Of a DNA stretch of 64,000 bases, positions 1 through 64,000 are shown one piece after another; the first letter of the stretch is position 1, and each line of letters opens with the position of its first letter. The notes below the pieces were generated by a model. That model worked only from the letters and a program-made list of their open reading frames with translations, did not search any database and was not told the origin of the DNA. The DNA is from Sugiyamaella lignohabitans (lineage: Eukaryota; Ascomycota; Dipodascomycetes; Dipodascales; Trichomonascaceae): positions 5,146,001-5,210,000 of the forward strand of contig NC_031672.1 in NCBI RefSeq assembly GCF_001640025.1, written 5' to 3'. Made by a program: the position numbers and the translations under genes.

Positions 1-892
1 CTCAAAGGTCATCCACTCAACACCTTCATGCTGATTAACCCACTCAATGAATCGCTCATGCATTAGCAGGACATGTGGACGGCCACTAACATCGGGATGG
101 ACTGTGATTGGGAAGATAAACTCATCGTGCTCTCGATAAAAATACTCAAAATGATCTTTCCAGATATCTTCGACGTCCCTTGGATTAACCCATCCATGGG
201 AATTCGGTGCGTTCTTAATAAACATCATTGGTGGCAGATCGTCAATGTACCAGTTGCTGGGAATCTCTACCAGGCCAGTTTCAGTGGTTCCTCTAATTAG
301 AGGCTTCATCCATTCTTCGGCCTTTTTTGTATAGTCAATTTTTGTCCAAGAATCGCCCAGACGTAACCAATAAGCTTGACAATCTTCATGGCCCATAGAA
401 TGGTCATATTCAATTCCATAGTTCAGCAGTAATTCAGCTCCTTCTTTCGATGTCTCCCACCAAGGAGCTACACTGCCTCTGGGGGGTTTTCCACAGAATT
501 CGGTGAGCAATTTAAACGTCTTGTCCAGTACATCTTTTTGCTGTTCCAATGTCATATCAGTCGGGTTTTCATGTGAATAACCGTGGAGTCCAATTTCATG
601 GTTCTGATCACGGATCATAGCACATTCTTCGGGGAATGTCTCTAGGGAATGGCCTGGTATAAACCACGTTGCTTTGATGTTATACTTATCGAATAATTTG
701 AGCATTCGGGGAATTCCGACGTGACCAGCAAACATTCCTCTTGAGATATCGTTGACACTGTCCTCTCCTCCGTAGCTACCTAACCAGCCAGCTACAGCAT
801 CGATATCGACCCCATAACAACACAATACCCCTAGAATTGTCAGTCAGGTACCAATTGACTTCTCTCGTATTCTACTTACTTTTCTCTCCCAT
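1..892 (-). CDS. Polysaccharide deacetylase family protein (3' end outside window)
   Basis: Two exons on the minus strand: 880-892 (ATG at 892-890) and 1-830, continuing past the left edge; 281 residues are visible. The 49-nt intron has GTAAGT at its donor, a CTGAC branch-like motif and a TAG acceptor. Splicing gives [20 protein letters not shown], the usual N-terminus of cytosolic fungal CE4 deacetylases of the HpPgdA/PuuE-like group. The metal-site motifs are visible: the Asp of VDIDAVAGW near residue 14 and the H-x3-H of [11 protein letters not shown]. The family removes acetyl or related amide groups from sugars or small amides. No signal peptide is seen, so an intracellular role is inferred, and the true substrate is unknown. 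Without the intron the reading frame lacks a start codon. Confidence 0.88.
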
Positions 893-1189
893 TTTTAGAT
901 TTTTAGTCCAATTCGACAAGAAAAAGCGTCTTGTGAAATGGCAAACCTCTCAAATCACGATAGAAACTCAATATTTAACCGCTGACTGCTTATCTCGGAG
1001 ATCGCTTATCAATGCATATATCTCCTGCATTTGCTGCATATAGGTATGCATGATTCCACCGTCTGTTTCGAAATATCGAGAATTCATCATAAATAAATAA
1101 TAAATTAATAAATGCTATTATCTCAGATTCTGGCATATTAAGGATCCTCGGGTTCTATTTGAGGCGGTGCCGTTTTTATAATAGCTAGC

Positions 1190-2353
1190 CTACCTCGAAG
1201 GGCGGTGTTCTAGACCTCCTTTAGAGGGAAATGATGGGAACATTGAAAGAGGTTTTGGCAATGGCTCTTTTGAGAAAAAAGGATGCGACAACACATCGTC
1301 ACATGTTAATCTTTTGGATGGATCATATTCAAGTAAGCCATGTAATAGATTGGCACCATCAGAGCAAACATGTTGAAGTAATGAAGCCATAATGTCAGAC
1401 TGTTGTGAAGGTAATCTGATGTTCCTAGCAGCAGGATATGCTTTCAGGCAATGCGTCCAATATTCTTCACTTGGTGGACCAAGTATAGTCATGATCTCTA
1501 TCAGCTGATTGGTTTCTGATTTTCCTTGTAGAAGTGGCTGTTTATAGAGTAACTCGGCAAATATACATCCTATAGCCCACATGTCTATTTCACAGCCGTA
1601 TTCTTTGGCACCCAAGAGGATTTCAGGCGGTCTATACCATAGCGTAATAACTGTTTGGGTCAAGGCTGACTTGTTATCTACCTTTCTAGTCAACCCAAAA
1701 TCAGCTATTTTGACCACACCATTATTTGTCATTAGGACATTTGAAGTTTTGAGATCACGATGCATCAGCCATTTGTCGTGAATTGCTTTTGTGGCAGATG
1801 CAATTTGTAGTAGTATAGTCTTGGTCTCCGAGATCAGAAAAGGTTCTCGCATATCTTGGATCAGTGTTCTCAAATCATGCTCAACAAAATCCATAATTAT
1901 ATAGACATCTGAAGTCTTTTCTCCAACCACAACCTCACGTATACGTACAATATTCGGATGACCACTCATCTCTTTCAAAGCTGCTATTTCTCGTAAACTC
2001 GTGATCGGGAACCCTTGTGAGGCTTCCAGCAGCTTAAGTTTCTTGACTGCCACAATTTCGTGCGTGCTGAGCTCCTTGGCTCGATAAACTACTCCATATG
2101 TGCCAGATTCGATTTTGTTAAGAGTTTCGTAGTTATCAATACTTCGACATCTCTGGATTGTTGGTATAGCAGACTGCGGTAGACTGCTGGTCCCAACGTC
2201 GATATTACCACGCGTTGGCTCTGATTTTTCATTATCATCAATTCTACGTTTCTGATTGCGACCATTCTCTGACTTCAGCTGACGCTTTTTACGTTTTTCT
2301 AGTTTTGCTCGCTCGCCAGCCGTCAACTGGTTTGGTTGGTCCCATTTCGACAT
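1190..2353 (-). CDS. CDK11-like (PITSLRE) cyclin-dependent kinase
   Basis: Single-exon protein of 387 residues. A basic N-terminus (about 1-75, KRKKRQ) is followed by a complete kinase domain: glycine loop ESGTYGVVYRA, catalytic Lys in AVKKL, the diagnostic cyclin-binding helix GFPITSLREIAAL, catalytic loop MHRDLKTSNVL, DFGLTRK, and T-loop with TLWYRPPEILLG. PITSLRE marks the CDK10/CDK11 group, which in animals and fission yeast (Ppk23) acts in transcription and pre-mRNA processing. S. cerevisiae has no clear orthologue. The neighbour across MRS2 is BUR1, another transcriptional CDK, also on the minus strand. Subfamily (CDK10 versus CDK11) is not settled; kinase identity is certain. Confidence 0.9.
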   Translation of the reverse strand: MSKWDQPNQLTAGERAKLEKRKKRQLKSENGRNQKRRIDDNEKSEPTRGNIDVGTSSLPQSAIPTIQRCRSIDNYETLNKIESGTYGVVYRAKELSTHEIVAVKKLKLLEASQGFPITSLREIAALKEMSGHPNIVRIREVVVGEKTSDVYIIMDFVEHDLRTLIQDMREPFLISETKTILLQIASATKAIHDKWLMHRDLKTSNVLMTNNGVVKIADFGLTRKVDNKSALTQTVITLWYRPPEILLGAKEYGCEIDMWAIGCIFAELLYKQPLLQGKSETNQLIEIMTILGPPSEEYWTHCLKAYPAARNIRLPSQQSDIMASLLQHVCSDGANLLHGLLEYDPSKRLTCDDVLSHPFFSKEPLPKPLSMFPSFPSKGGLEHRPSR

Positions 2354-2958
2354 TGGCGTTGTGCTTACAATGTTGTTGTACAGTGATAAAATAAATCTAT
2401 GCAGTTCGTCGAATCAGCCTGGTCTGTGCTCCTGAAACGTTTCTGTTTTCTCTATGTAGACTTCTCTCCAAGTAACGAAATACAATGAGTGAATATAGCC
2501 AACTTCGCGGTGGTATGGAAAATGATAATATGCATTCTGGTTTATATCAGGTATTTTGTCAGTGCATATGAGATGCGTTCGAAAAGTCGATTGATCTCCC
2601 AAGGAACTTCAAATAAAAATACAAAAGGCATTCATTTCTCCCAGAAACAATAAATTTCTTGACTAACACAACTTAGACTTCCATTGAAATCACTTTTTAC
2701 CTCAAATCCTAAAGGAACCCAAACTTCGACTAGTCAAGCCGCTTAATACGCGGCTAGGGCAAGGGCCGGAAATATTATTGATCCGGTGCGATATTTATTG
2801 AAATCTATGTCGGAGACGTCAATAACTGTAAAGGTGTTTTGCCACGATTTTAATCTCTTATACCTGAAAAGAGTTGAAAAAAAATGTATCTAAGATACGT
2901 ATAGTTATTCAGCATTTCATCAAACAAAAAGCATAATACGAGTAGTCAAAGCTTTAAA
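2354..2958. other. Divergent intergenic region (CDK11-like / MRS2)
   Basis: About 600 bases separate the divergently transcribed CDK11-like and MRS2 genes and must contain both promoters. Short open frames here show no recognisable protein similarity. No repeat or RNA gene was seen. Confidence 0.5.
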
Positions 2959-4488
2959 ATGCTCGCACGACAGTTCGTCAGATATCATCAAATGGTGCTG
3001 ACAGGCATACCCCTGAGGACGGCATTAAAGGGCAATAATAATATATTAATCGGTGGAATCTTGCGAAGGAGTCTTTGGACAAAGTCTTCAGTCCTTACTT
3101 CTACGAATGAAAGTGGTAAAAAAGCGGGCGGAATCAGAGATGTACTCGGCATAAATGATTCCAACAGTGCACCTGATGCAACGGGATTCTCTAGCCCAGG
3201 AAAACAGTCGGCTCCATCGATAGTTTCAGATATTCTTCGATTTGACAAGAAAAAGAAGAAAGCTCAAAAACCTCAGCAACAAAATCAGCAAAATCAGAGG
3301 CAACAGTCAACTGGACCGAGACAGTTTGCCTCGAGCTCAACATCACCCTCCGTGGACACTGACTTGATTCTCGGTAGAAGTCTTTCTAGGCCTATTGGAG
3401 ATCATCCAGTGAGATGTACAGTTTTTGATCCTCATGGAAATGTTTCAGTAGTATCGGGCGAATTTAGAAGATCCGAGCTGCTCTTGAAGCACGGATTACT
3501 CCCTCGTGATCTCCGCAAGCTAGATACTGGCATAAGCAGTATTGTGCCATCTATTTTGGTTCGTCAAAACTCTATCCTTGTGAACCTTCTTCATATTCGA
3601 GCCCTAGTCAAGGCAGATATGGTATTATTATTTGATGCATACGGGTCGACTGATTCCAAAACTCAAAGCATTTTCATGTATGATCTAGAACACAAACTCC
3701 GGCACGGAAGCAAGACTATGGGTGGATTACCATACGAGTTGAGGGCACTTGAAGCCATATTTATTAGCGTTGTCAGCGCTTTGGACGCTGAAATGCAGGT
3801 GCATACCATGGTAGTCAACGGTATATTGGCCGAGCTTGAAGATGACATTGATAGAGAAAAGCTTCGACATTTGCTTATACAAAGTAAGAAGCTGTCATCG
3901 TTTTTTCAAAAAGCGACTCTAATAAGAGACACTATTGATGAATTACTTGAGCAGGACGAAGATTTGGCAGGGTTATACCTTACAGCCAAGATGAATGGCA
4001 ACCCGATAGCACATGATGATGACCACTCAGAAGTCGAGATGTTATTGGAGTCGTATTATAAGCATTGTGATGAAATTGTTCAGACAGTAGGCAGTCTAAT
4101 TTCTAATATCCGCAGTACAGAAGAAATTATCAACATTATTCTAGACTCGAACCGAAACTCGCTCATGTTGCTAGATCTGAAGTTCCAAATAGGTACTCTA
4201 GGACTCGGAGGTGGTGCTTTCATCGCTTCTCTCTATGGTATGAATTTGCAAAACTTTATAGAAGAAACCGATTGGGGCTTCTGGTCAGTTAGTGGAGTTG
4301 TTGGCCTTTCGTCAGTAATAATCATCCTCATTTGCCTGAAACATTTAAGAAAAGTACAACGGGTCACAATGATGAGTGATCAGCCCAAATTAAAAATCCA
4401 TGGAAAGCAGGCTGTGAAGCAACAACAGCAGGCGAACTATAATTCCTCGAATGGATCACTCTGGTCCTGGCTCAAGAGAACCAAGTGA
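2959..4488 (+). CDS. MRS2: Mitochondrial inner-membrane Mg2+ channel Mrs2
   Basis: Single exon, 509 residues, CorA/Mrs2 superfamily. The N-terminus is Arg-rich and lacks acidic residues (MLARQFVRYHQMVLTGIPLR), as expected of a mitochondrial targeting sequence. A Lys/Gln-rich linker (about 95-120) precedes the conserved matrix domain (RDLRKLDTGISSIVPSILVR). Near residue 425 the first membrane segment ends in the signature YGMN pore motif, followed by a second membrane segment (about 440-460) and a basic C-terminal tail. Mrs2 forms the pentameric magnesium channel that supplies Mg2+ to the matrix and supports group II intron splicing in yeast mitochondria. The paralogue Lpe10/Mfm1 is the main alternative; the length and unbroken pore motif favour Mrs2. 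Confidence 0.93.
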   Translation: MLARQFVRYHQMVLTGIPLRTALKGNNNILIGGILRRSLWTKSSVLTSTNESGKKAGGIRDVLGINDSNSAPDATGFSSPGKQSAPSIVSDILRFDKKKKKAQKPQQQNQQNQRQQSTGPRQFASSSTSPSVDTDLILGRSLSRPIGDHPVRCTVFDPHGNVSVVSGEFRRSELLLKHGLLPRDLRKLDTGISSIVPSILVRQNSILVNLLHIRALVKADMVLLFDAYGSTDSKTQSIFMYDLEHKLRHGSKTMGGLPYELRALEAIFISVVSALDAEMQVHTMVVNGILAELEDDIDREKLRHLLIQSKKLSSFFQKATLIRDTIDELLEQDEDLAGLYLTAKMNGNPIAHDDDHSEVEMLLESYYKHCDEIVQTVGSLISNIRSTEEIINIILDSNRNSLMLLDLKFQIGTLGLGGGAFIASLYGMNLQNFIEETDWGFWSVSGVVGLSSVIIILICLKHLRKVQRVTMMSDQPKLKIHGKQAVKQQQQANYNSSNGSLWSWLKRTK

Positions 4489-4823
4489 GCTAACAGTAAA
4501 GGTTTACCCGATACCAGAACATGTACTGGTATTCAATGGGACTACATCACTGGTTCCCCTTGAATTCTGGGATTAACAACACGAGAATATTCACATGTCT
4601 CACAATTTTTGCATGAATACAGATGTTATTTTATCTCACCACTGAAACGACCATCTACGAACCTTATGAAAGCAATATGTCATGTCATATATAACCCCAA
4701 TTTGTACAGTTAGACTTTAGACTATATTATAAATAATTTATTAGCATTATGATTCTGCTCATGCAATACTATCGCCAAATATACATATGATGACCCGTGG
4801 ACCACCTTTCTCTGCGAATGCCA
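4489..4823. other. Convergent intergenic region (MRS2 / BUR1)
   Basis: About 335 bases between the 3' ends of MRS2 and BUR1. The middle is AT-rich (ATTATAAATAATTTATT around 4725-4742), plausible for bidirectional 3'-end formation. No gene is seen. Confidence 0.5.
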
Positions 4824-6638
4824 TTATTGACGATTATCCTCATCATAATTTAAGCCAGATGGACCAGTTCCCGGAGCCTGGCGATAGGGAGGAGCTGCGG
4901 GTGCTTCATCTGGCCTCACCCCTCTCCTATATGGAGGGTCAAGGTCATGAGGTGGAGGAGGATGTGATGGAGGTGGCGGTGGGGGCTGAGAGCGTCTATA
5001 AGGAGGCGCAGGTGGTGGACCTGGAGGAGGTTGTGGATGATGAACTGGATAAGGACCATTGCCTTTACGATATGGTGGAACGACTGGCGGGTTGTAAGAG
5101 CGAAATCCCGTCCCTCTATTGTATGAACCTGGCTGACCGCCGCGGTTATTAAAATTAGCTTGATTGCTCGGGTTGTTGTAATTGTTGTGGCCATTGTAAT
5201 TGTTGTTGTAGTTATTGTGGTGGTTGCCATGATTGTTATTGTTGTAATTATTAGGATGATTGTTGTAGTTGTTGTTATAACCACCATAGCCATGGGGCTT
5301 GTGACCATATCCGTGACCATGGCCCTGATTATATCCTTGGCCATACCCATGGCCATTATTAATATGATACCTGGCGCCATCATTTGGATAGTTCCGTCGG
5401 TCATAATCGTTATCAAAACGGTCACCGCGACCACCACGACCAACACCATGACGACCATCAGCGCTGTCCAATCTACCAGCTTCAAAATTGTCTAACTCAT
5501 TGGCTCGAGCATAGACTGCATTTTGAGCATGGGGGGCATTTGGAGCGTGTGGTCTAGAGTGGCCGTTATTATTTTCATTATTCTGCTTATTCTGACGGTT
5601 TTTTCTAGCAGTTAATTCATGAGATTCAGCGTACTTTGGCAAATCTTCTGGTCGAGCAGCTGGCGGATCAGTGTGGAAAAAACTATGTGCCAGAGCACCT
5701 AAAGCGGACAATCGCTTTTCGGCATCTAATCGCAATAAAGAGCTTAACAAATCTCGAGCTTCCTCAGGAAGATCTCTATAGACAGCTTCAAACTGTCTCT
5801 TGTATGGCCCAAAAGTGGTCTTTTCAGCGACTGGAAGTTTATCGTATCCAGGCATGGTTTCTTGAGTCGGAGATCCAAGCAACTGGAATATTAAATGACC
5901 TTGATCTGTATCGGAATGTCCTTGAAGAATAGGTTTGCGTCTGAACATTTCAGCAAAAACACATCCAATTCCCCACATGTCGATGGCAGTTGTATATCTC
6001 GCTTCACCTAATATGAGTTCTGGAGGTCTGTACCATCTGGTTACAACCATAGCAGTATATCTGTGCTTGCCAGGTCCAGCACCACCTTTTTCAGTTGGAC
6101 GCTGGCCCAAATACTGTCTTGCCAGACCAAAATCAGCAATCTTGACTATGCCGTTATTATCAATTAAGATGTTGGATGCTTTGATATCTCGGTGTAAATA
6201 TTTCAGTTGATGTATATGGTTCATTCCTTGCAAGAGTTGTTGAAAATAGCATTTGATCTGTGGCAGAGTCAACCTGACCCGAGGATTCTCCAGCAGTCCA
6301 GTCAGATCATGATCCATATATGGCGTAACCATATACATGGTGCAGCGCTTGCGATTGGCTCTATCGCCCTTTTGAACGCTCATATCGAGCAGCGGGATTA
6401 TATTCTCATGATGAAGTTCCTTCAAGATCTTGATCTCCCTCAGAGCTGTTATAGGGAAACCCTCCTCTTCATTATGAAGCAGAATTTTTTTCAATGCTAC
6501 CAGCTGTGAAGTCGGTTTGTACGAAGCCTTGTGCACCTCGCCAAACGTTCCCTCTCCCAGTTTCTCCAGAACAGAGTAGTCATCTATCTTTGAGCAGCCG
6601 CGAAAATCTGCCAAAGCCGGCGGCAACTGGTTCGTCAT
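4824..6638 (-). CDS. BUR1: Transcriptional cyclin-dependent kinase Bur1/Sgv1 (CDK9-type)
   Basis: Single exon, 604 residues. The kinase domain occupies about residues 20-330: LGEGTFGEVHKA loop, the CDK9 hallmark GFPITALREI, HRDIKASNILIDNNG, DFGLARQYLG, a T-loop insert rich in Gly/Lys before VVTRWYRPPELILG. The remaining 270 residues are low complexity, first Asn/Gly/His-rich and then a Pro/Arg-rich end with repeated PPYRR-like motifs. Bur1 with cyclin Bur2 phosphorylates Spt5 and the RNA polymerase II tail to support elongation. The PITALRE helix here and PITSLRE in the neighbouring minus-strand kinase separate the two CDK subfamilies clearly. Long antisense open frames over the biased tail are not genes. 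Confidence 0.93.
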   Translation of the reverse strand: MTNQLPPALADFRGCSKIDDYSVLEKLGEGTFGEVHKASYKPTSQLVALKKILLHNEEEGFPITALREIKILKELHHENIIPLLDMSVQKGDRANRKRCTMYMVTPYMDHDLTGLLENPRVRLTLPQIKCYFQQLLQGMNHIHQLKYLHRDIKASNILIDNNGIVKIADFGLARQYLGQRPTEKGGAGPGKHRYTAMVVTRWYRPPELILGEARYTTAIDMWGIGCVFAEMFRRKPILQGHSDTDQGHLIFQLLGSPTQETMPGYDKLPVAEKTTFGPYKRQFEAVYRDLPEEARDLLSSLLRLDAEKRLSALGALAHSFFHTDPPAARPEDLPKYAESHELTARKNRQNKQNNENNNGHSRPHAPNAPHAQNAVYARANELDNFEAGRLDSADGRHGVGRGGRGDRFDNDYDRRNYPNDGARYHINNGHGYGQGYNQGHGHGYGHKPHGYGGYNNNYNNHPNNYNNNNHGNHHNNYNNNYNGHNNYNNPSNQANFNNRGGQPGSYNRGTGFRSYNPPVVPPYRKGNGPYPVHHPQPPPGPPPAPPYRRSQPPPPPPSHPPPPHDLDPPYRRGVRPDEAPAAPPYRQAPGTGPSGLNYDEDNRQ

Positions 6639-7154
6639 TTTCGAACTGTTTCTCTCCAGACCCCGACGTATAGCTGGTGGTGACCTCAGTTAGTCCTAAT
6701 GTCAGCCAAGGCGCATGTCCACCCTGTGACCTTTAAAACGATATTCACACCTGTACGTCACGTGACATTTCGGTTGAAAAAACTGGTCTAAAGGGCCATT
6801 AACCCCTAAATCCCCACTGCCTCCGGCGGCTGGGGCTCCGCCCCAGACCCTGGTTGCTCCTCTCGCTTCGCTCGAGTCGTTGCGCCGACGGTCCCGGCAG
6901 TCTCCTGCGAAGCAGGAGCAACCAGGGTCTGGGGCGGAGCCCCAGCCGCCGGAGGCAGCACCCCCATACCATGGGTACTGGAATCCGGTTTTATTGAAAA
7001 CATTTAATAAAAAAACCGAGAAGTTAGGGAGCGTTGAGAGCCCGAGGTCGGAGTACCACAACCGCTATCTTATCTCAATGCCGATCATTTTGGCAGATGC
7101 GAATATGCAATAAGGACCGATAGAACCGCGGATCGTCGTCATTTCCACAATCAA
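6639..7154. other. Divergent intergenic region BUR1 / ETR1 carrying a palindromic element
   Basis: This shared promoter interval of about 515 bases contains a complete palindromic GC-rich element (6818-6957). Apart from this element no gene or RNA was recognised. Confidence 0.6.
6818..6957. repeat. Full palindromic GC element, copy 1 (B arm left, A arm right)
   Basis: The outer ends TGCCTCCGGCGGCTGGGGC and its reverse complement form long inverted arms. The left arm ends in the CTCTCGCTTCGCTCGAG hairpin (type B), the right in CTCCTGCGAAGCAGGAG (type A). Each arm also holds a GGGGCTCCGCCCC hairpin. It lies in the BUR1/ETR1 promoter interval. Confidence 0.92.
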
Positions 7155-8318
7155 TTGCTGAAGATGTTTTCGTTATCACCAGGTGCCAGAGGGCCGTGGA
7201 GAGCTATTAGTAGTTTTGAAAGGATAGGGAGGAGCTTGAGATACTCTTCGACAGTTTCTCGAGCCATTATCTATTCGGAGTATGGTAATCCCCGGGAGTG
7301 CGTGAAGGTGTTTGAGCACAAGCTCGAGGCTCCTACTGGAAGCCAGGCCATCATCCGGCTTTTGGCAGCTCCTATTAATCCCTCGGATATCAATCAGATT
7401 GAAGGTGTGTATCCTAGCAGACCAGAATTGAGTACCAAGATTGGTACAACCCAACCATCCGCTGTCGGCGGTAATGAGGGTGTCTTCGAGGTCGTTTCGG
7501 TTGGTAACGGTGTCAGCTCATTGAAGGTTGGTGACTGGGTGCTGCCTGGAGCACTGAATTTCGGAACTTGGCGCACTCACATCTCTGTAGACGAATCTCA
7601 AGTCTACAAATTGCGTTCGTCCGAGGGACTGACTCCCCTTCAGGCTGCTACTGTGTCTGTTAATCCGACCACGGCCCACCAGATGTTGACGGAGTTTGTC
7701 AACCTCCAAAAAGGTGATTGGTTTATCCAAAATGGTGCTACATCTGGTGTTGGTCGTGCTGCTATTCAATTGGGCAGAATCTGGGGCCTCAACTCTATTT
7801 CTGTGATTCGAGACAGAGCAGAGCCTGATCTTGCCAAAATCAAGGATGATCTGTATTCGTTAGGAGCTACTCATGTAGTGACTGACAGCGAGCTAAATGA
7901 TAAATCTATCAAGAAACAGATTGATGAATGGACAGGAGGAGCATCAATTCAACTAGGATTTAACTGTGTAGGCGGCAAGTCTGCTACTAATGTTGCTCGT
8001 CAATTGGGCCACTCGGGTCAGCTAATCACATATGGTGGAATGTCTAAACAGCCATTGACTTTCCCAACCTCGTTGTTTATTTTTAAGAACTTTATTTCTC
8101 GTGGATACTGGCTGTCTGAATGGAGCAAGAAAAACCCCCAGGGCAAATTTGCGGTTGTTGAGAAACTGTTGGATCTGTACCGTGCTGGAGAGCTCACTGA
8201 TGTTCCTGTTACCAAGAACACTTGGAGAGAGAGTAGCAGTAATTCAGAAATCGAGGAGACTTTTAAAACTGCCATTGACAATTCCAAGACCGGCAAGCAG
8301 CTTATAGAACTTGTGTAA
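7155..8318 (+). CDS. ETR1: Mitochondrial trans-2-enoyl-CoA/ACP reductase Etr1
   Basis: Single exon, 387 residues, medium-chain dehydrogenase/reductase superfamily (MECR/Etr1). An Arg/Ser-rich N-terminus fits a mitochondrial targeting sequence; starting at the second Met (7164) would not change this. Family motifs include INPSDINQIEGVYP, the catalytic-domain segment VGGNEGVFEV, and the NADPH-binding stretch FIQNGATSGVGRAAIQLGR. Etr1 catalyses the last, NADPH-dependent step of mitochondrial type II fatty acid synthesis, needed for lipoic acid and respiration. The stop codon is followed after only four bases by an aconitase-like open fragment. Confidence 0.95.
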   Translation: MLKMFSLSPGARGPWRAISSFERIGRSLRYSSTVSRAIIYSEYGNPRECVKVFEHKLEAPTGSQAIIRLLAAPINPSDINQIEGVYPSRPELSTKIGTTQPSAVGGNEGVFEVVSVGNGVSSLKVGDWVLPGALNFGTWRTHISVDESQVYKLRSSEGLTPLQAATVSVNPTTAHQMLTEFVNLQKGDWFIQNGATSGVGRAAIQLGRIWGLNSISVIRDRAEPDLAKIKDDLYSLGATHVVTDSELNDKSIKKQIDEWTGGASIQLGFNCVGGKSATNVARQLGHSGQLITYGGMSKQPLTFPTSLFIFKNFISRGYWLSEWSKKNPQGKFAVVEKLLDLYRAGELTDVPVTKNTWRESSSNSEIEETFKTAIDNSKTGKQLIELV

Positions 8319-8322
8319 GTAG

Positions 8323-8502
8323 CTTCTCGGACTGACCGAGTTTGCTCCCGACAAGAACGTGACTCTTGTTGTCAAGCCCAAGAACGGCGAGTCCTGGGAG
8401 ACCCCTCTGTCGCACACCTACAACGCTGAGCAAATCGAGTGGTTCAAGATGGCCGCTGCCAAAAAACATACTGGCCTTCTCTCCCTCTTCATATATATAT
8501 AG
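8323..8502 (+). pseudogene. Aconitase C-terminal fragment (no start codon)
   Basis: An open frame runs from just after an in-frame TAG at 8320-8322 to TAG at 8500-8502, without any methionine start. Its translation (LLGLTEFAPDKNVTLVVKPK, later SHTYNAEQIEWFKMAAA) matches the extreme C-terminus of mitochondrial aconitase, which in eukaryotes ends near a GL(T/K)(E/D)F.PGK ... LNHTFNxxQIEWF(K/R)AGSALN pattern. The last homologous residues are near 8463; the typical GSALN end is replaced by unrelated sequence. Codons are biased toward C/G-ending forms (GTC, AAG, CTG, ACC), as expected of a fragment from a highly expressed gene. It is probably a partial duplication of ACO1 rather than an expressed gene. 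Confidence 0.8.
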
Positions 8503-8573
8503 CAAAGATACGACAAAAGAATCTAATTAGGATACCTGTTGAATATTCCATGTAATTTATGTTCCGGGCCTGG

Positions 8574-8631
8574 TGCCTCCGGCGGCCGGGCTCCGCCCGG
8601 ACCCGTGGCTCCTCTCGCTTCGCTCGAGTCG
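8574..8631. repeat. Half palindromic element, B arm (degenerate)
   Basis: TGCCTCCGGCGGCCGGGCTCCGCCCGG followed by CTCTCGCTTCGCTCGAGTCG: the left arm of the GC element with a shortened first hairpin. A right-arm half lies 183 bp downstream in the opposite sense (8815-8872). Confidence 0.8.
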
Positions 8632-8814
8632 TTTACGTCGGGAATCGTGAACAGCGAGGGGACCCCCCCAAGCCCAGCTACAATAGGTCATTTAGTGGCT
8701 ATTTAAGTAATTATATAATATAACGGAACAAGACCTTATAGTATAAATGCTGTTATAGACATTTTGTGCTAGATAAACTATGGATCTGGTCCCAAAACAA
8801 CCCCAGGGTCCAGA

Positions 8815-8872
8815 CGCCCGCGGAGCGGGCACAACGGGGTCTGGGGCAGCGCCCCAGCCGGGCCGGAGGCCA
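8815..8872. repeat. Half palindromic element, right arm (C type)
   Basis: GCCCGCGGAGCGGGC hairpin, then ACAACGGGGTCTGGGGCAGC and GCCCCAGCCGGGCCGGAGGC. Together with 8574-8631 it could be the far end of one element with an enlarged middle. Confidence 0.75.
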
Positions 8873-9684
8873 GACCGAGTCGTTAAATTGTAGTTCACAT
8901 TGGGGTAGGTCGGGGTCGGTACGTGGGATATTGACAGGCCGATATCGGCGGGGAGATTAGCGTCATGCAGGGACTGTGCGGTTGATTTCTCCATTCAGAT
9001 GACACTAGAGCCCGTTGTACTCCGGATAGAAGGAGCCGGCAGCGCAAACGGAGCACCCGACCCACTAGAAGATATACATGGAGTAAACTGTATCTAGTAA
9101 AGTAGGCTATAGATAAGCGTCCGGCCAAGCGGAGCTGGCGATAAACAGTGGGGGTTACGAGGCGAGACGATCCGGAAGTTAGTGTATCAAAGGAAGAAGA
9201 GCCCATAGCAAAGAAGAAAATACAACCAGCGGTATCACTACCGGAAGTAGATGCTATGTCGCTCAGGGTCCCGTAAATGCATCCATTTAGGGTATTAAGA
9301 TGTCCTAGTATTGCTTGCTTGATTTTTAGTGACCGGCAACAAGCGATTCTTTTTATCATGAAGCGGGGGTAATTGGGCCCTTGTCCAGAAAGGGCTTTTA
9401 ATATATGCAAGGTACGAACCATGGATCGGCGATAATTTAAGCTGGATGCGGAATTTGTGCGATACGAACGACAGTGGATTACAAGGCTGGTGGGTCAGTG
9501 AGACAAAAGCAGGAAATGTATAGAGAAAAGAGTAAGATAGGCTGGAACCAACTGATGAATTAGTAAATTAGTAGTGAGTTTTTGGCAATTTCAAGCCTAG
9601 TTTAGATTCAGCTAGCAAACGGCACGGCCAGACGCAATCCACTAGGACTTAATAGGGGACTAGGGACCCTACACGACATTAGTG

Positions 9685-9940
9685 TTGGTAGTGGTCAACA
9701 AACAACAAGCAACAAGCAACAAGCGGGAAGGGACAAGCGGTTAACAAGCGGTCATTCGGTGGTGGGGTGGATCAAATTAGGGTCACTAGTGGTCAACAAG
9801 CGGCCAACACGCGGTAAATTGGCGGTCAAGCAGTCAACAAGTGATCATCGAGCAGGGGACTAACAGGGGAACTTAGCAGTTTAGCAGCAGTTCAAAGTCC
9901 AGCAGCCTAGCAGCGGACTAGCAGCAGCCAACAAGTACTT
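9685..9940. repeat. Degenerate CAACAAGC(GGT) repeat tract
   Basis: Variants of GGTCAACAAGC, CAACAAGCGG and then AGCAGCAGC-like blocks recur irregularly for about 250 bases. No open reading frame uses them. Confidence 0.6.
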
Positions 9941-10353
9941 TACTGGATGAGGTGAGACTACTGTTGAATGCAAATCTCTACGGCTGAGAGCCGACAGAAT
10001 CTGGGGCAAGTACGAAACTCAAGATACTACGATTGTCTAAACGGTATTCACGTTAAGCAGTAAAAACAGTGTCAAAGATAAATCCTGACTGATAAGCAGC
10101 CACAATCAGTAATCAGGTCGGACGACCCTTCGATCCATTCCTTTATCATCTCACCGGGAATGGCCGTTATTTTTTACTGGTGATAACAGCTAAAACAGGA
10201 ACCATGTGATGAAATGGACGACAGCATAGCATGGAAGCTGTTCTGGGGTATAACGGGCATTCTCAATTCTTTTGTTAGCTTGAGCCAGGAACAACTGACT
10301 GCAGATTCCTATTTGAGCAGAATGCTGATTATGACCGTGGGGGATTTAGAGGG

Positions 10354-10373
10354 GGTTCGTTCGTTCGTTCGTT
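10354..10373. repeat. GTTC microsatellite
   Basis: GGTTCGTTCGTTCGTTCGTT, about four and a half tetranucleotide units. Confidence 0.8.
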
Positions 10374-12640
10374 TTTGCCAGTACAAGTGACAATGGAGTT
10401 TTTTATGTTTTTGTTTCTCCCTTCCATTACAGGGACCATTGCTTAATCAGGCCGCCTTCACCCCTGGATCGACTACGGACGCCTTAGTAAAGTGCATTTG
10501 GCTAGGCTGGTAATATAATTACGCTACTAGTTATCCTAAGTTCCGATGCGGAGGGTTATGTCAGTTCCTCAAGAAGGCAACTAGGACCAGAAAACGATGT
10601 CGGGTCAAGTGCGTAGAGAGTCACTAGAAGGAAATGTCTATAGTAATCATCAAATCATCCAAGCAGTTGTAAACGGGATCAGCGATGATTCCGCGATAGC
10701 TAGCATTGCGCTAACGCAGTTTAACTACTGAGCAATTCACTGTTGAGAAGAAAATCCAACAAAGTAGCGGCATCAACAGCAGCAAAAGCAGTATTAGCAA
10801 TATTTTTGTTGTAACAATGACCCCAACCAGGATGATCTAAGTTGGGCAGTGTTAGTTGTCACAAGTATTGGTGCCTTACCACCCCACTAATTTTTTGATG
10901 AAATATTTGCCTTATAATTTATTATATTTCTTTTTATTATTATCAATACTATCTAATATGGGTTGCTTTTTATTCATATTTTGTTTTATGTTGATTTATT
11001 TTATTATATTTTATTTTATTTTATCCAGGACTCTCATAGAAGTAATATTATTTTATCTATTAAAAGGTGAAGATCGGTAAAGGGGACCTGCACTCAGGTA
11101 CCGTAATTAGCTCCTCGATCACCGCCATTCGATTTGCCGAAGCATGCAGACCTAATGTCGATCTCATGTACACTACCCGGAAAAGAAACGACAGATAACG
11201 CTAGGCATGCAGTCTATTTTTAAAGGTGCGTCATGTATAATTCCCAATTGAGACCAGGAACGACAGCAGCGCATGGGGTGAATATATCACGAGCAGCATA
11301 GATACCGTCATGACTGTGTAGAGTCAAGGCGTGTGGCGCGGGTAGAGAAGTCCGAAAAAACGGACAAGAAGGACATATTGACAGGTTTTTTTTTTTTTTG
11401 TTGATAAGCTCGGGTACAAACAGTACTAGCACGCAGTTGTCCGGAGAACATCTCCGGACTAGCAGCTGGCCGTAGAACAAGCAGTCGAGTGACATCGAGC
11501 CGGCAGTCGACGAAAACCGACATTAGAAAGCCGACAGCCTCGTCACCCAATTATATGAGGCGACCTCATACCATGATGGGGGGTAAGCAAAACAAAATAA
11601 TATTTTTTTAATAATATGAAATTAAAAGCACCCAGGTTAGTTTAGCTTTAAAACCGACTTGCAGATAACGCTTGGCCTCGAGAGGGGAAGGGAGGGGGAA
11701 GGGGAAACAAGCGAGCACGAGAAAAGGCAGATACTGTTTTAGTAGTTACCCAGAGAGTGACAAAGAATCCAGCCAGCTGCATGGGTGACATCGACCGCTG
11801 ACCCGGGTGAACCACCCACCAGAGCTGGCTAGTATCCAGTGCAATCAGGGTATCTGCAAGTCAAATTTGGCCAGGGACCGGACCAGATGCAGCAGATCTC
11901 ATAACCAGCTCGCTTGCTTGCCGACTCAGAACCACCCGGAACGACTCAAAACCGACCCAGGGATTTGTCTAATTACAATTGCTAAAACATAACGACTCAA
12001 TTGAAACAGCCAGACAGATTTCGAAACAAAACCGCGCGACAGCTGACGAAACAAAACCGCATGACATGGCATCCATCTATCCATCTATCCATTCATGCTA
12101 TGTGAGTACCACCCCCTGGCTCAGCAACCATATTCAGCAACCATGTTTGTTCAGCCCAATCTCCTTTTATGCGGGGTGAACTCCTGAGGAGCCTGGAACG
12201 AACCACCAGGAGCACGGGTCGAACGGGCAATACGGGCATTACGGGTGGTACAGACGAGAACCTCGAGCCCAGCCCAGCCCACGTACAGCACCCCCGGTCG
12301 AGGTTCGCATTATTCGCATTATCAAGTCCAGGGGGGGCCTGCAAGGCCCAGAGACACTCGATCAAAACAATGCCCCAGCTGCAGCAGCTCTGAAGCCAAC
12401 CACAATGTCTCACAATTGCAGGGACGGGACGGGACACGGCAGACCTTGCTTTAGACACCGTCTCAGACGTGTCTCAGTCGGCATGTCAAAGCAGGACCAG
12501 CACCAGGGGCCAATCCCCAGCAGGTCTCACTTATACGAGAGATGAACCCATCACCACCCATCCAGATCTGGCTTCATGTACACCGATACCGCCAGATCTC
12601 ATATTGACTGGCGATCGGGCCATTTCATTTCCCAGCCTGC

Positions 12641-12791
12641 TGCCTCCGGCGGCTGGGGCTCCGCCCCAGACCCTGGTTGCTCCTGCTTCGCAGGAGTCAC
12701 AGACGCCGCTGCTGACACCCTACACGTAACCGACTCGAGCGAAGCGAGAGGAGCCACGGGGTCTGGGGCAGAGCCCCAGCCGCCGGAGGCA
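12641..12791. repeat. Full palindromic GC element, copy 3 (A left, B right)
   Basis: Left arm ends in CTCCTGCTTCGCAGGAG, right arm in CGACTCGAGCGAAGCGAG; both outer ends read TGCCTCCGGCGG / CCGCCGGAGGCA. The middle contains an unusual GACGCCGCTGCTGACACC spacer. A C-run follows the right end. Confidence 0.9.
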
Positions 12792-14016
12792 CACCCCCGA
12801 TCCACCCAGGCTGTAGAGGAGGAGCCAGCAATCTGTAGATTAGCTTCACATGTATGCACAAGACCACTCGTGGTGCGGGTGCAGGTCGAATGGGGCAATT
12901 TGGTTTCCTAATCAGCCGAGCAACCAACTCAGATTCGAATAAACAGTGGCGCAAATTCCTAAACTAACAGAGGGGCGTCAGGATTGGGAAATCGAGATAT
13001 CGGGCCCGCCGTTTAGGTTACTTCGACAGGTTATCTCCAACGTCAGACGTTGAGATTATACCGGTTTTCCCAATTGAGAGATACAAGATATGGGGTAACA
13101 TTGTTGTCAGTTTTGGCGCTCGCAAAATGAGAATCATGAAAAATATTTTGTACAGTTCATCCGCCTTGAGCGGGAAATAATATTAGGGCCCCGAAAAAAT
13201 AAATAAACGGATGATCAGGGGGGCAGACTGGCTAATGGGGCGTCTGGCTGTAAGGGTCAGGACCAAAGGATTAGGAATGCCATGCCATGCCATGTCAGGG
13301 CCAGGACCGGGTTTTTGATTTTTTTTTTTCTTTTCGAACGGGGGCATACGGACACCACAAGCACATAGCCAGGGTTGGGTAGGGGCGACGAGACTCCCCG
13401 GAGAACAACAATGCTAGAGTCCACGATGGATTAGTTGACCTCGACGACCACTACTGAAACCCAAATAAGAAACGCTAGCAGTCGAGCTAGATCCAGTACG
13501 GTTGCTGTGCCGGATCTTGCTTATGTGCAGTGAGTGCTATCTATAGGAATTGTGGTGGTCTTTGTTTATAGTCTATAGATCTATAAAAGATATCAACGAT
13601 GGAGACGACCCAATCTAATAGAAACAGACATAGTCATAGTCATCATAGCTATAGGCTGAAGCACCGGCCCTATTTGGGATACAGAAACCTTGTACCTGGG
13701 CCTGATTGGCATAGCTGCATGGCAATCATCGTGGTCCAATGCGGTAAGTCGCAGTATAGCTAAGCTGCAGAGGCCGATCTGTAGGCAGTCGTATTGGGCC
13801 GGGTGCGGTGGATGTACCTGACGCGTTCCTGACGCGCACCGCTGTTCCTGAATGGCATGGCTGGATGGATGGGTCTAATGTGCATAGTCGGCTATGCATC
13901 CTGTTCCTGAATCGTCCCTGATGGTCCATCAGGAATGGACACAAACGAGCTACATACATACATGAGGGGCACACCCGGCACAACGGAGACTGGCCCGGGT
14001 CAGGGGGGGGGGGTTG
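12792..14016. other. Non-coding stretch between element copies
   Basis: No assignable gene. Short features only: a CCATGCCATGCCATG repeat near 13278-13295, a T-rich tract near 13313-13335, and G-runs just before the next element copy. Confidence 0.45.
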
Positions 14017-14149
14017 TGCCTCCGGCGGCTGGGGCTGCGCCCCAGACCCCGCTGCTCCTCTCGCTGCGCTCGAGTCGGCGTGTGGGGGCCCCCCGTCGCT
14101 CACGAAGTGAGCACAACCAGGTCTGGGCGGAGCCCAGCCGCCGGAGGCA
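14017..14149. repeat. Full palindromic GC element, copy 4 (B left, C right)
   Basis: Left arm carries the CTCTCGCTGCGCTCGAG hairpin. The right arm carries a GCTCACGAAGTGAGC hairpin (C type) and a slightly shortened GGGCGGAGCCC. A run of about ten G precedes the left end and a C-run follows the right end. Confidence 0.88.
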
Positions 14150-14775
14150 TGCCCCCCAGCAGCACCGGGCGGCAAGCAACGCAGGCACGGGCCCGCAAAT
14201 AGCAGGGTTTGAGTTCGTCGCCCGGCGAAGCTTATTACGGGACGGGCGAGCGGAAAGTTAGCGTGCGAGAGGTGCCGCGGAACTGCGGTGACGGGCGAAA
14301 GGCTGACTGAGGGCTAACTGAGGAAGTCGGATCCCGATAACGTGAGAGGAGCGGAACTGCGGCCTCGGGGAATGAAAATACGAGCCAACAGGTTCTGAGG
14401 CCTAATCCAAACTCGTTTGTCAGTCTCTGGCTAGTTCTCTCACGTGGCCTCGCAAATGGCACATGTCACTTGCCAGTTTTCTGGACCTCGGAACCGGCAG
14501 CCACCCGTCCATTTTCCACCACCACCAGCAGCCAGAATCCAGTTCCAAGTCGCTAGCAGCGAACTGCCAGCAGAGAGCAGCCGCAACCGAGCCAGCCAGC
14601 CAGGAGCAGCCCTAAAACTAACCTCGTTTCCAGCCGGTTGCAGTAGTGTGTGCAGAGGTCTTAGACAATTTCAGCGCGGGTCGGCAAATTAAGCACGGGC
14701 CTGCAGACCCCTCAGTCGAGCACGGGCGTGAACAATGAACAGCCAAGGCGGCTAATATGCACGGTAAGGGGCCAA

Positions 14776-14926
14776 TGCCTCCAGCGGCTGGGGCTCGAAA
14801 ACAGACCCCACTGCTTCTATCGCTGCGCTCGACCCGGTTCCCTCGGCCCGCCAGACTGTGCCTGCCGAATCTCCTGCAAAGCAAGAGCAAACAGGGTCTG
14901 GGGCGGAGCTCCAGCCGCCGGAGGCA
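14776..14926. repeat. Full palindromic GC element, copy 5 (B left, A right; diverged)
   Basis: TGCCTCCAGCGGCTGGGGCTC at the left, GAGCTCCAGCCGCCGGAGGCA at the right. Several hairpin pairs are mutated (CTCGAAAACAGACCC, CTCCTGCAAAGCAAGAG). A run of C follows at once. Confidence 0.85.
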
Positions 14927-15167
14927 GCACCCCCCCCCCTCCCCCACCAACGCCCAGAGCTAATGCAACCGGCAATAATATTACGGTCAATATTAGACTT
15001 ACTCAATACAGAATGGCTCGGATTATTTGAAAATATTATCAATGATAATTAACTAGTGGCAGGCGCCGCCGGCGAATTCAAGGCGGCCAGCGAGGGGCAC
15101 CCCGCTGCCTGGTTGGGCCTAGCAACAAAATACCGAGGAATCAGCGCCGGGGGGTAGTGGGGGGTGC

Positions 15168-15306
15168 TGCCTCCGGCGGCTGGGGCTCCGCCCCAGACCC
15201 TGGTTGCTCCTCTCGCTGCGCTCGAGTCGGTGCGTCCACGGTCCCAGCCAACTCCTGCGAAGCAGGAGCCACGGGGTCTGGGGCAGCGCCCCAGCCGCCG
15301 GAGGCA
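15168..15306. repeat. Full palindromic GC element, copy 6 (B left, A right)
   Basis: Near-consensus copy with both internal GGGGC-GCCCC hairpins and the GGTCCCAGCCAACTCCTGCG spacer seen in several copies. Confidence 0.92.
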
Positions 15307-15873
15307 GGCCCTCCGGTCGGGCCCGGCCGGGGGGAGGACGGGTCAGTTCAGAAATAAACTTTAAGGTCGTATCAGAATTGAAAAAAAAGGTTAAAGGTTA
15401 AAGGTTAAAAAGACTGCCGCCTGTCAGACAGCCGTTATCGGATAGCTCGAGGGTCGACAGTTGACGTATCGAGCAGGGTATGACAGGATGGCGCATGGAA
15501 TGGTGGGCAGGCAGGCTGGGCGCGCTACGGGCCAACGCCCTCGCCTCAAAAGGTTTAGCGGCCCCGCTGCTGCCTGCCTGCTTGTCTGTCTTCCAATCCA
15601 AGACACCTCCCACTATCAGTTAGCACATTCGTCTCACCGCCCCTCCCCCTCCTCCTCTGTCTAATAGCGAACAGTCCCCCCCAAACTAGCCCGCTACAAC
15701 GGGTCGCACTTCCTCGGTCCAAGCCTTTACGCCTAACGCACGTCAAGGCACCTGGCCCGTTCGGGGCCACCGCCTAACGTCGTTATCAGCGTGCACCCCA
15801 GTCGGGCGATCGGCACGGGTCGCTCCAGCGGCGGCGGGGGTATTCTTCCGGTGCACGAGGAGGGGGAGGGGCC
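15307..15873. other. Non-coding spacer between element copies
   Basis: About 570 bases. A GGTTAAA direct repeat (three units around 15388-15409) is the only structure seen; no gene is called. Confidence 0.45.
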
Positions 15874-16012
15874 TGCCTCCGGCGGCTGGGGCTCCGCCCC
15901 GGACCCTGGTAGCTCCTCTCGCTGCGCTCGAGTCGGTGCGTCTACGGTCCCAGCCAACTCCTGCGAAGCAGGAGCCACGGGGTCTGGGGCAGAGCCCCAG
16001 CCGCCGGAGGCT
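15874..16012. repeat. Full palindromic GC element, copy 7 (B left, A right)
   Basis: Near-consensus; preceded by GAGGGGGAGGGG and followed by a C-run. Only about 110 bases separate it from copy 8, which is in the opposite orientation. Confidence 0.92.
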
Positions 16013-16124
16013 CACTCCCCCGGCCGGCGGCTCTAGCTACTCCCAATAGGGGAGTTATTTTCCGGCACCGCTCGTTTCTGCAGGACTAACAAGTTATTCC
16101 TTAATTGTGGGGTACGAGGCCCTG

Positions 16125-16264
16125 TGCCTCCGGCGGCTGGGGCTCTGCCCCAGACCCCGTGGCTCCTGCTTCGCAGGAGTTGGCTGGGATAGTCGACGCA
16201 ACGACTCGAGCATAGCGAGAGGAGTTACCGGGGTCTGGGACGGAGCCCCCAGCCGCCTGAGACA
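16125..16264. repeat. Full palindromic GC element, copy 8 (A left, B right)
   Basis: Left arm near-consensus; right end diverged (CCGCCTGAGACA). The shared spacer TTGGCTGGGATAGTCGACGC is present. Confidence 0.9.
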
Positions 16265-16422
16265 GGCTCCACCCCCCAGTGCAGCCCGACAGGCTAGCGC
16301 CAGGCAGCCAAGAGAATAAGCGGCCTAGTGCTTTATAATGATTATTAATGAGTTAGTGCCCTTGACTGTTATTCTTTGGGCCCCTTTATTATATTAAAAA
16401 CGAACCAATTGGGCCAGACAAG

Positions 16423-16562
16423 GGCCTCCGGCTGCTGGGGGCGCTGCTTAAGACCCCGTGGCTCCTGCTTCGCAGGAGTTGGCTGGGACAGTGGACGCAC
16501 CGACTCGAGTGCAGCGAGGCGAGCTACCAGGGCCTGGGGCGGGGCCCCAGACGCCGGAGGCA
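16423..16562. repeat. Full palindromic GC element, copy 9 (A left, B right)
   Basis: Diverged left end (GGCCTCCGGCTGCTGGGGG) but intact CTCCTGCTTCGCAGGAG hairpin and CGCCGGAGGCA right end. Confidence 0.88.
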
Positions 16563-16857
16563 GCCCCCCTCCCTGAGCACCCCCCAAGAGGGGTTTGTTC
16601 TGGCGGTACATGCCATGCAATATTTTCTTCTATTAATTGGATGATTGTGGTTAGCGGGGATTTTGTGTGTTTCGTTGCTTTTCCAAGGATCGCTGGACGG
16701 TGCCATTAGTTCGGAACAGCCTGGTTCTAGCGCGCAGGCAGACCCTTTTTGTAGCGTACAGCGCCGGTCGCTGGCTCGTTATCAGCCGACCGACACGGGC
16801 CTCCCAAAACGGGGCGCTTCTGCTGCTACAGTTGTGGTAGGCCACTGGCGGGCGGGG

Positions 16858-16995
16858 TGCCTCCGGCGGCTGGGGCTCTGCCCCAGACCCCGTGGCTCCT
16901 CTCGCTTCGCTCGAGTCGTTACGTGGTGGAAACCAGTGACTCCTGCGAAGCAGGAGCAACCCGGGTCTGGGGCGGTGCTCCAGCCGCCGGAGGCA
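16858..16995. repeat. Full palindromic GC element, copy 10 (B left, A right)
   Basis: Near-consensus arms with a distinct spacer (TTACGTGGTGGAAACCAGTG). Confidence 0.9.
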
Positions 16996-17060
16996 CAAAG
17001 GGATACCCCCCGTATAGACCCCCGTAAAGCACCTGCATACCGTATGCTAGGACCGGGGAG

Positions 17061-17123
17061 TGCCTCCAGCGGCTGGGGCTCCGCCCCAGACCCTGGTTGC
17101 TCCTCTCGCTACGCTCGAGTCGG
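17061..17123. repeat. Half palindromic element, left B arm
   Basis: TGCCTCCAGCGGCTGGGGCTC through CTCTCGCTACGCTCGAGTCG, without a partner arm directly behind it. Confidence 0.85.
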
Positions 17124-17511
17124 GCGTGGGGGTGGCCTCGGCTGGGAGGGGGCCGCTGGCGGGCGTTGGGTGGTGGTGTGTGTTTTTTGGCGGGCGGACG
17201 AGGTGCGAGGTGCTAGGTGGTGGTGGTGGTGGTGATGTGCATGTCACGTTCCAGGAGTGACCCGGGGCTGCGGTATCAGGCAATAAATTGGCTGATTCCC
17301 ATGGTGGCCATTTGGGGGCCGCTTCAGCGTATACGGGGTGAGCGAGCGAGTGAGGAAGCAGCGACCAGCAGCGAGCAGCGAGCCAGCAGCACGGTTGCGG
17401 CACGAGCATGTCCCGGGCCGGCATTCTCTCAGCGTCACCTGCAGACCAACCACGACGCTCTTCCCTCTCCCCCCCTCCTTCCCTCCCCCTTCCCTTCCAC
17501 CGCTCCACGCC

Positions 17512-17573
17512 CGACTCGAGCGAAGCGAGAGGAGCAACCAGGGTCTGGGGCGGAGCCCCAGCCGCCGGAGGCA
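17512..17573. repeat. Half palindromic element, right B arm
   Basis: CGACTCGAGCGAAGCGAGAG followed by the consensus GGGTCTGGGGCGGAGCCCC and CCGCCGGAGGCA end. Both this half and that at 17061 are B arms, so they are unlikely to be two ends of one element. Confidence 0.85.
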
Positions 17574-18059
17574 GCGCCAGCACCCAGCAGACCAGGACCC
17601 CACCCCGGCGGGGGCCAAAGCCAAGAAAGGGAGTGCATGGCCCAAAAAAGCACTGTCCATCCAGCCAACTGGGGTGGTTGCTGCCTCGGTCAGTCTTAAT
17701 TAAGACAATACAAGAGGCATTGCTTTTCGCTGCAGGGAGGGAGGATTTTGTATTGGAATTGCTTTTGCGGGGGAGATGCACAAAAAAGAACCGAGTTTAT
17801 AGTATGCACGGTGCAACACAAGCTAGAAAAGAAACTATTGAGAAAAAGAAAGTGGGAGAGTAGCACGCACCGACCACAGTAGAACCAGGCGCCGGCTGCA
17901 GGGAGATCCAGGTAAAAAGAAGCTGCCCAGGCTGCAGGCAGGGCACAGCAGGGCAACAACATTAACCTGAGTAGCACCAGGAACAGACCCCCGACTATGC
18001 AGGCTGCACCCGGACCTGCACTCAGATGTGCACCCTGTTACTGCAAAAGAAACAAGCAC

Positions 18060-18250
18060 TGGGACGAGGGGAGGGGGGGAAATAGTCCCTGTTTTGTCGT
18101 GCATATATGGGGGAGTAATGGAACATAGAGGGGATGCGAGGGGCAGGAAAGGAAGAGGAAAGCATGAGGGGGAAGGGAAGGGAAGGACGAGGGGGAAGGA
18201 AGGGGGGAAAGAGAGGGGAGAGAAAGGGAAGGGAGGGGAGAAGGCGGCAG
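18060..18250. repeat. Purine-rich (GGGA/GGAA) tract
   Basis: Almost uninterrupted purines with many G-runs of three or more (for example GAGGGGAGGGGGGGAAA and GGGAAGGGAAGG), interrupted by a mixed stretch near 18085-18120. Such tracts can form triplexes or G-quadruplexes; no coding capacity is claimed. Confidence 0.65.
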
Positions 18251-18340
18251 AGAGGGGCATATTCTACTTGCTGATAATGGAGAAGCTGCTGCTGATACTT
18301 CTGTTTTCTGCTAGAAGTGGTTGGTGGAGGTGTTGGTTGT

Positions 18341-18470
18341 GCTGCTGCTGCTGCTGCTGCTGCTGCCGGGTGATGTTGATGCTTTTGGTTGATGCTTTTT
18401 GCTGATGTGCTTATGCTTGTGCTTGTGCTTGTGCTTATGCTGCTGCTTGTGCTGCTGCTTCTGCTGCCTG
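18341..18470. repeat. CTG run and CTTGTG-type tandem repeats
   Basis: GCTGCTGCTG repeated about eight times (18341-18366), then irregular GCTTGTGCTTGTGCTTATGC units (about 18408-18470). No supported frame uses the repeat. Confidence 0.7.
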
Positions 18471-19828
18471 CCTATTCTGCTTTCCTGCTTGACTACCGGC
18501 ATATCTGCCTCCCTCCCTGCCTCAAGCGTTACAGGCAGGTCTGCTTGGCTTGTTTTGTGATTCGGTCCCTCCCTTATAGGTAATTGTATATATATAATTA
18601 ATGACCAGCACCCCCAGATTGATTCATGAATTATTGATCGAATTCATTATTTTCAATTTTGACTTTGACTATTTGAGTTCAAAGCTTTTTTTAATTTTTT
18701 TTTGTTTTAATTTTTATTTTTACTTTTTGGATTAACTTCTAACTGGGGTTTTTTTTTGTTTAACCTTAGTATTTTGGTAGCGCTTGTGTTTGAGCGTTGT
18801 TAATTTTTATTCATAGTCTGCCCGATATTAGCTTGATTGACTGGAATAATATTAATATTTGTTATAATCATCGACGAATAGACTCTACAAGTAACAAAAA
18901 AAGAAGTGGTGGTTCATTCTGGCCAGGGTTTTTCAACAGGGTTCTACAACAGGGATTATAATTAGCCAGGGATTTCTGAGCAGTAAGTTAGAGTGGGTGA
19001 GCAGAGGTGATTGTGGGTGTGAGTAGCAAGTGAGTGTGGAAGTTAGTGAGTGATTAATTGATTGATTGATTGAATGAGGGATTGAGAAAGTGTGTGAGAG
19101 GAGTTGAGAGTAAATGAACCAGAGCCAATCAGTCTGTTTAGTGGTCAACTTGCAGTGAGTCAGTTACTGGCTGTAGCAGTAGCTGCAGAGCACAGAGTTG
19201 TTATATTGACTGGCTTGTTATTGGTGGTATCCTGATAGTTCGCTACTGGACTCTATCTCCAATCACTATTGCTTGTAGTTTGATAGTCAGGCTTTTATCA
19301 TCTTTTCTTCAGTTCGTTTGTAAAAAAAAGCCTGCTTCCTACATACCCGCCTATAACCTAGTTGCTATCCGCTTCGGCCCACACAACACATTCTAACCAA
19401 TTGATAGATTTTCCATTTTTTTCCTTTCCCTCGTATTTTTAACTTTGGCTTGCCCCGGTACCATTGTCAGCATCCCCCCGCCTGGCCTAACTCGTCAACC
19501 TTCGCTCGCCTCTTACGCACGCCTGTCACCTGTGTGAGTTATCGCACTTTGTCTATCATTTTTAAGGTTCAAGCTCCTACTAAAGTGTGAACTCTAATTT
19601 TGGTTGTTGTCATTCTTAACCTTGTCGTAACCTTGATTTTCAAACTTTGGATTTACCGAGTTTTTTGACGTTTTCGTTTTATTAATATTGCACTAGTGCT
19701 CTCTTAGTGCACTGCTTTGGTTATAAGGATAAGCTTTTGTCTGAGCTTTTTTTTTTTTACTCTTTATATCAATTTTTATTGGTGGCTGTTTGTGAACCTT
19801 TATTTTATTTTATCTTTCGCTATTCACA

Positions 19829-22105
19829 ATGCAAGCAGTGTTGGATTCTACTTTACTGCCAGCTACTTTTAGCTCTCATGATTTTGCTATGTCTTCCATG
19901 CAGAGTCCCATGGCCTCATACCCGGATCAACAACACCAGCAACAGCACCAACAACACCAGCATCAACAACACCAACAACAACAGAATCATCAACAACAAC
20001 AACAACCACATCTCCAACAACACGGACAAACCCAGTTTCAGCATTATCAACAGTACTCCTCACAACAACACCCACAGCATCAACCTCAAGTTGTAAACCA
20101 ACCTATTTCCCCCAACTCTTATCCCGAGGGAATGGTTTATGACAAGAGACATGGTGCTGGTGCTGGTGGTCAGGTATCAGTTGCAGCAGCAGCTGCTGCC
20201 GCTGTAGCTGCTAATGCTTCTCCTTCTTCCACTCCTTCTACTACTAGAATGGCTCCTCCTACTCCAGAGAGATCCAGAAACCCATCTCGAGTGGATATTC
20301 CTACTTTACACAGTCCTCATTCAGGATCTGGGTCGAGTGGTAATTCTGCTACTGGCACAAACTCAGCAGCTTCAGCAGCAGCACAAGCTGCTGCTGCCGC
20401 TGCGGCCGCTGCTGCTAATAGCAGTTCTAATTCATCAACTTCTTTGGCCACAGCTGGCGCTGGTTCTGCTCGCTTGGCTGATGATAATAGTCTTGTGTGC
20501 ATTCTGTCTCCTTTAGGAACCATTCTGTATGTTAGTCCATCGTCCACCACCTTCCTTGGCTCATACCCTAACGACATTGCCGGAAGTTCCATCATGGATT
20601 ATATCCATCCCGACGATTTGGATCAGTTTATCTCGTCTATGAGTGCCATTGTTTCCAATGGTACTTCGCTGCAAATGATTTATCGACTCAAGTTTGCTGC
20701 TAATCAATACAGAGTGTATGAAGGGTTTGGTCGTCCATCCAACGAAGAGGTTGATGGATATCAAGGCATGGGTCAAGGTATGGTTCTAATTTCCAAACCA
20801 GCTACTAATAATCATCACAACCAAAGCAATGGACCTCCTAGTCCCACCAGTTCATCTAATGAAAGTATTTGGTCGAGACGCCAGGCTTCTCGCATGCAAA
20901 AGGGTCTTGTTCTTAATCAAGCTCCTGCTAAGCTTGAATATAATGAACACCAACAAATCCGATCCGGTCCTGCTACTGCTGCTACTAATTCCACCTCTTC
21001 GTCAAATGGTATGGTTTCTATGACGCCTCTTGATGCAGCATCAGTTTCTTTGTATGACCAATCACCGTTGTCGGTTGCTACTAATGGCTATACATCGACC
21101 ATTTCTCCATATGAAGAAGATATTTCGCACTCATCGTCGTCATCCTCTTTACTCAGTGGTCTTAATCCACCACCTTCGGCCACTCCGTCACTTGTATCGT
21201 TTGACGACTCGACAAACTGGAATATTGACGGTCCACCACTTTCAGCAACAGCAGCCACTGGTTCAGGTGCATATCCTTATGGCTATTCAGGTATGCGATC
21301 ATATTCATACTTTGATATGGGTAATGATTCAACGATTATGGAAGAACTGAAGTCGCCAAGAGCCGCTCCTAACGATTATTACCCCGTTAAGGACGACTCG
21401 ACGCTGAATTCGATGAACCAGTCGGCCAATATGGAGAACCACAGTTACTGGGACAATGTGGCTAATAGCGAGCTTGTATCGCCCAACTTTTTTGTTCCTA
21501 ATTCAGGAGCAAGTACCGGTTCGTCTTCGTCAACACCCACTTCAGCCTCTAACATGCATACACTACCAAAAACTACATACAGTCCGAGTGCCTCGTATTT
21601 TGTCGATTCGGCAGCACAAGCACGAGCCAAATCATACTCACTTCCCGGACTGTTTGACGTCAATGCTCCTGTTCGATACCAACCGTACCACCAAGCAGGT
21701 GTTTCGTCATCAGCAAATGCCGCTGGCGGCAACCACAGCCACATTGATTTCTCGGGCTATTCCATGTCGGTGAAAAAGTCGCCTGTTGATGGCGGTTATC
21801 TTAACGGACAGGCGGTCCGTAAAGCCAATGTAAACAGTCTGGCCAAGACAAGAAAGCTGTCTAAACCACCATCAATGTCGACTCTGCCGAACATGGCGTC
21901 ATCCAACCTCATCAACAAGACGCGCCGAAAGAGCAAGCAGCAAAACAGAGACGACATGATGCTGTACGTGTGCACCGAGTGTGGAGTCAAGGAGTCGCCT
22001 GAGTGGAGAAAGGGACCCAAGGGACCCAAAACACTCTGCAACGCCTGTGGTCTCCGATGGGCTAAGTGGACCAGACAAAAGTCGACCTCTCACGACGACA
22101 AGTAA
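19829..22105 (+). CDS. wc-2: White collar 2-like regulator (PAS domain + GATA zinc finger)
   Basis: Single exon, 758 residues. An N-terminal Gln/His-rich stretch (about 34-90) and poly-Ala runs (near 117-127 and 185-196) precede a PAS domain (about 218-310; [18 protein letters not shown], then [11 protein letters not shown]). A long Ser-rich middle leads to one GATA zinc finger (about 715-740; [20 protein letters not shown] followed by [13 protein letters not shown]) near the C-terminus. The C-x2-C-x18-C-x2-C spacing and the [15 protein letters not shown] end are typical of the WC-2 class, which pairs with a WC-1 photoreceptor to control blue-light and clock genes. No WC-1 is in the window. 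A light role is inferred from the family only. Confidence 0.87.
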
Positions 22106-22435
22106 ACCAACACCACATCTTCTATAACCACCATCACAACCACCGCCACCACAACTACATCTATGACACCACTATTACACTAACTACAAATGTTACACCA
22201 CTGCCACCTCTATTACAACTACCACTACAACTACAACTATTACTATTACTACTACAGCAGCCAGTGCAACTGCCATTCCGAGCGGCAAAGCTAATGTACA
22301 TTACGTTCTAACACCACACCACGCCCACCACCCGGTCCACTGAATCCCTATATTATTTTTATTATAATTTCTCATGAATACTTCACGATTTTTAATTAAT
22401 ACACTATTTCGCATCACACGCACACGGCCCTAGCC

Positions 22436-22491
22436 TGCCTCCGGCGGCTGGGGCTCCGCCCCAGACCCTGGTTGCTCCTGCTTCGCAGGAG
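22436..22491. repeat. Half palindromic element, left A arm
   Basis: Complete A-type left arm (TGCCTCCGGCGG to CTCCTGCTTCGCAGGAGT), directly followed after about 22 bases by a full copy in the same orientation. Confidence 0.88.
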
Positions 22492-22513
22492 TTTTTTCAC
22501 GGGGACCTTTGAC

Positions 22514-22656
22514 TGCCTCTGGCGGCTGGGGCGCTGTCCCAGACCCCGTGGCTCCTGCTTCGCAGGAGTTTTCGCGAAGGGGCTGTGGACGCAACGACTC
22601 GAGCGCAGCGAGAGGAGCAACCCGGGTCTGGGGCGGAGCCCCAGCCGCCGGAGGCA
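22514..22656. repeat. Full palindromic GC element (A left, B right)
   Basis: Left arm slightly diverged (TGCCTCTGGCGG, GGCGCTGTCCC), right arm consensus. With the preceding half copy this makes a one-and-a-half-unit array. Confidence 0.9.
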
Positions 22657-23655
22657 GCACCCACCCCAACTGGTCCCGTGTGACGCCGCCTGCAACTGGC
22701 GATGTTGCCAGAAAAGAAGCCCGTGAGGGGGTGGCCAGGGCGGGCAGCTCGTCTGTTGGTGGCCCGAACTGGGCTGCAGCGAGAGGAAACGTTTTCTTGG
22801 CTAATATGGATGCAGGGCTCGAAGAAGAACAATGCGTGATAGCGGCAGTTATCAGGAAAGGAGAGTGTGCGAAACCCCAGAAAAGAAAACAAAAAAAAAA
22901 AATGGCGGCTGCCAGGTGGTTTCAGATAATCCAATGCCTAGTATGGCATATGGCATTTTAAGGCGTTTTTTAACAGCAAACTTAAATTTTATATGAAAGT
23001 ATATCATGCGTGTTGCCGGCTGTATTGTCCGGTTATATCCAGACAGGCTGACAGGCTGACAGGCTGTTTCAGACCGAGCACCTCATATGCCAAGTTCTGG
23101 ATCGATAGATATACACGTTTGGACGACCAAGAAAGCAAGAAAAAGGAGAGCCAGTAAAAGAAACGGGGTGCTGATTGGCATGGACCAGTCAGGTGGACTC
23201 CGGTCGGCGGCTGAATAGGGAAAATACCCGGATCATGGGCGCTGCCCACCATTTAGAGTTTGGGTTGATGCCTGTCAGGTTCGTGGTGCCTGCCTCGTTG
23301 GTTGCAGCTTGCCCACTAAACTTTAAACTGTAGACAGCAAGTTCCACATACCCACTAAAAACGCCCTCGCCGCTCCAGACAAAGAAACGACATGATGCAA
23401 CGCTATTTAACCGACCTAGGTCAAACAGGCGACTCAGGCGACCAACACTGCCCACCCTCACTTGCATCAATCTGTCTGACGCAAGATAAGAACCGGCCAT
23501 ACAGGAGCAACATCGGGCCACCAACAGCATTCACGACCCTGAAACCGGACACACCCGATCCACGATCGCGGGCCACGAGACCTCCGATCCCACCATCCTC
23601 TTCACGACCCTGTTTCTATTCTGGTAACAAGGGCCTGGTACCACGGGAGGGGGTG

Positions 23656-23797
23656 TGCCTCCGGCGGCTGGGGCTCCGCCCCAGACCCTGGTTGCTCCTC
23701 TCGCTGCGCTCGAGTCGTTCCGTCTCCGGTCCCCTCACAAACTGCTGCGAAGTAGGAGCAACCAGATTCTGGGGCGAAGCCCCAGCCGCCGGAGGCA
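23656..23797. repeat. Full palindromic GC element in duplication unit 1 (B left, A right)
   Basis: Left arm consensus; right arm diverged (CTGCTGCGAAGTAGGAGC, GATTCTGGGGCGAAGCCCC). Preceded by GGGAGGGGGTG and followed by a C-rich flank. Confidence 0.9.
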
Positions 23798-24085
23798 GTC
23801 CCCCACCCTCCCAGAGGGATTTTAGGGAGCAAAATATTATATACAGCCCGTAATGAGCCCGGTGGGTTGTGCAGGACCCTGTATTTTGAGTTATGATTTG
23901 GAGATTATCTCGGTTGTGATCGTGGAGTGGCTTGTGCGGCATGGGCGGCGCGGGCGGCGGGAGTCAGGTGTGGTTTCCGAAGATGCACGGCCGTCCTAAG
24001 TAAATTGGATAAATATCATTTATTACACAGGTTTGTTGTTACTGTGAAATAAATTAGCTTGATAAAGCAATCAATAACATACAAA

Positions 24086-24271
24086 ATGGATGATGTTAAA
24101 AGACCTAGAGGTCTTGACAAAGGCGCACAAAGTATCGCTGCTTTCATGTTTTTTGCATTAGTTTTAATAATCCTCCAGACGGTAGTACTTCAAGATATTA
24201 CGAGTCAGCTCAAGGCACAGTCTGAAATTTTGCGAAATATTAATAAATCAATAAGCCAAAGTACAAATTAG
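24086..24271 (+). CDS. Small single-pass membrane protein, copy 1 (unknown function)
   Basis: The frame is open from ATG at 24059, but the ATG at 24086 has the better yeast context (ACAAAATGG) and is taken as the start (61 residues). The protein has a short basic N-terminus (DDVKRPRGLDKG), one membrane segment (about 17-37, AAFMFFALVLIILQTVV) and a polar, probably helical tail (DITSQLKAQSEILRNINKSI). No family is recognised. A second copy lies 1239 bp downstream. The tail is nearly identical between copies while the membrane segment changed but stayed hydrophobic, which suggests a real, constrained protein. Confidence 0.55.
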   Translation: MDDVKRPRGLDKGAQSIAAFMFFALVLIILQTVVLQDITSQLKAQSEILRNINKSISQSTN

Positions 24272-24788
24272 CCATAGGCCATCACGAAGTCTCTGTAATC
24301 GAGAAAAGATGCATTTGGAGTGATGTTTAAGAATCAGAGGGTTGTTGAAGCCATAGTTGAGAGGTGGCTTCAGGGACTGAACGAAGAAGTATTTGCATAC
24401 TAAGATCAGATGGGATGGGATAGGCAATGGCTGAAAATGTTGACGATAAGCAGTAATATAACGTGGCAGAGTATTAATATCACCATTCCCGGAACGAAGA
24501 AGAGGAATCTTAAGCGAGTCACCAGTACTATAAGACTGCTGTGGAACAGATAAAGACTGAGATGGCTTAGGTAATGCGGAGTGTGAAAGAGCATGACGGT
24601 GAGCATCAGGAGAGTCAGGAGACTGAGGTGGACCAGGGGGACCAGGGGGACCAGAAGAGGAATATGTATGTTGAACAACAGTGGGAATTGAACTGGGAAC
24701 TGAAGTTGTAGTGGGAACCTGGTAAGAATCCAACAAAGGGGAAGGAACCGTAGGAATTGAAGAAGAATCCGAAGTGGAAGGAGGCAGT
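24248..24788 (-). pseudogene. Gag-like retroelement relic, copy 1
   Basis: The minus-strand frame is open from just after an in-frame stop at about 24788. It encodes a Pro/Ser/Thr-rich start (SSSGPPGPPGPPQSP) and then GDINTLPRYITAYRQHFQPL and a hydrophobic stretch. Layout and composition resemble the Gag of fungal LTR retrotransposons; no protease, reverse transcriptase or LTR is visible. Its 3' end overlaps the end of the small membrane-protein gene on the other strand. A family assignment cannot be made by eye. Confidence 0.35.
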
Positions 24789-24920
24789 TAAGGAATATAA
24801 CCGGAAGCATTGAGGGGCATGAGCCTGAAACCGGACACACCCGATCCACGATCGCAGGCCACGAGACTTCGATCCCGCCGTCCTTTTCACGACCCTGTTT
24901 CTATTCTGGTAACAATAGCC

Positions 24921-25047
24921 TGCTTCCGGCGGCGACCCTGGTTGCTCCTATCGCTGCGCTCGAGTCGTTCCGTCTCCGGTCCCCTCGCAAACTCCTGCGA
25001 AGCAGGAGCAACCAGGGTCTGGGGCGGAGCCCCAGCCGCCGGAGGCA
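24921..25047. repeat. Palindromic GC element in duplication unit 2 (B left, A right; internal deletion)
   Basis: The left arm lacks the TGGGGCTCCGCCCCA hairpin (reads TGCTTCCGGCGGCGACCCTG); the right arm is consensus and better preserved than in unit 1. Confidence 0.88.
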
Positions 25048-25324
25048 GTCCTTCACCCTCCCGGAGGGGTTTTAGGGTGCAAAATGTTATATACAGCCCG
25101 TAAGGGGCCCGGTGGGTGTAGCAGGACCCTGTTTTTCGAGCTATAATTTGGAGATTTATCTCGGTCGTAAATCGTGGAGTGGCTTGTGCGGCGTTGGCGG
25201 CGGGTGTCAGTGTTTCCGAAGATGCACGGCCGTCACAAGTAAATTTGGATAAATATCATTTATTACACAGGTTGTTGTTATTGTGAAATAAATTAGCTTG
25301 ATAAAGCAATCAATAACATACAAA

Positions 25325-25510
25325 ATGGATAATGTTAAAAGACCTGGAGGTCTTCACAAAGGTGCACTAAGTATCGTTGCTCTCATGCTTATTGCAGTAT
25401 TTTTAATAGCCGTCAATACGATAGTACTTCAAGATATTACGAGTCAGCTCAAGACACAGTCTGAAATTTTGCGAACTATTAATAAATCAATAAGTCAAAG
25501 TAACAAATAG
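25325..25510 (+). CDS. Small single-pass membrane protein, copy 2 (unknown function)
   Basis: Paralogue of 24086-24271, same length (61 residues from the ATG in ACAAAATGG). Basic N-terminus (DNVKRPGGLHKG), membrane segment (LSIVALMLIAVFLIAV) and the conserved tail DITSQLKTQSEILRTINKSI. There are no stops or frameshifts relative to copy 1, although the neighbouring antisense gag-like frame has drifted. Function unknown. Confidence 0.55.
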   Translation: MDNVKRPGGLHKGALSIVALMLIAVFLIAVNTIVLQDITSQLKTQSEILRTINKSISQSNK

Positions 25511-25585
25511 CCACAGGTCATCACGAAGTCTCTGTAATCGAGAAAGATGCCTTTGGAGTGATCCATGGTCTTAATTATCACTACT

Positions 25586-25816
25586 TCATACATGTTGGAG
25601 AATCAGAGGGTTGTTGAAGCCATAGTTGAGAGGTGGCTTCAGGGGCTGAACGAAGAAGTATTTGCATACTAAGATCAGATGGGATAGGTAAATGATTTGA
25701 AAATGTTGACGATAAGCAGTAATATAACGTGGCAGAGTATTAATATCAACACATTCCAGGAATAAGGAAGAGAAATGCAAGTCACCAGTACTATAAGACT
25801 GGTGCGGAACAGACAA
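25586..25816 (-). pseudogene. Gag-like retroelement relic, copy 2 (frame-disrupted)
   Basis: Retains DINTLPRYITAYRQHF and the VCKYFFVQPLKPPLNYGFNN block of copy 1, but the segments between differ by small insertions and deletions and the Pro-rich start is missing. Confidence 0.35.
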
Positions 25817-26539
25817 AATGAATGAATTAATAAGTTTAGAGACCTATACTATACATAATTAATACAATTCAAACAGGAACAGACAAAGACTGAGATACAT
25901 TTGAAGCGATGTTGGAGAGCGGCAGGACGGCTGACATGTGGAGGTAATCGGTAGACGCCGGGGATAACGGATAAGCTATCGGGAAGCAGGAACCATGACA
26001 GTGGGGAAGGCGCCGCACGGGAGCTTGTGTATGAATTTCCAGAACAGGTAATATCACTCTGGAGCGCGGCGCGGTCCTTTGTTTCCGTGGTTACATCAGC
26101 GAGGAGGTCGAGGAGTGTCCTGGCAGATCACGCTGGGAGAACGAGGGAGAGAGTTTATTTATTTTGATTTTGCATCTGTTTTACATTGCATCCTGATTCT
26201 GGTGTATCTGTAAACCACCGATAAAGTGAAAACAAGGTCAATATTAGCATAGCTGAGATACACGGACCAGAACCCCGCCATTTACCTAGAGCTCATACTG
26301 TCCGCATAGTTCATGGTCTCCCTGCAACGACCGTCTGGCTATATATATAAAGTACCGAGCTGTGTCCTGTTGCGAACCTAACTTCTTATTCTCTAGTCAA
26401 TATCTTTTTCTTTGATTTGATTTGATTTGATTAGCTAGACAGGATTCTCGTCCCATATTCACTTCACAATACTTCCCACGATTTTACACGTTCAAGTTTT
26501 TCATTACTAAACAGTTTGCTTTCAGTTTGCTAACACAAA
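25817..26539. other. Upstream region of UBC11
   Basis: About 720 bases. The distal part shows no gene. The proximal part holds a TATA-like motif and a TTTGA microsatellite (26414-26432) in a T-rich leader before the ATG. Confidence 0.5.
26340..26354 (+). promoter_or_regulatory. Probable TATA element of UBC11
   Basis: TATATATATAAAGTA about 190 bases before the UBC11 ATG, a usual distance in yeasts. Called from sequence and position only. Confidence 0.4.
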
Positions 26540-27285
26540 ATGGCTTCCTCCGACGCACAAAACGTAGCCCCTCAGGCTGTATCGTCCAAACTGGGCGCCT
26601 CCACAGTCCAAGTTCCCGATGGACACTCGGTCACCAAACGTCTTCAGAGCGAGCTCATGCAACTGATGGTGAGTATTTCCTGGAGGGTCACATGCCTCCG
26701 GCGGCTGGGGCGCTGCCCCAGACCCCGTAGCTCCTGCTTCGCAGGAGACTGCTGCGACCGTCGACGCAACGACTCGAGCGAAGCGAGAGGAGCAACCAGG
26801 GTCTGGGGCGGAGCCCCAGCCGCCGGAGGCAGGCCCCACCCCCCAGAACACCGGTAACTAACTGATAAACGCAGATGTCGCAAACACCAGGAATCTCGGC
26901 GTTTCCCGAGTCGGACTCGAACCTGTTGCAATGGACAGGTACTATTGACGGACCCGAGGGCACGCCTTATGAGGGTCTGAGTTTCAAGATCTCGCTGCAC
27001 TTTCCTCAGAAGTATCCGTTTGTGGCGCCCACTTTGAAGTTCATCAGTCCTATGTGGCACCCTAATATCGATATGGCAGGAAACATTTGTCTAGATATTC
27101 TTAAGGAGAAGTGGTCGGCTATTTATAACGTTCAGACCATTCTATTGTCTCTTCAGTCGCTGCTTGGTGAACCCAATAACAGCTCGCCTCTCAATGCCGA
27201 GGCTGCTAGTTTATGGGACCGTGATCCTGCCGAGTACAAGCGTCGTGTGCTGCTCAGATCGCATGGAGAAGGTGGTAGTGCTTAA
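26540..27285 (+). CDS. UBC11: Ubiquitin-conjugating enzyme E2, UBE2C/Ubc11 type (intron contains a GC element)
   Basis: Two exons, 26540-26668 and 26875-27285, giving 179 residues, the same length as human UBE2C. Exon 1 ends in [11 protein letters not shown] and exon 2 continues [20 protein letters not shown], matching the family without gap. The active-site Cys is residue 115 ([16 protein letters not shown]), and [13 protein letters not shown] is the family signature. UBE2C works with the anaphase-promoting complex to ubiquitinate mitotic regulators such as cyclins and securin. The 206-nt intron starts GTGAGT, ends CTAACTGATAAACGCAG, and holds one complete palindromic element. Exon 1 ends on a codon boundary and exon 2 begins with ATG, so exon 2 alone could be mistaken for a truncated E2. 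Confidence 0.95.
26693..26831. repeat. Full palindromic GC element inside the UBC11 intron (A left, B right)
   Basis: Consensus-quality copy filling two thirds of the 206-nt intron; donor lies 24 bases before it, branch-like CTAAC about 25 bases after it. A C-run follows the right end. Confidence 0.93.
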
Positions 27286-27721
27286 GTCTCACTATCTGAG
27301 ATATATGCTCTTATGCTTGTCCTGTTATAAATCTGGATTTGATCCAGACAGACAGTGGGCATTTAAGATGGACGAATCAAGTACGTTATGCGATTTCAGT
27401 ACGGTGGTTTTATATTTATATATGTACTGCTCAGTACTTATTTATACCCAAATAATAAATAGAATTGACGACCCTCTGGGTCTGACTTGGCAATGAATTG
27501 GATGCCGGCATCTGACGAGAATACAGAGTCAAACTGATGAAAGTCGACCTAATAATCGGATGGTTTTTATGTAAAAAGTCGATGGGAAGTTTGGCTTGCA
27601 GTGACGAGAACACTTCAGATATTTTTCAGATGTTTTTAATATTGCTGTATTTGGGATCACAGCAAATGTGTATCAATAGTAGCTCAGTCAGCAGATCAGA
27701 GGCCTATGCTCGACAGGGTTA
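27286..27721. other. Convergent intergenic region UBC11 / IES4
   Basis: About 435 bases, AT-rich in the middle (TTTATATTTATATATG near 27410), consistent with 3' ends of both genes. No other feature is seen. Confidence 0.5.
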
Positions 27722-28495
27722 TCAGGTCGCCACCTGTTCAAGTTTAACAGCTGTGGTATCTGTCTTTTCAGATGTTGGTGGTTCAGTATTCGACCCACTA
27801 GCATCATCAGCCCGTGTCTTGTCATCAGTATTCACGTCACTGGTTGGTTTGTTCGGATCATTATTTTCCTTGCCAGCATGTTTGCCGGTATCTCTTGCAT
27901 CGCCTTTGTCAGTTGTGTCTTTTGATTTCCCAGTAGTTTCACTATTATCTTTATTGGATGATGATTTATTCGATGCCTTATTACTCTTAGCATCGCCTGT
28001 CTTGTCTTTATCAGACATATCTTTGTCGGGCTCACCAGTCCATACTCCAAGAGCGTACCTCACACCTGTAAAAGATGAAATCTGTACTTCTTTTTTTGTC
28101 CACCGCCGACATGGTTTTCCCGACCTATCAAGAGCTTTCACACCAGCTACAGTCGCAGCCATTGCGGTCTTAGGACCGGGACCACCAGATCCCGAAGGTT
28201 TGGGAGTTCCTACATGGTCGTCACCACCGTATGGCGAGGAAGGAGCCTGTAATGCCCGACTACTGCCACTGCCATCAGCCCCAGCAGCGCTTCCTTTTGG
28301 ACCTTTTCTCTTGCCAGGACCACCTTTGCTCTTCGACGCTTTCGGTTCTGGCGTCCCTCCCGGCGTCGGCGACGACGCCAGGTTTCCTGCTAGGGCATTT
28401 TTCACTCTTGAGTGTGTCGGCGTGGCCGGCACCGTCCTCAGAAAGTCGCCCGGAACCCGTAGCACGACGATTTTGCTCTTTTTCGCTGGCGCCAT
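27722..28495 (-). CDS. IES4: INO80 chromatin-remodelling complex subunit Ies4
   Basis: Single exon. I use the ATG at 28495-28493 (MAPAKKSKIVVLRVPGDFL, 257 residues), since the family begins with a KIV.LR.P segment; an upstream in-frame ATG at 28528 would add 11 non-conserved residues. The middle holds the Ies4 core VKALDRSGKPCRRWTKKEVQ followed by ISSFTGVRYALGVW. The remainder is disordered, rich in Lys/Ser/Asp/Thr. Ies4 is a fungal-specific subunit of the INO80 nucleosome remodeller and in S. cerevisiae is phosphorylated by checkpoint kinases. Confidence 0.82.
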   Translation of the reverse strand: MAPAKKSKIVVLRVPGDFLRTVPATPTHSRVKNALAGNLASSPTPGGTPEPKASKSKGGPGKRKGPKGSAAGADGSGSSRALQAPSSPYGGDDHVGTPKPSGSGGPGPKTAMAATVAGVKALDRSGKPCRRWTKKEVQISSFTGVRYALGVWTGEPDKDMSDKDKTGDAKSNKASNKSSSNKDNSETTGKSKDTTDKGDARDTGKHAGKENNDPNKPTSDVNTDDKTRADDASGSNTEPPTSEKTDTTAVKLEQVAT

Positions 28496-29196
28496 CGTGT
28501 CACTTGTACAACATCGAGCTTGGATCACGAACTTTCATTTATAAATCATCACCAGCCGCGCGGGTCTCCCCTGGTCCACCACTCGGTTCAGCACAGTCAG
28601 GGCTCCACTGACCTCCACTGGGGCCATTGGGGTCGAATCTGGCGATGCTAACTCATAAACAGACTGTGGTAATAGTGTGCTCCCATTGGGGCCTGCATGG
28701 CCACTGGACCCTGAGGTGGACCCTGCATAGGGTCCCCGGACTGCCTCCGGCGGCTGGGGCTCTGCCCCAGACCCCGTAGCTCCTGCTTCGCAGGAGACTA
28801 CTGGGACCGTCGACGCAACGACTCGAGCGCAGCGAGAGGAGCTGGGGGGTCTGGGGCGCAGCCCCAGCCGCCGGAGGCAGACGGCGAGAAGCTAGAAAGT
28901 GATGATTGTATACAATAATACACATGCTATAAACCGATACCCAAAAACACAATAAAAAACACAATAAAAACCACAAATAAATACCCGAACACAACATAAA
29001 AAACCCGAAGTCATAATAGTAATAATAATAGTAAAGTAGCAGTAGCAGTACTGAACAACAGCTGCGAGAGGAGTCCAATACTGTTCAAACAGTTAACCCA
29101 AACCAAAGAACAACAACAAAAAAAATAATAAAAAAAAAATACAATGATGCCAGATCGTCACAAATAAATTAAACAGGAGGGAGAAAACAATGGAAT
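28496..29196. other. Intergenic region IES4 promoter / FUN19 3' end
   Basis: About 700 bases with a full palindromic element (28742-28879) and an A-rich downstream part (AATAAAAAACACAATAAAAA, 28950-29150) likely belonging to the FUN19 3' region. Confidence 0.55.
28742..28879. repeat. Full palindromic GC element (A left, B right)
   Basis: Near-consensus copy with the ACTACTGGGACCGTCGACGC spacer typical of the family. Confidence 0.92.
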
Positions 29197-30432
29197 CTAA
29201 AGAAATCTCTTGAAGTGGTGGTCTTCCAACCAGCCGACTTTTTCAAATGCAGAGAAGAGTCTGGATGCCTTGTTGACATCGATGCGACACGCCTTTTGAG
29301 AGTCAGTTCTGCGGAACGGCAGTCCTTGTCGCATGCGGTGAACTTTCTCAGCAAAAAGACGCTTCTTCGAGTCGAGGTACAAGTCTCCTGGTAGTCGCAA
29401 GACAGATGCAAGGTGAACCTCGGCAGGGTGCAATAAGTGTACATTGGGATCGTCTGACAGATCCATGGGGGCGCCTTTCCACTCGGCACGCAAAGACTTG
29501 CCAGGAGGTAATGTATCAGGAGAAGGTGAGTAGTCTGTAATTTGAGACAATGACAGATCATGGACTCGAGATGGAGTTGAAGATCGGCTCGATGATGGTG
29601 CTCTGCTCACTGGTCTTCTTGGAGTTGGTGCAGGAAGAGGTGTTGAAACTCCACTATCGCTATAATCAGAGTACGACACCTTAGGAACAGCAGTGCTTGA
29701 ATTGTTGCCAGCAGCACGCATAGAGCTTCGAGTAACCATACTAGAAGCATCGCTGTCAGAACTGTAGTCGTTTCTACGACGAGCACTTGAAGCACGCGAT
29801 CGGTTGGCTCTGGAACTACTACCAGCAGAACTTCTCAATAAAAGAGCACTAGGCAGATTAATAGGCTCAACAGAAACATAATTGGACCAAGTAGGACCAT
29901 TAACTGGATACAGATCCAAGTAAGCACGCTCTCTCCTGAAGTATCCTACAGGATCATTTTGAAACGATGACCATGCACTGCTGATCAGGGGGTTCTTAGG
30001 ATCATGCTTAGCAACCTTGTATGGGTTGTGAGAACTTCTAGGAATAGCAGAAGAGCTCTTCTTAAGAGATGATCTCTTAGACTTGAAGCCAGATCTGACA
30101 ACAGGAGCAGCATCAAACACTGAAGGAATAGAGCTTGATGAAGGCTTGATCAGTTCAGAGCGAGATAATGGTCTAGCAATTGAACCTTCTTTCTCGCTCA
30201 CCTGGAATACAGGGGCAATATATGCCTTCGTAGGATATGGAGACAATGGAGGGGACAACATAGCAATAGAACTGTCTTCGTCGTTCTGAGAGTCTGAGGA
30301 GGCAGAATGACGTTTGGAATTGGAATTTTGATCCATTATAAAAATCTCTGGTTCTGAAATAGCTGGCGACGAAACTTGGTCTTGCTTCATATACAGCAAC
30401 GCGTCAATTTGAGCGGGAGACAATGAGTTCAT
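29197..30432 (-). CDS. FUN19: SWIRM-domain protein of the Fun19 / Laf type
   Basis: Single exon, 411 residues. The first 320 residues are Ser-rich and mostly disordered, with a conserved-looking patch around 150-180 (HNPYKVAKHDPKNPLISSAW). The C-terminal 90 residues form a SWIRM domain (EVHLASVLRLPGDLYLDSKK, then INVNKASRLFSAFEKVGWL-like text). This architecture matches S. cerevisiae Fun19/YOR338W and S. pombe Laf1/Laf2, which associate with Clr6-type histone deacetylase. A DNA/nucleosome-binding role in repression is inferred from the family. Confidence 0.82.
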   Translation of the reverse strand: MNSLSPAQIDALLYMKQDQVSSPAISEPEIFIMDQNSNSKRHSASSDSQNDEDSSIAMLSPPLSPYPTKAYIAPVFQVSEKEGSIARPLSRSELIKPSSSSIPSVFDAAPVVRSGFKSKRSSLKKSSSAIPRSSHNPYKVAKHDPKNPLISSAWSSFQNDPVGYFRRERAYLDLYPVNGPTWSNYVSVEPINLPSALLLRSSAGSSSRANRSRASSARRRNDYSSDSDASSMVTRSSMRAAGNNSSTAVPKVSYSDYSDSGVSTPLPAPTPRRPVSRAPSSSRSSTPSRVHDLSLSQITDYSPSPDTLPPGKSLRAEWKGAPMDLSDDPNVHLLHPAEVHLASVLRLPGDLYLDSKKRLFAEKVHRMRQGLPFRRTDSQKACRIDVNKASRLFSAFEKVGWLEDHHFKRFL

Positions 30433-33400
30433 GATTCAATCAAATGTTAACAGACCTAAAAATAAACCAAAACCACCAAACAAATAATTAAAAAAAAAGA
30501 ATAAAAATAAAAGGACAAAACCAACCAAAATAAAGCAAATCAAGCAAAAAAGAGCTATTAAATTAATGGACTTGTGAACAAATGTCTAAAAAACCCAATA
30601 AATTAAACAACTAAAACCCCTTTTTTTGGCGGTTGGGGATTTTTTTTGTTTTCTGATCTTTTGGTGTGATGAGATAATAATAAACCCCCTGCTTTTCCCT
30701 ACTGATAAGATAATACCGTGGGTTGGGGTGGCTGCCGCAGGGATACAGGCGCGCAAAGATAAACTAATCTGTTAGTCCACGCAATAACAGGCCCAAACAG
30801 GCAATTTGGCTGGTTACAAGTGCATATTTAGGAAGTCCTGGCAGCGATTGTGTAGGAAATGGAATGTATACTTATGGTTGGATGGGCGGGCTACAGGAGG
30901 AAAAATGAGAAATGGGTATGGTCTTTTGGGCATAATCTAGTAACTGGATTAGGTAAAATATCCTCTCCCAACACAAATTAAAAGTACTCATAATAACAAA
31001 AAAAAACCCCCCGAGGGTAATATTTAATAATTCCGAACAACCAAGTAAAGGAAAATGTCGAATAAATTTTGTAAACGCGATTAAAGTCGACAAACACTAT
31101 TCCGCAACGTTCCGCAAATTTCCGCTTTGGCATGAATAACAGTTGAACCAAAACTCGGCGATTTCTGTCTCAGTATTGTGATGGATATGTGTTGATGCGG
31201 AAGCCACGTGAACTAACCACATGGACAATAGTAGTAGTACAGAAAAAAAAATTTCTGATCAGCGGATGCATTTACTATGCAAGACGCAAAGCTGCCGCAA
31301 CTGGATAGCGGTAAGGGGAAAACCGGCTGTGCGTCAGAAATCTGATATTCATTATGATAATAAAAAAAAAAAAATTGTGATTTATGATCCGAGTCTCGAA
31401 ATCAGCCAAGTAAAAAAAAAAAATCCACCTCAAAATTCAACTCAGCCCGTATCAAAATTAACCAATTTGCGGGTATTAGATAGTTTTACCAGGTAATAAT
31501 TAAGCAACCCATTCTTTGACATGCCAATGCCATTGTACGCTTCCCAGTATACACTTCAACTGCTTACTCATATAACCACCCAACATTCAGACTTGCAATT
31601 CCAGTCGTCCGAAATCTTGTATACTTACAAATAAATAATTACCAAATGAAATGAATTGAAAAAGGACAGAAAAAATTGAGAAGAGATTGGTCTGGAGTCG
31701 ATATAAAATTCGGTCTCGTCAAACTATCAGTGTCTGGAGAAATCAAAAGAGAAATTAGAACAGAGCAAAATCACATGGCGAACTTATTTGATTTATATAC
31801 CCCTATATTATTTTATATGGGGGAACAGATATACCTAAAAAAATTTCCAATCCGAGAAAAAGCAATTCTAACCGATGAGCCATGCTAGATTAGTGTCACA
31901 ACCCTGACCTGTTGCCCCAAATCGTCAACCGCGGCTCACCAGAAGCCGGCGCTAGACTAAAATTAACTGTTCTACTACTGTCGGGAATTACAACTGGTGC
32001 CGGAGTGATATTAGGTGTGTCGTCAGATTCTGGTCATGTGCGAGCAACTTGAATCTTTTGCTTCAATTGTGAGAATTGCAAAGCAATTCCTTTATAGCGG
32101 TTCAATTGGTTTTCTCTATCTCTCCAATGTCTATGTAAGGGCAATTATAAAAACGAGGTTTGTGACCTGCGGGATGTAGGCAGGGGGTGCTGACCCAGTA
32201 GTATCTGACCCCTATTCATACTTATTCATACTTTTATCTCACATACCACTCTGTTCGCTATAACATACCGCCATAACTAAAAGTCCCAATAAGTCAAATT
32301 GATCTCACAATGGCCCTCTAAATTATATATCATTATCACCCCAATCAACCAGCTTTACTCCCAATCCTTCCATATTCATAAGCCACCCGCCTATAGAAGA
32401 CCATGTGACATAATCTCATTGCTTGCTTTTATTAATTGTTTCAATGCCCGATCCAAAATGTTCGGTGCAGCAGCACTTGCCCCAAACCATTTTCAGTCAC
32501 TACCCACACCACCGTAATTCCCAGCTTATCATGCCTTATAACGGAATACGAGGCGATCTCGGAAAAAAATTCCTTTCTGTTACTCCTATATCGAGACAAT
32601 CTTTAATTACAACTCTACCTAACTCTAGCATACTTGACAATTGTTTAAAATTCAAATAATAAACACCGCACCGACCACTCATTGCCAGTCTGTTTATCCG
32701 CATTGACTGGTTTTTATTCAATGTTTCCAGCTATTTTAGCTGTTTTTTTCCAATCCCATGGGTAAAAGACCCCGTTCCCCGAGCCCCGTTGCCAAACAAT
32801 TCCCGCTAAAATTTTTTTGGCTTCGTTTCTTTTCCTTGCATTTCTGCAATTAGCTTCATTCCCGTTTCAAATTTTTTTGCCTTGCCCTGGGTCATTAACC
32901 GCATATAGACACCCATGGAACATCCCATACCTCTTATCCGACATACTAATACAGACTAAGGCGGATACCCGTACCCAGATTAGAATCTGATGAGCAGTCT
33001 GCAGCGGAAGACATAATCTAATTTGGACTCATGCATGGAAACTACTCGCAATCAATTTTGATGCATATCAAATCAAACCAGAAACTCCACAATGTTCGAA
33101 CGACACCTTTGCTCTTTTGCTGTCCAAATTAACAAGTCAGCAAAACAAATCTCCTGGCCTTTCTTTTATTATTATATTCCATGTGTCTCTGCTCTTAAAA
33201 GCTCAATTATACCCTGTTCTAATTTGTTATTTCCAGCGCCGTGAAACTCACCCTTACCCGGATATTGGACTGGCTCACCTCACACGACAATGAGTTGGAG
33301 TCTGCATGGACGACAGGCAGCCCATCGCCTTGACCGTTGGCAGCTTGCATAACCGTTGACACTTGGCTGCAGTCAAGCCCACTCACAGATGACCAGCAGC

Positions 33401-34022
33401 TGTTTCCAGCCCGCTGGTTCTCCAGACCGGTTTCCTCGACTACCGTAAAAGCTCTACTGGCTCACAAACTAGGACTGGTGGGGCCAATGGCACGATTTGC
33501 GGGCGAGGGGGAGTTTGTCGGTCCCGTCTTTTGCCTCCGGCGGCTGGGGCTCCGCCCCAGACCCCGTGGCGACTCTCGCTACGCTCGAGTAGTGCGGGTG
33601 GTGACGACAGAGCGAGGATGGGTCTGGTGGATGTGTGATGTTTTGTACTGGACGGATGGTAATGGGTCTATCGAGGCGCGTTGAAAGGTACTTTTGACTC
33701 AGCAAATAAAAATTTTAATAATAACTTATATAAACAGGTGTGATTCGGACCAGAAATGAATAAAAATGTTTCCGGCCGGATCTTAAATTAATTAGACACA
33801 ATCGAAGATTGCGCTTGATAGATTCCATTGGCGCTTCACCAAGTAGATGCACATGCAAAATATTTTTCATGGTAGTAAAATGGTAGTGTGGTTGTTAGGT
33901 AGAACGATAAGCAATTTTAGTGTAGTTTTCTTTGGTGGCTGTATTCGGGGGAACCCAAGTATTCTTGTGGATTGCTTGCTCTTTTTATTTGAGACGTACC
34001 GTGGACAAGATATGAGCTGGAT
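30433..34022. other. Long intergenic region FUN19 / GIS2
   Basis: About 3.6 kb without a gene I can support. A 91-codon frame at 31221-31496 is Lys/Asn-rich with A-runs and matches no family. A palindromic half-element lies at 33532-33591. The rest is AT-rich with T- and A-tracts; part must be the FUN19 promoter and the GIS2 3' region. Confidence 0.45.
33532..33591. repeat. Half palindromic element, left B arm
   Basis: TGCCTCCGGCGGCTGGGGCTC through CTCTCGCTACGCTCGAG; the partner arm is absent. Confidence 0.87.
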
Positions 34023-35381
34023 TTAAGCAGACTCGGCCTTAACAATAGCTGGGCTGGATGAGATGATTGGAGCTGTCACTTCTTGATTGGCAAGTTGAGA
34101 AGCTTCAGAGTCGGCTCCGGAACCAACATCAGAAGAAGTGTTGTTGGATGTCGACTGGGGACACTGGCTAGCCACATGGCCTGGCAACTTGCAAACATAA
34201 CAAACCTTATCCTGATCAGCATGAGCACAGTCTTTGCTGACATGGCCCATCTCACCGCACTTGTAACACTTTTGGCCCTGCCTACAGTCCTTGCTTAAAT
34301 GACCGAAACCACCGCAAGAGTAGCATTGCTTACGGAACCCTCTGGAATTGCAGTTTCTTGCAATGTGTCCAGTTTTGCCGCATTTATAGCATTCAACAAG
34401 GCTGGAAGTAGCGGGTCCAGTAGGAACAGCGGTACCAGCAGAGCTGGCAGCAGCAGACTCTGAGTCCTCAAGCGAGCTAGCAGCAGCATCGGGATTTTCA
34501 TTGGAACTACTAGTACCAGGAAGCGAAACAGAAACGGCACCGGATCCAGATGTAGTCGATGCAGAGCCAGAAACCGAAGCTTCAGTCTCTGTAGAACTGG
34601 CGCCGGGAACAATAACGACTGCCTTACGAGGTTCTTCTTTGCACTCTCTCAACAAATGGCCGGCTTTGCCGCAGTTGTAGCAAGATTTTTCTTTCTCAGG
34701 CTCCTGACAGTCTTTCGACAGATGTCCATCATCTGATCATAGTTAGTTAAGAGCTCGCGAAGCGAGCACAACAGGGTCTGAGGCAAGCGCCCCAGCCGCC
34801 GGAGCCACAGCCCGTCCGCAAAATCTCACTTACGTCCGCAGTTGTAGCACACAGGGTTTCCAGATTTGGGACAGTCCTTCGCCTGGAACTTGTTAGTATG
34901 TTGGTCAGGTGCAGAGGAGAATAGTGGTGGGTATGGCGGTTGACCGGATCCACAGCTAAGAAAGGCCGTCAATTGACATGTCGGATGTATGGAACCCACA
35001 ATGACCAATAAATAGATAATATGATCTGTAGCCATATGACACTGTCAAACGACAAATGGCCAGCAAGGTCTTATTCCCTGAAATTTGATGTTCTCAAGCT
35101 CATGTGTCCAGCGTTGTGTCGAAAGTGGTGATGCGAGATGATCCATGATCATGCCATGCCAGGTCATCCATGCGACACTATCACTAAGTTGAAAACCGGG
35201 CAATAATTAGCCACTAACTGCTTACCTGATGTCCAAAATGACCACCTTTAAACTGTGTTAGTATAGATTCAAGATTCGAAAATGTGTCAACAGGCGTCAG
35301 GCGGATATCAGATCACCAGCTGCCCTACTCACAATTATAACATGTTCTCTTCAAGCTTGGCAAGTAAGCGGTGTTTCTCAT
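34023..35381 (-). CDS. GIS2: CCHC zinc-knuckle protein Gis2/CNBP type, four exons with a 20-nt exon
   Basis: Minus-strand exons 35333-35381, 35226-35245 (20 nt), 34834-34882 and 34023-34732 give 275 residues. Seven CCHC knuckles (C-x2-C-x4-H-x4-C) appear, as in Gis2 and human CNBP: the first is CYNCGHFGHQAKDC, assembled from three exons, and the second (CYNCGHDGHLSKDC) spans exons 3 and 4. A Ser/Ala/Thr-rich linker of about 80 residues separates knuckles 3 and 4, which makes it longer than yeast Gis2. The family binds single-stranded nucleic acid and mRNA and affects translation and stress granules. All three introns have GTAAG/GTGAGT donors and TACTAAC or CTAAC branch motifs. A gene model starting only in exon 4 would lose three knuckles. 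Confidence 0.9.
34751..34806. repeat. Half palindromic element inside GIS2 intron 3 (C arm)
   Basis: In the gene's sense strand: CTCCGGCGGCTGGGGCGC, CAGACCCTGTTGTGC and a GCTCGCTTCGCGAGC hairpin. It makes up over half of the 101-nt intron; without it about 45 nt would remain. Confidence 0.85.
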
Positions 35382-37857
35382 TGTTCAATATCCCAGCGAA
35401 AAAATAAATATGACCAAAAATAAAACAAATATCTTGGATAAGAGCGGCCCTTGCAATTGGTTTGGAATGAAGAAATCAAACGTTAATGATTGTTTAGTCG
35501 TTGCCGAAAATTTTTAGTATATTGGTGAAAACTGTATTTTTTTTTTTTTTGAACACTTATATTTTTTTATTTTTCTGTATGAAATTTGATGTATATTATT
35601 TTTTTTATTGTTCTATAATGGATGTGCGCGGTTAGGGACGTAAAAATGCACATGCAAGCTAAATCTGCATCCCATGGGCAGATCAGATAAACTCCCAAGA
35701 GGCGTTTGGACTCGACTGTTTCACCTGTTAAACGTGGATAGAAGCCCTCTATAGCCAATGAACACGTCTCTGGGTCCTGTCAATCATTTCTGAAGCGAAG
35801 TAGCAAAATGAGATGCCATTTTGTAATTCAGAAAGTGCGTTTGCTTTCTGGCATCTGCTATTAATAAATTATTCTGTAGATGCAGTCACCAGCGCCGTCC
35901 GGCACCCGCCGTTGGAATGCGATGCCTGGCCCGTTGCCATTGTGTGTGACGATTACTGCTTCTCGGGATGATGTAACGGTAACCCGAGGAACTGACAAAA
36001 AAATCCCTCTTTTCTTTAACTGGTACCCGCAATAAAGCAAAATGTGTGATTTCATTGTTAGAATAAATGCTTGCAATGGACTGTCCATTTTAACTCAACT
36101 ATTAGCAATTGAATTTTCTTTCATTAATCAAATGATGCCGAACTAGTATTATGTAATTGTCAGCTGCCACTGCTGATTTGGGCCGTGTGTCCATGCGACT
36201 CTGGAGGCTTGCTCGCGAACCTGTGTGCCTGTCATCTGTCGGAATGGGAGGCGTCGCTCCGCAATGGCTGGCTGCAATCGCTACAAAGAGTGAGTCGTCC
36301 CTGCCGTATCCACGAAGAAGAAAGGTAATTGATCTCTCGATGGACATGAACATTTTTGATGTGCCCTAGCGATCCAACCCAGAAGAGACTCGGCTAACAT
36401 TGGTCTGCAGCGGAGATCTTGCTCTGTCGCCGGAAAACAAAAAAAAATATTATCTTTCTCGCCATTGGTCAAATAAGTATCAATCTGGGCCTGTCCTGGT
36501 TCTGATCTTGTTTGTTTGGCAAATACCTCCGGCGATTGGGACGTCGTCTCGCTGCGCTCGAGTTGGTGCAGAGACCCTCCCTACTGCTCTTAGTAATTGT
36601 GAAATGCCGAGTGTCAATTGGCTGGTCCTTGTTCATGTACCGGTTAGCAGCCATAATTGCTAACGGCAAATCATGAGGGAATCTGTGTCCATCTCTGTTG
36701 TTTCCCTTTTTTTTAAATTTTTTATTTCTACTCAGAGTCCAAAATTACAACAGAGTGTTCATGAATTGCTGTAGGATAAACGAAGCTGACGAGAACAGTA
36801 TTCGCATCTTTCGGTAGTGTTCGGACTCCCGGAAAAATATTCGGCATGACGGGTGGTCAAAACCCACCATGATCAAAATTACATGGCATTTCTGTTCAAA
36901 CGATATTTCCTCACAATAGGAGTTCATTTTCTTTCGAGAAGCCTTCGCAATTCCTTGATAATAACTATCTGTTTTCGTCATCTGATTTCTATTCAGATTG
37001 GCCTTCACAAAGGCAGTGGTAAATGGCATATGGCTTCCAAAGGCATATGGCTTCCAAAGCAAACTGATTAAACTAATGATATAGATACCAAGACTTTGAT
37101 TGATACCTGCTAGAAAACTCACAAAAGTTGCAACGGGAGAAATGAAGACGAAACCAGAGATGTCAAGCAGTTATATTCATTAGAAAGAAGTGGTCTGCTC
37201 TAGAGTTAGCCCAGATTGTTAAATTCTAATTCTCATGTTCCTTGTGTGGATTCTTCTAACTTTGCATCAACAAATACGCTAGTCGTTGCCTTTGCACTAA
37301 ATCCAAGAATAAAAGGTATCTAGGAATTTGTTGTTCTTAAGGTGACGCTGACAGTGCGTGTAATTTCAAGGGCCTAATGAATTTCAACGAGCTTATTTCA
37401 ACTGTGAGAGCACATTATTATGCTCAACAAAGCCCAAAGCTGAAGATAAACGAGAGTATAGAGTCGCAGATGTACACAAAATTAAAAGGTGTATTTCGAG
37501 AAGAAGAAAGTACCGTTCCAAAACATGGATTCTACTGTTCACACCTTCTATAATAAGGCTCACTACTTGGTATAGAATCAGTTATCAAATCTGTTTATGA
37601 AAGGGAGTAGTTTTTTATATTGGTCATTATGGAAGGTTGTTACCTTAGTGGTTAACAATTTTTTAGACATGGGTGTAGCGAGCTCTACGCCCTTTCCAAA
37701 ATGGGTGATAGTACAGAATGCTCTGAAGATGGATTCCGGTCTCAGAGGGAGTACTCCACGCCTAATTTGTGATAAATAGAGCAGTATAATTGGTTTTCTT
37801 TGGGTATTTCAATAACTTCAGTTGCTATTCAGATAGAGGGCCGCTATCTAGTTTTCA
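35382..37857. other. Intergenic region upstream of GIS2 to the 5S gene
   Basis: About 2.5 kb. A 125-codon minus-strand frame (36745-37122) and shorter frames match no family. A strongly decayed piece of the palindromic element lies at 36534-36564, and a T13-type tract near 35540. Otherwise nothing is recognised. Confidence 0.45.
36534..36564. repeat. Decayed fragment of palindromic element
   Basis: TACCTCCGGCGATTGGGACG followed by TCTCGCTGCGCTCGAGT: both end and hairpin of a B arm remain but the part between is deleted. Confidence 0.65.
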
Positions 37858-37975
37858 GCTACGGCCATATCCAGAGTAAAATAAGATTTCCCGTCCGATC
37901 AATCATATTCAAGCCTCTGAGAGCCTTGATCAGTAATGCCGTGGGAGACCAGGCGTGAACAGAAGGTGCTGTAGT
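37858..37975 (+). rRNA. 5S ribosomal RNA (single dispersed gene)
   Basis: About 118 nt with the universal landmarks GGCCATAT, TTTCCCGTCCGATCAA, GAGAGCC, GTGGGAGACC and GGTGCTGTAG. The termini pair (CTACGG with CTGTAG, with a G.U). Helix II pairs CAGAG (37872-37876) with CTCTG (37915-37919); these bases differ from the S. cerevisiae sequence on both sides but still pair. A T6 run right behind the gene (from 37975) serves as polymerase III terminator. It is alone, not in an rDNA unit, as in Yarrowia and other yeasts with dispersed 5S genes. The sequence is more diverged than usual, so a slightly decayed copy is possible. Confidence 0.85.
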
Positions 37976-38127
37976 TTTTTGCATCCTATACTTTTTCTCT
38001 ACTGATAATTCTTCGAAACAAAAACGTTTTATCGTAAATTTGCTTAAATATTGGCCGGTAAAGTTTATAGTATATGAGACACCTGGCTAGTTATGAGAGA
38101 TACCCCTAGCCTTTTTGGCATTAGTCT

Positions 38128-38224
38128 GTCAAAGTGGCCGAGTGGTTTTAAGGCGTTGCCCTGCTATATTTAAATAGTTAGGCATTGGGCTCTGCCCGCG
38201 CAGGTTCGAGTCCTGTCTTTGACG
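38128..38224 (+). tRNA. tRNA-Ser(GCT anticodon) with a 13-nt intron
   Basis: Acceptor GTCAAAG pairs with CTTTGAC; the D-arm TGGCCGAGTGG, the long variable arm TTGGGCTCTGCCCGC and the T-arm CAGGTTCGAGTCCTG are those of fungal serine tRNAs. The anticodon loop CT-GCT-A is followed by the intron TATTTAAATAGTT (38167-38179) after position 37, as in S. cerevisiae tS(GCU). Position 27/43 is a T-T mismatch. TTTTT at 38230 is the terminator. It lies about 150 bases behind the 5S gene on the same strand. Confidence 0.93.
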
Positions 38225-40750
38225 TTATCTTTTTGTCGATTCTCATCTTAATAAGGTTTTCGCTTTTTCTGGTTCATAATATTCATAATAATCTTCACAG
38301 GGCTTGCTTGCTGCAGCGTACGGTTGGTTTCTGATGTCACTCAGAAATATCGGCCCTGTTGAGGTTGATTTTATATTAAGATGAGTTATTTGTGTGAACT
38401 GATGTCTACTAGAGAAAGCAGGATTAAAAGAATCCCTGCTGGAGAAGATAATCTGAACTTCAAGACTCCAACGCGTATCTTGTTATTTCGCGGGGTATGC
38501 GAGATTGACAGCCCTAACAAGTTCAGGCCTAACTGTCTAGGGTATCTGTTATCTCCGGTCAATTTCTTTGAAAGGCTGGAATTAACCCGTTTGCCTATTT
38601 AACCGGGACCAGCGGCCCTTATTGCTAGATTGGGAACTATAGCCGTACTATGTAACAGGATATGCGGAGATATTGTTTGGCCAAGTCCAAGCGACGACGG
38701 CCATGGTCATCCGATTATAACTGAGACAGATCATTGAAACATGCTTTGCTTACCGGAAGAAATGGCATCGCATTGATCAGACAATCAGGTACTCAACGGA
38801 TCTTCTAGTTCAAGCACAAGGTCAACAAACAAAGCTTAACTCTAATTCGAAAGTTTAATCTTTTTACCGTCAGGTACGCTCCTGCATATTCTCTGGATGT
38901 GGGATTGTGCGGGAAAGTACGGGAATCAAAGAGTCAGAGCAGACAGAATACGAAGAAATGTGAGTGAACGCGAGATTATTAACAAACGGTTTCTCAAAGG
39001 GAGTTCTCGTCGACATCCATATCAAAGAAGCAAGAAACTTTGCTAATTACACATTTATGCCAAGGAGCCTTTGTCATTACTAGAAATTTTATCTCTGCTC
39101 TGCCATCGGAGAACCATATCCGGTGAAAGATTGCGCTTAGGAGCCAAGGGTTCGGACACCGGCATGTCTCACCTGAATTGAAATTATCCGATAAAATAAT
39201 TGCTAGAGCAATCTCGAAAGCACTAACCGAAGATCCTCCAATAACCCCCTCCACTGTGATGTAAAATTGTATGTAATTTAAGCCAATTATGGCCAGATAT
39301 TTATCTGTCAAGAAGCTATTCCTCGAATCATTCAATTAATTTGTCCGTCTCATTAGTCACTCGCACACGTGATTTTTGCGGGGCTCCAACTGTACAGGCA
39401 GAGGCAGGTATGACCCCGCTCTCTGCAGTTGATTTCAAAACTACATTGCATTAGCACCTAAATCTGCATATAAGATCTTCATATGCATAACCAAGCTGGC
39501 CAGTTCAACAGATTCTTCCTGCAGCTAACTGACAAAAAAAAGATCACGAGGTTTAGTAGCTGCAAAACATATACCCTACCAGAACAGGTAGAAAGGGGGC
39601 ATTTTTTCCCTGTTGCTCTTGGTACTGCTTTTGCCGCCTTAACAGTATGAATATGATACTGCCAGCTCATTAGCTCGTTCTGGTCACTGGTCATAGTCGA
39701 CCACGTTATATCTCTATCTAGAATTTCCGTTCGTTAAATGGTCCTTGCAGTCATCAGCCAGCTCGAATATATTTCGGAGTTGAAATTTGTGAGAAAAAAC
39801 CCCACCTCAGTAAGAATAGATATCACCTTGACAAGCAGGCAGTAGTGGGGTAGGTGTGATTGGCGGGGCAGCGATAACGATTGTTAGATTAAGTTGATTA
39901 ACGACGTAGACTGAGGGGTGATGACCGCTGATGGCCACCATGTGAGCAGTCAACGGAACCAACAGCACCAGCGGCATCTTCTGTAACACCAGCTGGCCAA
40001 TGAATTTTCTTTAACGAACAAACTCTAAATAAATCAACAGCTACCATCTTAAACTTGTCTATAATTTTAGTCATACTCATATTCTTTCATATTTATATTG
40101 ATATTTTATTCTTTCATTTAATTCAGACACCAGTCAAACACCGCTTTTAGTACTTGTATATCGATTAGTTAACCTCCCTGCAATCCCCGCATTACCCCGC
40201 CAGCCCTAGCCCGGACCCTTGCCTTAGCCGGGCAATTCTACCTGTAGCCGGAGCAGATGTCTCCAGCTTTTTCAGTCATTCCCAACCCACGAATGTCGCC
40301 GATAGCCTGTATAACCAAGTCTGGTCAGTCAGCGAACCCGGAGTAGTGTAGCTTGGGAAAGATCTACACCTCACAGCCGCCAGTTTATGTCCGTAAGACT
40401 TTTGATTCTTTTTTTTTCTACTTTTGTTGAATGACTGGACCCAAGCAAACATAAGCAGACCTATTATAACATTATCAGAGCTTTTACATTTGATACGAAC
40501 GGGTCTGATATTACAATAATACTTCGACATTAACCGCCCATCATTAACCAGTTGAATTATCGTACTCCGTCCTACTTCAACAAAACAACTGGTGGAGGAT
40601 TACATAGTCTCTTTCTGGACTGACACTGTCTGGCAAGTGGTCAAAAGTCTGTCACAAAAAGAAGATCTTTAGCAATTAGCCCCTGGCTATTGATAGAATA
40701 CCCGCGACATTATATTTGTTGACCAACCAGTTGGCCATTGCTATTTCAAG
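38225..40750. other. Intergenic region tRNA-Ser / C2H2 factor
   Basis: About 2.5 kb with no supported gene. Open frames of 60-113 codons (for example 38994-39335 minus, 39898-40080 minus) show no family motif and no splice continuation. No repeat element copy is present here. Confidence 0.45.
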
Positions 40751-43700
40751 ATGATGGTTATGGATGAAAGTCTGAAACACGAGGCACCTGATTCGCCTGA
40801 CGGTGGTGATATGAAGCGCCGAAGGTCTCGTAAGGGTCTTCAAAAACAATACTTCTGTGAAGAGCCTGACTGTGGCAAGAAGTTTACTCGTCTCGAACAT
40901 TTGTGTAGACACCAGCTCAATCGTAAGTGTGCAACTGGTTCCTCTGTGTTTATGTCTCATGGCACTGGGACCTTATAGGCAGTACGACCTTTGAGATTTT
41001 TTTTTATTATTATTTTTTGTCTGATGTTTCTAGCTGGGTTCTTCAGGTCGAATGGGACCATCAATAAGTTTAAGCAGTTTCCAATTGCAGTGTTTCAGGT
41101 CAATGATATCCAGACAATTACTAACATGACGTTTAGACAAGCCTAAAGAAATCTTCCAGTGTGATTGGGAGGGCTGTGAAAAGACATTTGTGCGAATTGA
41201 TTTGAAAGAACGACATGTGGAGAGGCACCGGAAACGGCTTGTTGAGAAAAAAGGCCCATTGAAGTCGAAAAGACGAGGGTCGTCTATCACCGGGCCATCA
41301 GGCAGCTCAGAAGCTGGTAGTGGTACTAATAAGGTTTCAAAGATTACAGATGACTGGATGGATGAAAGACATGAAAACGAACGGTCGGGTGATGGCACTA
41401 GGAATTTGAGCACTGGGTCAACTGACGAGATCATGAGCTCATCCATGTCACACAGGGGCGATATTCCTCAAGCATCATCAATAGAAAGTCCTACCAGTGC
41501 GTTCTCACCAGGGTTATTGGGAATGACATCAAAGATTTCGTCTATGTTTACTCTACAGCCTCCAAACGAAAACGGAGGGTTATATTTTGATGAACAAGTG
41601 GATAATGGCGGTGTTGCCAGATCTGAACTCAGTGTAAATAGTAGAACCGGTAATGGACTAACAGGCAATACGCAACCGACTCCTGCACAGTCTAACTCGC
41701 CATCTTCTTTCTTTCAAACTCCCGTTTCTGTCGGTTCTTCTTCAAGTGCACTAGTGACTGGCGCTGGATCTGGTAATCCCGGTAGCACGTCAAACACTGT
41801 ATCAGTGAATGGAGGGACTAGTAAAATTAGCACTGGTAGTACACCAGCTCCAAGCTCATTTTATGGGCCATCTTTATCTCCACTAATGGGTCTGAATGGA
41901 CCCCTGCTGGATACTGCCACATCTCCTGGTAGCGCATATATCGACCGAAGAATATCCGATCTTCGAACCACTGTATTACTATCATCCAATGCATCTAACA
42001 GTCCTCCTCAACTTCCTTCATCGACAATGCTATCGTCTGACTACTCTCGCGATCATACTAATGATTCTGGCCCAAACAACATAGTCAACGGCGGTGCTAA
42101 CACCAACAATACAGTAAATAGTGTGGGGATTAACAACGGAGGAGGTAACGATTCAAACGGTCTTACTAATGGTGGAACTACATTGATTGTTGCACCGTCT
42201 GGAATTCATAACAATTCCGCTACCACTACCACCTCGAATACAAGACCTGAAACGACGGCAACATCAGTTCCAGGTGGGGAAAACGATGCGACACCAGATC
42301 TCATTTCATGGCTCTTTTCAGATGCCATGCTTTCGAACACTAAAGAGCCACTTCTGTCACCTTCTTTCTACACATTCGACTCGCCACTTTCTCTGCACAG
42401 TCTACTGTCTCCTCCAGTAGCTCAAGATGAGGTGGTCATGAGCGAAAGCAAACGACAAGAATTACTATCATTAATTCCCTCTTTAGAAGTATACGATGAC
42501 TCGAGTCTGTTGTCATTGCAAACGTTCATTGCAAAGTACTGGCTGTATTTCCATCCTCAGTATCCATTACTACATAAACCCAGTTTTCTAGCTGACACCT
42601 GTCCATCAGGATTGCTTTGGGCTATGATCATGATTGGAGCAAAGTTTGATGGTGCAAAAGAGTTTGCTAATAGAGTATCTGAGCAGCTGAGATGGGTTAT
42701 CTTTGGCTCACCAGATCTGTCTCCACCCGCAAAGCTATGGGTTATTCAAGCTCTGGTTTTGATCGAGATTTATGAAAAGTCTCTTACAAATAGAAAACTC
42801 CACGAGCGAGCTCATATTCATCATGGCACTTTACTACAGCTGATCCGTCGTGGATCGGCCCTGACTGGAGATGATACTCCGCGAGAGCTAGATCCTTGGC
42901 AAAGATGGATTGAAACAGAAGCCACCAAACGAGCTGCTCTTATGGCTTTCTGTCTTGATGTTTTTGATGCCGCCTTATTCGGACATTCACTGGTCATGTC
43001 GGTACATGAGATTAGACTCTCGCTGCCTTGCTCCGAAGAGCTGTGGGACAAATATCCTAGCGAAAAATGCATCCCACGAACCACCGCTCAACCATTTTTG
43101 GTTGAATTGAAGAAAATGCTAAACAAAACACACGTCGAAACAGGACCTTTTGGCCGCCGTGTGCTGTTGAGTGGGCTCTTGTGTATTTCAATTCAAATGC
43201 AGCAACGTGATCTACAAGCATCCAGTGTAGGTTGGGGAGCATTTAGAAACACCTGGAGGGATATATTGACGCCAGCTTTTGATTTTTGGAAGCGTGATTT
43301 GGATGAAAGTTGGTTGAAGGAGATTGATCGAGAATCAGAGGCCGCTACTTCAATAGCTAAAAAGGAAGACGGATCTAACGAGCTGGCCCACAGACCATCA
43401 TTGACTCCCGGTTCGTCAACATCTCCTGGACAAAATGGTGGCCCAGCGTCTCCTCTCGATATTCATGGTTGTACATGGCCCTTCTATCACTTGGCTCATA
43501 TCGTAATGCTGTGTTCACCATTAGATTTTCAGACTTTTGCAGGCTGTCCTGCCACATTTAATCACCGTACTAGAAAAATTGACCAGGATAACTGTGCACG
43601 AAGGATCAAAGAACTGATTCGTAATGTATGTGGCCAACAGGCATTATGGCATGCTATCCATTTTCTGAAGGAGACATTTTTGTCCACACCAGCCGAGCAG

Positions 43701-44330
43701 GCTAAAAGCGAAGAAATCGTCAGCCGTAGTCCAGGGTCATCCTACAGCTATTTGAAATGCTCATGTTCGCACTTGGTATCTCGCAGTTTAGCACCAAGTG
43801 GTGCTGCAACACCAAGCGAAGAGCACTCTGGGGCAACAGTTCCACCTTCTTTCAATGACGTTATTAAAGTGGATTATCGTGGCCGTGATGATCCCATTGG
43901 GAAACGATCTCATATGGTATACATCTGTACGATGCTTGTGTGGGTTTACGGGTTTTGTGCTGAAGGACCAGAATCCGATGCCTTGAGTAACTACGAAACA
44001 GACTACCCACAGCTTAAAGCAGTGAACAAAAAAGTAGACGACCCGGAGCAAACCGTTGATCTCATTGATCAAACAACGGGGCATATACCTGAGCTTGAAG
44101 ATGGTTATGAGTTCCTTTACCGCATGTCGTGCTACCGAAGCTCTGAGCTCGATGATGCAATGGGCAAAAACCAGACAGTGGGTCTTTTGCGACTAGTTCG
44201 TAAGTCTTTAGAAAACATGGACTGGGAAATTGTTGCTGAGGGTCGCCGAATGCTTACCCACTGTATGCTGCGGTCCCTGGGTTTCAAAGAAGTCACCTGT
44301 GAATACATGTTCAGTCCTAAAACTCGTTAG
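40751..44330 (+). CDS. C2H2 zinc-finger transcription factor with fungal-specific regulatory domain
   Basis: Two exons, 40751-40922 and 41137-44330, 1121 residues. Two adjacent C2H2 fingers lie near residues 36-90: CEEPDCGKKFTRLEHLCRH, then CDWEGCEKTFVRIDLKERH. The intron (214 nt, GTAAGT donor, TACTAAC branch, TTTAG acceptor) splits the codon of the last His of finger 1 (C|AC), strong proof of the splice. A long Ser/Thr/Asn-rich region follows. The fungal transcription factor middle-homology domain starts about residue 520 (FIAKYWLYFHPQYPLLHKPS) and runs to about 760. C2H2 plus this domain is found in Ascomycete regulators of carbon use and development; the exact target is unknown. Confidence 0.88.
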
Positions 44331-44575
44331 GATTCTTAATGGGCATTATCAATGCAAAAGCAGTTAATAATATTTATATATTTATTTAATGAATTATGTG
44401 CTATATCAGTAAAGTTGCAACGACTGAGACCAGCTATGACAAGCAGCCTCAGGTCCGCCCGGGCCACCAGCCAGCCAGCCAGCCAGTCAGTCAGTGACAG
44501 TTACGTTAAATCATACTAAAATGATAAGAAACGAATATTTATATGCAAAAGGTTGTCTAATTTTTATAAAGACGG
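44331..44575. other. Convergent intergenic region with CCAG microsatellite
   Basis: About 245 bases between the C2H2 factor and the Mpv17-like gene. CCAGCCAGCCAGCCAGTCAG at about 44470-44490 is a short microsatellite. Confidence 0.6.
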
Positions 44576-45357
44576 CTATGAGATGAGTCCTAACACCACA
44601 GTCCACGCTAGATTAACGAGCGCGTTAAAGGGTACAATCAAGTCTACTGGCATAAAATAGAATATTGCTACTGAAGCTGCAGGCCAAACCAGCAAACTGG
44701 TTCGTACTGTCTGGATAAAAGACTGAGTCGTTAGTAAATTCCTAGGACACAATGAGTGCTAAATTCATATCGACAAACTTACCTTGGTCAGATACATATT
44801 TGGATCCTTACCATCCCAGTATGCGCTGAAGCTTAAAAACATGAGAATGGAAAAGGGATTACCTAGGATCTGGTCGGAGATGATTTTCGCTGGCGGCCAT
44901 TCAAACATGCTATTGAGTTTGTCCGTCCAGAATTTCTATCAATAGTTAGCTGTGTCCTATGACTTCAACAGAAAATGTGAGTACATACCGTCCATAAACC
45001 ATTTAAAACACCCCAGACATAAAATTTTAGGATAGTTGAGATCTTGATTTGCCGCGATGTAGCTGCTTGTAACAACCCTTGAGCTAATCCCGACATGGAT
45101 CCGGCTGCTAATGCTGCTGCTCCATAGCTACTGGCTCTGAACAGCTTTTCATATGTAATAAAGCAGCCAACTACTAATGCTATTTGTACCACCAAAAGGA
45201 TTATCTTAGTCATAATATATCCTCTGCTCACGACGATCGTCTTTTCATGATGACTGGAAGACATGCTTCCATTGCCATGACCATAGCTAAGACCATTGAG
45301 ATCATGAATCCCCTTCAACTCGATTTCTTCTGGCATCTGGCAGGACGGGGAATGCAA
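44576..45357 (-). CDS. Mpv17/PMP22 family membrane protein
   Basis: Three minus-strand exons, 44989-45357, 44783-44935 and 44711-wards 44576-44710, all joined between codons, giving 218 residues. Introns of 53 and 72 nt have GTATGT and GTAAGT donors. After a polar 55-residue start come hydrophobic segments (MTKIILLVVQIALVVGCFIT). The family's C-terminal half follows: IISDQILGNPFSILMFLSFS, WDGKDPN, and VWPAASVAIFYFMPVDLIVP with LAWTVVLGLIS. The pattern D(Q)-F...G, VWP..N/IFYF.P matches Mpv17, PXMP2 and Sym1, four-helix proteins of peroxisome or inner mitochondrial membrane. Organelle cannot be decided here. Unspliced, the frame ends after helix 2 and the family is hard to see. Confidence 0.8.
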
Positions 45358-45927
45358 AGGTGAATTCTAGGTTAATGCTGTATATGCTGACTTCAAGCTA
45401 GGTGCGTTTAGTTCAATATTTCAATATTTTATTTAAGTCAATTTTTTGTCTTGAACTTATTGGAATTTTTCACTTCTTAACTTGATTGAGATATGCCCAG
45501 GATTCCAGCCAAACTTCATGTTCTATGCAAGACTCAAATAATCAGCTGAAATTTTTGAGCGTTTGCTTTAAATACTATCTCGGAATCTCCTTGGCGGGTC
45601 CTCACTCTCTGGAATTCCGGGATCAATTCAGGACAGAAATAGTCTGATACACGTAAATCCACAAAAGTCCTCAATTATGTCTGGAATGACCGACTTTACT
45701 TTATTTACTATATACGTATAAGGTGCATATTGGCCGATGGTCTTGATGCATGTTAATAATGTGCAATTATTGTCAAAATCAGCTCCCTTACCCAGTTCTA
45801 CACTTTTTTTGATCCTGATATAGAGGTACTTGACCTGGATGACCGAGGAATATCAGCTGCAATAGTCTAAATACACATAAAATAGGCTTGTTTCTTGCAA
45901 TTGAGAGGTATTTAAAATAGCATTATC
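45358..45927. other. Divergent intergenic region Mpv17-like / GCD6
   Basis: About 570 bases that must hold both promoters. T- and AT-rich parts, no repeat element, no other gene. Confidence 0.5.
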
Positions 45928-48398
45928 ATGCCACCAAAGAAGGAAAAGACCAAGAAGGGTCCCTCTGATCTCCAGGCCCTTAAGGATGATGATGTAAGTG
46001 CCGTAGTGATCCTCATCCAGTTCGAGCTCATAACGTGAGCAGACCAATTGCCGGTAGGACGAAAAGGATACAAGAATTATATTCAATCGACTCGTCAACA
46101 CTTACTAACTCCAATTTAGCGAATTCAGGCCGTTGTCCTCGGTGACTCTTATCAGAACAAGTTCTACCCCCTAACTATTGACAGTCCAAGAGTAAGTTAC
46201 ACTGCTACATCTATCTAATTGTATCACCAAATCCTCTAAGATGGGATGTTAGATTACTTTTGAGAAGAAACAATTGATGGGATTCTGGCAAATCATTAGT
46301 TGTAGAGAATCCCACTAATATGGTGTCAGGTCGCTAACAAGAGCAGTGTTTGATGCCACTGGCCAACACTCCGCTGATTGAGTATACTCTGGAGTTTCTG
46401 GCCACAGCTGGTGTCGGTGAAGTATACGTCATGAGTTGTTCACATGCTGATAAGATAGAGGCGTATATCAAGAGCTCGAAGTGGAGTCGTCCTGAATCGC
46501 CATTTACGATTCATTTAATGTCATTACCAGAGAGTTTGTCAGTTGGTGATGTCATGAGAGATCTCGATACTAAAGGCATCATCCGGTCCGACTTCTTGCT
46601 TATCGGAGGTGATGTTGTCTGTAATATCGATGCGGGAGAAGTAATCAAGGCGCATTATGAGAGAAAAGCAAAAGATAAGAATGCTATTATGACAGTGGTG
46701 CTTCGTGAAGCCAGTGCACTTCATAGAACTAGACCACGGTCTAAACCTGGTCTCTTCGTGTTGGATGATGAGACTAATAGGTGTCTGAGATACGAAACAG
46801 GGTCCAGCGCTGTTAACCAGGTGTCTATTGATGGTGAACTTTTGAGTGAACACGACAATATCGCAGTTCGAAACGATTTGATCGACTGTCAAATCGACAT
46901 ATGTACCCCTGACGTACCAGCGTTATTCACTGAAAACTTTGATTATGACAATATAAGATCCGACTTTGTTAGGGGCATTTTGACCTCTGATCTGCTCGGT
47001 AAGACCATTTACGCACACATTGTGTCTCAAGGATATGCTGCTCGTGTGCAAAGCATTCAAACATACGATTCGATTTCAAAAGATATCATTTCCCGATACA
47101 CGTATCCGATAACCCCAGATAACAACGTCCTTGAGGATCAGACGTATACATATCAAAAAGGCCATATTTATAAAGAAGATAGTGTGGTGTTAGCACAATC
47201 GTGTAGCATTGGTAGTGGGACTGTTATTGGTACTCACACTTTCATCGGACATGGTACAGATATCCGACAAAGTGTGATTGGACGAAGATGTAAAATTGGC
47301 AGCAATGTTAAGCTGGAGGGTTGTTATTTGTGGGATGATGTTGTGATTGAAGATGGTGTGGTTGCCAAGCATGCTATTATTGCCAACCAGGCAGTGGTCA
47401 AGCAAAATTCGATAATTGAAAATGGTGTTATTATTGCCAGTGGCTGTGTAATCGGATCCAATCGTACCATTTCCGCCAATACAAAGCTCACATTAAGTAG
47501 ACGAGAGGATCTCTTTGATGGAGATGACGAGGACGATGATTATGACGACGAGGATGAAGACGAAGACGAAGCTGATGATGGCGACGACGAGGAAAACAAG
47601 TCTGTTAGTGCTGGTGGTTCAGGATTAGGCACTGCCTCTATTGTTGGACAGGACGGCAAGGGATTTTTGTTCCACGAGTCTGATATTTCTGACGATGATG
47701 AGGAGAACATTGATGCGGCAGTAGATGGATTAATGTACAATATGGATCAATTGAACCTATCAGACTCGTCGATTGAAAGCAACAAGGCAGGTGCAAAGAA
47801 ACACCGGAAACATCGCAGAACTATGAGCACGGCTACTGCCACCTCTGAGGATAATGATGACGATGACGAAGACGAGTTCTTCAAAGAGGCTCAACTGTCT
47901 ATTGAGCGATCTATTATGGATAACCACAGTCAAGAAATTGCATTATTAGAACTCAACACACTGCGTATGACTATGAATGTACCACACGAAGATGTCCGTC
48001 GAGCTACTATCCATGCCCTTGTGCAACATATTAGCAAATTAGTCAATACTGGCACAATGGAACTAAAAGCAGCCACCACCAAAGTGTTTTCTGAATGGAA
48101 ACCAGTGCTGACGCGAATCGTGTTTGAGCCCAAGGATCAGGCTGAATTGCTACTCAGTGTCCAACGTGAAGCTACCAAACAAGCTAATGGTGATAAGTTG
48201 CTCTTTTTTGCTGCATCAACCTTTTACGATAAGGATATTGTTGAAGAGAGCTCTGTATACCAATGGTGGAATAGCCCGGATTCCACAGCTACTGAAGAAC
48301 TCAAAAGTGTACGCAAGCTCGCTGCCCAGTGGGTCAAATGGCTGCAAGAAGCTGAAGAAGAGTCGGACGAAGATGAGTCTGATGAGGAATCTGATTAG
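45928..48398 (+). CDS. GCD6: Translation initiation factor eIF2B epsilon subunit (Gcd6), three exons
   Basis: Exons 45928-45993, 46120-46191 and 46347-48398 give 729 residues, close to the S. cerevisiae length. Splicing yields MPPKKEKTKKGPSDLQALKD, then RIQAVVLGDSYQNKFYPLTI, then CLMPLANTPLIEYTLEFLAT, the start of the nucleotidyltransferase-like domain. Left-handed beta-helix repeats (VIGTHTFIGHGTDIRQSVIG, about residues 310-400), acidic linkers (about 405-430 and 515-525) and the C-terminal W2 catalytic domain follow, ending in an acidic tail with WVKWLQEAEEES. eIF2B epsilon is the catalytic subunit exchanging GDP for GTP on eIF2. Introns start GTAAGT and end TTTAG or GCAG after CTAAC-type branch sites. 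Starting at the first Met in exon 3 would remove the first part of the catalytic fold. Confidence 0.95.
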
Positions 48399-49285
48399 AT
48401 ATATACTAATAATAAACGATGTAGATTCTTTAGTTGGCTCGTAGAGCTAGGGCTCTGCCCAAGCCATCTGGCACTTGGTTCTGAGGAATTCTGAGGCCGC
48501 CGTTGGTCGAGAACTGGCAGAGGATTCGACAACGACTCGACCAAAATTACTGGATTAAAAAAAAAAAAAAAAAGTGTCAAGTCGAGCTACCCTACCAAAA
48601 CGAATCAGCTGAAACCACCTGACTCGAATGACTCGACTCAAACGACCCAACCAAAAGACGACGTGACCAAAACGACGCGACCACAACGACTCAACTCAAA
48701 CGACTCAACTCAAACGACTCAACTCAAACGACTCAACACAAACAATTCAACGCTATCAGCTACTCGTTTCCAATACCGGAGAAGAACCTTTCATCAATGC
48801 AGCACCACTGGCCTCTACTAGCCGAGATACACCCTGCTAGTTTAAACAAATCCGGAAGTTCGTGGGTTTATGCAGGTACGGGGTCATCTCAGGTTAGGGC
48901 CCATGTGCAGACGTTCCAAAAGCGACAAAAAGTCGCACCTGACGTCATGGGGTAGAGACGCTGTTATTGTGCAGGAGCGACAGCTCAGGTGGATCTGACC
49001 CCTTTAATTGATTTCCAGGACGTGCAGACCAGAGATTGCAATTTCGTTTGGGTTTGGTTACACTTTGCGACTGTTCAATTTTCATCAGCCGTAATAGAAT
49101 AGGTTAGTAGCACGAGCTACAACTGTTGAGAGCCTGAGATCTGGCAACATCAAACTGTGTCATTAGTGGTAAAACTGGTCATCTGGTGAGTGAAAATAAC
49201 ACCATCAAATCTAGAGTGCTAGGCTATCGGGTGGTTATTAAAGGTTGCTTCTAACTAAAAGATACAGAATTTTTGTTTTCCCACA
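48399..49285. other. Intergenic region GCD6 / histidine kinase with tandem repeats
   Basis: About 890 bases. An A15 run lies near 48557-48574 and a CAACTCAAACGACT tandem repeat at about 48600-48745. No gene is supported; the part next to 49286 is the promoter of the histidine kinase gene. Confidence 0.5.
48600..48750. repeat. CGACTCAACTCAAA tandem repeat
   Basis: Four nearly perfect 14-bp units (about 48689-48740) preceded by degenerate versions (ACCAAAACGACG, ACTCGAATGACTCG). Confidence 0.8.
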
Positions 49286-52200
49286 ATGGAGAGTGGTGTT
49301 GGTGAGACTGTAGATGAGCCGGTTGTGACTGCCGGAATCGGATCAGGTGTTCATTCAAATTCTTCAGGCAAAGCTAATGTCAGTGGTGCTGGCTTATTAA
49401 ATAGTACTTATGGTGAAGGATATGGAGTCCGCCGAACGGGAACTACAGTCTCGCTAATGACAAATTTAGAGCAAAGTCTTTCTCTTGCTGGTGTGGTTGG
49501 TTTAGGCCAGAGCCCTGATTCTGGTGCCAGTACCGCTGGATTCTCAGGTGGTGATTCTCCTGCTAGTTCTGGTCTAGTATCGGGTGGCTTGAGTAGCAGC
49601 CACACTTCTGGTTTTGACAAACACGGTTATAGTATCTCTCCTTTGGATAATTTAAGAGGCGAAAGTACCACTGGTAGTAGATTGTCTCCTCTGACTAATT
49701 CACCAAAGCTGGAAGGGTCTATTTCTCCAGGTCTGTTAGCCCATAATTCATCTGCCATGTCTTCATCACCTGCAACTGGAGGCATATCTTCATATTTTCC
49801 TAGACCTCCTTTATATAGAAGTGGAACTAGTACTGGCAATTTCGGAACTGGCACTGACAGTGCGACCAATACGGACAGTAGTGGGTTCGATGGTTTGAGT
49901 ATAAATATTGGAGTGCCAAACTTGCCAACAATGACGAATATGAATGCCTCCTCTGGTGCCAATGTGAGTTCAGGTGCTCGAACTAGAGCTTCCAGTGCGG
50001 CATCTCTTGGATCATACGCGTCACACGTATTACATCAGAAAGAGCCCAAATCATGGAATTCCCCAGAGAGTCATCATAGCAACAACTTTTATGATGATCC
50101 CTATGCTTCTCGACGGCCATCGATGGTGGATATTACTAAAGGATTCTATTCTGCAGAGAATTCTGAAGATATACCTGAGCTACCTGCCGTCGAGGGCTAC
50201 AGTGAGTTGCGACCTATATATCCGTATTATTACAACAGCGTCAGCATGTATAGAGCGACGGATAAACAAACGAATGAGCCTGTTTTGATAAAAGTATCCA
50301 CCCGAGGATCATTAGAAGATCTGACTCGAATCCGACACGAATGGAGTGTGGTGTATCCCGAAAGTTCTTCCAGTAATGAAATTGACCATATCGACGGTGT
50401 ATTGCGACCTGAGCGATGTATCAGGATTGGTGATGAGCCTGCAAAAGTGGTTCTCGTATATCCCGATAGGAATCATTTGGTCACTCTACGTGAAAAATAC
50501 ATATCCAGTGTGATACCACAAGTCAAGCTGGATAAAGAAATGCCTGCTCCGCTTTCAGTGCCGTCACAATCAGTACCGCCGCAATCGATGTTTAACTCAC
50601 TGAATAACAATAACAATGCTACAACAAATGCCGCTAATACCGCTAATACCAACGTGGGAGTCAACCCTGCGACTTGTAATCCTTTAGACTCTCCCAAGGT
50701 GCCCGAACGTACTCCTCAAGAGGTTGTTGACATTCTGAAACTAATGATAGGCGTGGTTAAGACCCTTGGCAAGATCCATGAACACACTTTAACGCATAAC
50801 GGATTAACTACATCTACTATTTTTATTGACGATAACGGTGATACGTTCATATCAGGATGGGACTTCAGCTTTTCTTTGCGAGCAGAAGATACGTCTCGTG
50901 GGTACCGCAAGACCCATTTGAAGCAAATCGCCGACTGTATGGGATATGTGTCACCAGAGACGACATGTTTAATTAATCGCTTGGTAGATTTCAGAGCTGA
51001 CTTCTACAGTGTAGGCTGTATCCTTTACGAGATCCTTCTTGGAAGACTACCATTCAGATCTTCTGACCCTTCTCAGTTGTCCCATATGCATGTCCTCAGA
51101 ACCCCTATTGCACCGTCCCTAATTGCCAATTGGGTCCCTGAGACACTAAGCAGAATCATCATGAAATTACTCGAGAAAAATGCCGATGACAGGTATCAAT
51201 CGGCCAAATTAGTTATCTCCGACCTTGAAATGGTCGTTCAGAGCCTTGAAAACCCCGGCTGTATAGATGAAGATGATTTTGTGCCAGGATCCTTGAAAAC
51301 CGTTTCATCTACATTCATGGTTCCACAACTCATTTACGGAAGAGAGTCTGAACTAGCGGCGCTTCAACTATGCTGGAACAGGAATGAAGAGACCAATTTT
51401 GAGTTTGTGTTTGTTGTTGGTGAGCCTGGATCTGGAAAGTCACGGTTAGTGGGAGAACTAGAAAGATCTGCTATAGCTGGTAACTCTTTTTTTTCTGTTA
51501 CAAAATATGACGAATACCAGCGTGGACCACCTTTTTACACAATTGTCACTGTGTTGAAGGATATTGTCCACCAAATCTTGTCCGGTTCAGTTGAGTATAT
51601 CACTCAGTGGAGAGACACCATCATGACCAACCTTAAAGTCGATCTATCTGTATTGTTTGATTCCATTCCTGAGCTGAAAGAGCTGTTAGGCTACGAATAC
51701 CTTATGTTGCTGCCAAAGTCAATTCCATTGGGTCCTGTTCCTCGTGAATTAAGATTCAAGTTTGTGGTGAAAAGTTTGTTCTGTCTCTTTGGAGGTCAGG
51801 GATTGACTGTATTTCTGGATGACATACAATGGTGCCCACCAAGTGAATTGTCGCTATTTAGAGAACTCTCTTTATTCGCCAGCGAGAAATATGATGGATC
51901 CGTACAAATCAAATTTGTCTGTGCGTCTACTCCTGATAGCTGGAACACATATACAGGGCTAGCCCGATTGGCATACGAACTTAATGGATTATATGAAGAA
52001 GTGTATTTGAAACCTCTTTCCTTTGAGGCAGTACGAGAAATTGTTAACGAAACATTCGGCAATTCTTCAACACGGCATCACAGAGGCATTCGCAGAAGGC
52101 GGAGAAGTCATAGCTCACAAGTCGGTAATCCTGATGCGATAGCAACAACCAGAAGCAATTCAATCTCTGAAACTGCCATGTCTAAACCTCAGTGCCAATC

Positions 52201-55200
52201 CGAGGCAACCGGGTCTGCAAACCTGCAACTTCAAGTCAAGCCATATGGTCCTAATTTCCCATCTGTGGACCCTCAAGTGCAATCGCTTTCCGAGACTATA
52301 TACACGGTAACTACTGGAAATCCCCTTTTTGTCTCCTTCTTGTTGAAGTACCTCTTCTATGAGCAGTATATCTACTATGATGAGAGTAATCGCCTAACTG
52401 GCGGAAAATGGAAGGTAGATTTTGAACGATTAAATTTATCAGTAGTCCCAAAATCGGTTAAAGACGTCGTTATTCTAATAATGAAAAAGCTGCCGCCGGA
52501 AACCAATCGTATCCTGAGATATGCAGCATGTATTTGTAGCAACTCCTTTACCTTGGAGGATCTGGCTATTGGAGCAAATGTATCGTTTTCAGAGGCTGCT
52601 ACTGCCCTCCATGCTGCTCTGGACTTTCAACTTATTTTGCCTACCAGTATCCACTATAAATTCCCATTCCTCGATCCTGTGGGTACAACTAATATCGAAT
52701 TATATGATGATGAGATAAGAAGAGTTGCTGCAGCATCTACTTATCGGTTTTATCATGACCTTGTTCAGCAGGCAGTTTATTCACAACTCGACCCTCAGGA
52801 AGCACTGGAAATTCATCGACTGATTGGTCTTCGTTTGCTAGGAGAGGACGACGAACAATCTCGACCCATCCATAGGCTGCTGGAGATTGCAAATCAACTT
52901 AAGAATGCTGTTCCTATTGTCAAAGAGGGAGAAAAGTCGGTGTATATTGAGCTTAATGTCATGGCAGGTAATGCGGTTTATGCGATCTCGGATTTCGACA
53001 TGGCCTTTGCCTATTTCGATACTGCAAGAAAGTTGCTTCCAGATGACTCTTCGACAAAGATATGTGAAGAGATCAATCTCAAACTGGTTGAACTTCAATA
53101 TAATCGTAAGAACTATGACGACTGTATCTCTTTAGTGGATGACTCGCTGTCAAGATTCACATCGGTTCTAAGCAAAGCCGCTTTATTACGTATCAAAGCT
53201 ATGGCCCTTTATGGTAAGGGAGAAGGAGCCAAGGCAACTACTACGGGTCTTGGAGCATTAAAACTCCTTGGCTATGAAATTCAAGAAGACGACGAATGGA
53301 ACAGAAACTACTGTCGAAAGCTGAGAGCAAGGATTCCCATCTCTGTGTCTGAAATCAGAGAACTGGCTAATGTTAAACGAGCGACCGATCCCAAACTACT
53401 CCTTGTCCAGCAGATTATTTCCACAGTGAGTATTCGACTTTATTTGTGGGGAAACACTGAATGTTTAAGGTCACTCGTGTTTACTTCATTGATTTTGTTT
53501 TTGGATGGTGGCTCATCGGCATCTTGTGCATTTTCATTGCTTTCCCTGGCCAATCTATTTCAAAAAGATGGCGGTAGCGCGAACCTTAAATTAGCCTATG
53601 AGTATTCGAAATTGGCTATTGTTATCTCTGAATGCGCTACTGCTGTTAGTATGGACTTTGGATTCACCATATACGAGTACTATGCTTTGACATTAGCAAT
53701 CTACTTCGAACCGCTTCCAGAAGTCATTCGGTAAGTAGCAAATGCACTTGCAACACATGTGCATTATATACTAACAGGTTTAGATACTACGACATTGTTA
53801 TGTCAACTGGACAAGTGATTGGAAGCAATAGTGGGAACGTCAGTACATCTTAGTAAGTTCCTCGTGGTGGTTGAAGTTCGAATAGGATAATAGTTGGGCA
53901 GGATGACGTGCGATCCTTAGCAGGTCGATGGTCATTTGAACAAAACATACTAACTTTTATCACAGTGACCTGCGACCCTTGTGCAAATTTATTGCAGGTG
54001 AGCCGGTTCAATCAGTGTTCAAGTCTTTCGAACGTATTAAACCGAGAGATGATAATGAGCCAGGTAAGCTGTGGATTCTCATGCATGTTCAAGGTTTATA
54101 CAATCTCATGGGTTCAGGTAACAATGATCCCTCGAACTTGGAGGGCGCCTACTTTGGAAATCATGATTCGGTTGTGAAGATAATGGAGAGTCAATCAATA
54201 GAGCTAAAATATGCATATTTCCTGCTCAAAATGCTACTAGCTGTGATCCATCGCCACAAGTACGTTGCAGCTCACATCATTTGCAATGAACTCCCTGAAT
54301 TGATTTCACAGGCACCAATTACAGTGTATCATGTAATGGTGACATTTTATGGAGCCCTTGCATTAATTGACAAGTACCCAAGGTGCGAATCAGATGAGGT
54401 TCAATTGAATAAATTTGCGAATGATTTGGATATCTGGTCAAAGCAATGTCCAAGCATGTTTCTTCATAAGTATCTGCTCATCAAGGCAGAAATGAATGTT
54501 GATAAATGCAACAGTATTGTCACTCTGGATACTTATGAGGATGCTATTAAGTACGCTCTAGACGGTGGATTTATCCACGAAGCGGCAATTATCAACGAAC
54601 GGTGTGGCGATTACCTTCAGTTACACTCGAAGCAACGAAGTTTGACTTATATCAAGGAAGCTTGTCGGCTTTATTCACTGTGGGGAGCTCAACGAAAGGT
54701 TGCACAGCTGAGCTCTAAATATGGTGAATTAGCTTCACCCACATATGAACTGTCGCGTATGAGTCTCTCATCTAGTGATCTCCAATCTTCAGTTATAAAC
54801 GATTTCCGACAACGCTCCTCGTTGCCACAAGGAAATTTCCTTCTGCAAAATAGTTCGCCCTTGAGATGGATTTTGTCTAATTTATTTAGGGAAGAATCAA
54901 CTGATGGTGGTAACAGTTCAGATAAACCAGAAGATCCATTGAATGCCTCATTTTCAACACGGTCTATTAGATTAGTACGCAATTTTAGTGATGATGGAAA
55001 GAGCTCTGTTGGCCTGTACTCCAGCAACAGCAGTTCTCGTCAAGGGGATCATGACCAGGAGTTCAAGGCAGCACTTCAGGCATGTCTTGATATTTCAGAG
55101 TCTATTGATATGGGATCCATTATTACCGAATTGGTAGAAAGTGTGATGAGAACTTTGGGTGCTGATTATTGTGCATTTATTTCATTGGATGAAGACGGTG

Positions 55201-57182
55201 AGCTGTATGTTGATGCCATAGGCATTTTGAACGGAGTGAACATCGTTCCTCACGAGCCACTTATAGTCAGAACAGATGCTGCACCAATAAATCTCTTGCA
55301 GCAAGTAATCAGTACTGGTTCATCAGTCAACCGAGGCTCAGATCCTAAGCGGTTTGAAAATGTCTATGGCAGAGATAATTACTTCAATCAGCGACATTCC
55401 CAGTCTGTGCTTTGTCTTCCTATACAGAATCAGCTCAAGATCATTGGTGCCTTGTATGTGGAACACCAGAGTCTACCCAAGGTTTTCACTGTCCCCAAGA
55501 TAGAATTGTCCACATTGCTATGTACAGCAGCAGCAGTTTCGATCGAGAAAGCCAAATTGTATCAACAAATGGATCTTGCTAAAAAAGCAGCAGAGGAAGC
55601 TACAGCTGAGAAAGCAAGCTTCTTAGCTAATATGTCGCATGAGATCCGCACTCCTTTCAACGCATTGCTGTCATGCTCTATTTTCCTGTTGGATACCGAG
55701 TTGAGCGAGGTCCAACGAGAATATGTCGAGACCATTCGATCCTCAGCAGGTTTAACCTTGAATATTATTGATGCCATTCTGGCATTTTCCAAGATTGAAC
55801 ATGGCTCGATCACTCTTGATAACTCACCTTTTTCATTGAGAGAATGTGTCGAGAGTGCAGTGCAACTTGTAGCAGAACCTGCGGCTACCAAAGACTTGGA
55901 ACTTGTCTATCTGAACAAATGTGGAGAAATAGACACTATTTACGGCGACGTTACTCGGGTAAGACAGATTATCATCAATCTGGTAGGCAATGCAGTCAAG
56001 TTCACGTCTCAAGGCCATATTGTAGTGGAGACGACAGTGGAGAAAGTATCATCAGAAAATCGATATGAGTTTGTAATCTCAGTTTCAGATACTGGTACAG
56101 GAATCCCAAAAAATGCCAGAAACAAAATCTTCCGTGCTTTTAGTCAAGTAGATGGCTCGTCGAGAAGAGCATACGGAGGATCGGGTCTTGGACTAGCTAT
56201 ATCGAAGAAGTTGGCAGAAATCATGGGTGGTACTCTGACATTTGAGAGTACTGAGGGCGAGGGAACTACCTTTTGGTTCACACTGGTGGCCACTGCTCAG
56301 AAACCATCGGAGAAGGATGTTCGCATGTATCGAGGAAAGAGATGTCTGATTGCAGATGGTCATAATACGGCCAAGGAATCATTAAAGACCGAAGTTCAAC
56401 GATTAGGATTTGAAGTGGACCAGTGTGGTTCTGCGTCAGTGGCAGCTAAAATAGTTAGCAGTCACGTCCCTAACTATTACTCGTTGGTATTCATCGACTT
56501 CAAGCTTGTTGAAGGAGATAAGTTCAGTGAGTCCAAGATGATTAAGAAGCATAGCCCATTGACCCAAGTTGTATACATGACAATTTTTGGAGTATCAATT
56601 CCAGAAAATACCGAAGAAAAGGGTATATCAGGAATTCTCATGAGACCAGTGCAACGTAGCCGACTGACGCAGATCATCCGTAAAATCCTCAACTCATCGT
56701 GGAGTATTAGTAACCAAGTCAAGTTTGCAACGACAACACATGATAAGGGGATGTTCCGGTCATTAGCAGTTCGCCATCCACTTAAAATCCTGCTTGCTGA
56801 GGACAACATGATCAACAAGCGAGTGGCACTTCAGCACTTAAAGAGAATGGGATATAATGCCGACCACGCTAAAGATGGCATTGAAGTATTGGAGCTTTGC
56901 GAACGGGAATTGACCAACGGAAGGGCCATGTACGACTGTATTCTGATGGACATTCAAATGCCTCGCAAGGATGGTATAGCAGCAGCGCAAGATCTTAACG
57001 AACGGTACGAAGCCAACATCCGACCATCGATAATTGCGCTTACAGCCAATGCTGCTGGTGAAGATAGGCAGAAGTGTCTCTCATCAGGTATGGTCAACTA
57101 CATAGCAAAGCCCATTCTTCCAGCCGACCTCGCAGCAGTGCTAATGGGCGTGCAGCCCCTGAAGGAGCGGGCAAAAAGTTAG
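49286..57182 (+). CDS. CHK1: Group X hybrid histidine kinase with pseudokinase and AAA-type ATPase domains (Chk1/Mak2-3 type)
   Basis: Three exons, 49286-53730, 53784-53852 and 53966-57182, give 2576 residues. Order: Ser/Gly-rich start; a Ser/Thr kinase-like domain (about 309-650) whose HRD and DFG motifs are replaced (THNGLTTST, SGWDFS), so probably a pseudokinase; an ATPase with Walker A GEPGSGKSR (about 712) and Walker B VFLDDIQW (about 841); a helical repeat region; GAF (about 1872-2037); HisKA with phospho-His 2063 (ANMSHEIRTPF); HATPase (NLVGNAVKF, DTGTGIP, GSGLGLAIS); a degenerate receiver (2293-2412) and a full receiver with Asp 2500 (CILMDIQMPRKDG). The class matches C. albicans Chk1 and S. 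pombe Mak2/Mak3, peroxide and stress phosphorelay sensors. Splicing joins EVIRYYDIVMSTG and STSYDLRPLCKFIAGE. Two separate ORFs would be a misannotation. Confidence 0.93.
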
Positions 57183-57461
57183 CCCAGATTTTTTTTTCAA
57201 TTTGTACTTTTTATATATATTTATTGTTCCTTCAACGGCAGTACCGCCCCCACCCCGACCCACCGGCCTCAACACCACGACTCGAGCGCAGCGAGAGGAG
57301 CAGCGGGGTCTGGGGGCAGAGCCCCAGCCGCCGGAGGCAGGTCCGAGCCCCAATTGTATACATCGCAATATTAATTAATTAAACAAGCTAACTGCACAAA
57401 AACAGAAGGCATTAGAATTGGCAGAGGAGCATCTATAGAAAAGTCTTTTTAGGCTGGCTGT
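57183..57461. other. Convergent intergenic region histidine kinase / CYSTM gene with half element
   Basis: About 280 bases; AT-rich 3' region of the kinase gene, then a palindromic half copy (57278-57339), then AT-rich sequence before the CYSTM stop. Confidence 0.55.
57278..57339. repeat. Half palindromic element, right B arm
   Basis: CGACTCGAGCGCAGCGAGAG, then GGGTCTGGGGGCAGAGCCCC and CCGCCGGAGGCA. Confidence 0.87.
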
Positions 57462-58177
57462 TTAGAAGAGACAGTCTAAACACAAGCAGCAGGCCATACC
57501 GGCACAGAGACCGCAACAACAATCGTCGTTGTTTTGGGCAGGCTGTTGCTGGATGTATACAGGCTGGGGAGGACCAGTCTGGTAGTATCCTTGCTGGGGA
57601 GGTGGAGGGCCGCCGTACTGTTGATTAGGTTGTTGAGGAGGGTACTTGAATCTGTTAGTTGATGCATTCTTCAATTAAGCTCATGCTGCAACAGGGGGTG
57701 ACAGGAGAAATGTGGGCTCTGGAGAGGGGAATACGCCTCCGGCGGCTGGGGCTACGCCCCAGACCCCCTTGCTCCTCTCGCTTCACTCGAGTCGGTTTGG
57801 CTCGGAGTGCCGAGATGGGGGATAAAAGCAACTCGAGTTGTTGAGAAGACAGGAGACAAGGACGAGGTGGGGAGCAATGTTGGAATGCACAAGTGCCGGC
57901 GACAGTGGTGAAATGAGGTATAGCAACTGTGACATGAGAACTTTGGGATCATTTGGTGGTAGGATTTGTTTCTTCGTCCAGTTGCATTGATTGAGTCGAG
58001 ATCATGACAATTGTCACATTTCACCTGTTACTCCCCGTTGCAGTTCGTCTGTTGTGTCGCTTTGTTATCTTTGTCATATCTTTGTAACCTAAATCCGGTC
58101 GCCGGACATGAAGTGAGCATGCGCTCTGGAGGATTCTAAATCACTTATCACAATCACTTATCACTTACGTAGGACAT
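57462..58177 (-). CDS. Small CYSTM (cysteine-rich transmembrane module) protein with a 9-nt first exon
   Basis: Minus-strand exons 58169-58177 (ATGTCCTAC) and 57462-57644 give 63 residues beginning MSYYPPQQPNQQYGG. Such MSYY...P/Q/G/Y-rich starts followed by a Cys-rich end (DDCCCGLCAGMACCLCLDCL) define the CYSTM family (S. cerevisiae YDL012C, YBR016W), tail-anchored stress-response proteins of the plasma membrane. The intron (57645-58168, 524 nt) starts GTAAGT and ends AACTAACAGATTCAAG, and carries a palindromic half-element. An unspliced reading from an ATG at 57674 would replace the conserved start with unrelated residues. The exon 1 call rests on splice signals and family fit; an RNA read would settle it. 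Confidence 0.78.
57734..57795. repeat. Half palindromic element inside the CYSTM intron (B arm)
   Basis: CGCCTCCGGCGGCTGGGGCT, ACGCCCCAGACCCCCTTGC and the CTCTCGCTTCACTCGAGTCG hairpin with one mismatch. Confidence 0.87.
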
Positions 58178-61089
58178 TTTTTAATTTTTATAGGTAGAAT
58201 TCACAAATTCACTTTCTGGATCAACGGCGCTTGAAAACAAAAAAAACGGAGATAAACTTTGATTGCGTCTTTTGAAATCACCACGGAGGATATTCAGGGA
58301 TATTTATCTGAGCGCGAAAAAAGCATGTGCGTGCATGGCTCTTGCGTTGCGCATCGTCATAGCATCGAAGAAAGGTACCCTAACTTTTCGGCATTTTCTT
58401 TTCCAAGCCCCCCTTGAACATCTGTTTCCGATAACCAAAGTCGTGGCTATTACTTTAAAGAGGTCTTGAGTGTTGATCTCAAGGCAGAGCACGTCGCCTG
58501 TGGCTGTATAAATGACCGTGCATGTTATTTTTATGTTAAGGTTTAGAGCCTAGTTTTGGAGCCTGTGAGGTCTCTCTGATTATTTGATTGAACAATTATT
58601 TTGTTCAATACTGTCACAATAAAGCTAGTATTATTTTTTTGAAAGCTAATTTCTTCTGATAATTGCATACACGATTATATTTAGTATTCGATCAAATAAA
58701 AGCCATCGTGATCAGTATGAGTTTGAGCTTGAGCCTGAATACTGAGCTGGAAACCGAGCCTGGAGGTTGAGCTTGGAGGTTGGGCTTAGGCAGTTGAACC
58801 TGGCAGTTGAGCCTGCAAGCTAAAAGCCTGGAAGCTAAGCCCATGGTCATGGTACCTTGTAGTATATTAGAAGCTTATATGAGACGCAAGATACAAAATC
58901 TGTACCCGAGTCCGGAGTCCGGAGTGGGTGTTCGGTACAGATTTCCTCCTGCAGAGTACGAAGCAGAAACCCGATCGTAGTCCGCCGTTGGATCCCGTCT
59001 AGCTGCGGGAAAAGGTTGCTTACTTCCGAACAGACATATCAAACACATCAGACATATCCGATACATGCCGCCCTGCAAACGGGTAGCTCAGCAACCTACA
59101 TGACGATGCAGATATCAAAAGGAAGATAATAACTGCCCCTATGCATCACTTAAAGTACCATTCATGGTCCACAAAAGCAGTCGCCAGCATCAACTTACTC
59201 TAACTGCACAACAAATGTGGCACTGGCGCTTCTGGATCTTGCATAGTGGCCTAAACACATGACATGACTGGCGGGCTGAAACCGCCGACCATGTATACCA
59301 GCTATTTTTAGAGTGGACTGTTGTGTGCAGCAGTGAGGCAAAGTCCACGAACTACGAACCTACAATCGGATGCACGGATGGCAGGTGCCGAAAACCTGAT
59401 CCCATGATCTATAATTTCTACCAGCTGAAATTGTCTTTACAGTTTGAGCCGTTTGATCAGTTTGATCAGTTTGACCATTTTGATGGCTGATCATTTACTT
59501 AACTTCAACCATTTATAGAATAGTAATCATATTCAAAGCAAGAGCGTCGTCACTTGGTCACCAGGTCACGAGGATAGTACATAGCCTCATGGATATAGTA
59601 TGAAGTATATTTAGGTCACAGGCCCACTTTCGAAATCTAATTAAGAGATTTTAAAGTGCCATAATACTAGCTGCTTGACTAATTGAATGAAATCAAAGCC
59701 ACTCCTTTTTTTTATGTTATCTTGTTATAGGTAATATATAGTGTAAGCATGGGAAGTTGGAAGAGGTCAGATAGTGAAGGTATGTGAAGTAATATTAGGG
59801 CTTTGGGCAGGCACAGCCAATTGGTCACTAGATTATTGCAAGATAATTTTGCTCTATAGGCTGTCAAGTAAAAAATTATTTTAATGAGCGATTCATAGTA
59901 TGGAGCTATATTCAAAAAATATATATTGTATATCGTTTAAGAAGTACGTAACTATGTTAGTATCTAAGGAAATTGTAAAGTAAAAATCGAGAAACTCCTC
60001 AAGTGGTCTTCCCGAAACCTATCGACCCCTCGACATTTATGCAGAATCTATGAACATGAACTCTGAACCTTCAACCTGTTAAGTGAGTGATCTAGCCAAG
60101 ATGCTTCCACTGACACAATATTTACAGCTGTTTCTTGTTATTGTTTTGTAACTATGAGAAGTTTAAGTCGAACAAAATTCTCATCAGAATATTAAGAAGC
60201 TTATTTTTTTCAGCTATCATAGAGGACTCCAGAGCACCCGAGAAACCCCAGAAGGACCCTGCAAGCAGCCGTTCCGAGTTGATCGCTGCAAGAAGCACGC
60301 GTGGTAATTTTTTTTCGGTAAAAGTAAACAAATGTTTATTTTACCCCCTGTTTTGAGAATTAGACATTGCAGGATCGATATAAGAATAGACTTAGATATG
60401 TGTGGTTGTTATTCGTTAATCTTTGTTATAGCAGAATTGCTTGATATATTACTCAATCTATTAAAAATTACAATTAGACACATTTACTGTATTTTTATAT
60501 CTTCGCAATCAATACGAGCCATTAATACTGTTGCAGAGCATTTACTATCAATGTTTATATGATCAGCGTTGGACTTACTGTACCTGTTATGATCATATTT
60601 TAACACCCTGAAGTAACCCTACCCTAAGACCCCACCGTGCAGTACAGTAGAAGCAGTGGGCCTGACTTTATCGCGTATAGATTTGTGTGAGAGATACAAA
60701 GTAACGAAGATTGCAAAAAATTTAACTAATAAAATAAAAACCAGCCATTCTACATTCTGCTGGAACCGACCTATAGGCTGTCACCGTTGTTTTGGGATAA
60801 ACTCAGCCAACTGTTACTGACAGGTCGCTTGAAGAAAGTATTCAGATCGCGTACCGCAGTTTCATAGATAGTCAACCTATCATCTGCTATTAGATGGCTT
60901 GTGGAGAAAACATTTAGATCTGTGTCAAAATCTTTGTCAATTGAATACGATCGGATATCAAGTTGAACTGAAACAATACGATAGAACCAGGGACGAAATA
61001 AATAACAATTGGAGAACCGAACCGCATAAGTGAGCTAAAAGGACGAGCTAACTCCCCAGCTTTGGCTCGTACAGTGGCCCCCTCTACCG
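58178..61089. other. Long intergenic region CYSTM / MSB1
   Basis: About 2.9 kb without a supported gene. It holds a degenerate GAGCCTGGAGGTTGAGCTTG-type repeat (58710-58850) and a TTTGATCAG direct repeat (about 59450-59485). Open frames of 60-76 codons have no recognisable motif. Confidence 0.45.
58710..58850. repeat. Degenerate GAGCYTGGARGTTGAG repeat
   Basis: Irregular units such as GAGCTTGAGCCTGA, GAGCCTGGAGGTTGAGCTTG and GAGCCTGCAAGCTAAAAGCC follow each other for about 140 bases. Confidence 0.65.
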
Positions 61090-64000
61090 ATGCCGTCAAC
61101 AGAGGTCGCTACAAGAAACAAAAAGGTAGCCATTGTGAAGAGCAAAGATGATAAGAGGGCTACATACCTGGCTCCTGTAACAACCGGCTACAAAAACTTC
61201 TTTTTCACGCAGAATGCCTTTACTCAGAGCGTGATTCCACGGCCAGTGGTTGAAGGCCTTATCCATAGTCTAACACTAGAACTTAAGGCGAGAGGTGAGT
61301 AACGAGTTGACAATAATACTTTCTGTTGTGATATCGAATGGCATAAATGAGTACTGAAACGGACGGAAGCAAGAGGAATCTAATCGGCTGCAGTTTCTGA
61401 GTCAATAAGTGGACCAAAGGCTAACAAAAATAGGTGTTCTCACCCCGTTCGTGCTCTTGCCCTATCGACCAGAGAGCGATGCCAAAGACGTAAGAGATTT
61501 TGTGACTGAGGTGTTTCCCAGACATCAACCTCCTCTCGAGGGAGACAACCTTCTTCGTCTGATAAGAGTGGCCGATCCATATGTAAGTACGACCCCGAAA
61601 TCTCCAGCTCGCCAAGCGAGCACAACGGGGTCTGGGGCAGCGCCCCAGCCGCCGGAGGCAACCTGTCCAATATCCAAGAGAGACTAACATAAGCAGTGTT
61701 TAGCAGCAGTACTGAAATGGTGCTGGTCACGACTACCAGGAGGTATTGTGTCGTGGAAGGTATACAATCAATTCAAAGAAGAAGAGATGAAAGCAGGATT
61801 TCCTATGGATGCATTTGTGAAGATTGTGCCGCGATGTGTGGAAACGGGGACCCATGGTAATATATTGTTTGACTTTTTCGACTTGCTGGCGTCGATTGTG
61901 ACGCATGGTCGTCAGAATGGGCTTGTAGGCCGGAAAGTGACGCGACTGGCAGGTACATGGGCGTTCGATATTAAAAAACCTGGTGCTAAGGAATCTACAA
62001 GTTTTGCAGAGGGCTTGGCAGCTTGGAGTTTGGCAGCTGAGGCAACAAATCATATGTTTTTTGCATTTGTGAGGTCATTATCAGCGGCACCAAGACCAGG
62101 AGGAGGGACTTCGGCGCTGCCTAGACCATTGGAAAATTTACTGCTGACTGAACAGGACTATCCACCCGAGCCTATTTATAAATCTAAGCTAGTGGCCGTG
62201 CCAATGGTGACGCTGACAGTAGGGAAACTAAGTTCTAACCCACTTGTTCTATTAAGAAGAGTGGCCAAGACCATTCGGTTCGATAATCCCAATGTATTTG
62301 CTACGGAGGACGACTTTAATACGCTTTATTTCTTATTTAATGAGCCTGACACCATTGAATATAAGATTGCAGATGAATCTTTACGAATTATTAAAGAGAT
62401 TGTTAATGAGAACCCACTTGTCACTGACCACCCTATTTTAATAAAGGAAACCCCTAAATTGGCATATGATTTAAGAGGCAAAACATGGTCTAAGTTTTAC
62501 AACCATGCATTTATAGACCCAGCTACTGGAGATCTTCGACGACCATTGACTAACTATGTCTACGATGATGAGCAATTGAAAGACATCAAACGAGTTGGTG
62601 TGCCCAGTCAGGAGGTGAAGGCCTTGCCATACCCAGATAGCCCAGATGTTAGAGTTACCAAGCATGGAGTAACATCTAGACCAGCCCTAGCAGCAAGTCA
62701 AGATGAATGGGATGTGTTCTTGAAGAAAAGTTATGGACAGGCTGAAAAACGGTCGTCGCGAATTAGCGCTGATGGACTGGTTACGGCGGGAGTATCCCAG
62801 ATTGCTATTTCGGATTTCTTCGTATGGGTATGGATGTCGACACTCAGTCAGGAGCAGACTGAGGTTCGCAAAGCGACTTTCGGTCGATCTGTGGTGGTCG
62901 AACTTGTAGTTTCTCCAGGGGAACGACGATGGGTTGTGGTTGAAGAAATCTTACATCCAGAGCCACCTCCATTAAAGCCCAAGCCAGAGATAAAAGATAG
63001 ACCATTGCCTCGGGTTGTGCCTCGTCGGGTCGTCAGCAGTCCGGCTGCCCAGGTTGTTAAGCGCAAACCTGTACCACCATCGCCAGCTCTTACTGCGAGT
63101 CCCCCACCAGCACCAATTCCCCCCGAAGATCAACATCATTATCATCATTATTACCATCACCACAAAAAACCACGAGATTTGCTTCTTGCACCAACAGAAT
63201 ATCTAGACCCACTAGTGGATGCCCTGGCCAAGAGATTGCAGCAGAATAACATTATCGCAGATGCCACTACTCCTAGACCCGAAAGAGATATACGCAAAGT
63301 ATATGTTGACCGTGAAATTCAGACGGATTTGGACGATAGTGTTCCATCCATGACCATTTCGAATCAACAGCCGACAAATGCCATCGGGTCTCGGAACGTT
63401 TCCAACCCCTATTCACCACCACCTCCTTCTGGAATGCACAATCTATCTATTCAGACTGAATCAAATGAGTCAAACGCACGAGAACCAGATGTAAAGTCAG
63501 TGGTGCAACCAGAAGTACGCTTCGACAAACCTCTACCTCATCAACCACAGCTTGAGGAGCATCTGCCGGAACCTTTCCCTCCAATTCCTGTATCGACACC
63601 ACGACAGACAAAGGAAGATGATGAGAAAAGTATTTATTACACGCCAAAGTTGAACGATGAACCATCTGAACAACCAATTGAGCCTCTTGATAGATACGAA
63701 CTTGAGCAACAGCGACAAGAGCAGAAACAACTTCAACTACAACTTGAACAGTTGCAGAAACAACTACAATTACAACAGCTCCAAATTCAACAGCACTGGT
63801 CTAGCGCTCCTTCCATCTCAGCAGCAGCTGTTCAACAACCAATCTCAACAACCACGACTTCTGCTGCCGAATCCACTGTCCTACCAGCAGAAACAACTGG
63901 GGCCGCGTCAGCCCTTGGAGCATCTGGTCCTTCGGTTGTCACTCAACCATTGAGCGAGGCATCAGCATCGGCTACAGCACCTCCCACTATCACTAATGCG
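61090..64000 (+). CDS. MSB1: Msb1 polarity/morphogenesis protein (3' end outside window)
   Basis: Exons 61090-61294, 61434-61582 and 61697 to the right edge; 886 residues visible. Splicing gives KARGVLTPFVLLPYRPESDA and ADPYCLAAVLKWCWSRLPGG, then VSWKVYNQFKEEEMKAGFPM and HGNILFDFFDLLASIVTHGR. This is the conserved N-terminal Msb1/Mug8 RhoGAP-like domain. The later part is Pro/Gln-rich with a DQHHYHHYYHHHKK tract and a Q/L-rich coiled coil (QQRQEQKQLQLQLEQLQKQL). Msb1 coordinates Cdc42 and Rho1 at bud sites in S. cerevisiae. Intron 1 ends GCTAACAAAAATAG; intron 2 (114 nt) contains a palindromic half-element and ends GACTAACATAAGCAG. Confidence 0.9.
61607..61660. repeat. Half palindromic element inside MSB1 intron 2 (C arm)
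   Basis: GCTCGCCAAGCGAGC hairpin, then ACAACGGGGTCTGGGGCAGC and GCCCCAGCCGCCGGAGGCA. The same arm type as in GIS2 intron 3 and at 8815-8872. Confidence 0.88.

Follow-up and report, generated by a model that had tools for sequence, protein, structure and literature searches.

Here we describe a dense family of palindromic elements in the yeast Sugiyamaella lignohabitans, present in the window (the whole stretch of DNA analysed: 64,000 nt of contig NC_031672.1, positions 5,146,001-5,210,000), which carries nuclear genes and lies within a 5.9 Mb contig. REP-type palindromes are regarded as bacterial. On balance, we favour the view that the yeast elements are REPIN-like, non-autonomous mobile palindromes, probably of bacterial descent, that were amplified in the yeast nucleus. 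The unit would consist of two inverted arms, the piece between them being a loop of lesser importance; its ancestor would lie among the palindromic repeats of Desulfovibrionaceae-type bacteria, from which it would have passed by horizontal transfer before being amplified in the yeast nucleus, and it would move as single-stranded or hairpin DNA. We infer this mode of movement, the descent, the direction of transfer and the minimum-loop rule discussed below from the sequences. A further-reaching and more tentative proposal is that bacteria and a eukaryotic nucleus share one family, which crossed from Desulfovibrionaceae-like bacteria into a wood yeast, expanded there to several thousand arms and moves without an element-specific transposase, requiring nothing beyond its hairpin arms, general replication or repair enzymes and a loop of about 40-50 bases or more. 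If the family is shared letter for letter, this would be a rare instance of a non-coding mobile element spreading between domains and, if true, would provide a eukaryote that can be cultured for studying how palindromes without a gene of their own move.

Architecture and abundance of the arms

Each arm is about 56-62 bp long and contains two hairpins, in the order box TGCCTCCGGCGGC, small hairpin, GACCC and second or "tip" hairpin; the arm consensus starts with TGCC. The shared end has 36 matches in the window at 0-3 mismatches (0.02 expected from shuffles), tip A has 26 (0.11 expected; perfect hairpins scored on both strands) and tip B has 19 (0.01 expected), which bears out the original prediction of a dense palindromic family whose copies and halves carry shared ends and the tips A and B. 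In the complete genome (15.93 Mb in four contigs), a 27-mer search allowing up to three mismatches returned 3244 + 3294 = 6,538 arm matches, and the reversed control returned none. Clusters of 87 arms in 70 kb occur, and solo, tandem, fused and outward-joined arms are also present.

Both arms could be recognised in 12 full A/B copies of the window, which are 138-151 bp long. Six of these have A on the left, all on the + strand (12641..12791, 151 bp; 16125..16264; 16423..16562; 22514..22656; 26693..26831; 28742..28879), and six have B on the left, all on the - strand (6818..6957, 140 bp; 14776..14926, whose left arm is degraded; 15168..15306; 15874..16012; 16858..16995; 23656..23797). The assignment rests on the ends and both tips for most of them, and on the ends and tip A for the copies at 14776 and 16423. 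The copy at 15874 is 96% identical to that at 15168, with flanks at 48-49%, and the flanks of the copy at 23656 are duplicated around 24818-25199. With a B-left/A-right copy whose left arm lacks the inner hairpin (24921..25047, - strand, recognised by tip B), the thirteen A/B copies originally counted are recovered, as is a copy at 14017..14149 (- strand; ends and tip B) in which B on the left is joined to a third hairpin, C.

The remaining members are mostly solo arms. Those of type B lie at 8574..8631 (+ strand), 33532..33592 (+), 57278..57339 (-) and 57734..57794 (+), the last three recognised by end and tip B, and a degenerate one at 36524..36565 (+) by tip B. The arm at 8574 carries the short hairpin CGGGC-TCC-GCCCG, and its first 32 letters equal an arm in the bacterial genomes L161/L162. 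A solo A arm (22436..22491, +; ends and tip A) stands in tandem with the copy at 22514, and two solo C arms, recognised by their end, lie on the - strand at 34753..34807 and 61607..61660. Finally, a B/B pair without assigned strand spans 17061..17573; its interior measures 389 bp, and a genome search with 375 of these bases gave no second copy.

The original prediction also held that the arms can form a long foldback. The copies at 6818 and 12641 are predicted to fold, the former as one foldback, and for one A/B copy the long foldback has a predicted energy of -80.6 kcal/mol as DNA (z -17.1), with seven bases of the two tips paired in the best fold. The arms are not fully complementary, however: the link segments of the two arms of A/B copies are complementary in 13 of 44 cases (10.6 expected, p 0.16), a chance level, which indicates that perfect pairing along the long foldback is not maintained. 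Pairing between the mini hairpins of A/B copies is in slight excess (25/44 versus 21.4 expected, p 0.03). For B/B copies, links pair in 8 of 11 cases (4.6 expected, p 0.02) and mini hairpins in 6 of 11 (6.4 expected).

Arm pairing and the length of the core

It had been proposed that there is a single directional element in which A always pairs with B, never A with A or B with B. Counted genome-wide with exact A and B tips only, this holds for cores of 10-40 bp, where 1139 of the 1167 pairs are A/B (4 A/A, 24 B/B), and fails for cores of 41-101 bp, where only 109 of 273 are A/B (9 A/A, 155 B/B), a few of these long-core matches enclosing an extra arm (for example C1:1339211). The difference between short and long cores is highly significant (Fisher p 4e-110), and the window itself contains the B/B pair at 17061-17573. 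Pairing thus varies with core length, and the two orientations are balanced genome-wide (A-left 564, B-left 575). A/B pairing is not a rule of direction, and the idea of one directional element that pairs A strictly with B is not supported.

Nearly all short-core copies have the form A tip, core of about 22 bp and B tip, a form that would be copied as a whole. The cores of A/B copies share a common theme, with a mean identity of just 51% between distant copies, and the likeness between the cores of near neighbours is borderline (p 0.05). Tips and core of A/B copies leave up to about 54 bases unmatched between the arms; it should be noted that this is an upper figure, since seven tip bases are paired in the best fold. 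B/B copies, whose tips can pair, are common only from cores of about 40 bp upward. Together, these two observations point to a minimum loop, which might be set by the mobility reaction itself or by the loss of tighter palindromes. In Saccharomyces cerevisiae, PMC8053094 places the tight-palindrome transition at a spacer of 8 bp; this is far below about 40 bp and makes an explanation of the minimum loop by stability less convincing. What seemed to be a rule of direction thus becomes a testable rule on hairpin loop size.

The arms also flank unrelated, unique DNA, mostly in B/B arrangement. Of 12 local B/B copies, six had their interiors queried in a search that skips simple repeats, and all six matched only themselves genome-wide; these long units have therefore not been copied whole. 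That these interiors are captured donor DNA was considered and rejected, as a second copy was found for none of the six. Comparison of the 12 interiors with each other gave one weak signal in 132 comparisons.

Insertion sites and evidence for mobility

The arms avoid genes. Only 1 of 169 arms lies within ORFs of at least 300 aa, which occupy 38.9% of the 250 kb examined (p 1e-34), and 5 of 169 lie within ORFs of at least 200 aa (40.9%). Among neighbouring arms 100-320 bp apart, 56 of 73 face inward, and doublets carry fewer substitutions per arm than singlets (0.36 for 112 arms versus 1.0 for 56 arms, p 0.004). One pair of copies, separated by 582 bp, shows 99% identity along the entire element, and the 40-bp flanks of the two are 50-60% identical, which is about the level of other pairs compared. 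Such near-identical neighbours with dissimilar flanks support the original view of the family as non-coding, dispersed, palindromic, probably mobile and inserted in both orientations.

The almost purely intergenic location and the strong predicted folding would also suit structural or regulatory hairpins that do not move, such as terminators, boundary elements or replication-fork elements, which selection would maintain between genes. We consider this very improbable, since spread accounts better for clusters of 87 arms in 70 kb, for arms standing alone or in tandem, for the divergence of the cores, for neighbours that are nearly identical while their flanks are unrelated and for the difference between doublets and singlets.

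Foldback elements and MITEs are characterised by long inverted repeats, lack of coding capacity and high copy number, although we know of no transposon with the ends described here. A eukaryotic foldback MITE, that is, a DNA transposon shortened by deletion and mobilised by a cut-and-paste transposase that acts on its terminal inverted repeats, would account for the long inverted terminal repeats, the absence of coding capacity, the thousands of arms and the near-identical copies in unrelated flanks. Against this explanation, the check for target-site duplications that accompanied the original prediction was negative: none of 2-9 bp exceeded shuffles in 64 pairs (tested with k of 2-6, 8 and 9 at end offsets of 0 and up to 2), and adjacent direct repeats were found in 2 of 64 pairs for 2-mers (4.0 expected) and in 1 of 64 for 3-mers (2.8 expected). 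None of the six long B/B interiors that were queried has a second copy, and the same arms occur in bacteria. A MITE origin is therefore, in our opinion, unlikely. No empty sites were seen when 58 joined flank pairs were compared with the 250 kb; the search led to one duplicated region, both copies of which are filled. The flanks are G-rich ahead of TGCC and C-rich after GGCA, which may reflect a target preference or a degenerate edge of the element. An outward palindrome in the flanks was rejected, as left and right flanks do not match pair by pair.

REPIN-like palindromes, the reading that we prefer, might be expected to come with a cognate RAYT. The RAYT family profile Y1_Tnp (PF01797) had no match in the yeast genome. 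It had two in Solidesulfovibrio, with no arm within roughly 550-750 bases on each side of either, two in genome G003 and none in two other arm-bearing bacterial genomes. The GTAG tag is absent from both ends of the yeast arm consensus. A RAYT encoded in the yeast genome was accordingly rejected for want of a PF01797 match.

Bacterial relatives and likeness to known systems

In a prokaryote collection described as covering 84,980 species, a 31-base motif was found in three contigs, all titled Desulfovibrionaceae or its genera. Solidesulfovibrio contains 61 + 67 arms (reversed control 0). Arms are present in 82 of 199 genomes of the Desulfovibrionaceae type (the Solidesulfovibrio family), at up to 101 + 112 per genome, with two reversed-control matches in the whole survey; in a phylum sample, hairpin arms were present in 3 of 395 genomes. 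Two-arm inward copies also exist in bacteria, including Sphingomonadales-type contigs. The layout of TGCCTCCGGCGGC, hairpin and GACCC, often paired inward, is common to yeast and the Desulfovibrionaceae-type genomes, and one yeast arm equals an arm of L161/L162 over 33 of 33 letters. A covariance model built from 29 window arms matched 50 of 110 bacterial and viral loci (best E 5.5e-8 against bacterial loci), E-values that alone prove nothing, since the loci were mostly picked beforehand by similar motifs. Searches of plasmid and phage collections yielded only short mini-hairpin matches, in 12 and 2 records, and no arm. Unique interiors in bacterial copies were proposed and rejected: among six Solidesulfovibrio copies, 11 of 15 comparisons share stretches, arm-adjacent parts included. 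This leaves our preferred reading as it was, since that is based on the arms. In titles and abstract openings we found no report of such repeats in Sugiyamaella lignohabitans or Desulfovibrio; none of six element sequences was found in literature text, nor a published name for the Desulfovibrionaceae TGCCTCCGGCGGC palindrome family.

The sequence shared by yeast and bacteria amounts to about 33 letters per arm, much of it a self-complementary hairpin, and tips and interiors differ. This may be taken to suggest convergence, in which case the yeast family would have arisen locally, for instance as a nuclear equivalent of mitochondrial GC clusters that is added where breaks are filled and rearranged through template switching. 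The fused and outward-joined arms would agree with this, as they resemble the merger and shuffling of GC clusters described in PMC4478555. Yet yeast and bacteria have the same 13-letter box and the same five letters following the hairpin, aligned without offset, both yeast hairpin variants (TGGGGC..GCCCCA and CGGGC..GCCCG) are present in Desulfovibrionaceae-type genomes, and the AG or ACT direct repeats that the same source gives for abundant GC clusters are absent from the yeast family. We therefore give convergence little credence.

Bacterial descent as REPIN-like palindromes agrees better with the behaviour of the family. According to PMC3116915, REPINs are likewise extragenic and non-coding and consist of two palindromic units in inverted orientation, separated by a spacer of low conservation; doublets are over-represented and show better conservation than singlets, the latter a prediction tested there by Bertels and Rainey (2011). 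The yeast family differs in residing in a eukaryotic nucleus, in its longer two-hairpin arms, and in having no GTAG foot and no Y1/RAYT gene that could be found. It is also far more numerous, with 6,538 arm matches compared with the more than 100 REPs per bacterial genome given in the abstract of PMC2817692. The same paper describes BIMEs as combining different palindromic unit types in alternating orientation with inter-REP segments of variable length and no mutual homology, features that the yeast copies share, although their host is a yeast and their arms are unlike those of its printed REPs that were compared.

The likeness to foldback MITEs or mobile GC clusters suggested originally is thus a loose one, the bacterial REPIN being the closer match in behaviour and the arms having sequence relatives in bacteria. 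Foldback elements and MITEs share the general form, but the present family differs from them in lacking a target-site duplication and in that those B/B copies whose interiors were queried enclose unique DNA. With the mitochondrial GC clusters of PMC4478555, the family has in common that they are short, GC-rich, dispersed yeast palindromes subject to merger and shuffling. The present elements, in contrast, are nuclear, lack an AG or ACT duplication and have bacterial relatives, and the 42-bp cluster studied in that source is only about a third the length of their units.

Arm architecture and host DNA

The window (positions 5,146,001-5,210,000 of contig C1 in a genome of four contigs and 15,932,016 bp) is nuclear yeast DNA, with MRS2, GATA, fungal transcription factor, eIF2B-epsilon and hybrid kinase genes as well as 5S rRNA and tRNA genes. 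Its MRS2 protein has, among its closest named relatives, the proteins of Blastobotrys adeninivorans, at 74% identity, and Trichomonascus vanleenenianus, at 76%; a metagenome protein reaches 84% along a shorter stretch. At window 37857-38225, the 5S rRNA gene is followed 150 bp on by a tRNA gene of ~98 bases, which possibly bears an intron and whose anticodon was left unsettled by ARAGORN.

The window has 36 occurrences of the element's common end, where 0.02 would be expected, together with 26 A and 19 B tips. The element sequences have the architecture originally described: each arm consists of TGCCTCCGGCGGC followed by the mini hairpin TGGGGC-TCC-GCCCCA, then GACCC, a short link and the tip hairpin. 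Mean column identity is 97% across 29 window arms. The window and further fetched stretches, several of which were picked for density, together make up 250,054 bp of yeast DNA. In it a script typed 169 arms (99 B, 58 A, 11 C and 1 D) by fixed mismatch limits beyond which arms were dropped; 6 of the 169 had no parsed mini hairpin. The 64 inward pairs in this partly density-chosen DNA, on which the local statistics rest, comprise 46 A/B, 12 B/B, 5 B/C and 1 A/A. Solo arms, tandem arms ~80-105 bp apart, one outward-joined pair and one fused double element are also present. The region C1:190001-260000 is very dense, with 87 arms in 70 kb, and none lie within 10 kb of the start of any of the four contigs.

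Tip pairing and core length

The original prediction held that A is always paired with B, in one directional element. Among exact A and B tips in the whole genome, this rule stands for cores of 10-40 bp, where 1139 of 1167 pairs are A/B (564 + 575, with 4 A/A and 24 B/B), but not for cores of 41-101 bp, where only 109 of 273 are (61 + 48, with 9 A/A and 155 B/B; p = 4e-110); these counts of repeats may be lower bounds, cover copies with unmutated A and B tips, and include a few long-core matches that contain a further arm. The 24 short B/B cores comprise 17 of 37-40 bp and 7 of at most 31 bp, and the smallest of the 12 local B/B cores is 48 bp.

By hand count, up to ~54 bases remain unmatched between the arms of A/B copies, made up of the two differing tips and the core; the best fold of one such copy pairs seven tip bases. 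B/B copies, whose tips are able to pair, are common only from a core of ~40 bp upward, and the sphingomonad copies described below have interiors of 53-60 bp, with one of 31 bp. A minimum loop explains most of the A/B, B/B and sphingomonad spacing jointly. Such a minimum would be set either by the mobility reaction or by the loss of tight palindromes; for Alu inverted repeats in Saccharomyces cerevisiae, a transition near a spacer of 8 bp is described in PMC8053094, a result that tells against the simplest version based on stability.

The A/B core is mostly ~22 bp long with the common theme GGGACCGTCGACG, and distant A/B cores have a mean identity of only 51%. The B arm of B/B copies often extends as far as about GGGCGTGGGG, with interiors that differ from copy to copy; each of the 6 local B/B interiors queried, out of 12 (115-462 bp parts), matched only its own locus in the genome. 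At C1:4629717-4645658 there are five A/B copies whose cores measure 85-86 bp; most are 3.0-3.4 kb apart, one gap is 6.3 kb, and the spacing suggests that a ~3 kb unit is repeated in tandem.

Probable mobility and placement

Two copies in opposite orientation, 582 bp apart, are 99% identical in the element and 50-60% in their 40-bp flanks; another two copies, 706 bp apart within the window, have 96% identity in the element and 48-49% in the flanks. We take this to reflect the copying of a unit bounded by TGCC and GGCA. Direct repeats at the element ends were not above shuffles in 64 pairs. Outside the element, ~13 bases are rich in G on the left side and in C on the right, and pair-specific complementarity between the two sides was not found. 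The single duplicated region in the data has the element in both copies, and hence offers no empty site. At window 23640-25200, a flank duplication (86-91% identical over 106-152 bp) surrounds two element copies, one of which has lost the inner hairpin on one arm.

The arms avoid coding sequence: ORFs of at least 300 aa cover 38.9% of the DNA and hold 1 of the 169 arms, and those of at least 200 aa cover 40.9% and hold 5. Neighbouring arms 100-320 bp apart are oriented inward in 56 of 73 cases. Arms in doublets carry 0.36 substitutions against 1.0 in singlets (n = 112 and 56, p = 0.004; first 33 letters, loop excluded).

Bacterial relatives and classification

In inverted doublets, extragenic placement, variable interiors and better-kept doublets, the element resembles the REPINs, doublets of bacterial REP palindromes, as described in PMC3116915, and the BIMEs of PMC2817692. 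Membership of the REPs linked to RAYT transposases was rejected, as the yeast arms lack the GTAG tag and the yeast genome gave no match to a Y1 transposase; repeats with a CGTC tag and no dedicated transposase are described in PMC3733652.

A 31-base motif with 29 fixed letters, CCTCCGGCGGCTGGGGCTNNGCCCCAGACCC, matched three contigs of the prokaryote collection, each with the name of the Desulfovibrionaceae or of one of its genera in the title, and was absent from the viral contigs searched. With no hairpin sequence imposed, 61 + 67 arms are found in Solidesulfovibrio aerotolerans, 15 + 16 in Desulfovibrio sp. UBA6079 and 1 + 1 in a Desulfovibrionaceae MAG, against 0 in the reversed control. 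In a phylum sample of 395 genomes, 9 matched (reversed control, 5 matches), of which 3 have hairpin arms by eye and 6 only single, chance-like matches. In the Solidesulfovibrio-centred family, 82 of 199 genomes match, with up to 101 + 112 arms against 2 in all in the reversed control, some single matches among those listed not being hairpins. The six Solidesulfovibrio copies fetched are inward pairs, whose interiors vary in length and are for the most part different in sequence, with stretches in common, arm-adjacent parts included, in 11 of 15 comparisons. Among 100 of the 128 exact arms in Solidesulfovibrio, 12 of 13 close neighbours (<700 bp) are inward, and each of these 12 combines two different hairpin types (p = 0.026, types named by eye), as in the yeast A/B rule.

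The yeast sequence at C1:214,418-214,450 is identical in 33 of 33 letters to two genomes of this family (L161 and L162), and the window arm at 8574 in 32 of 32 to their arm; beyond these ~33 letters the sequences are different, each with a second hairpin there by eye. Convergence is possible because only this stretch is common to both. From its behaviour and the lack of RAYT features, we say that the element works like a REPIN and, judged by its letters, belongs with the Desulfovibrionaceae palindromes, for which we found no published name in the literature. That bacterial arms carry many hairpins, whereas yeast has few with one dominant form, suggests that the transfer ran from bacteria to yeast.

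Seven Sphingomonadales-type IMG/VR contigs (GC 0.66-0.69) carry copies with two arms, 98-128 bp long and running from GCC to GGC. Of the interiors examined, one is common to two related contigs; the others are unrelated apart from one weak signal. In one contig the terminase has its nearest named proteins in Polymorphobacter and Sandarakinorhabdus, the other contigs encode relatives of it, and several copies lie immediately before or after the terminase gene. The gaps flanking the terminase in Sphingomonadales-type phage or gene-transfer-agent clusters (L113, L121, L133 and L141) contain palindromes of several hairpin types in part of the contigs, while other contigs have none there; these gaps are a possible source of bacterial empty sites.
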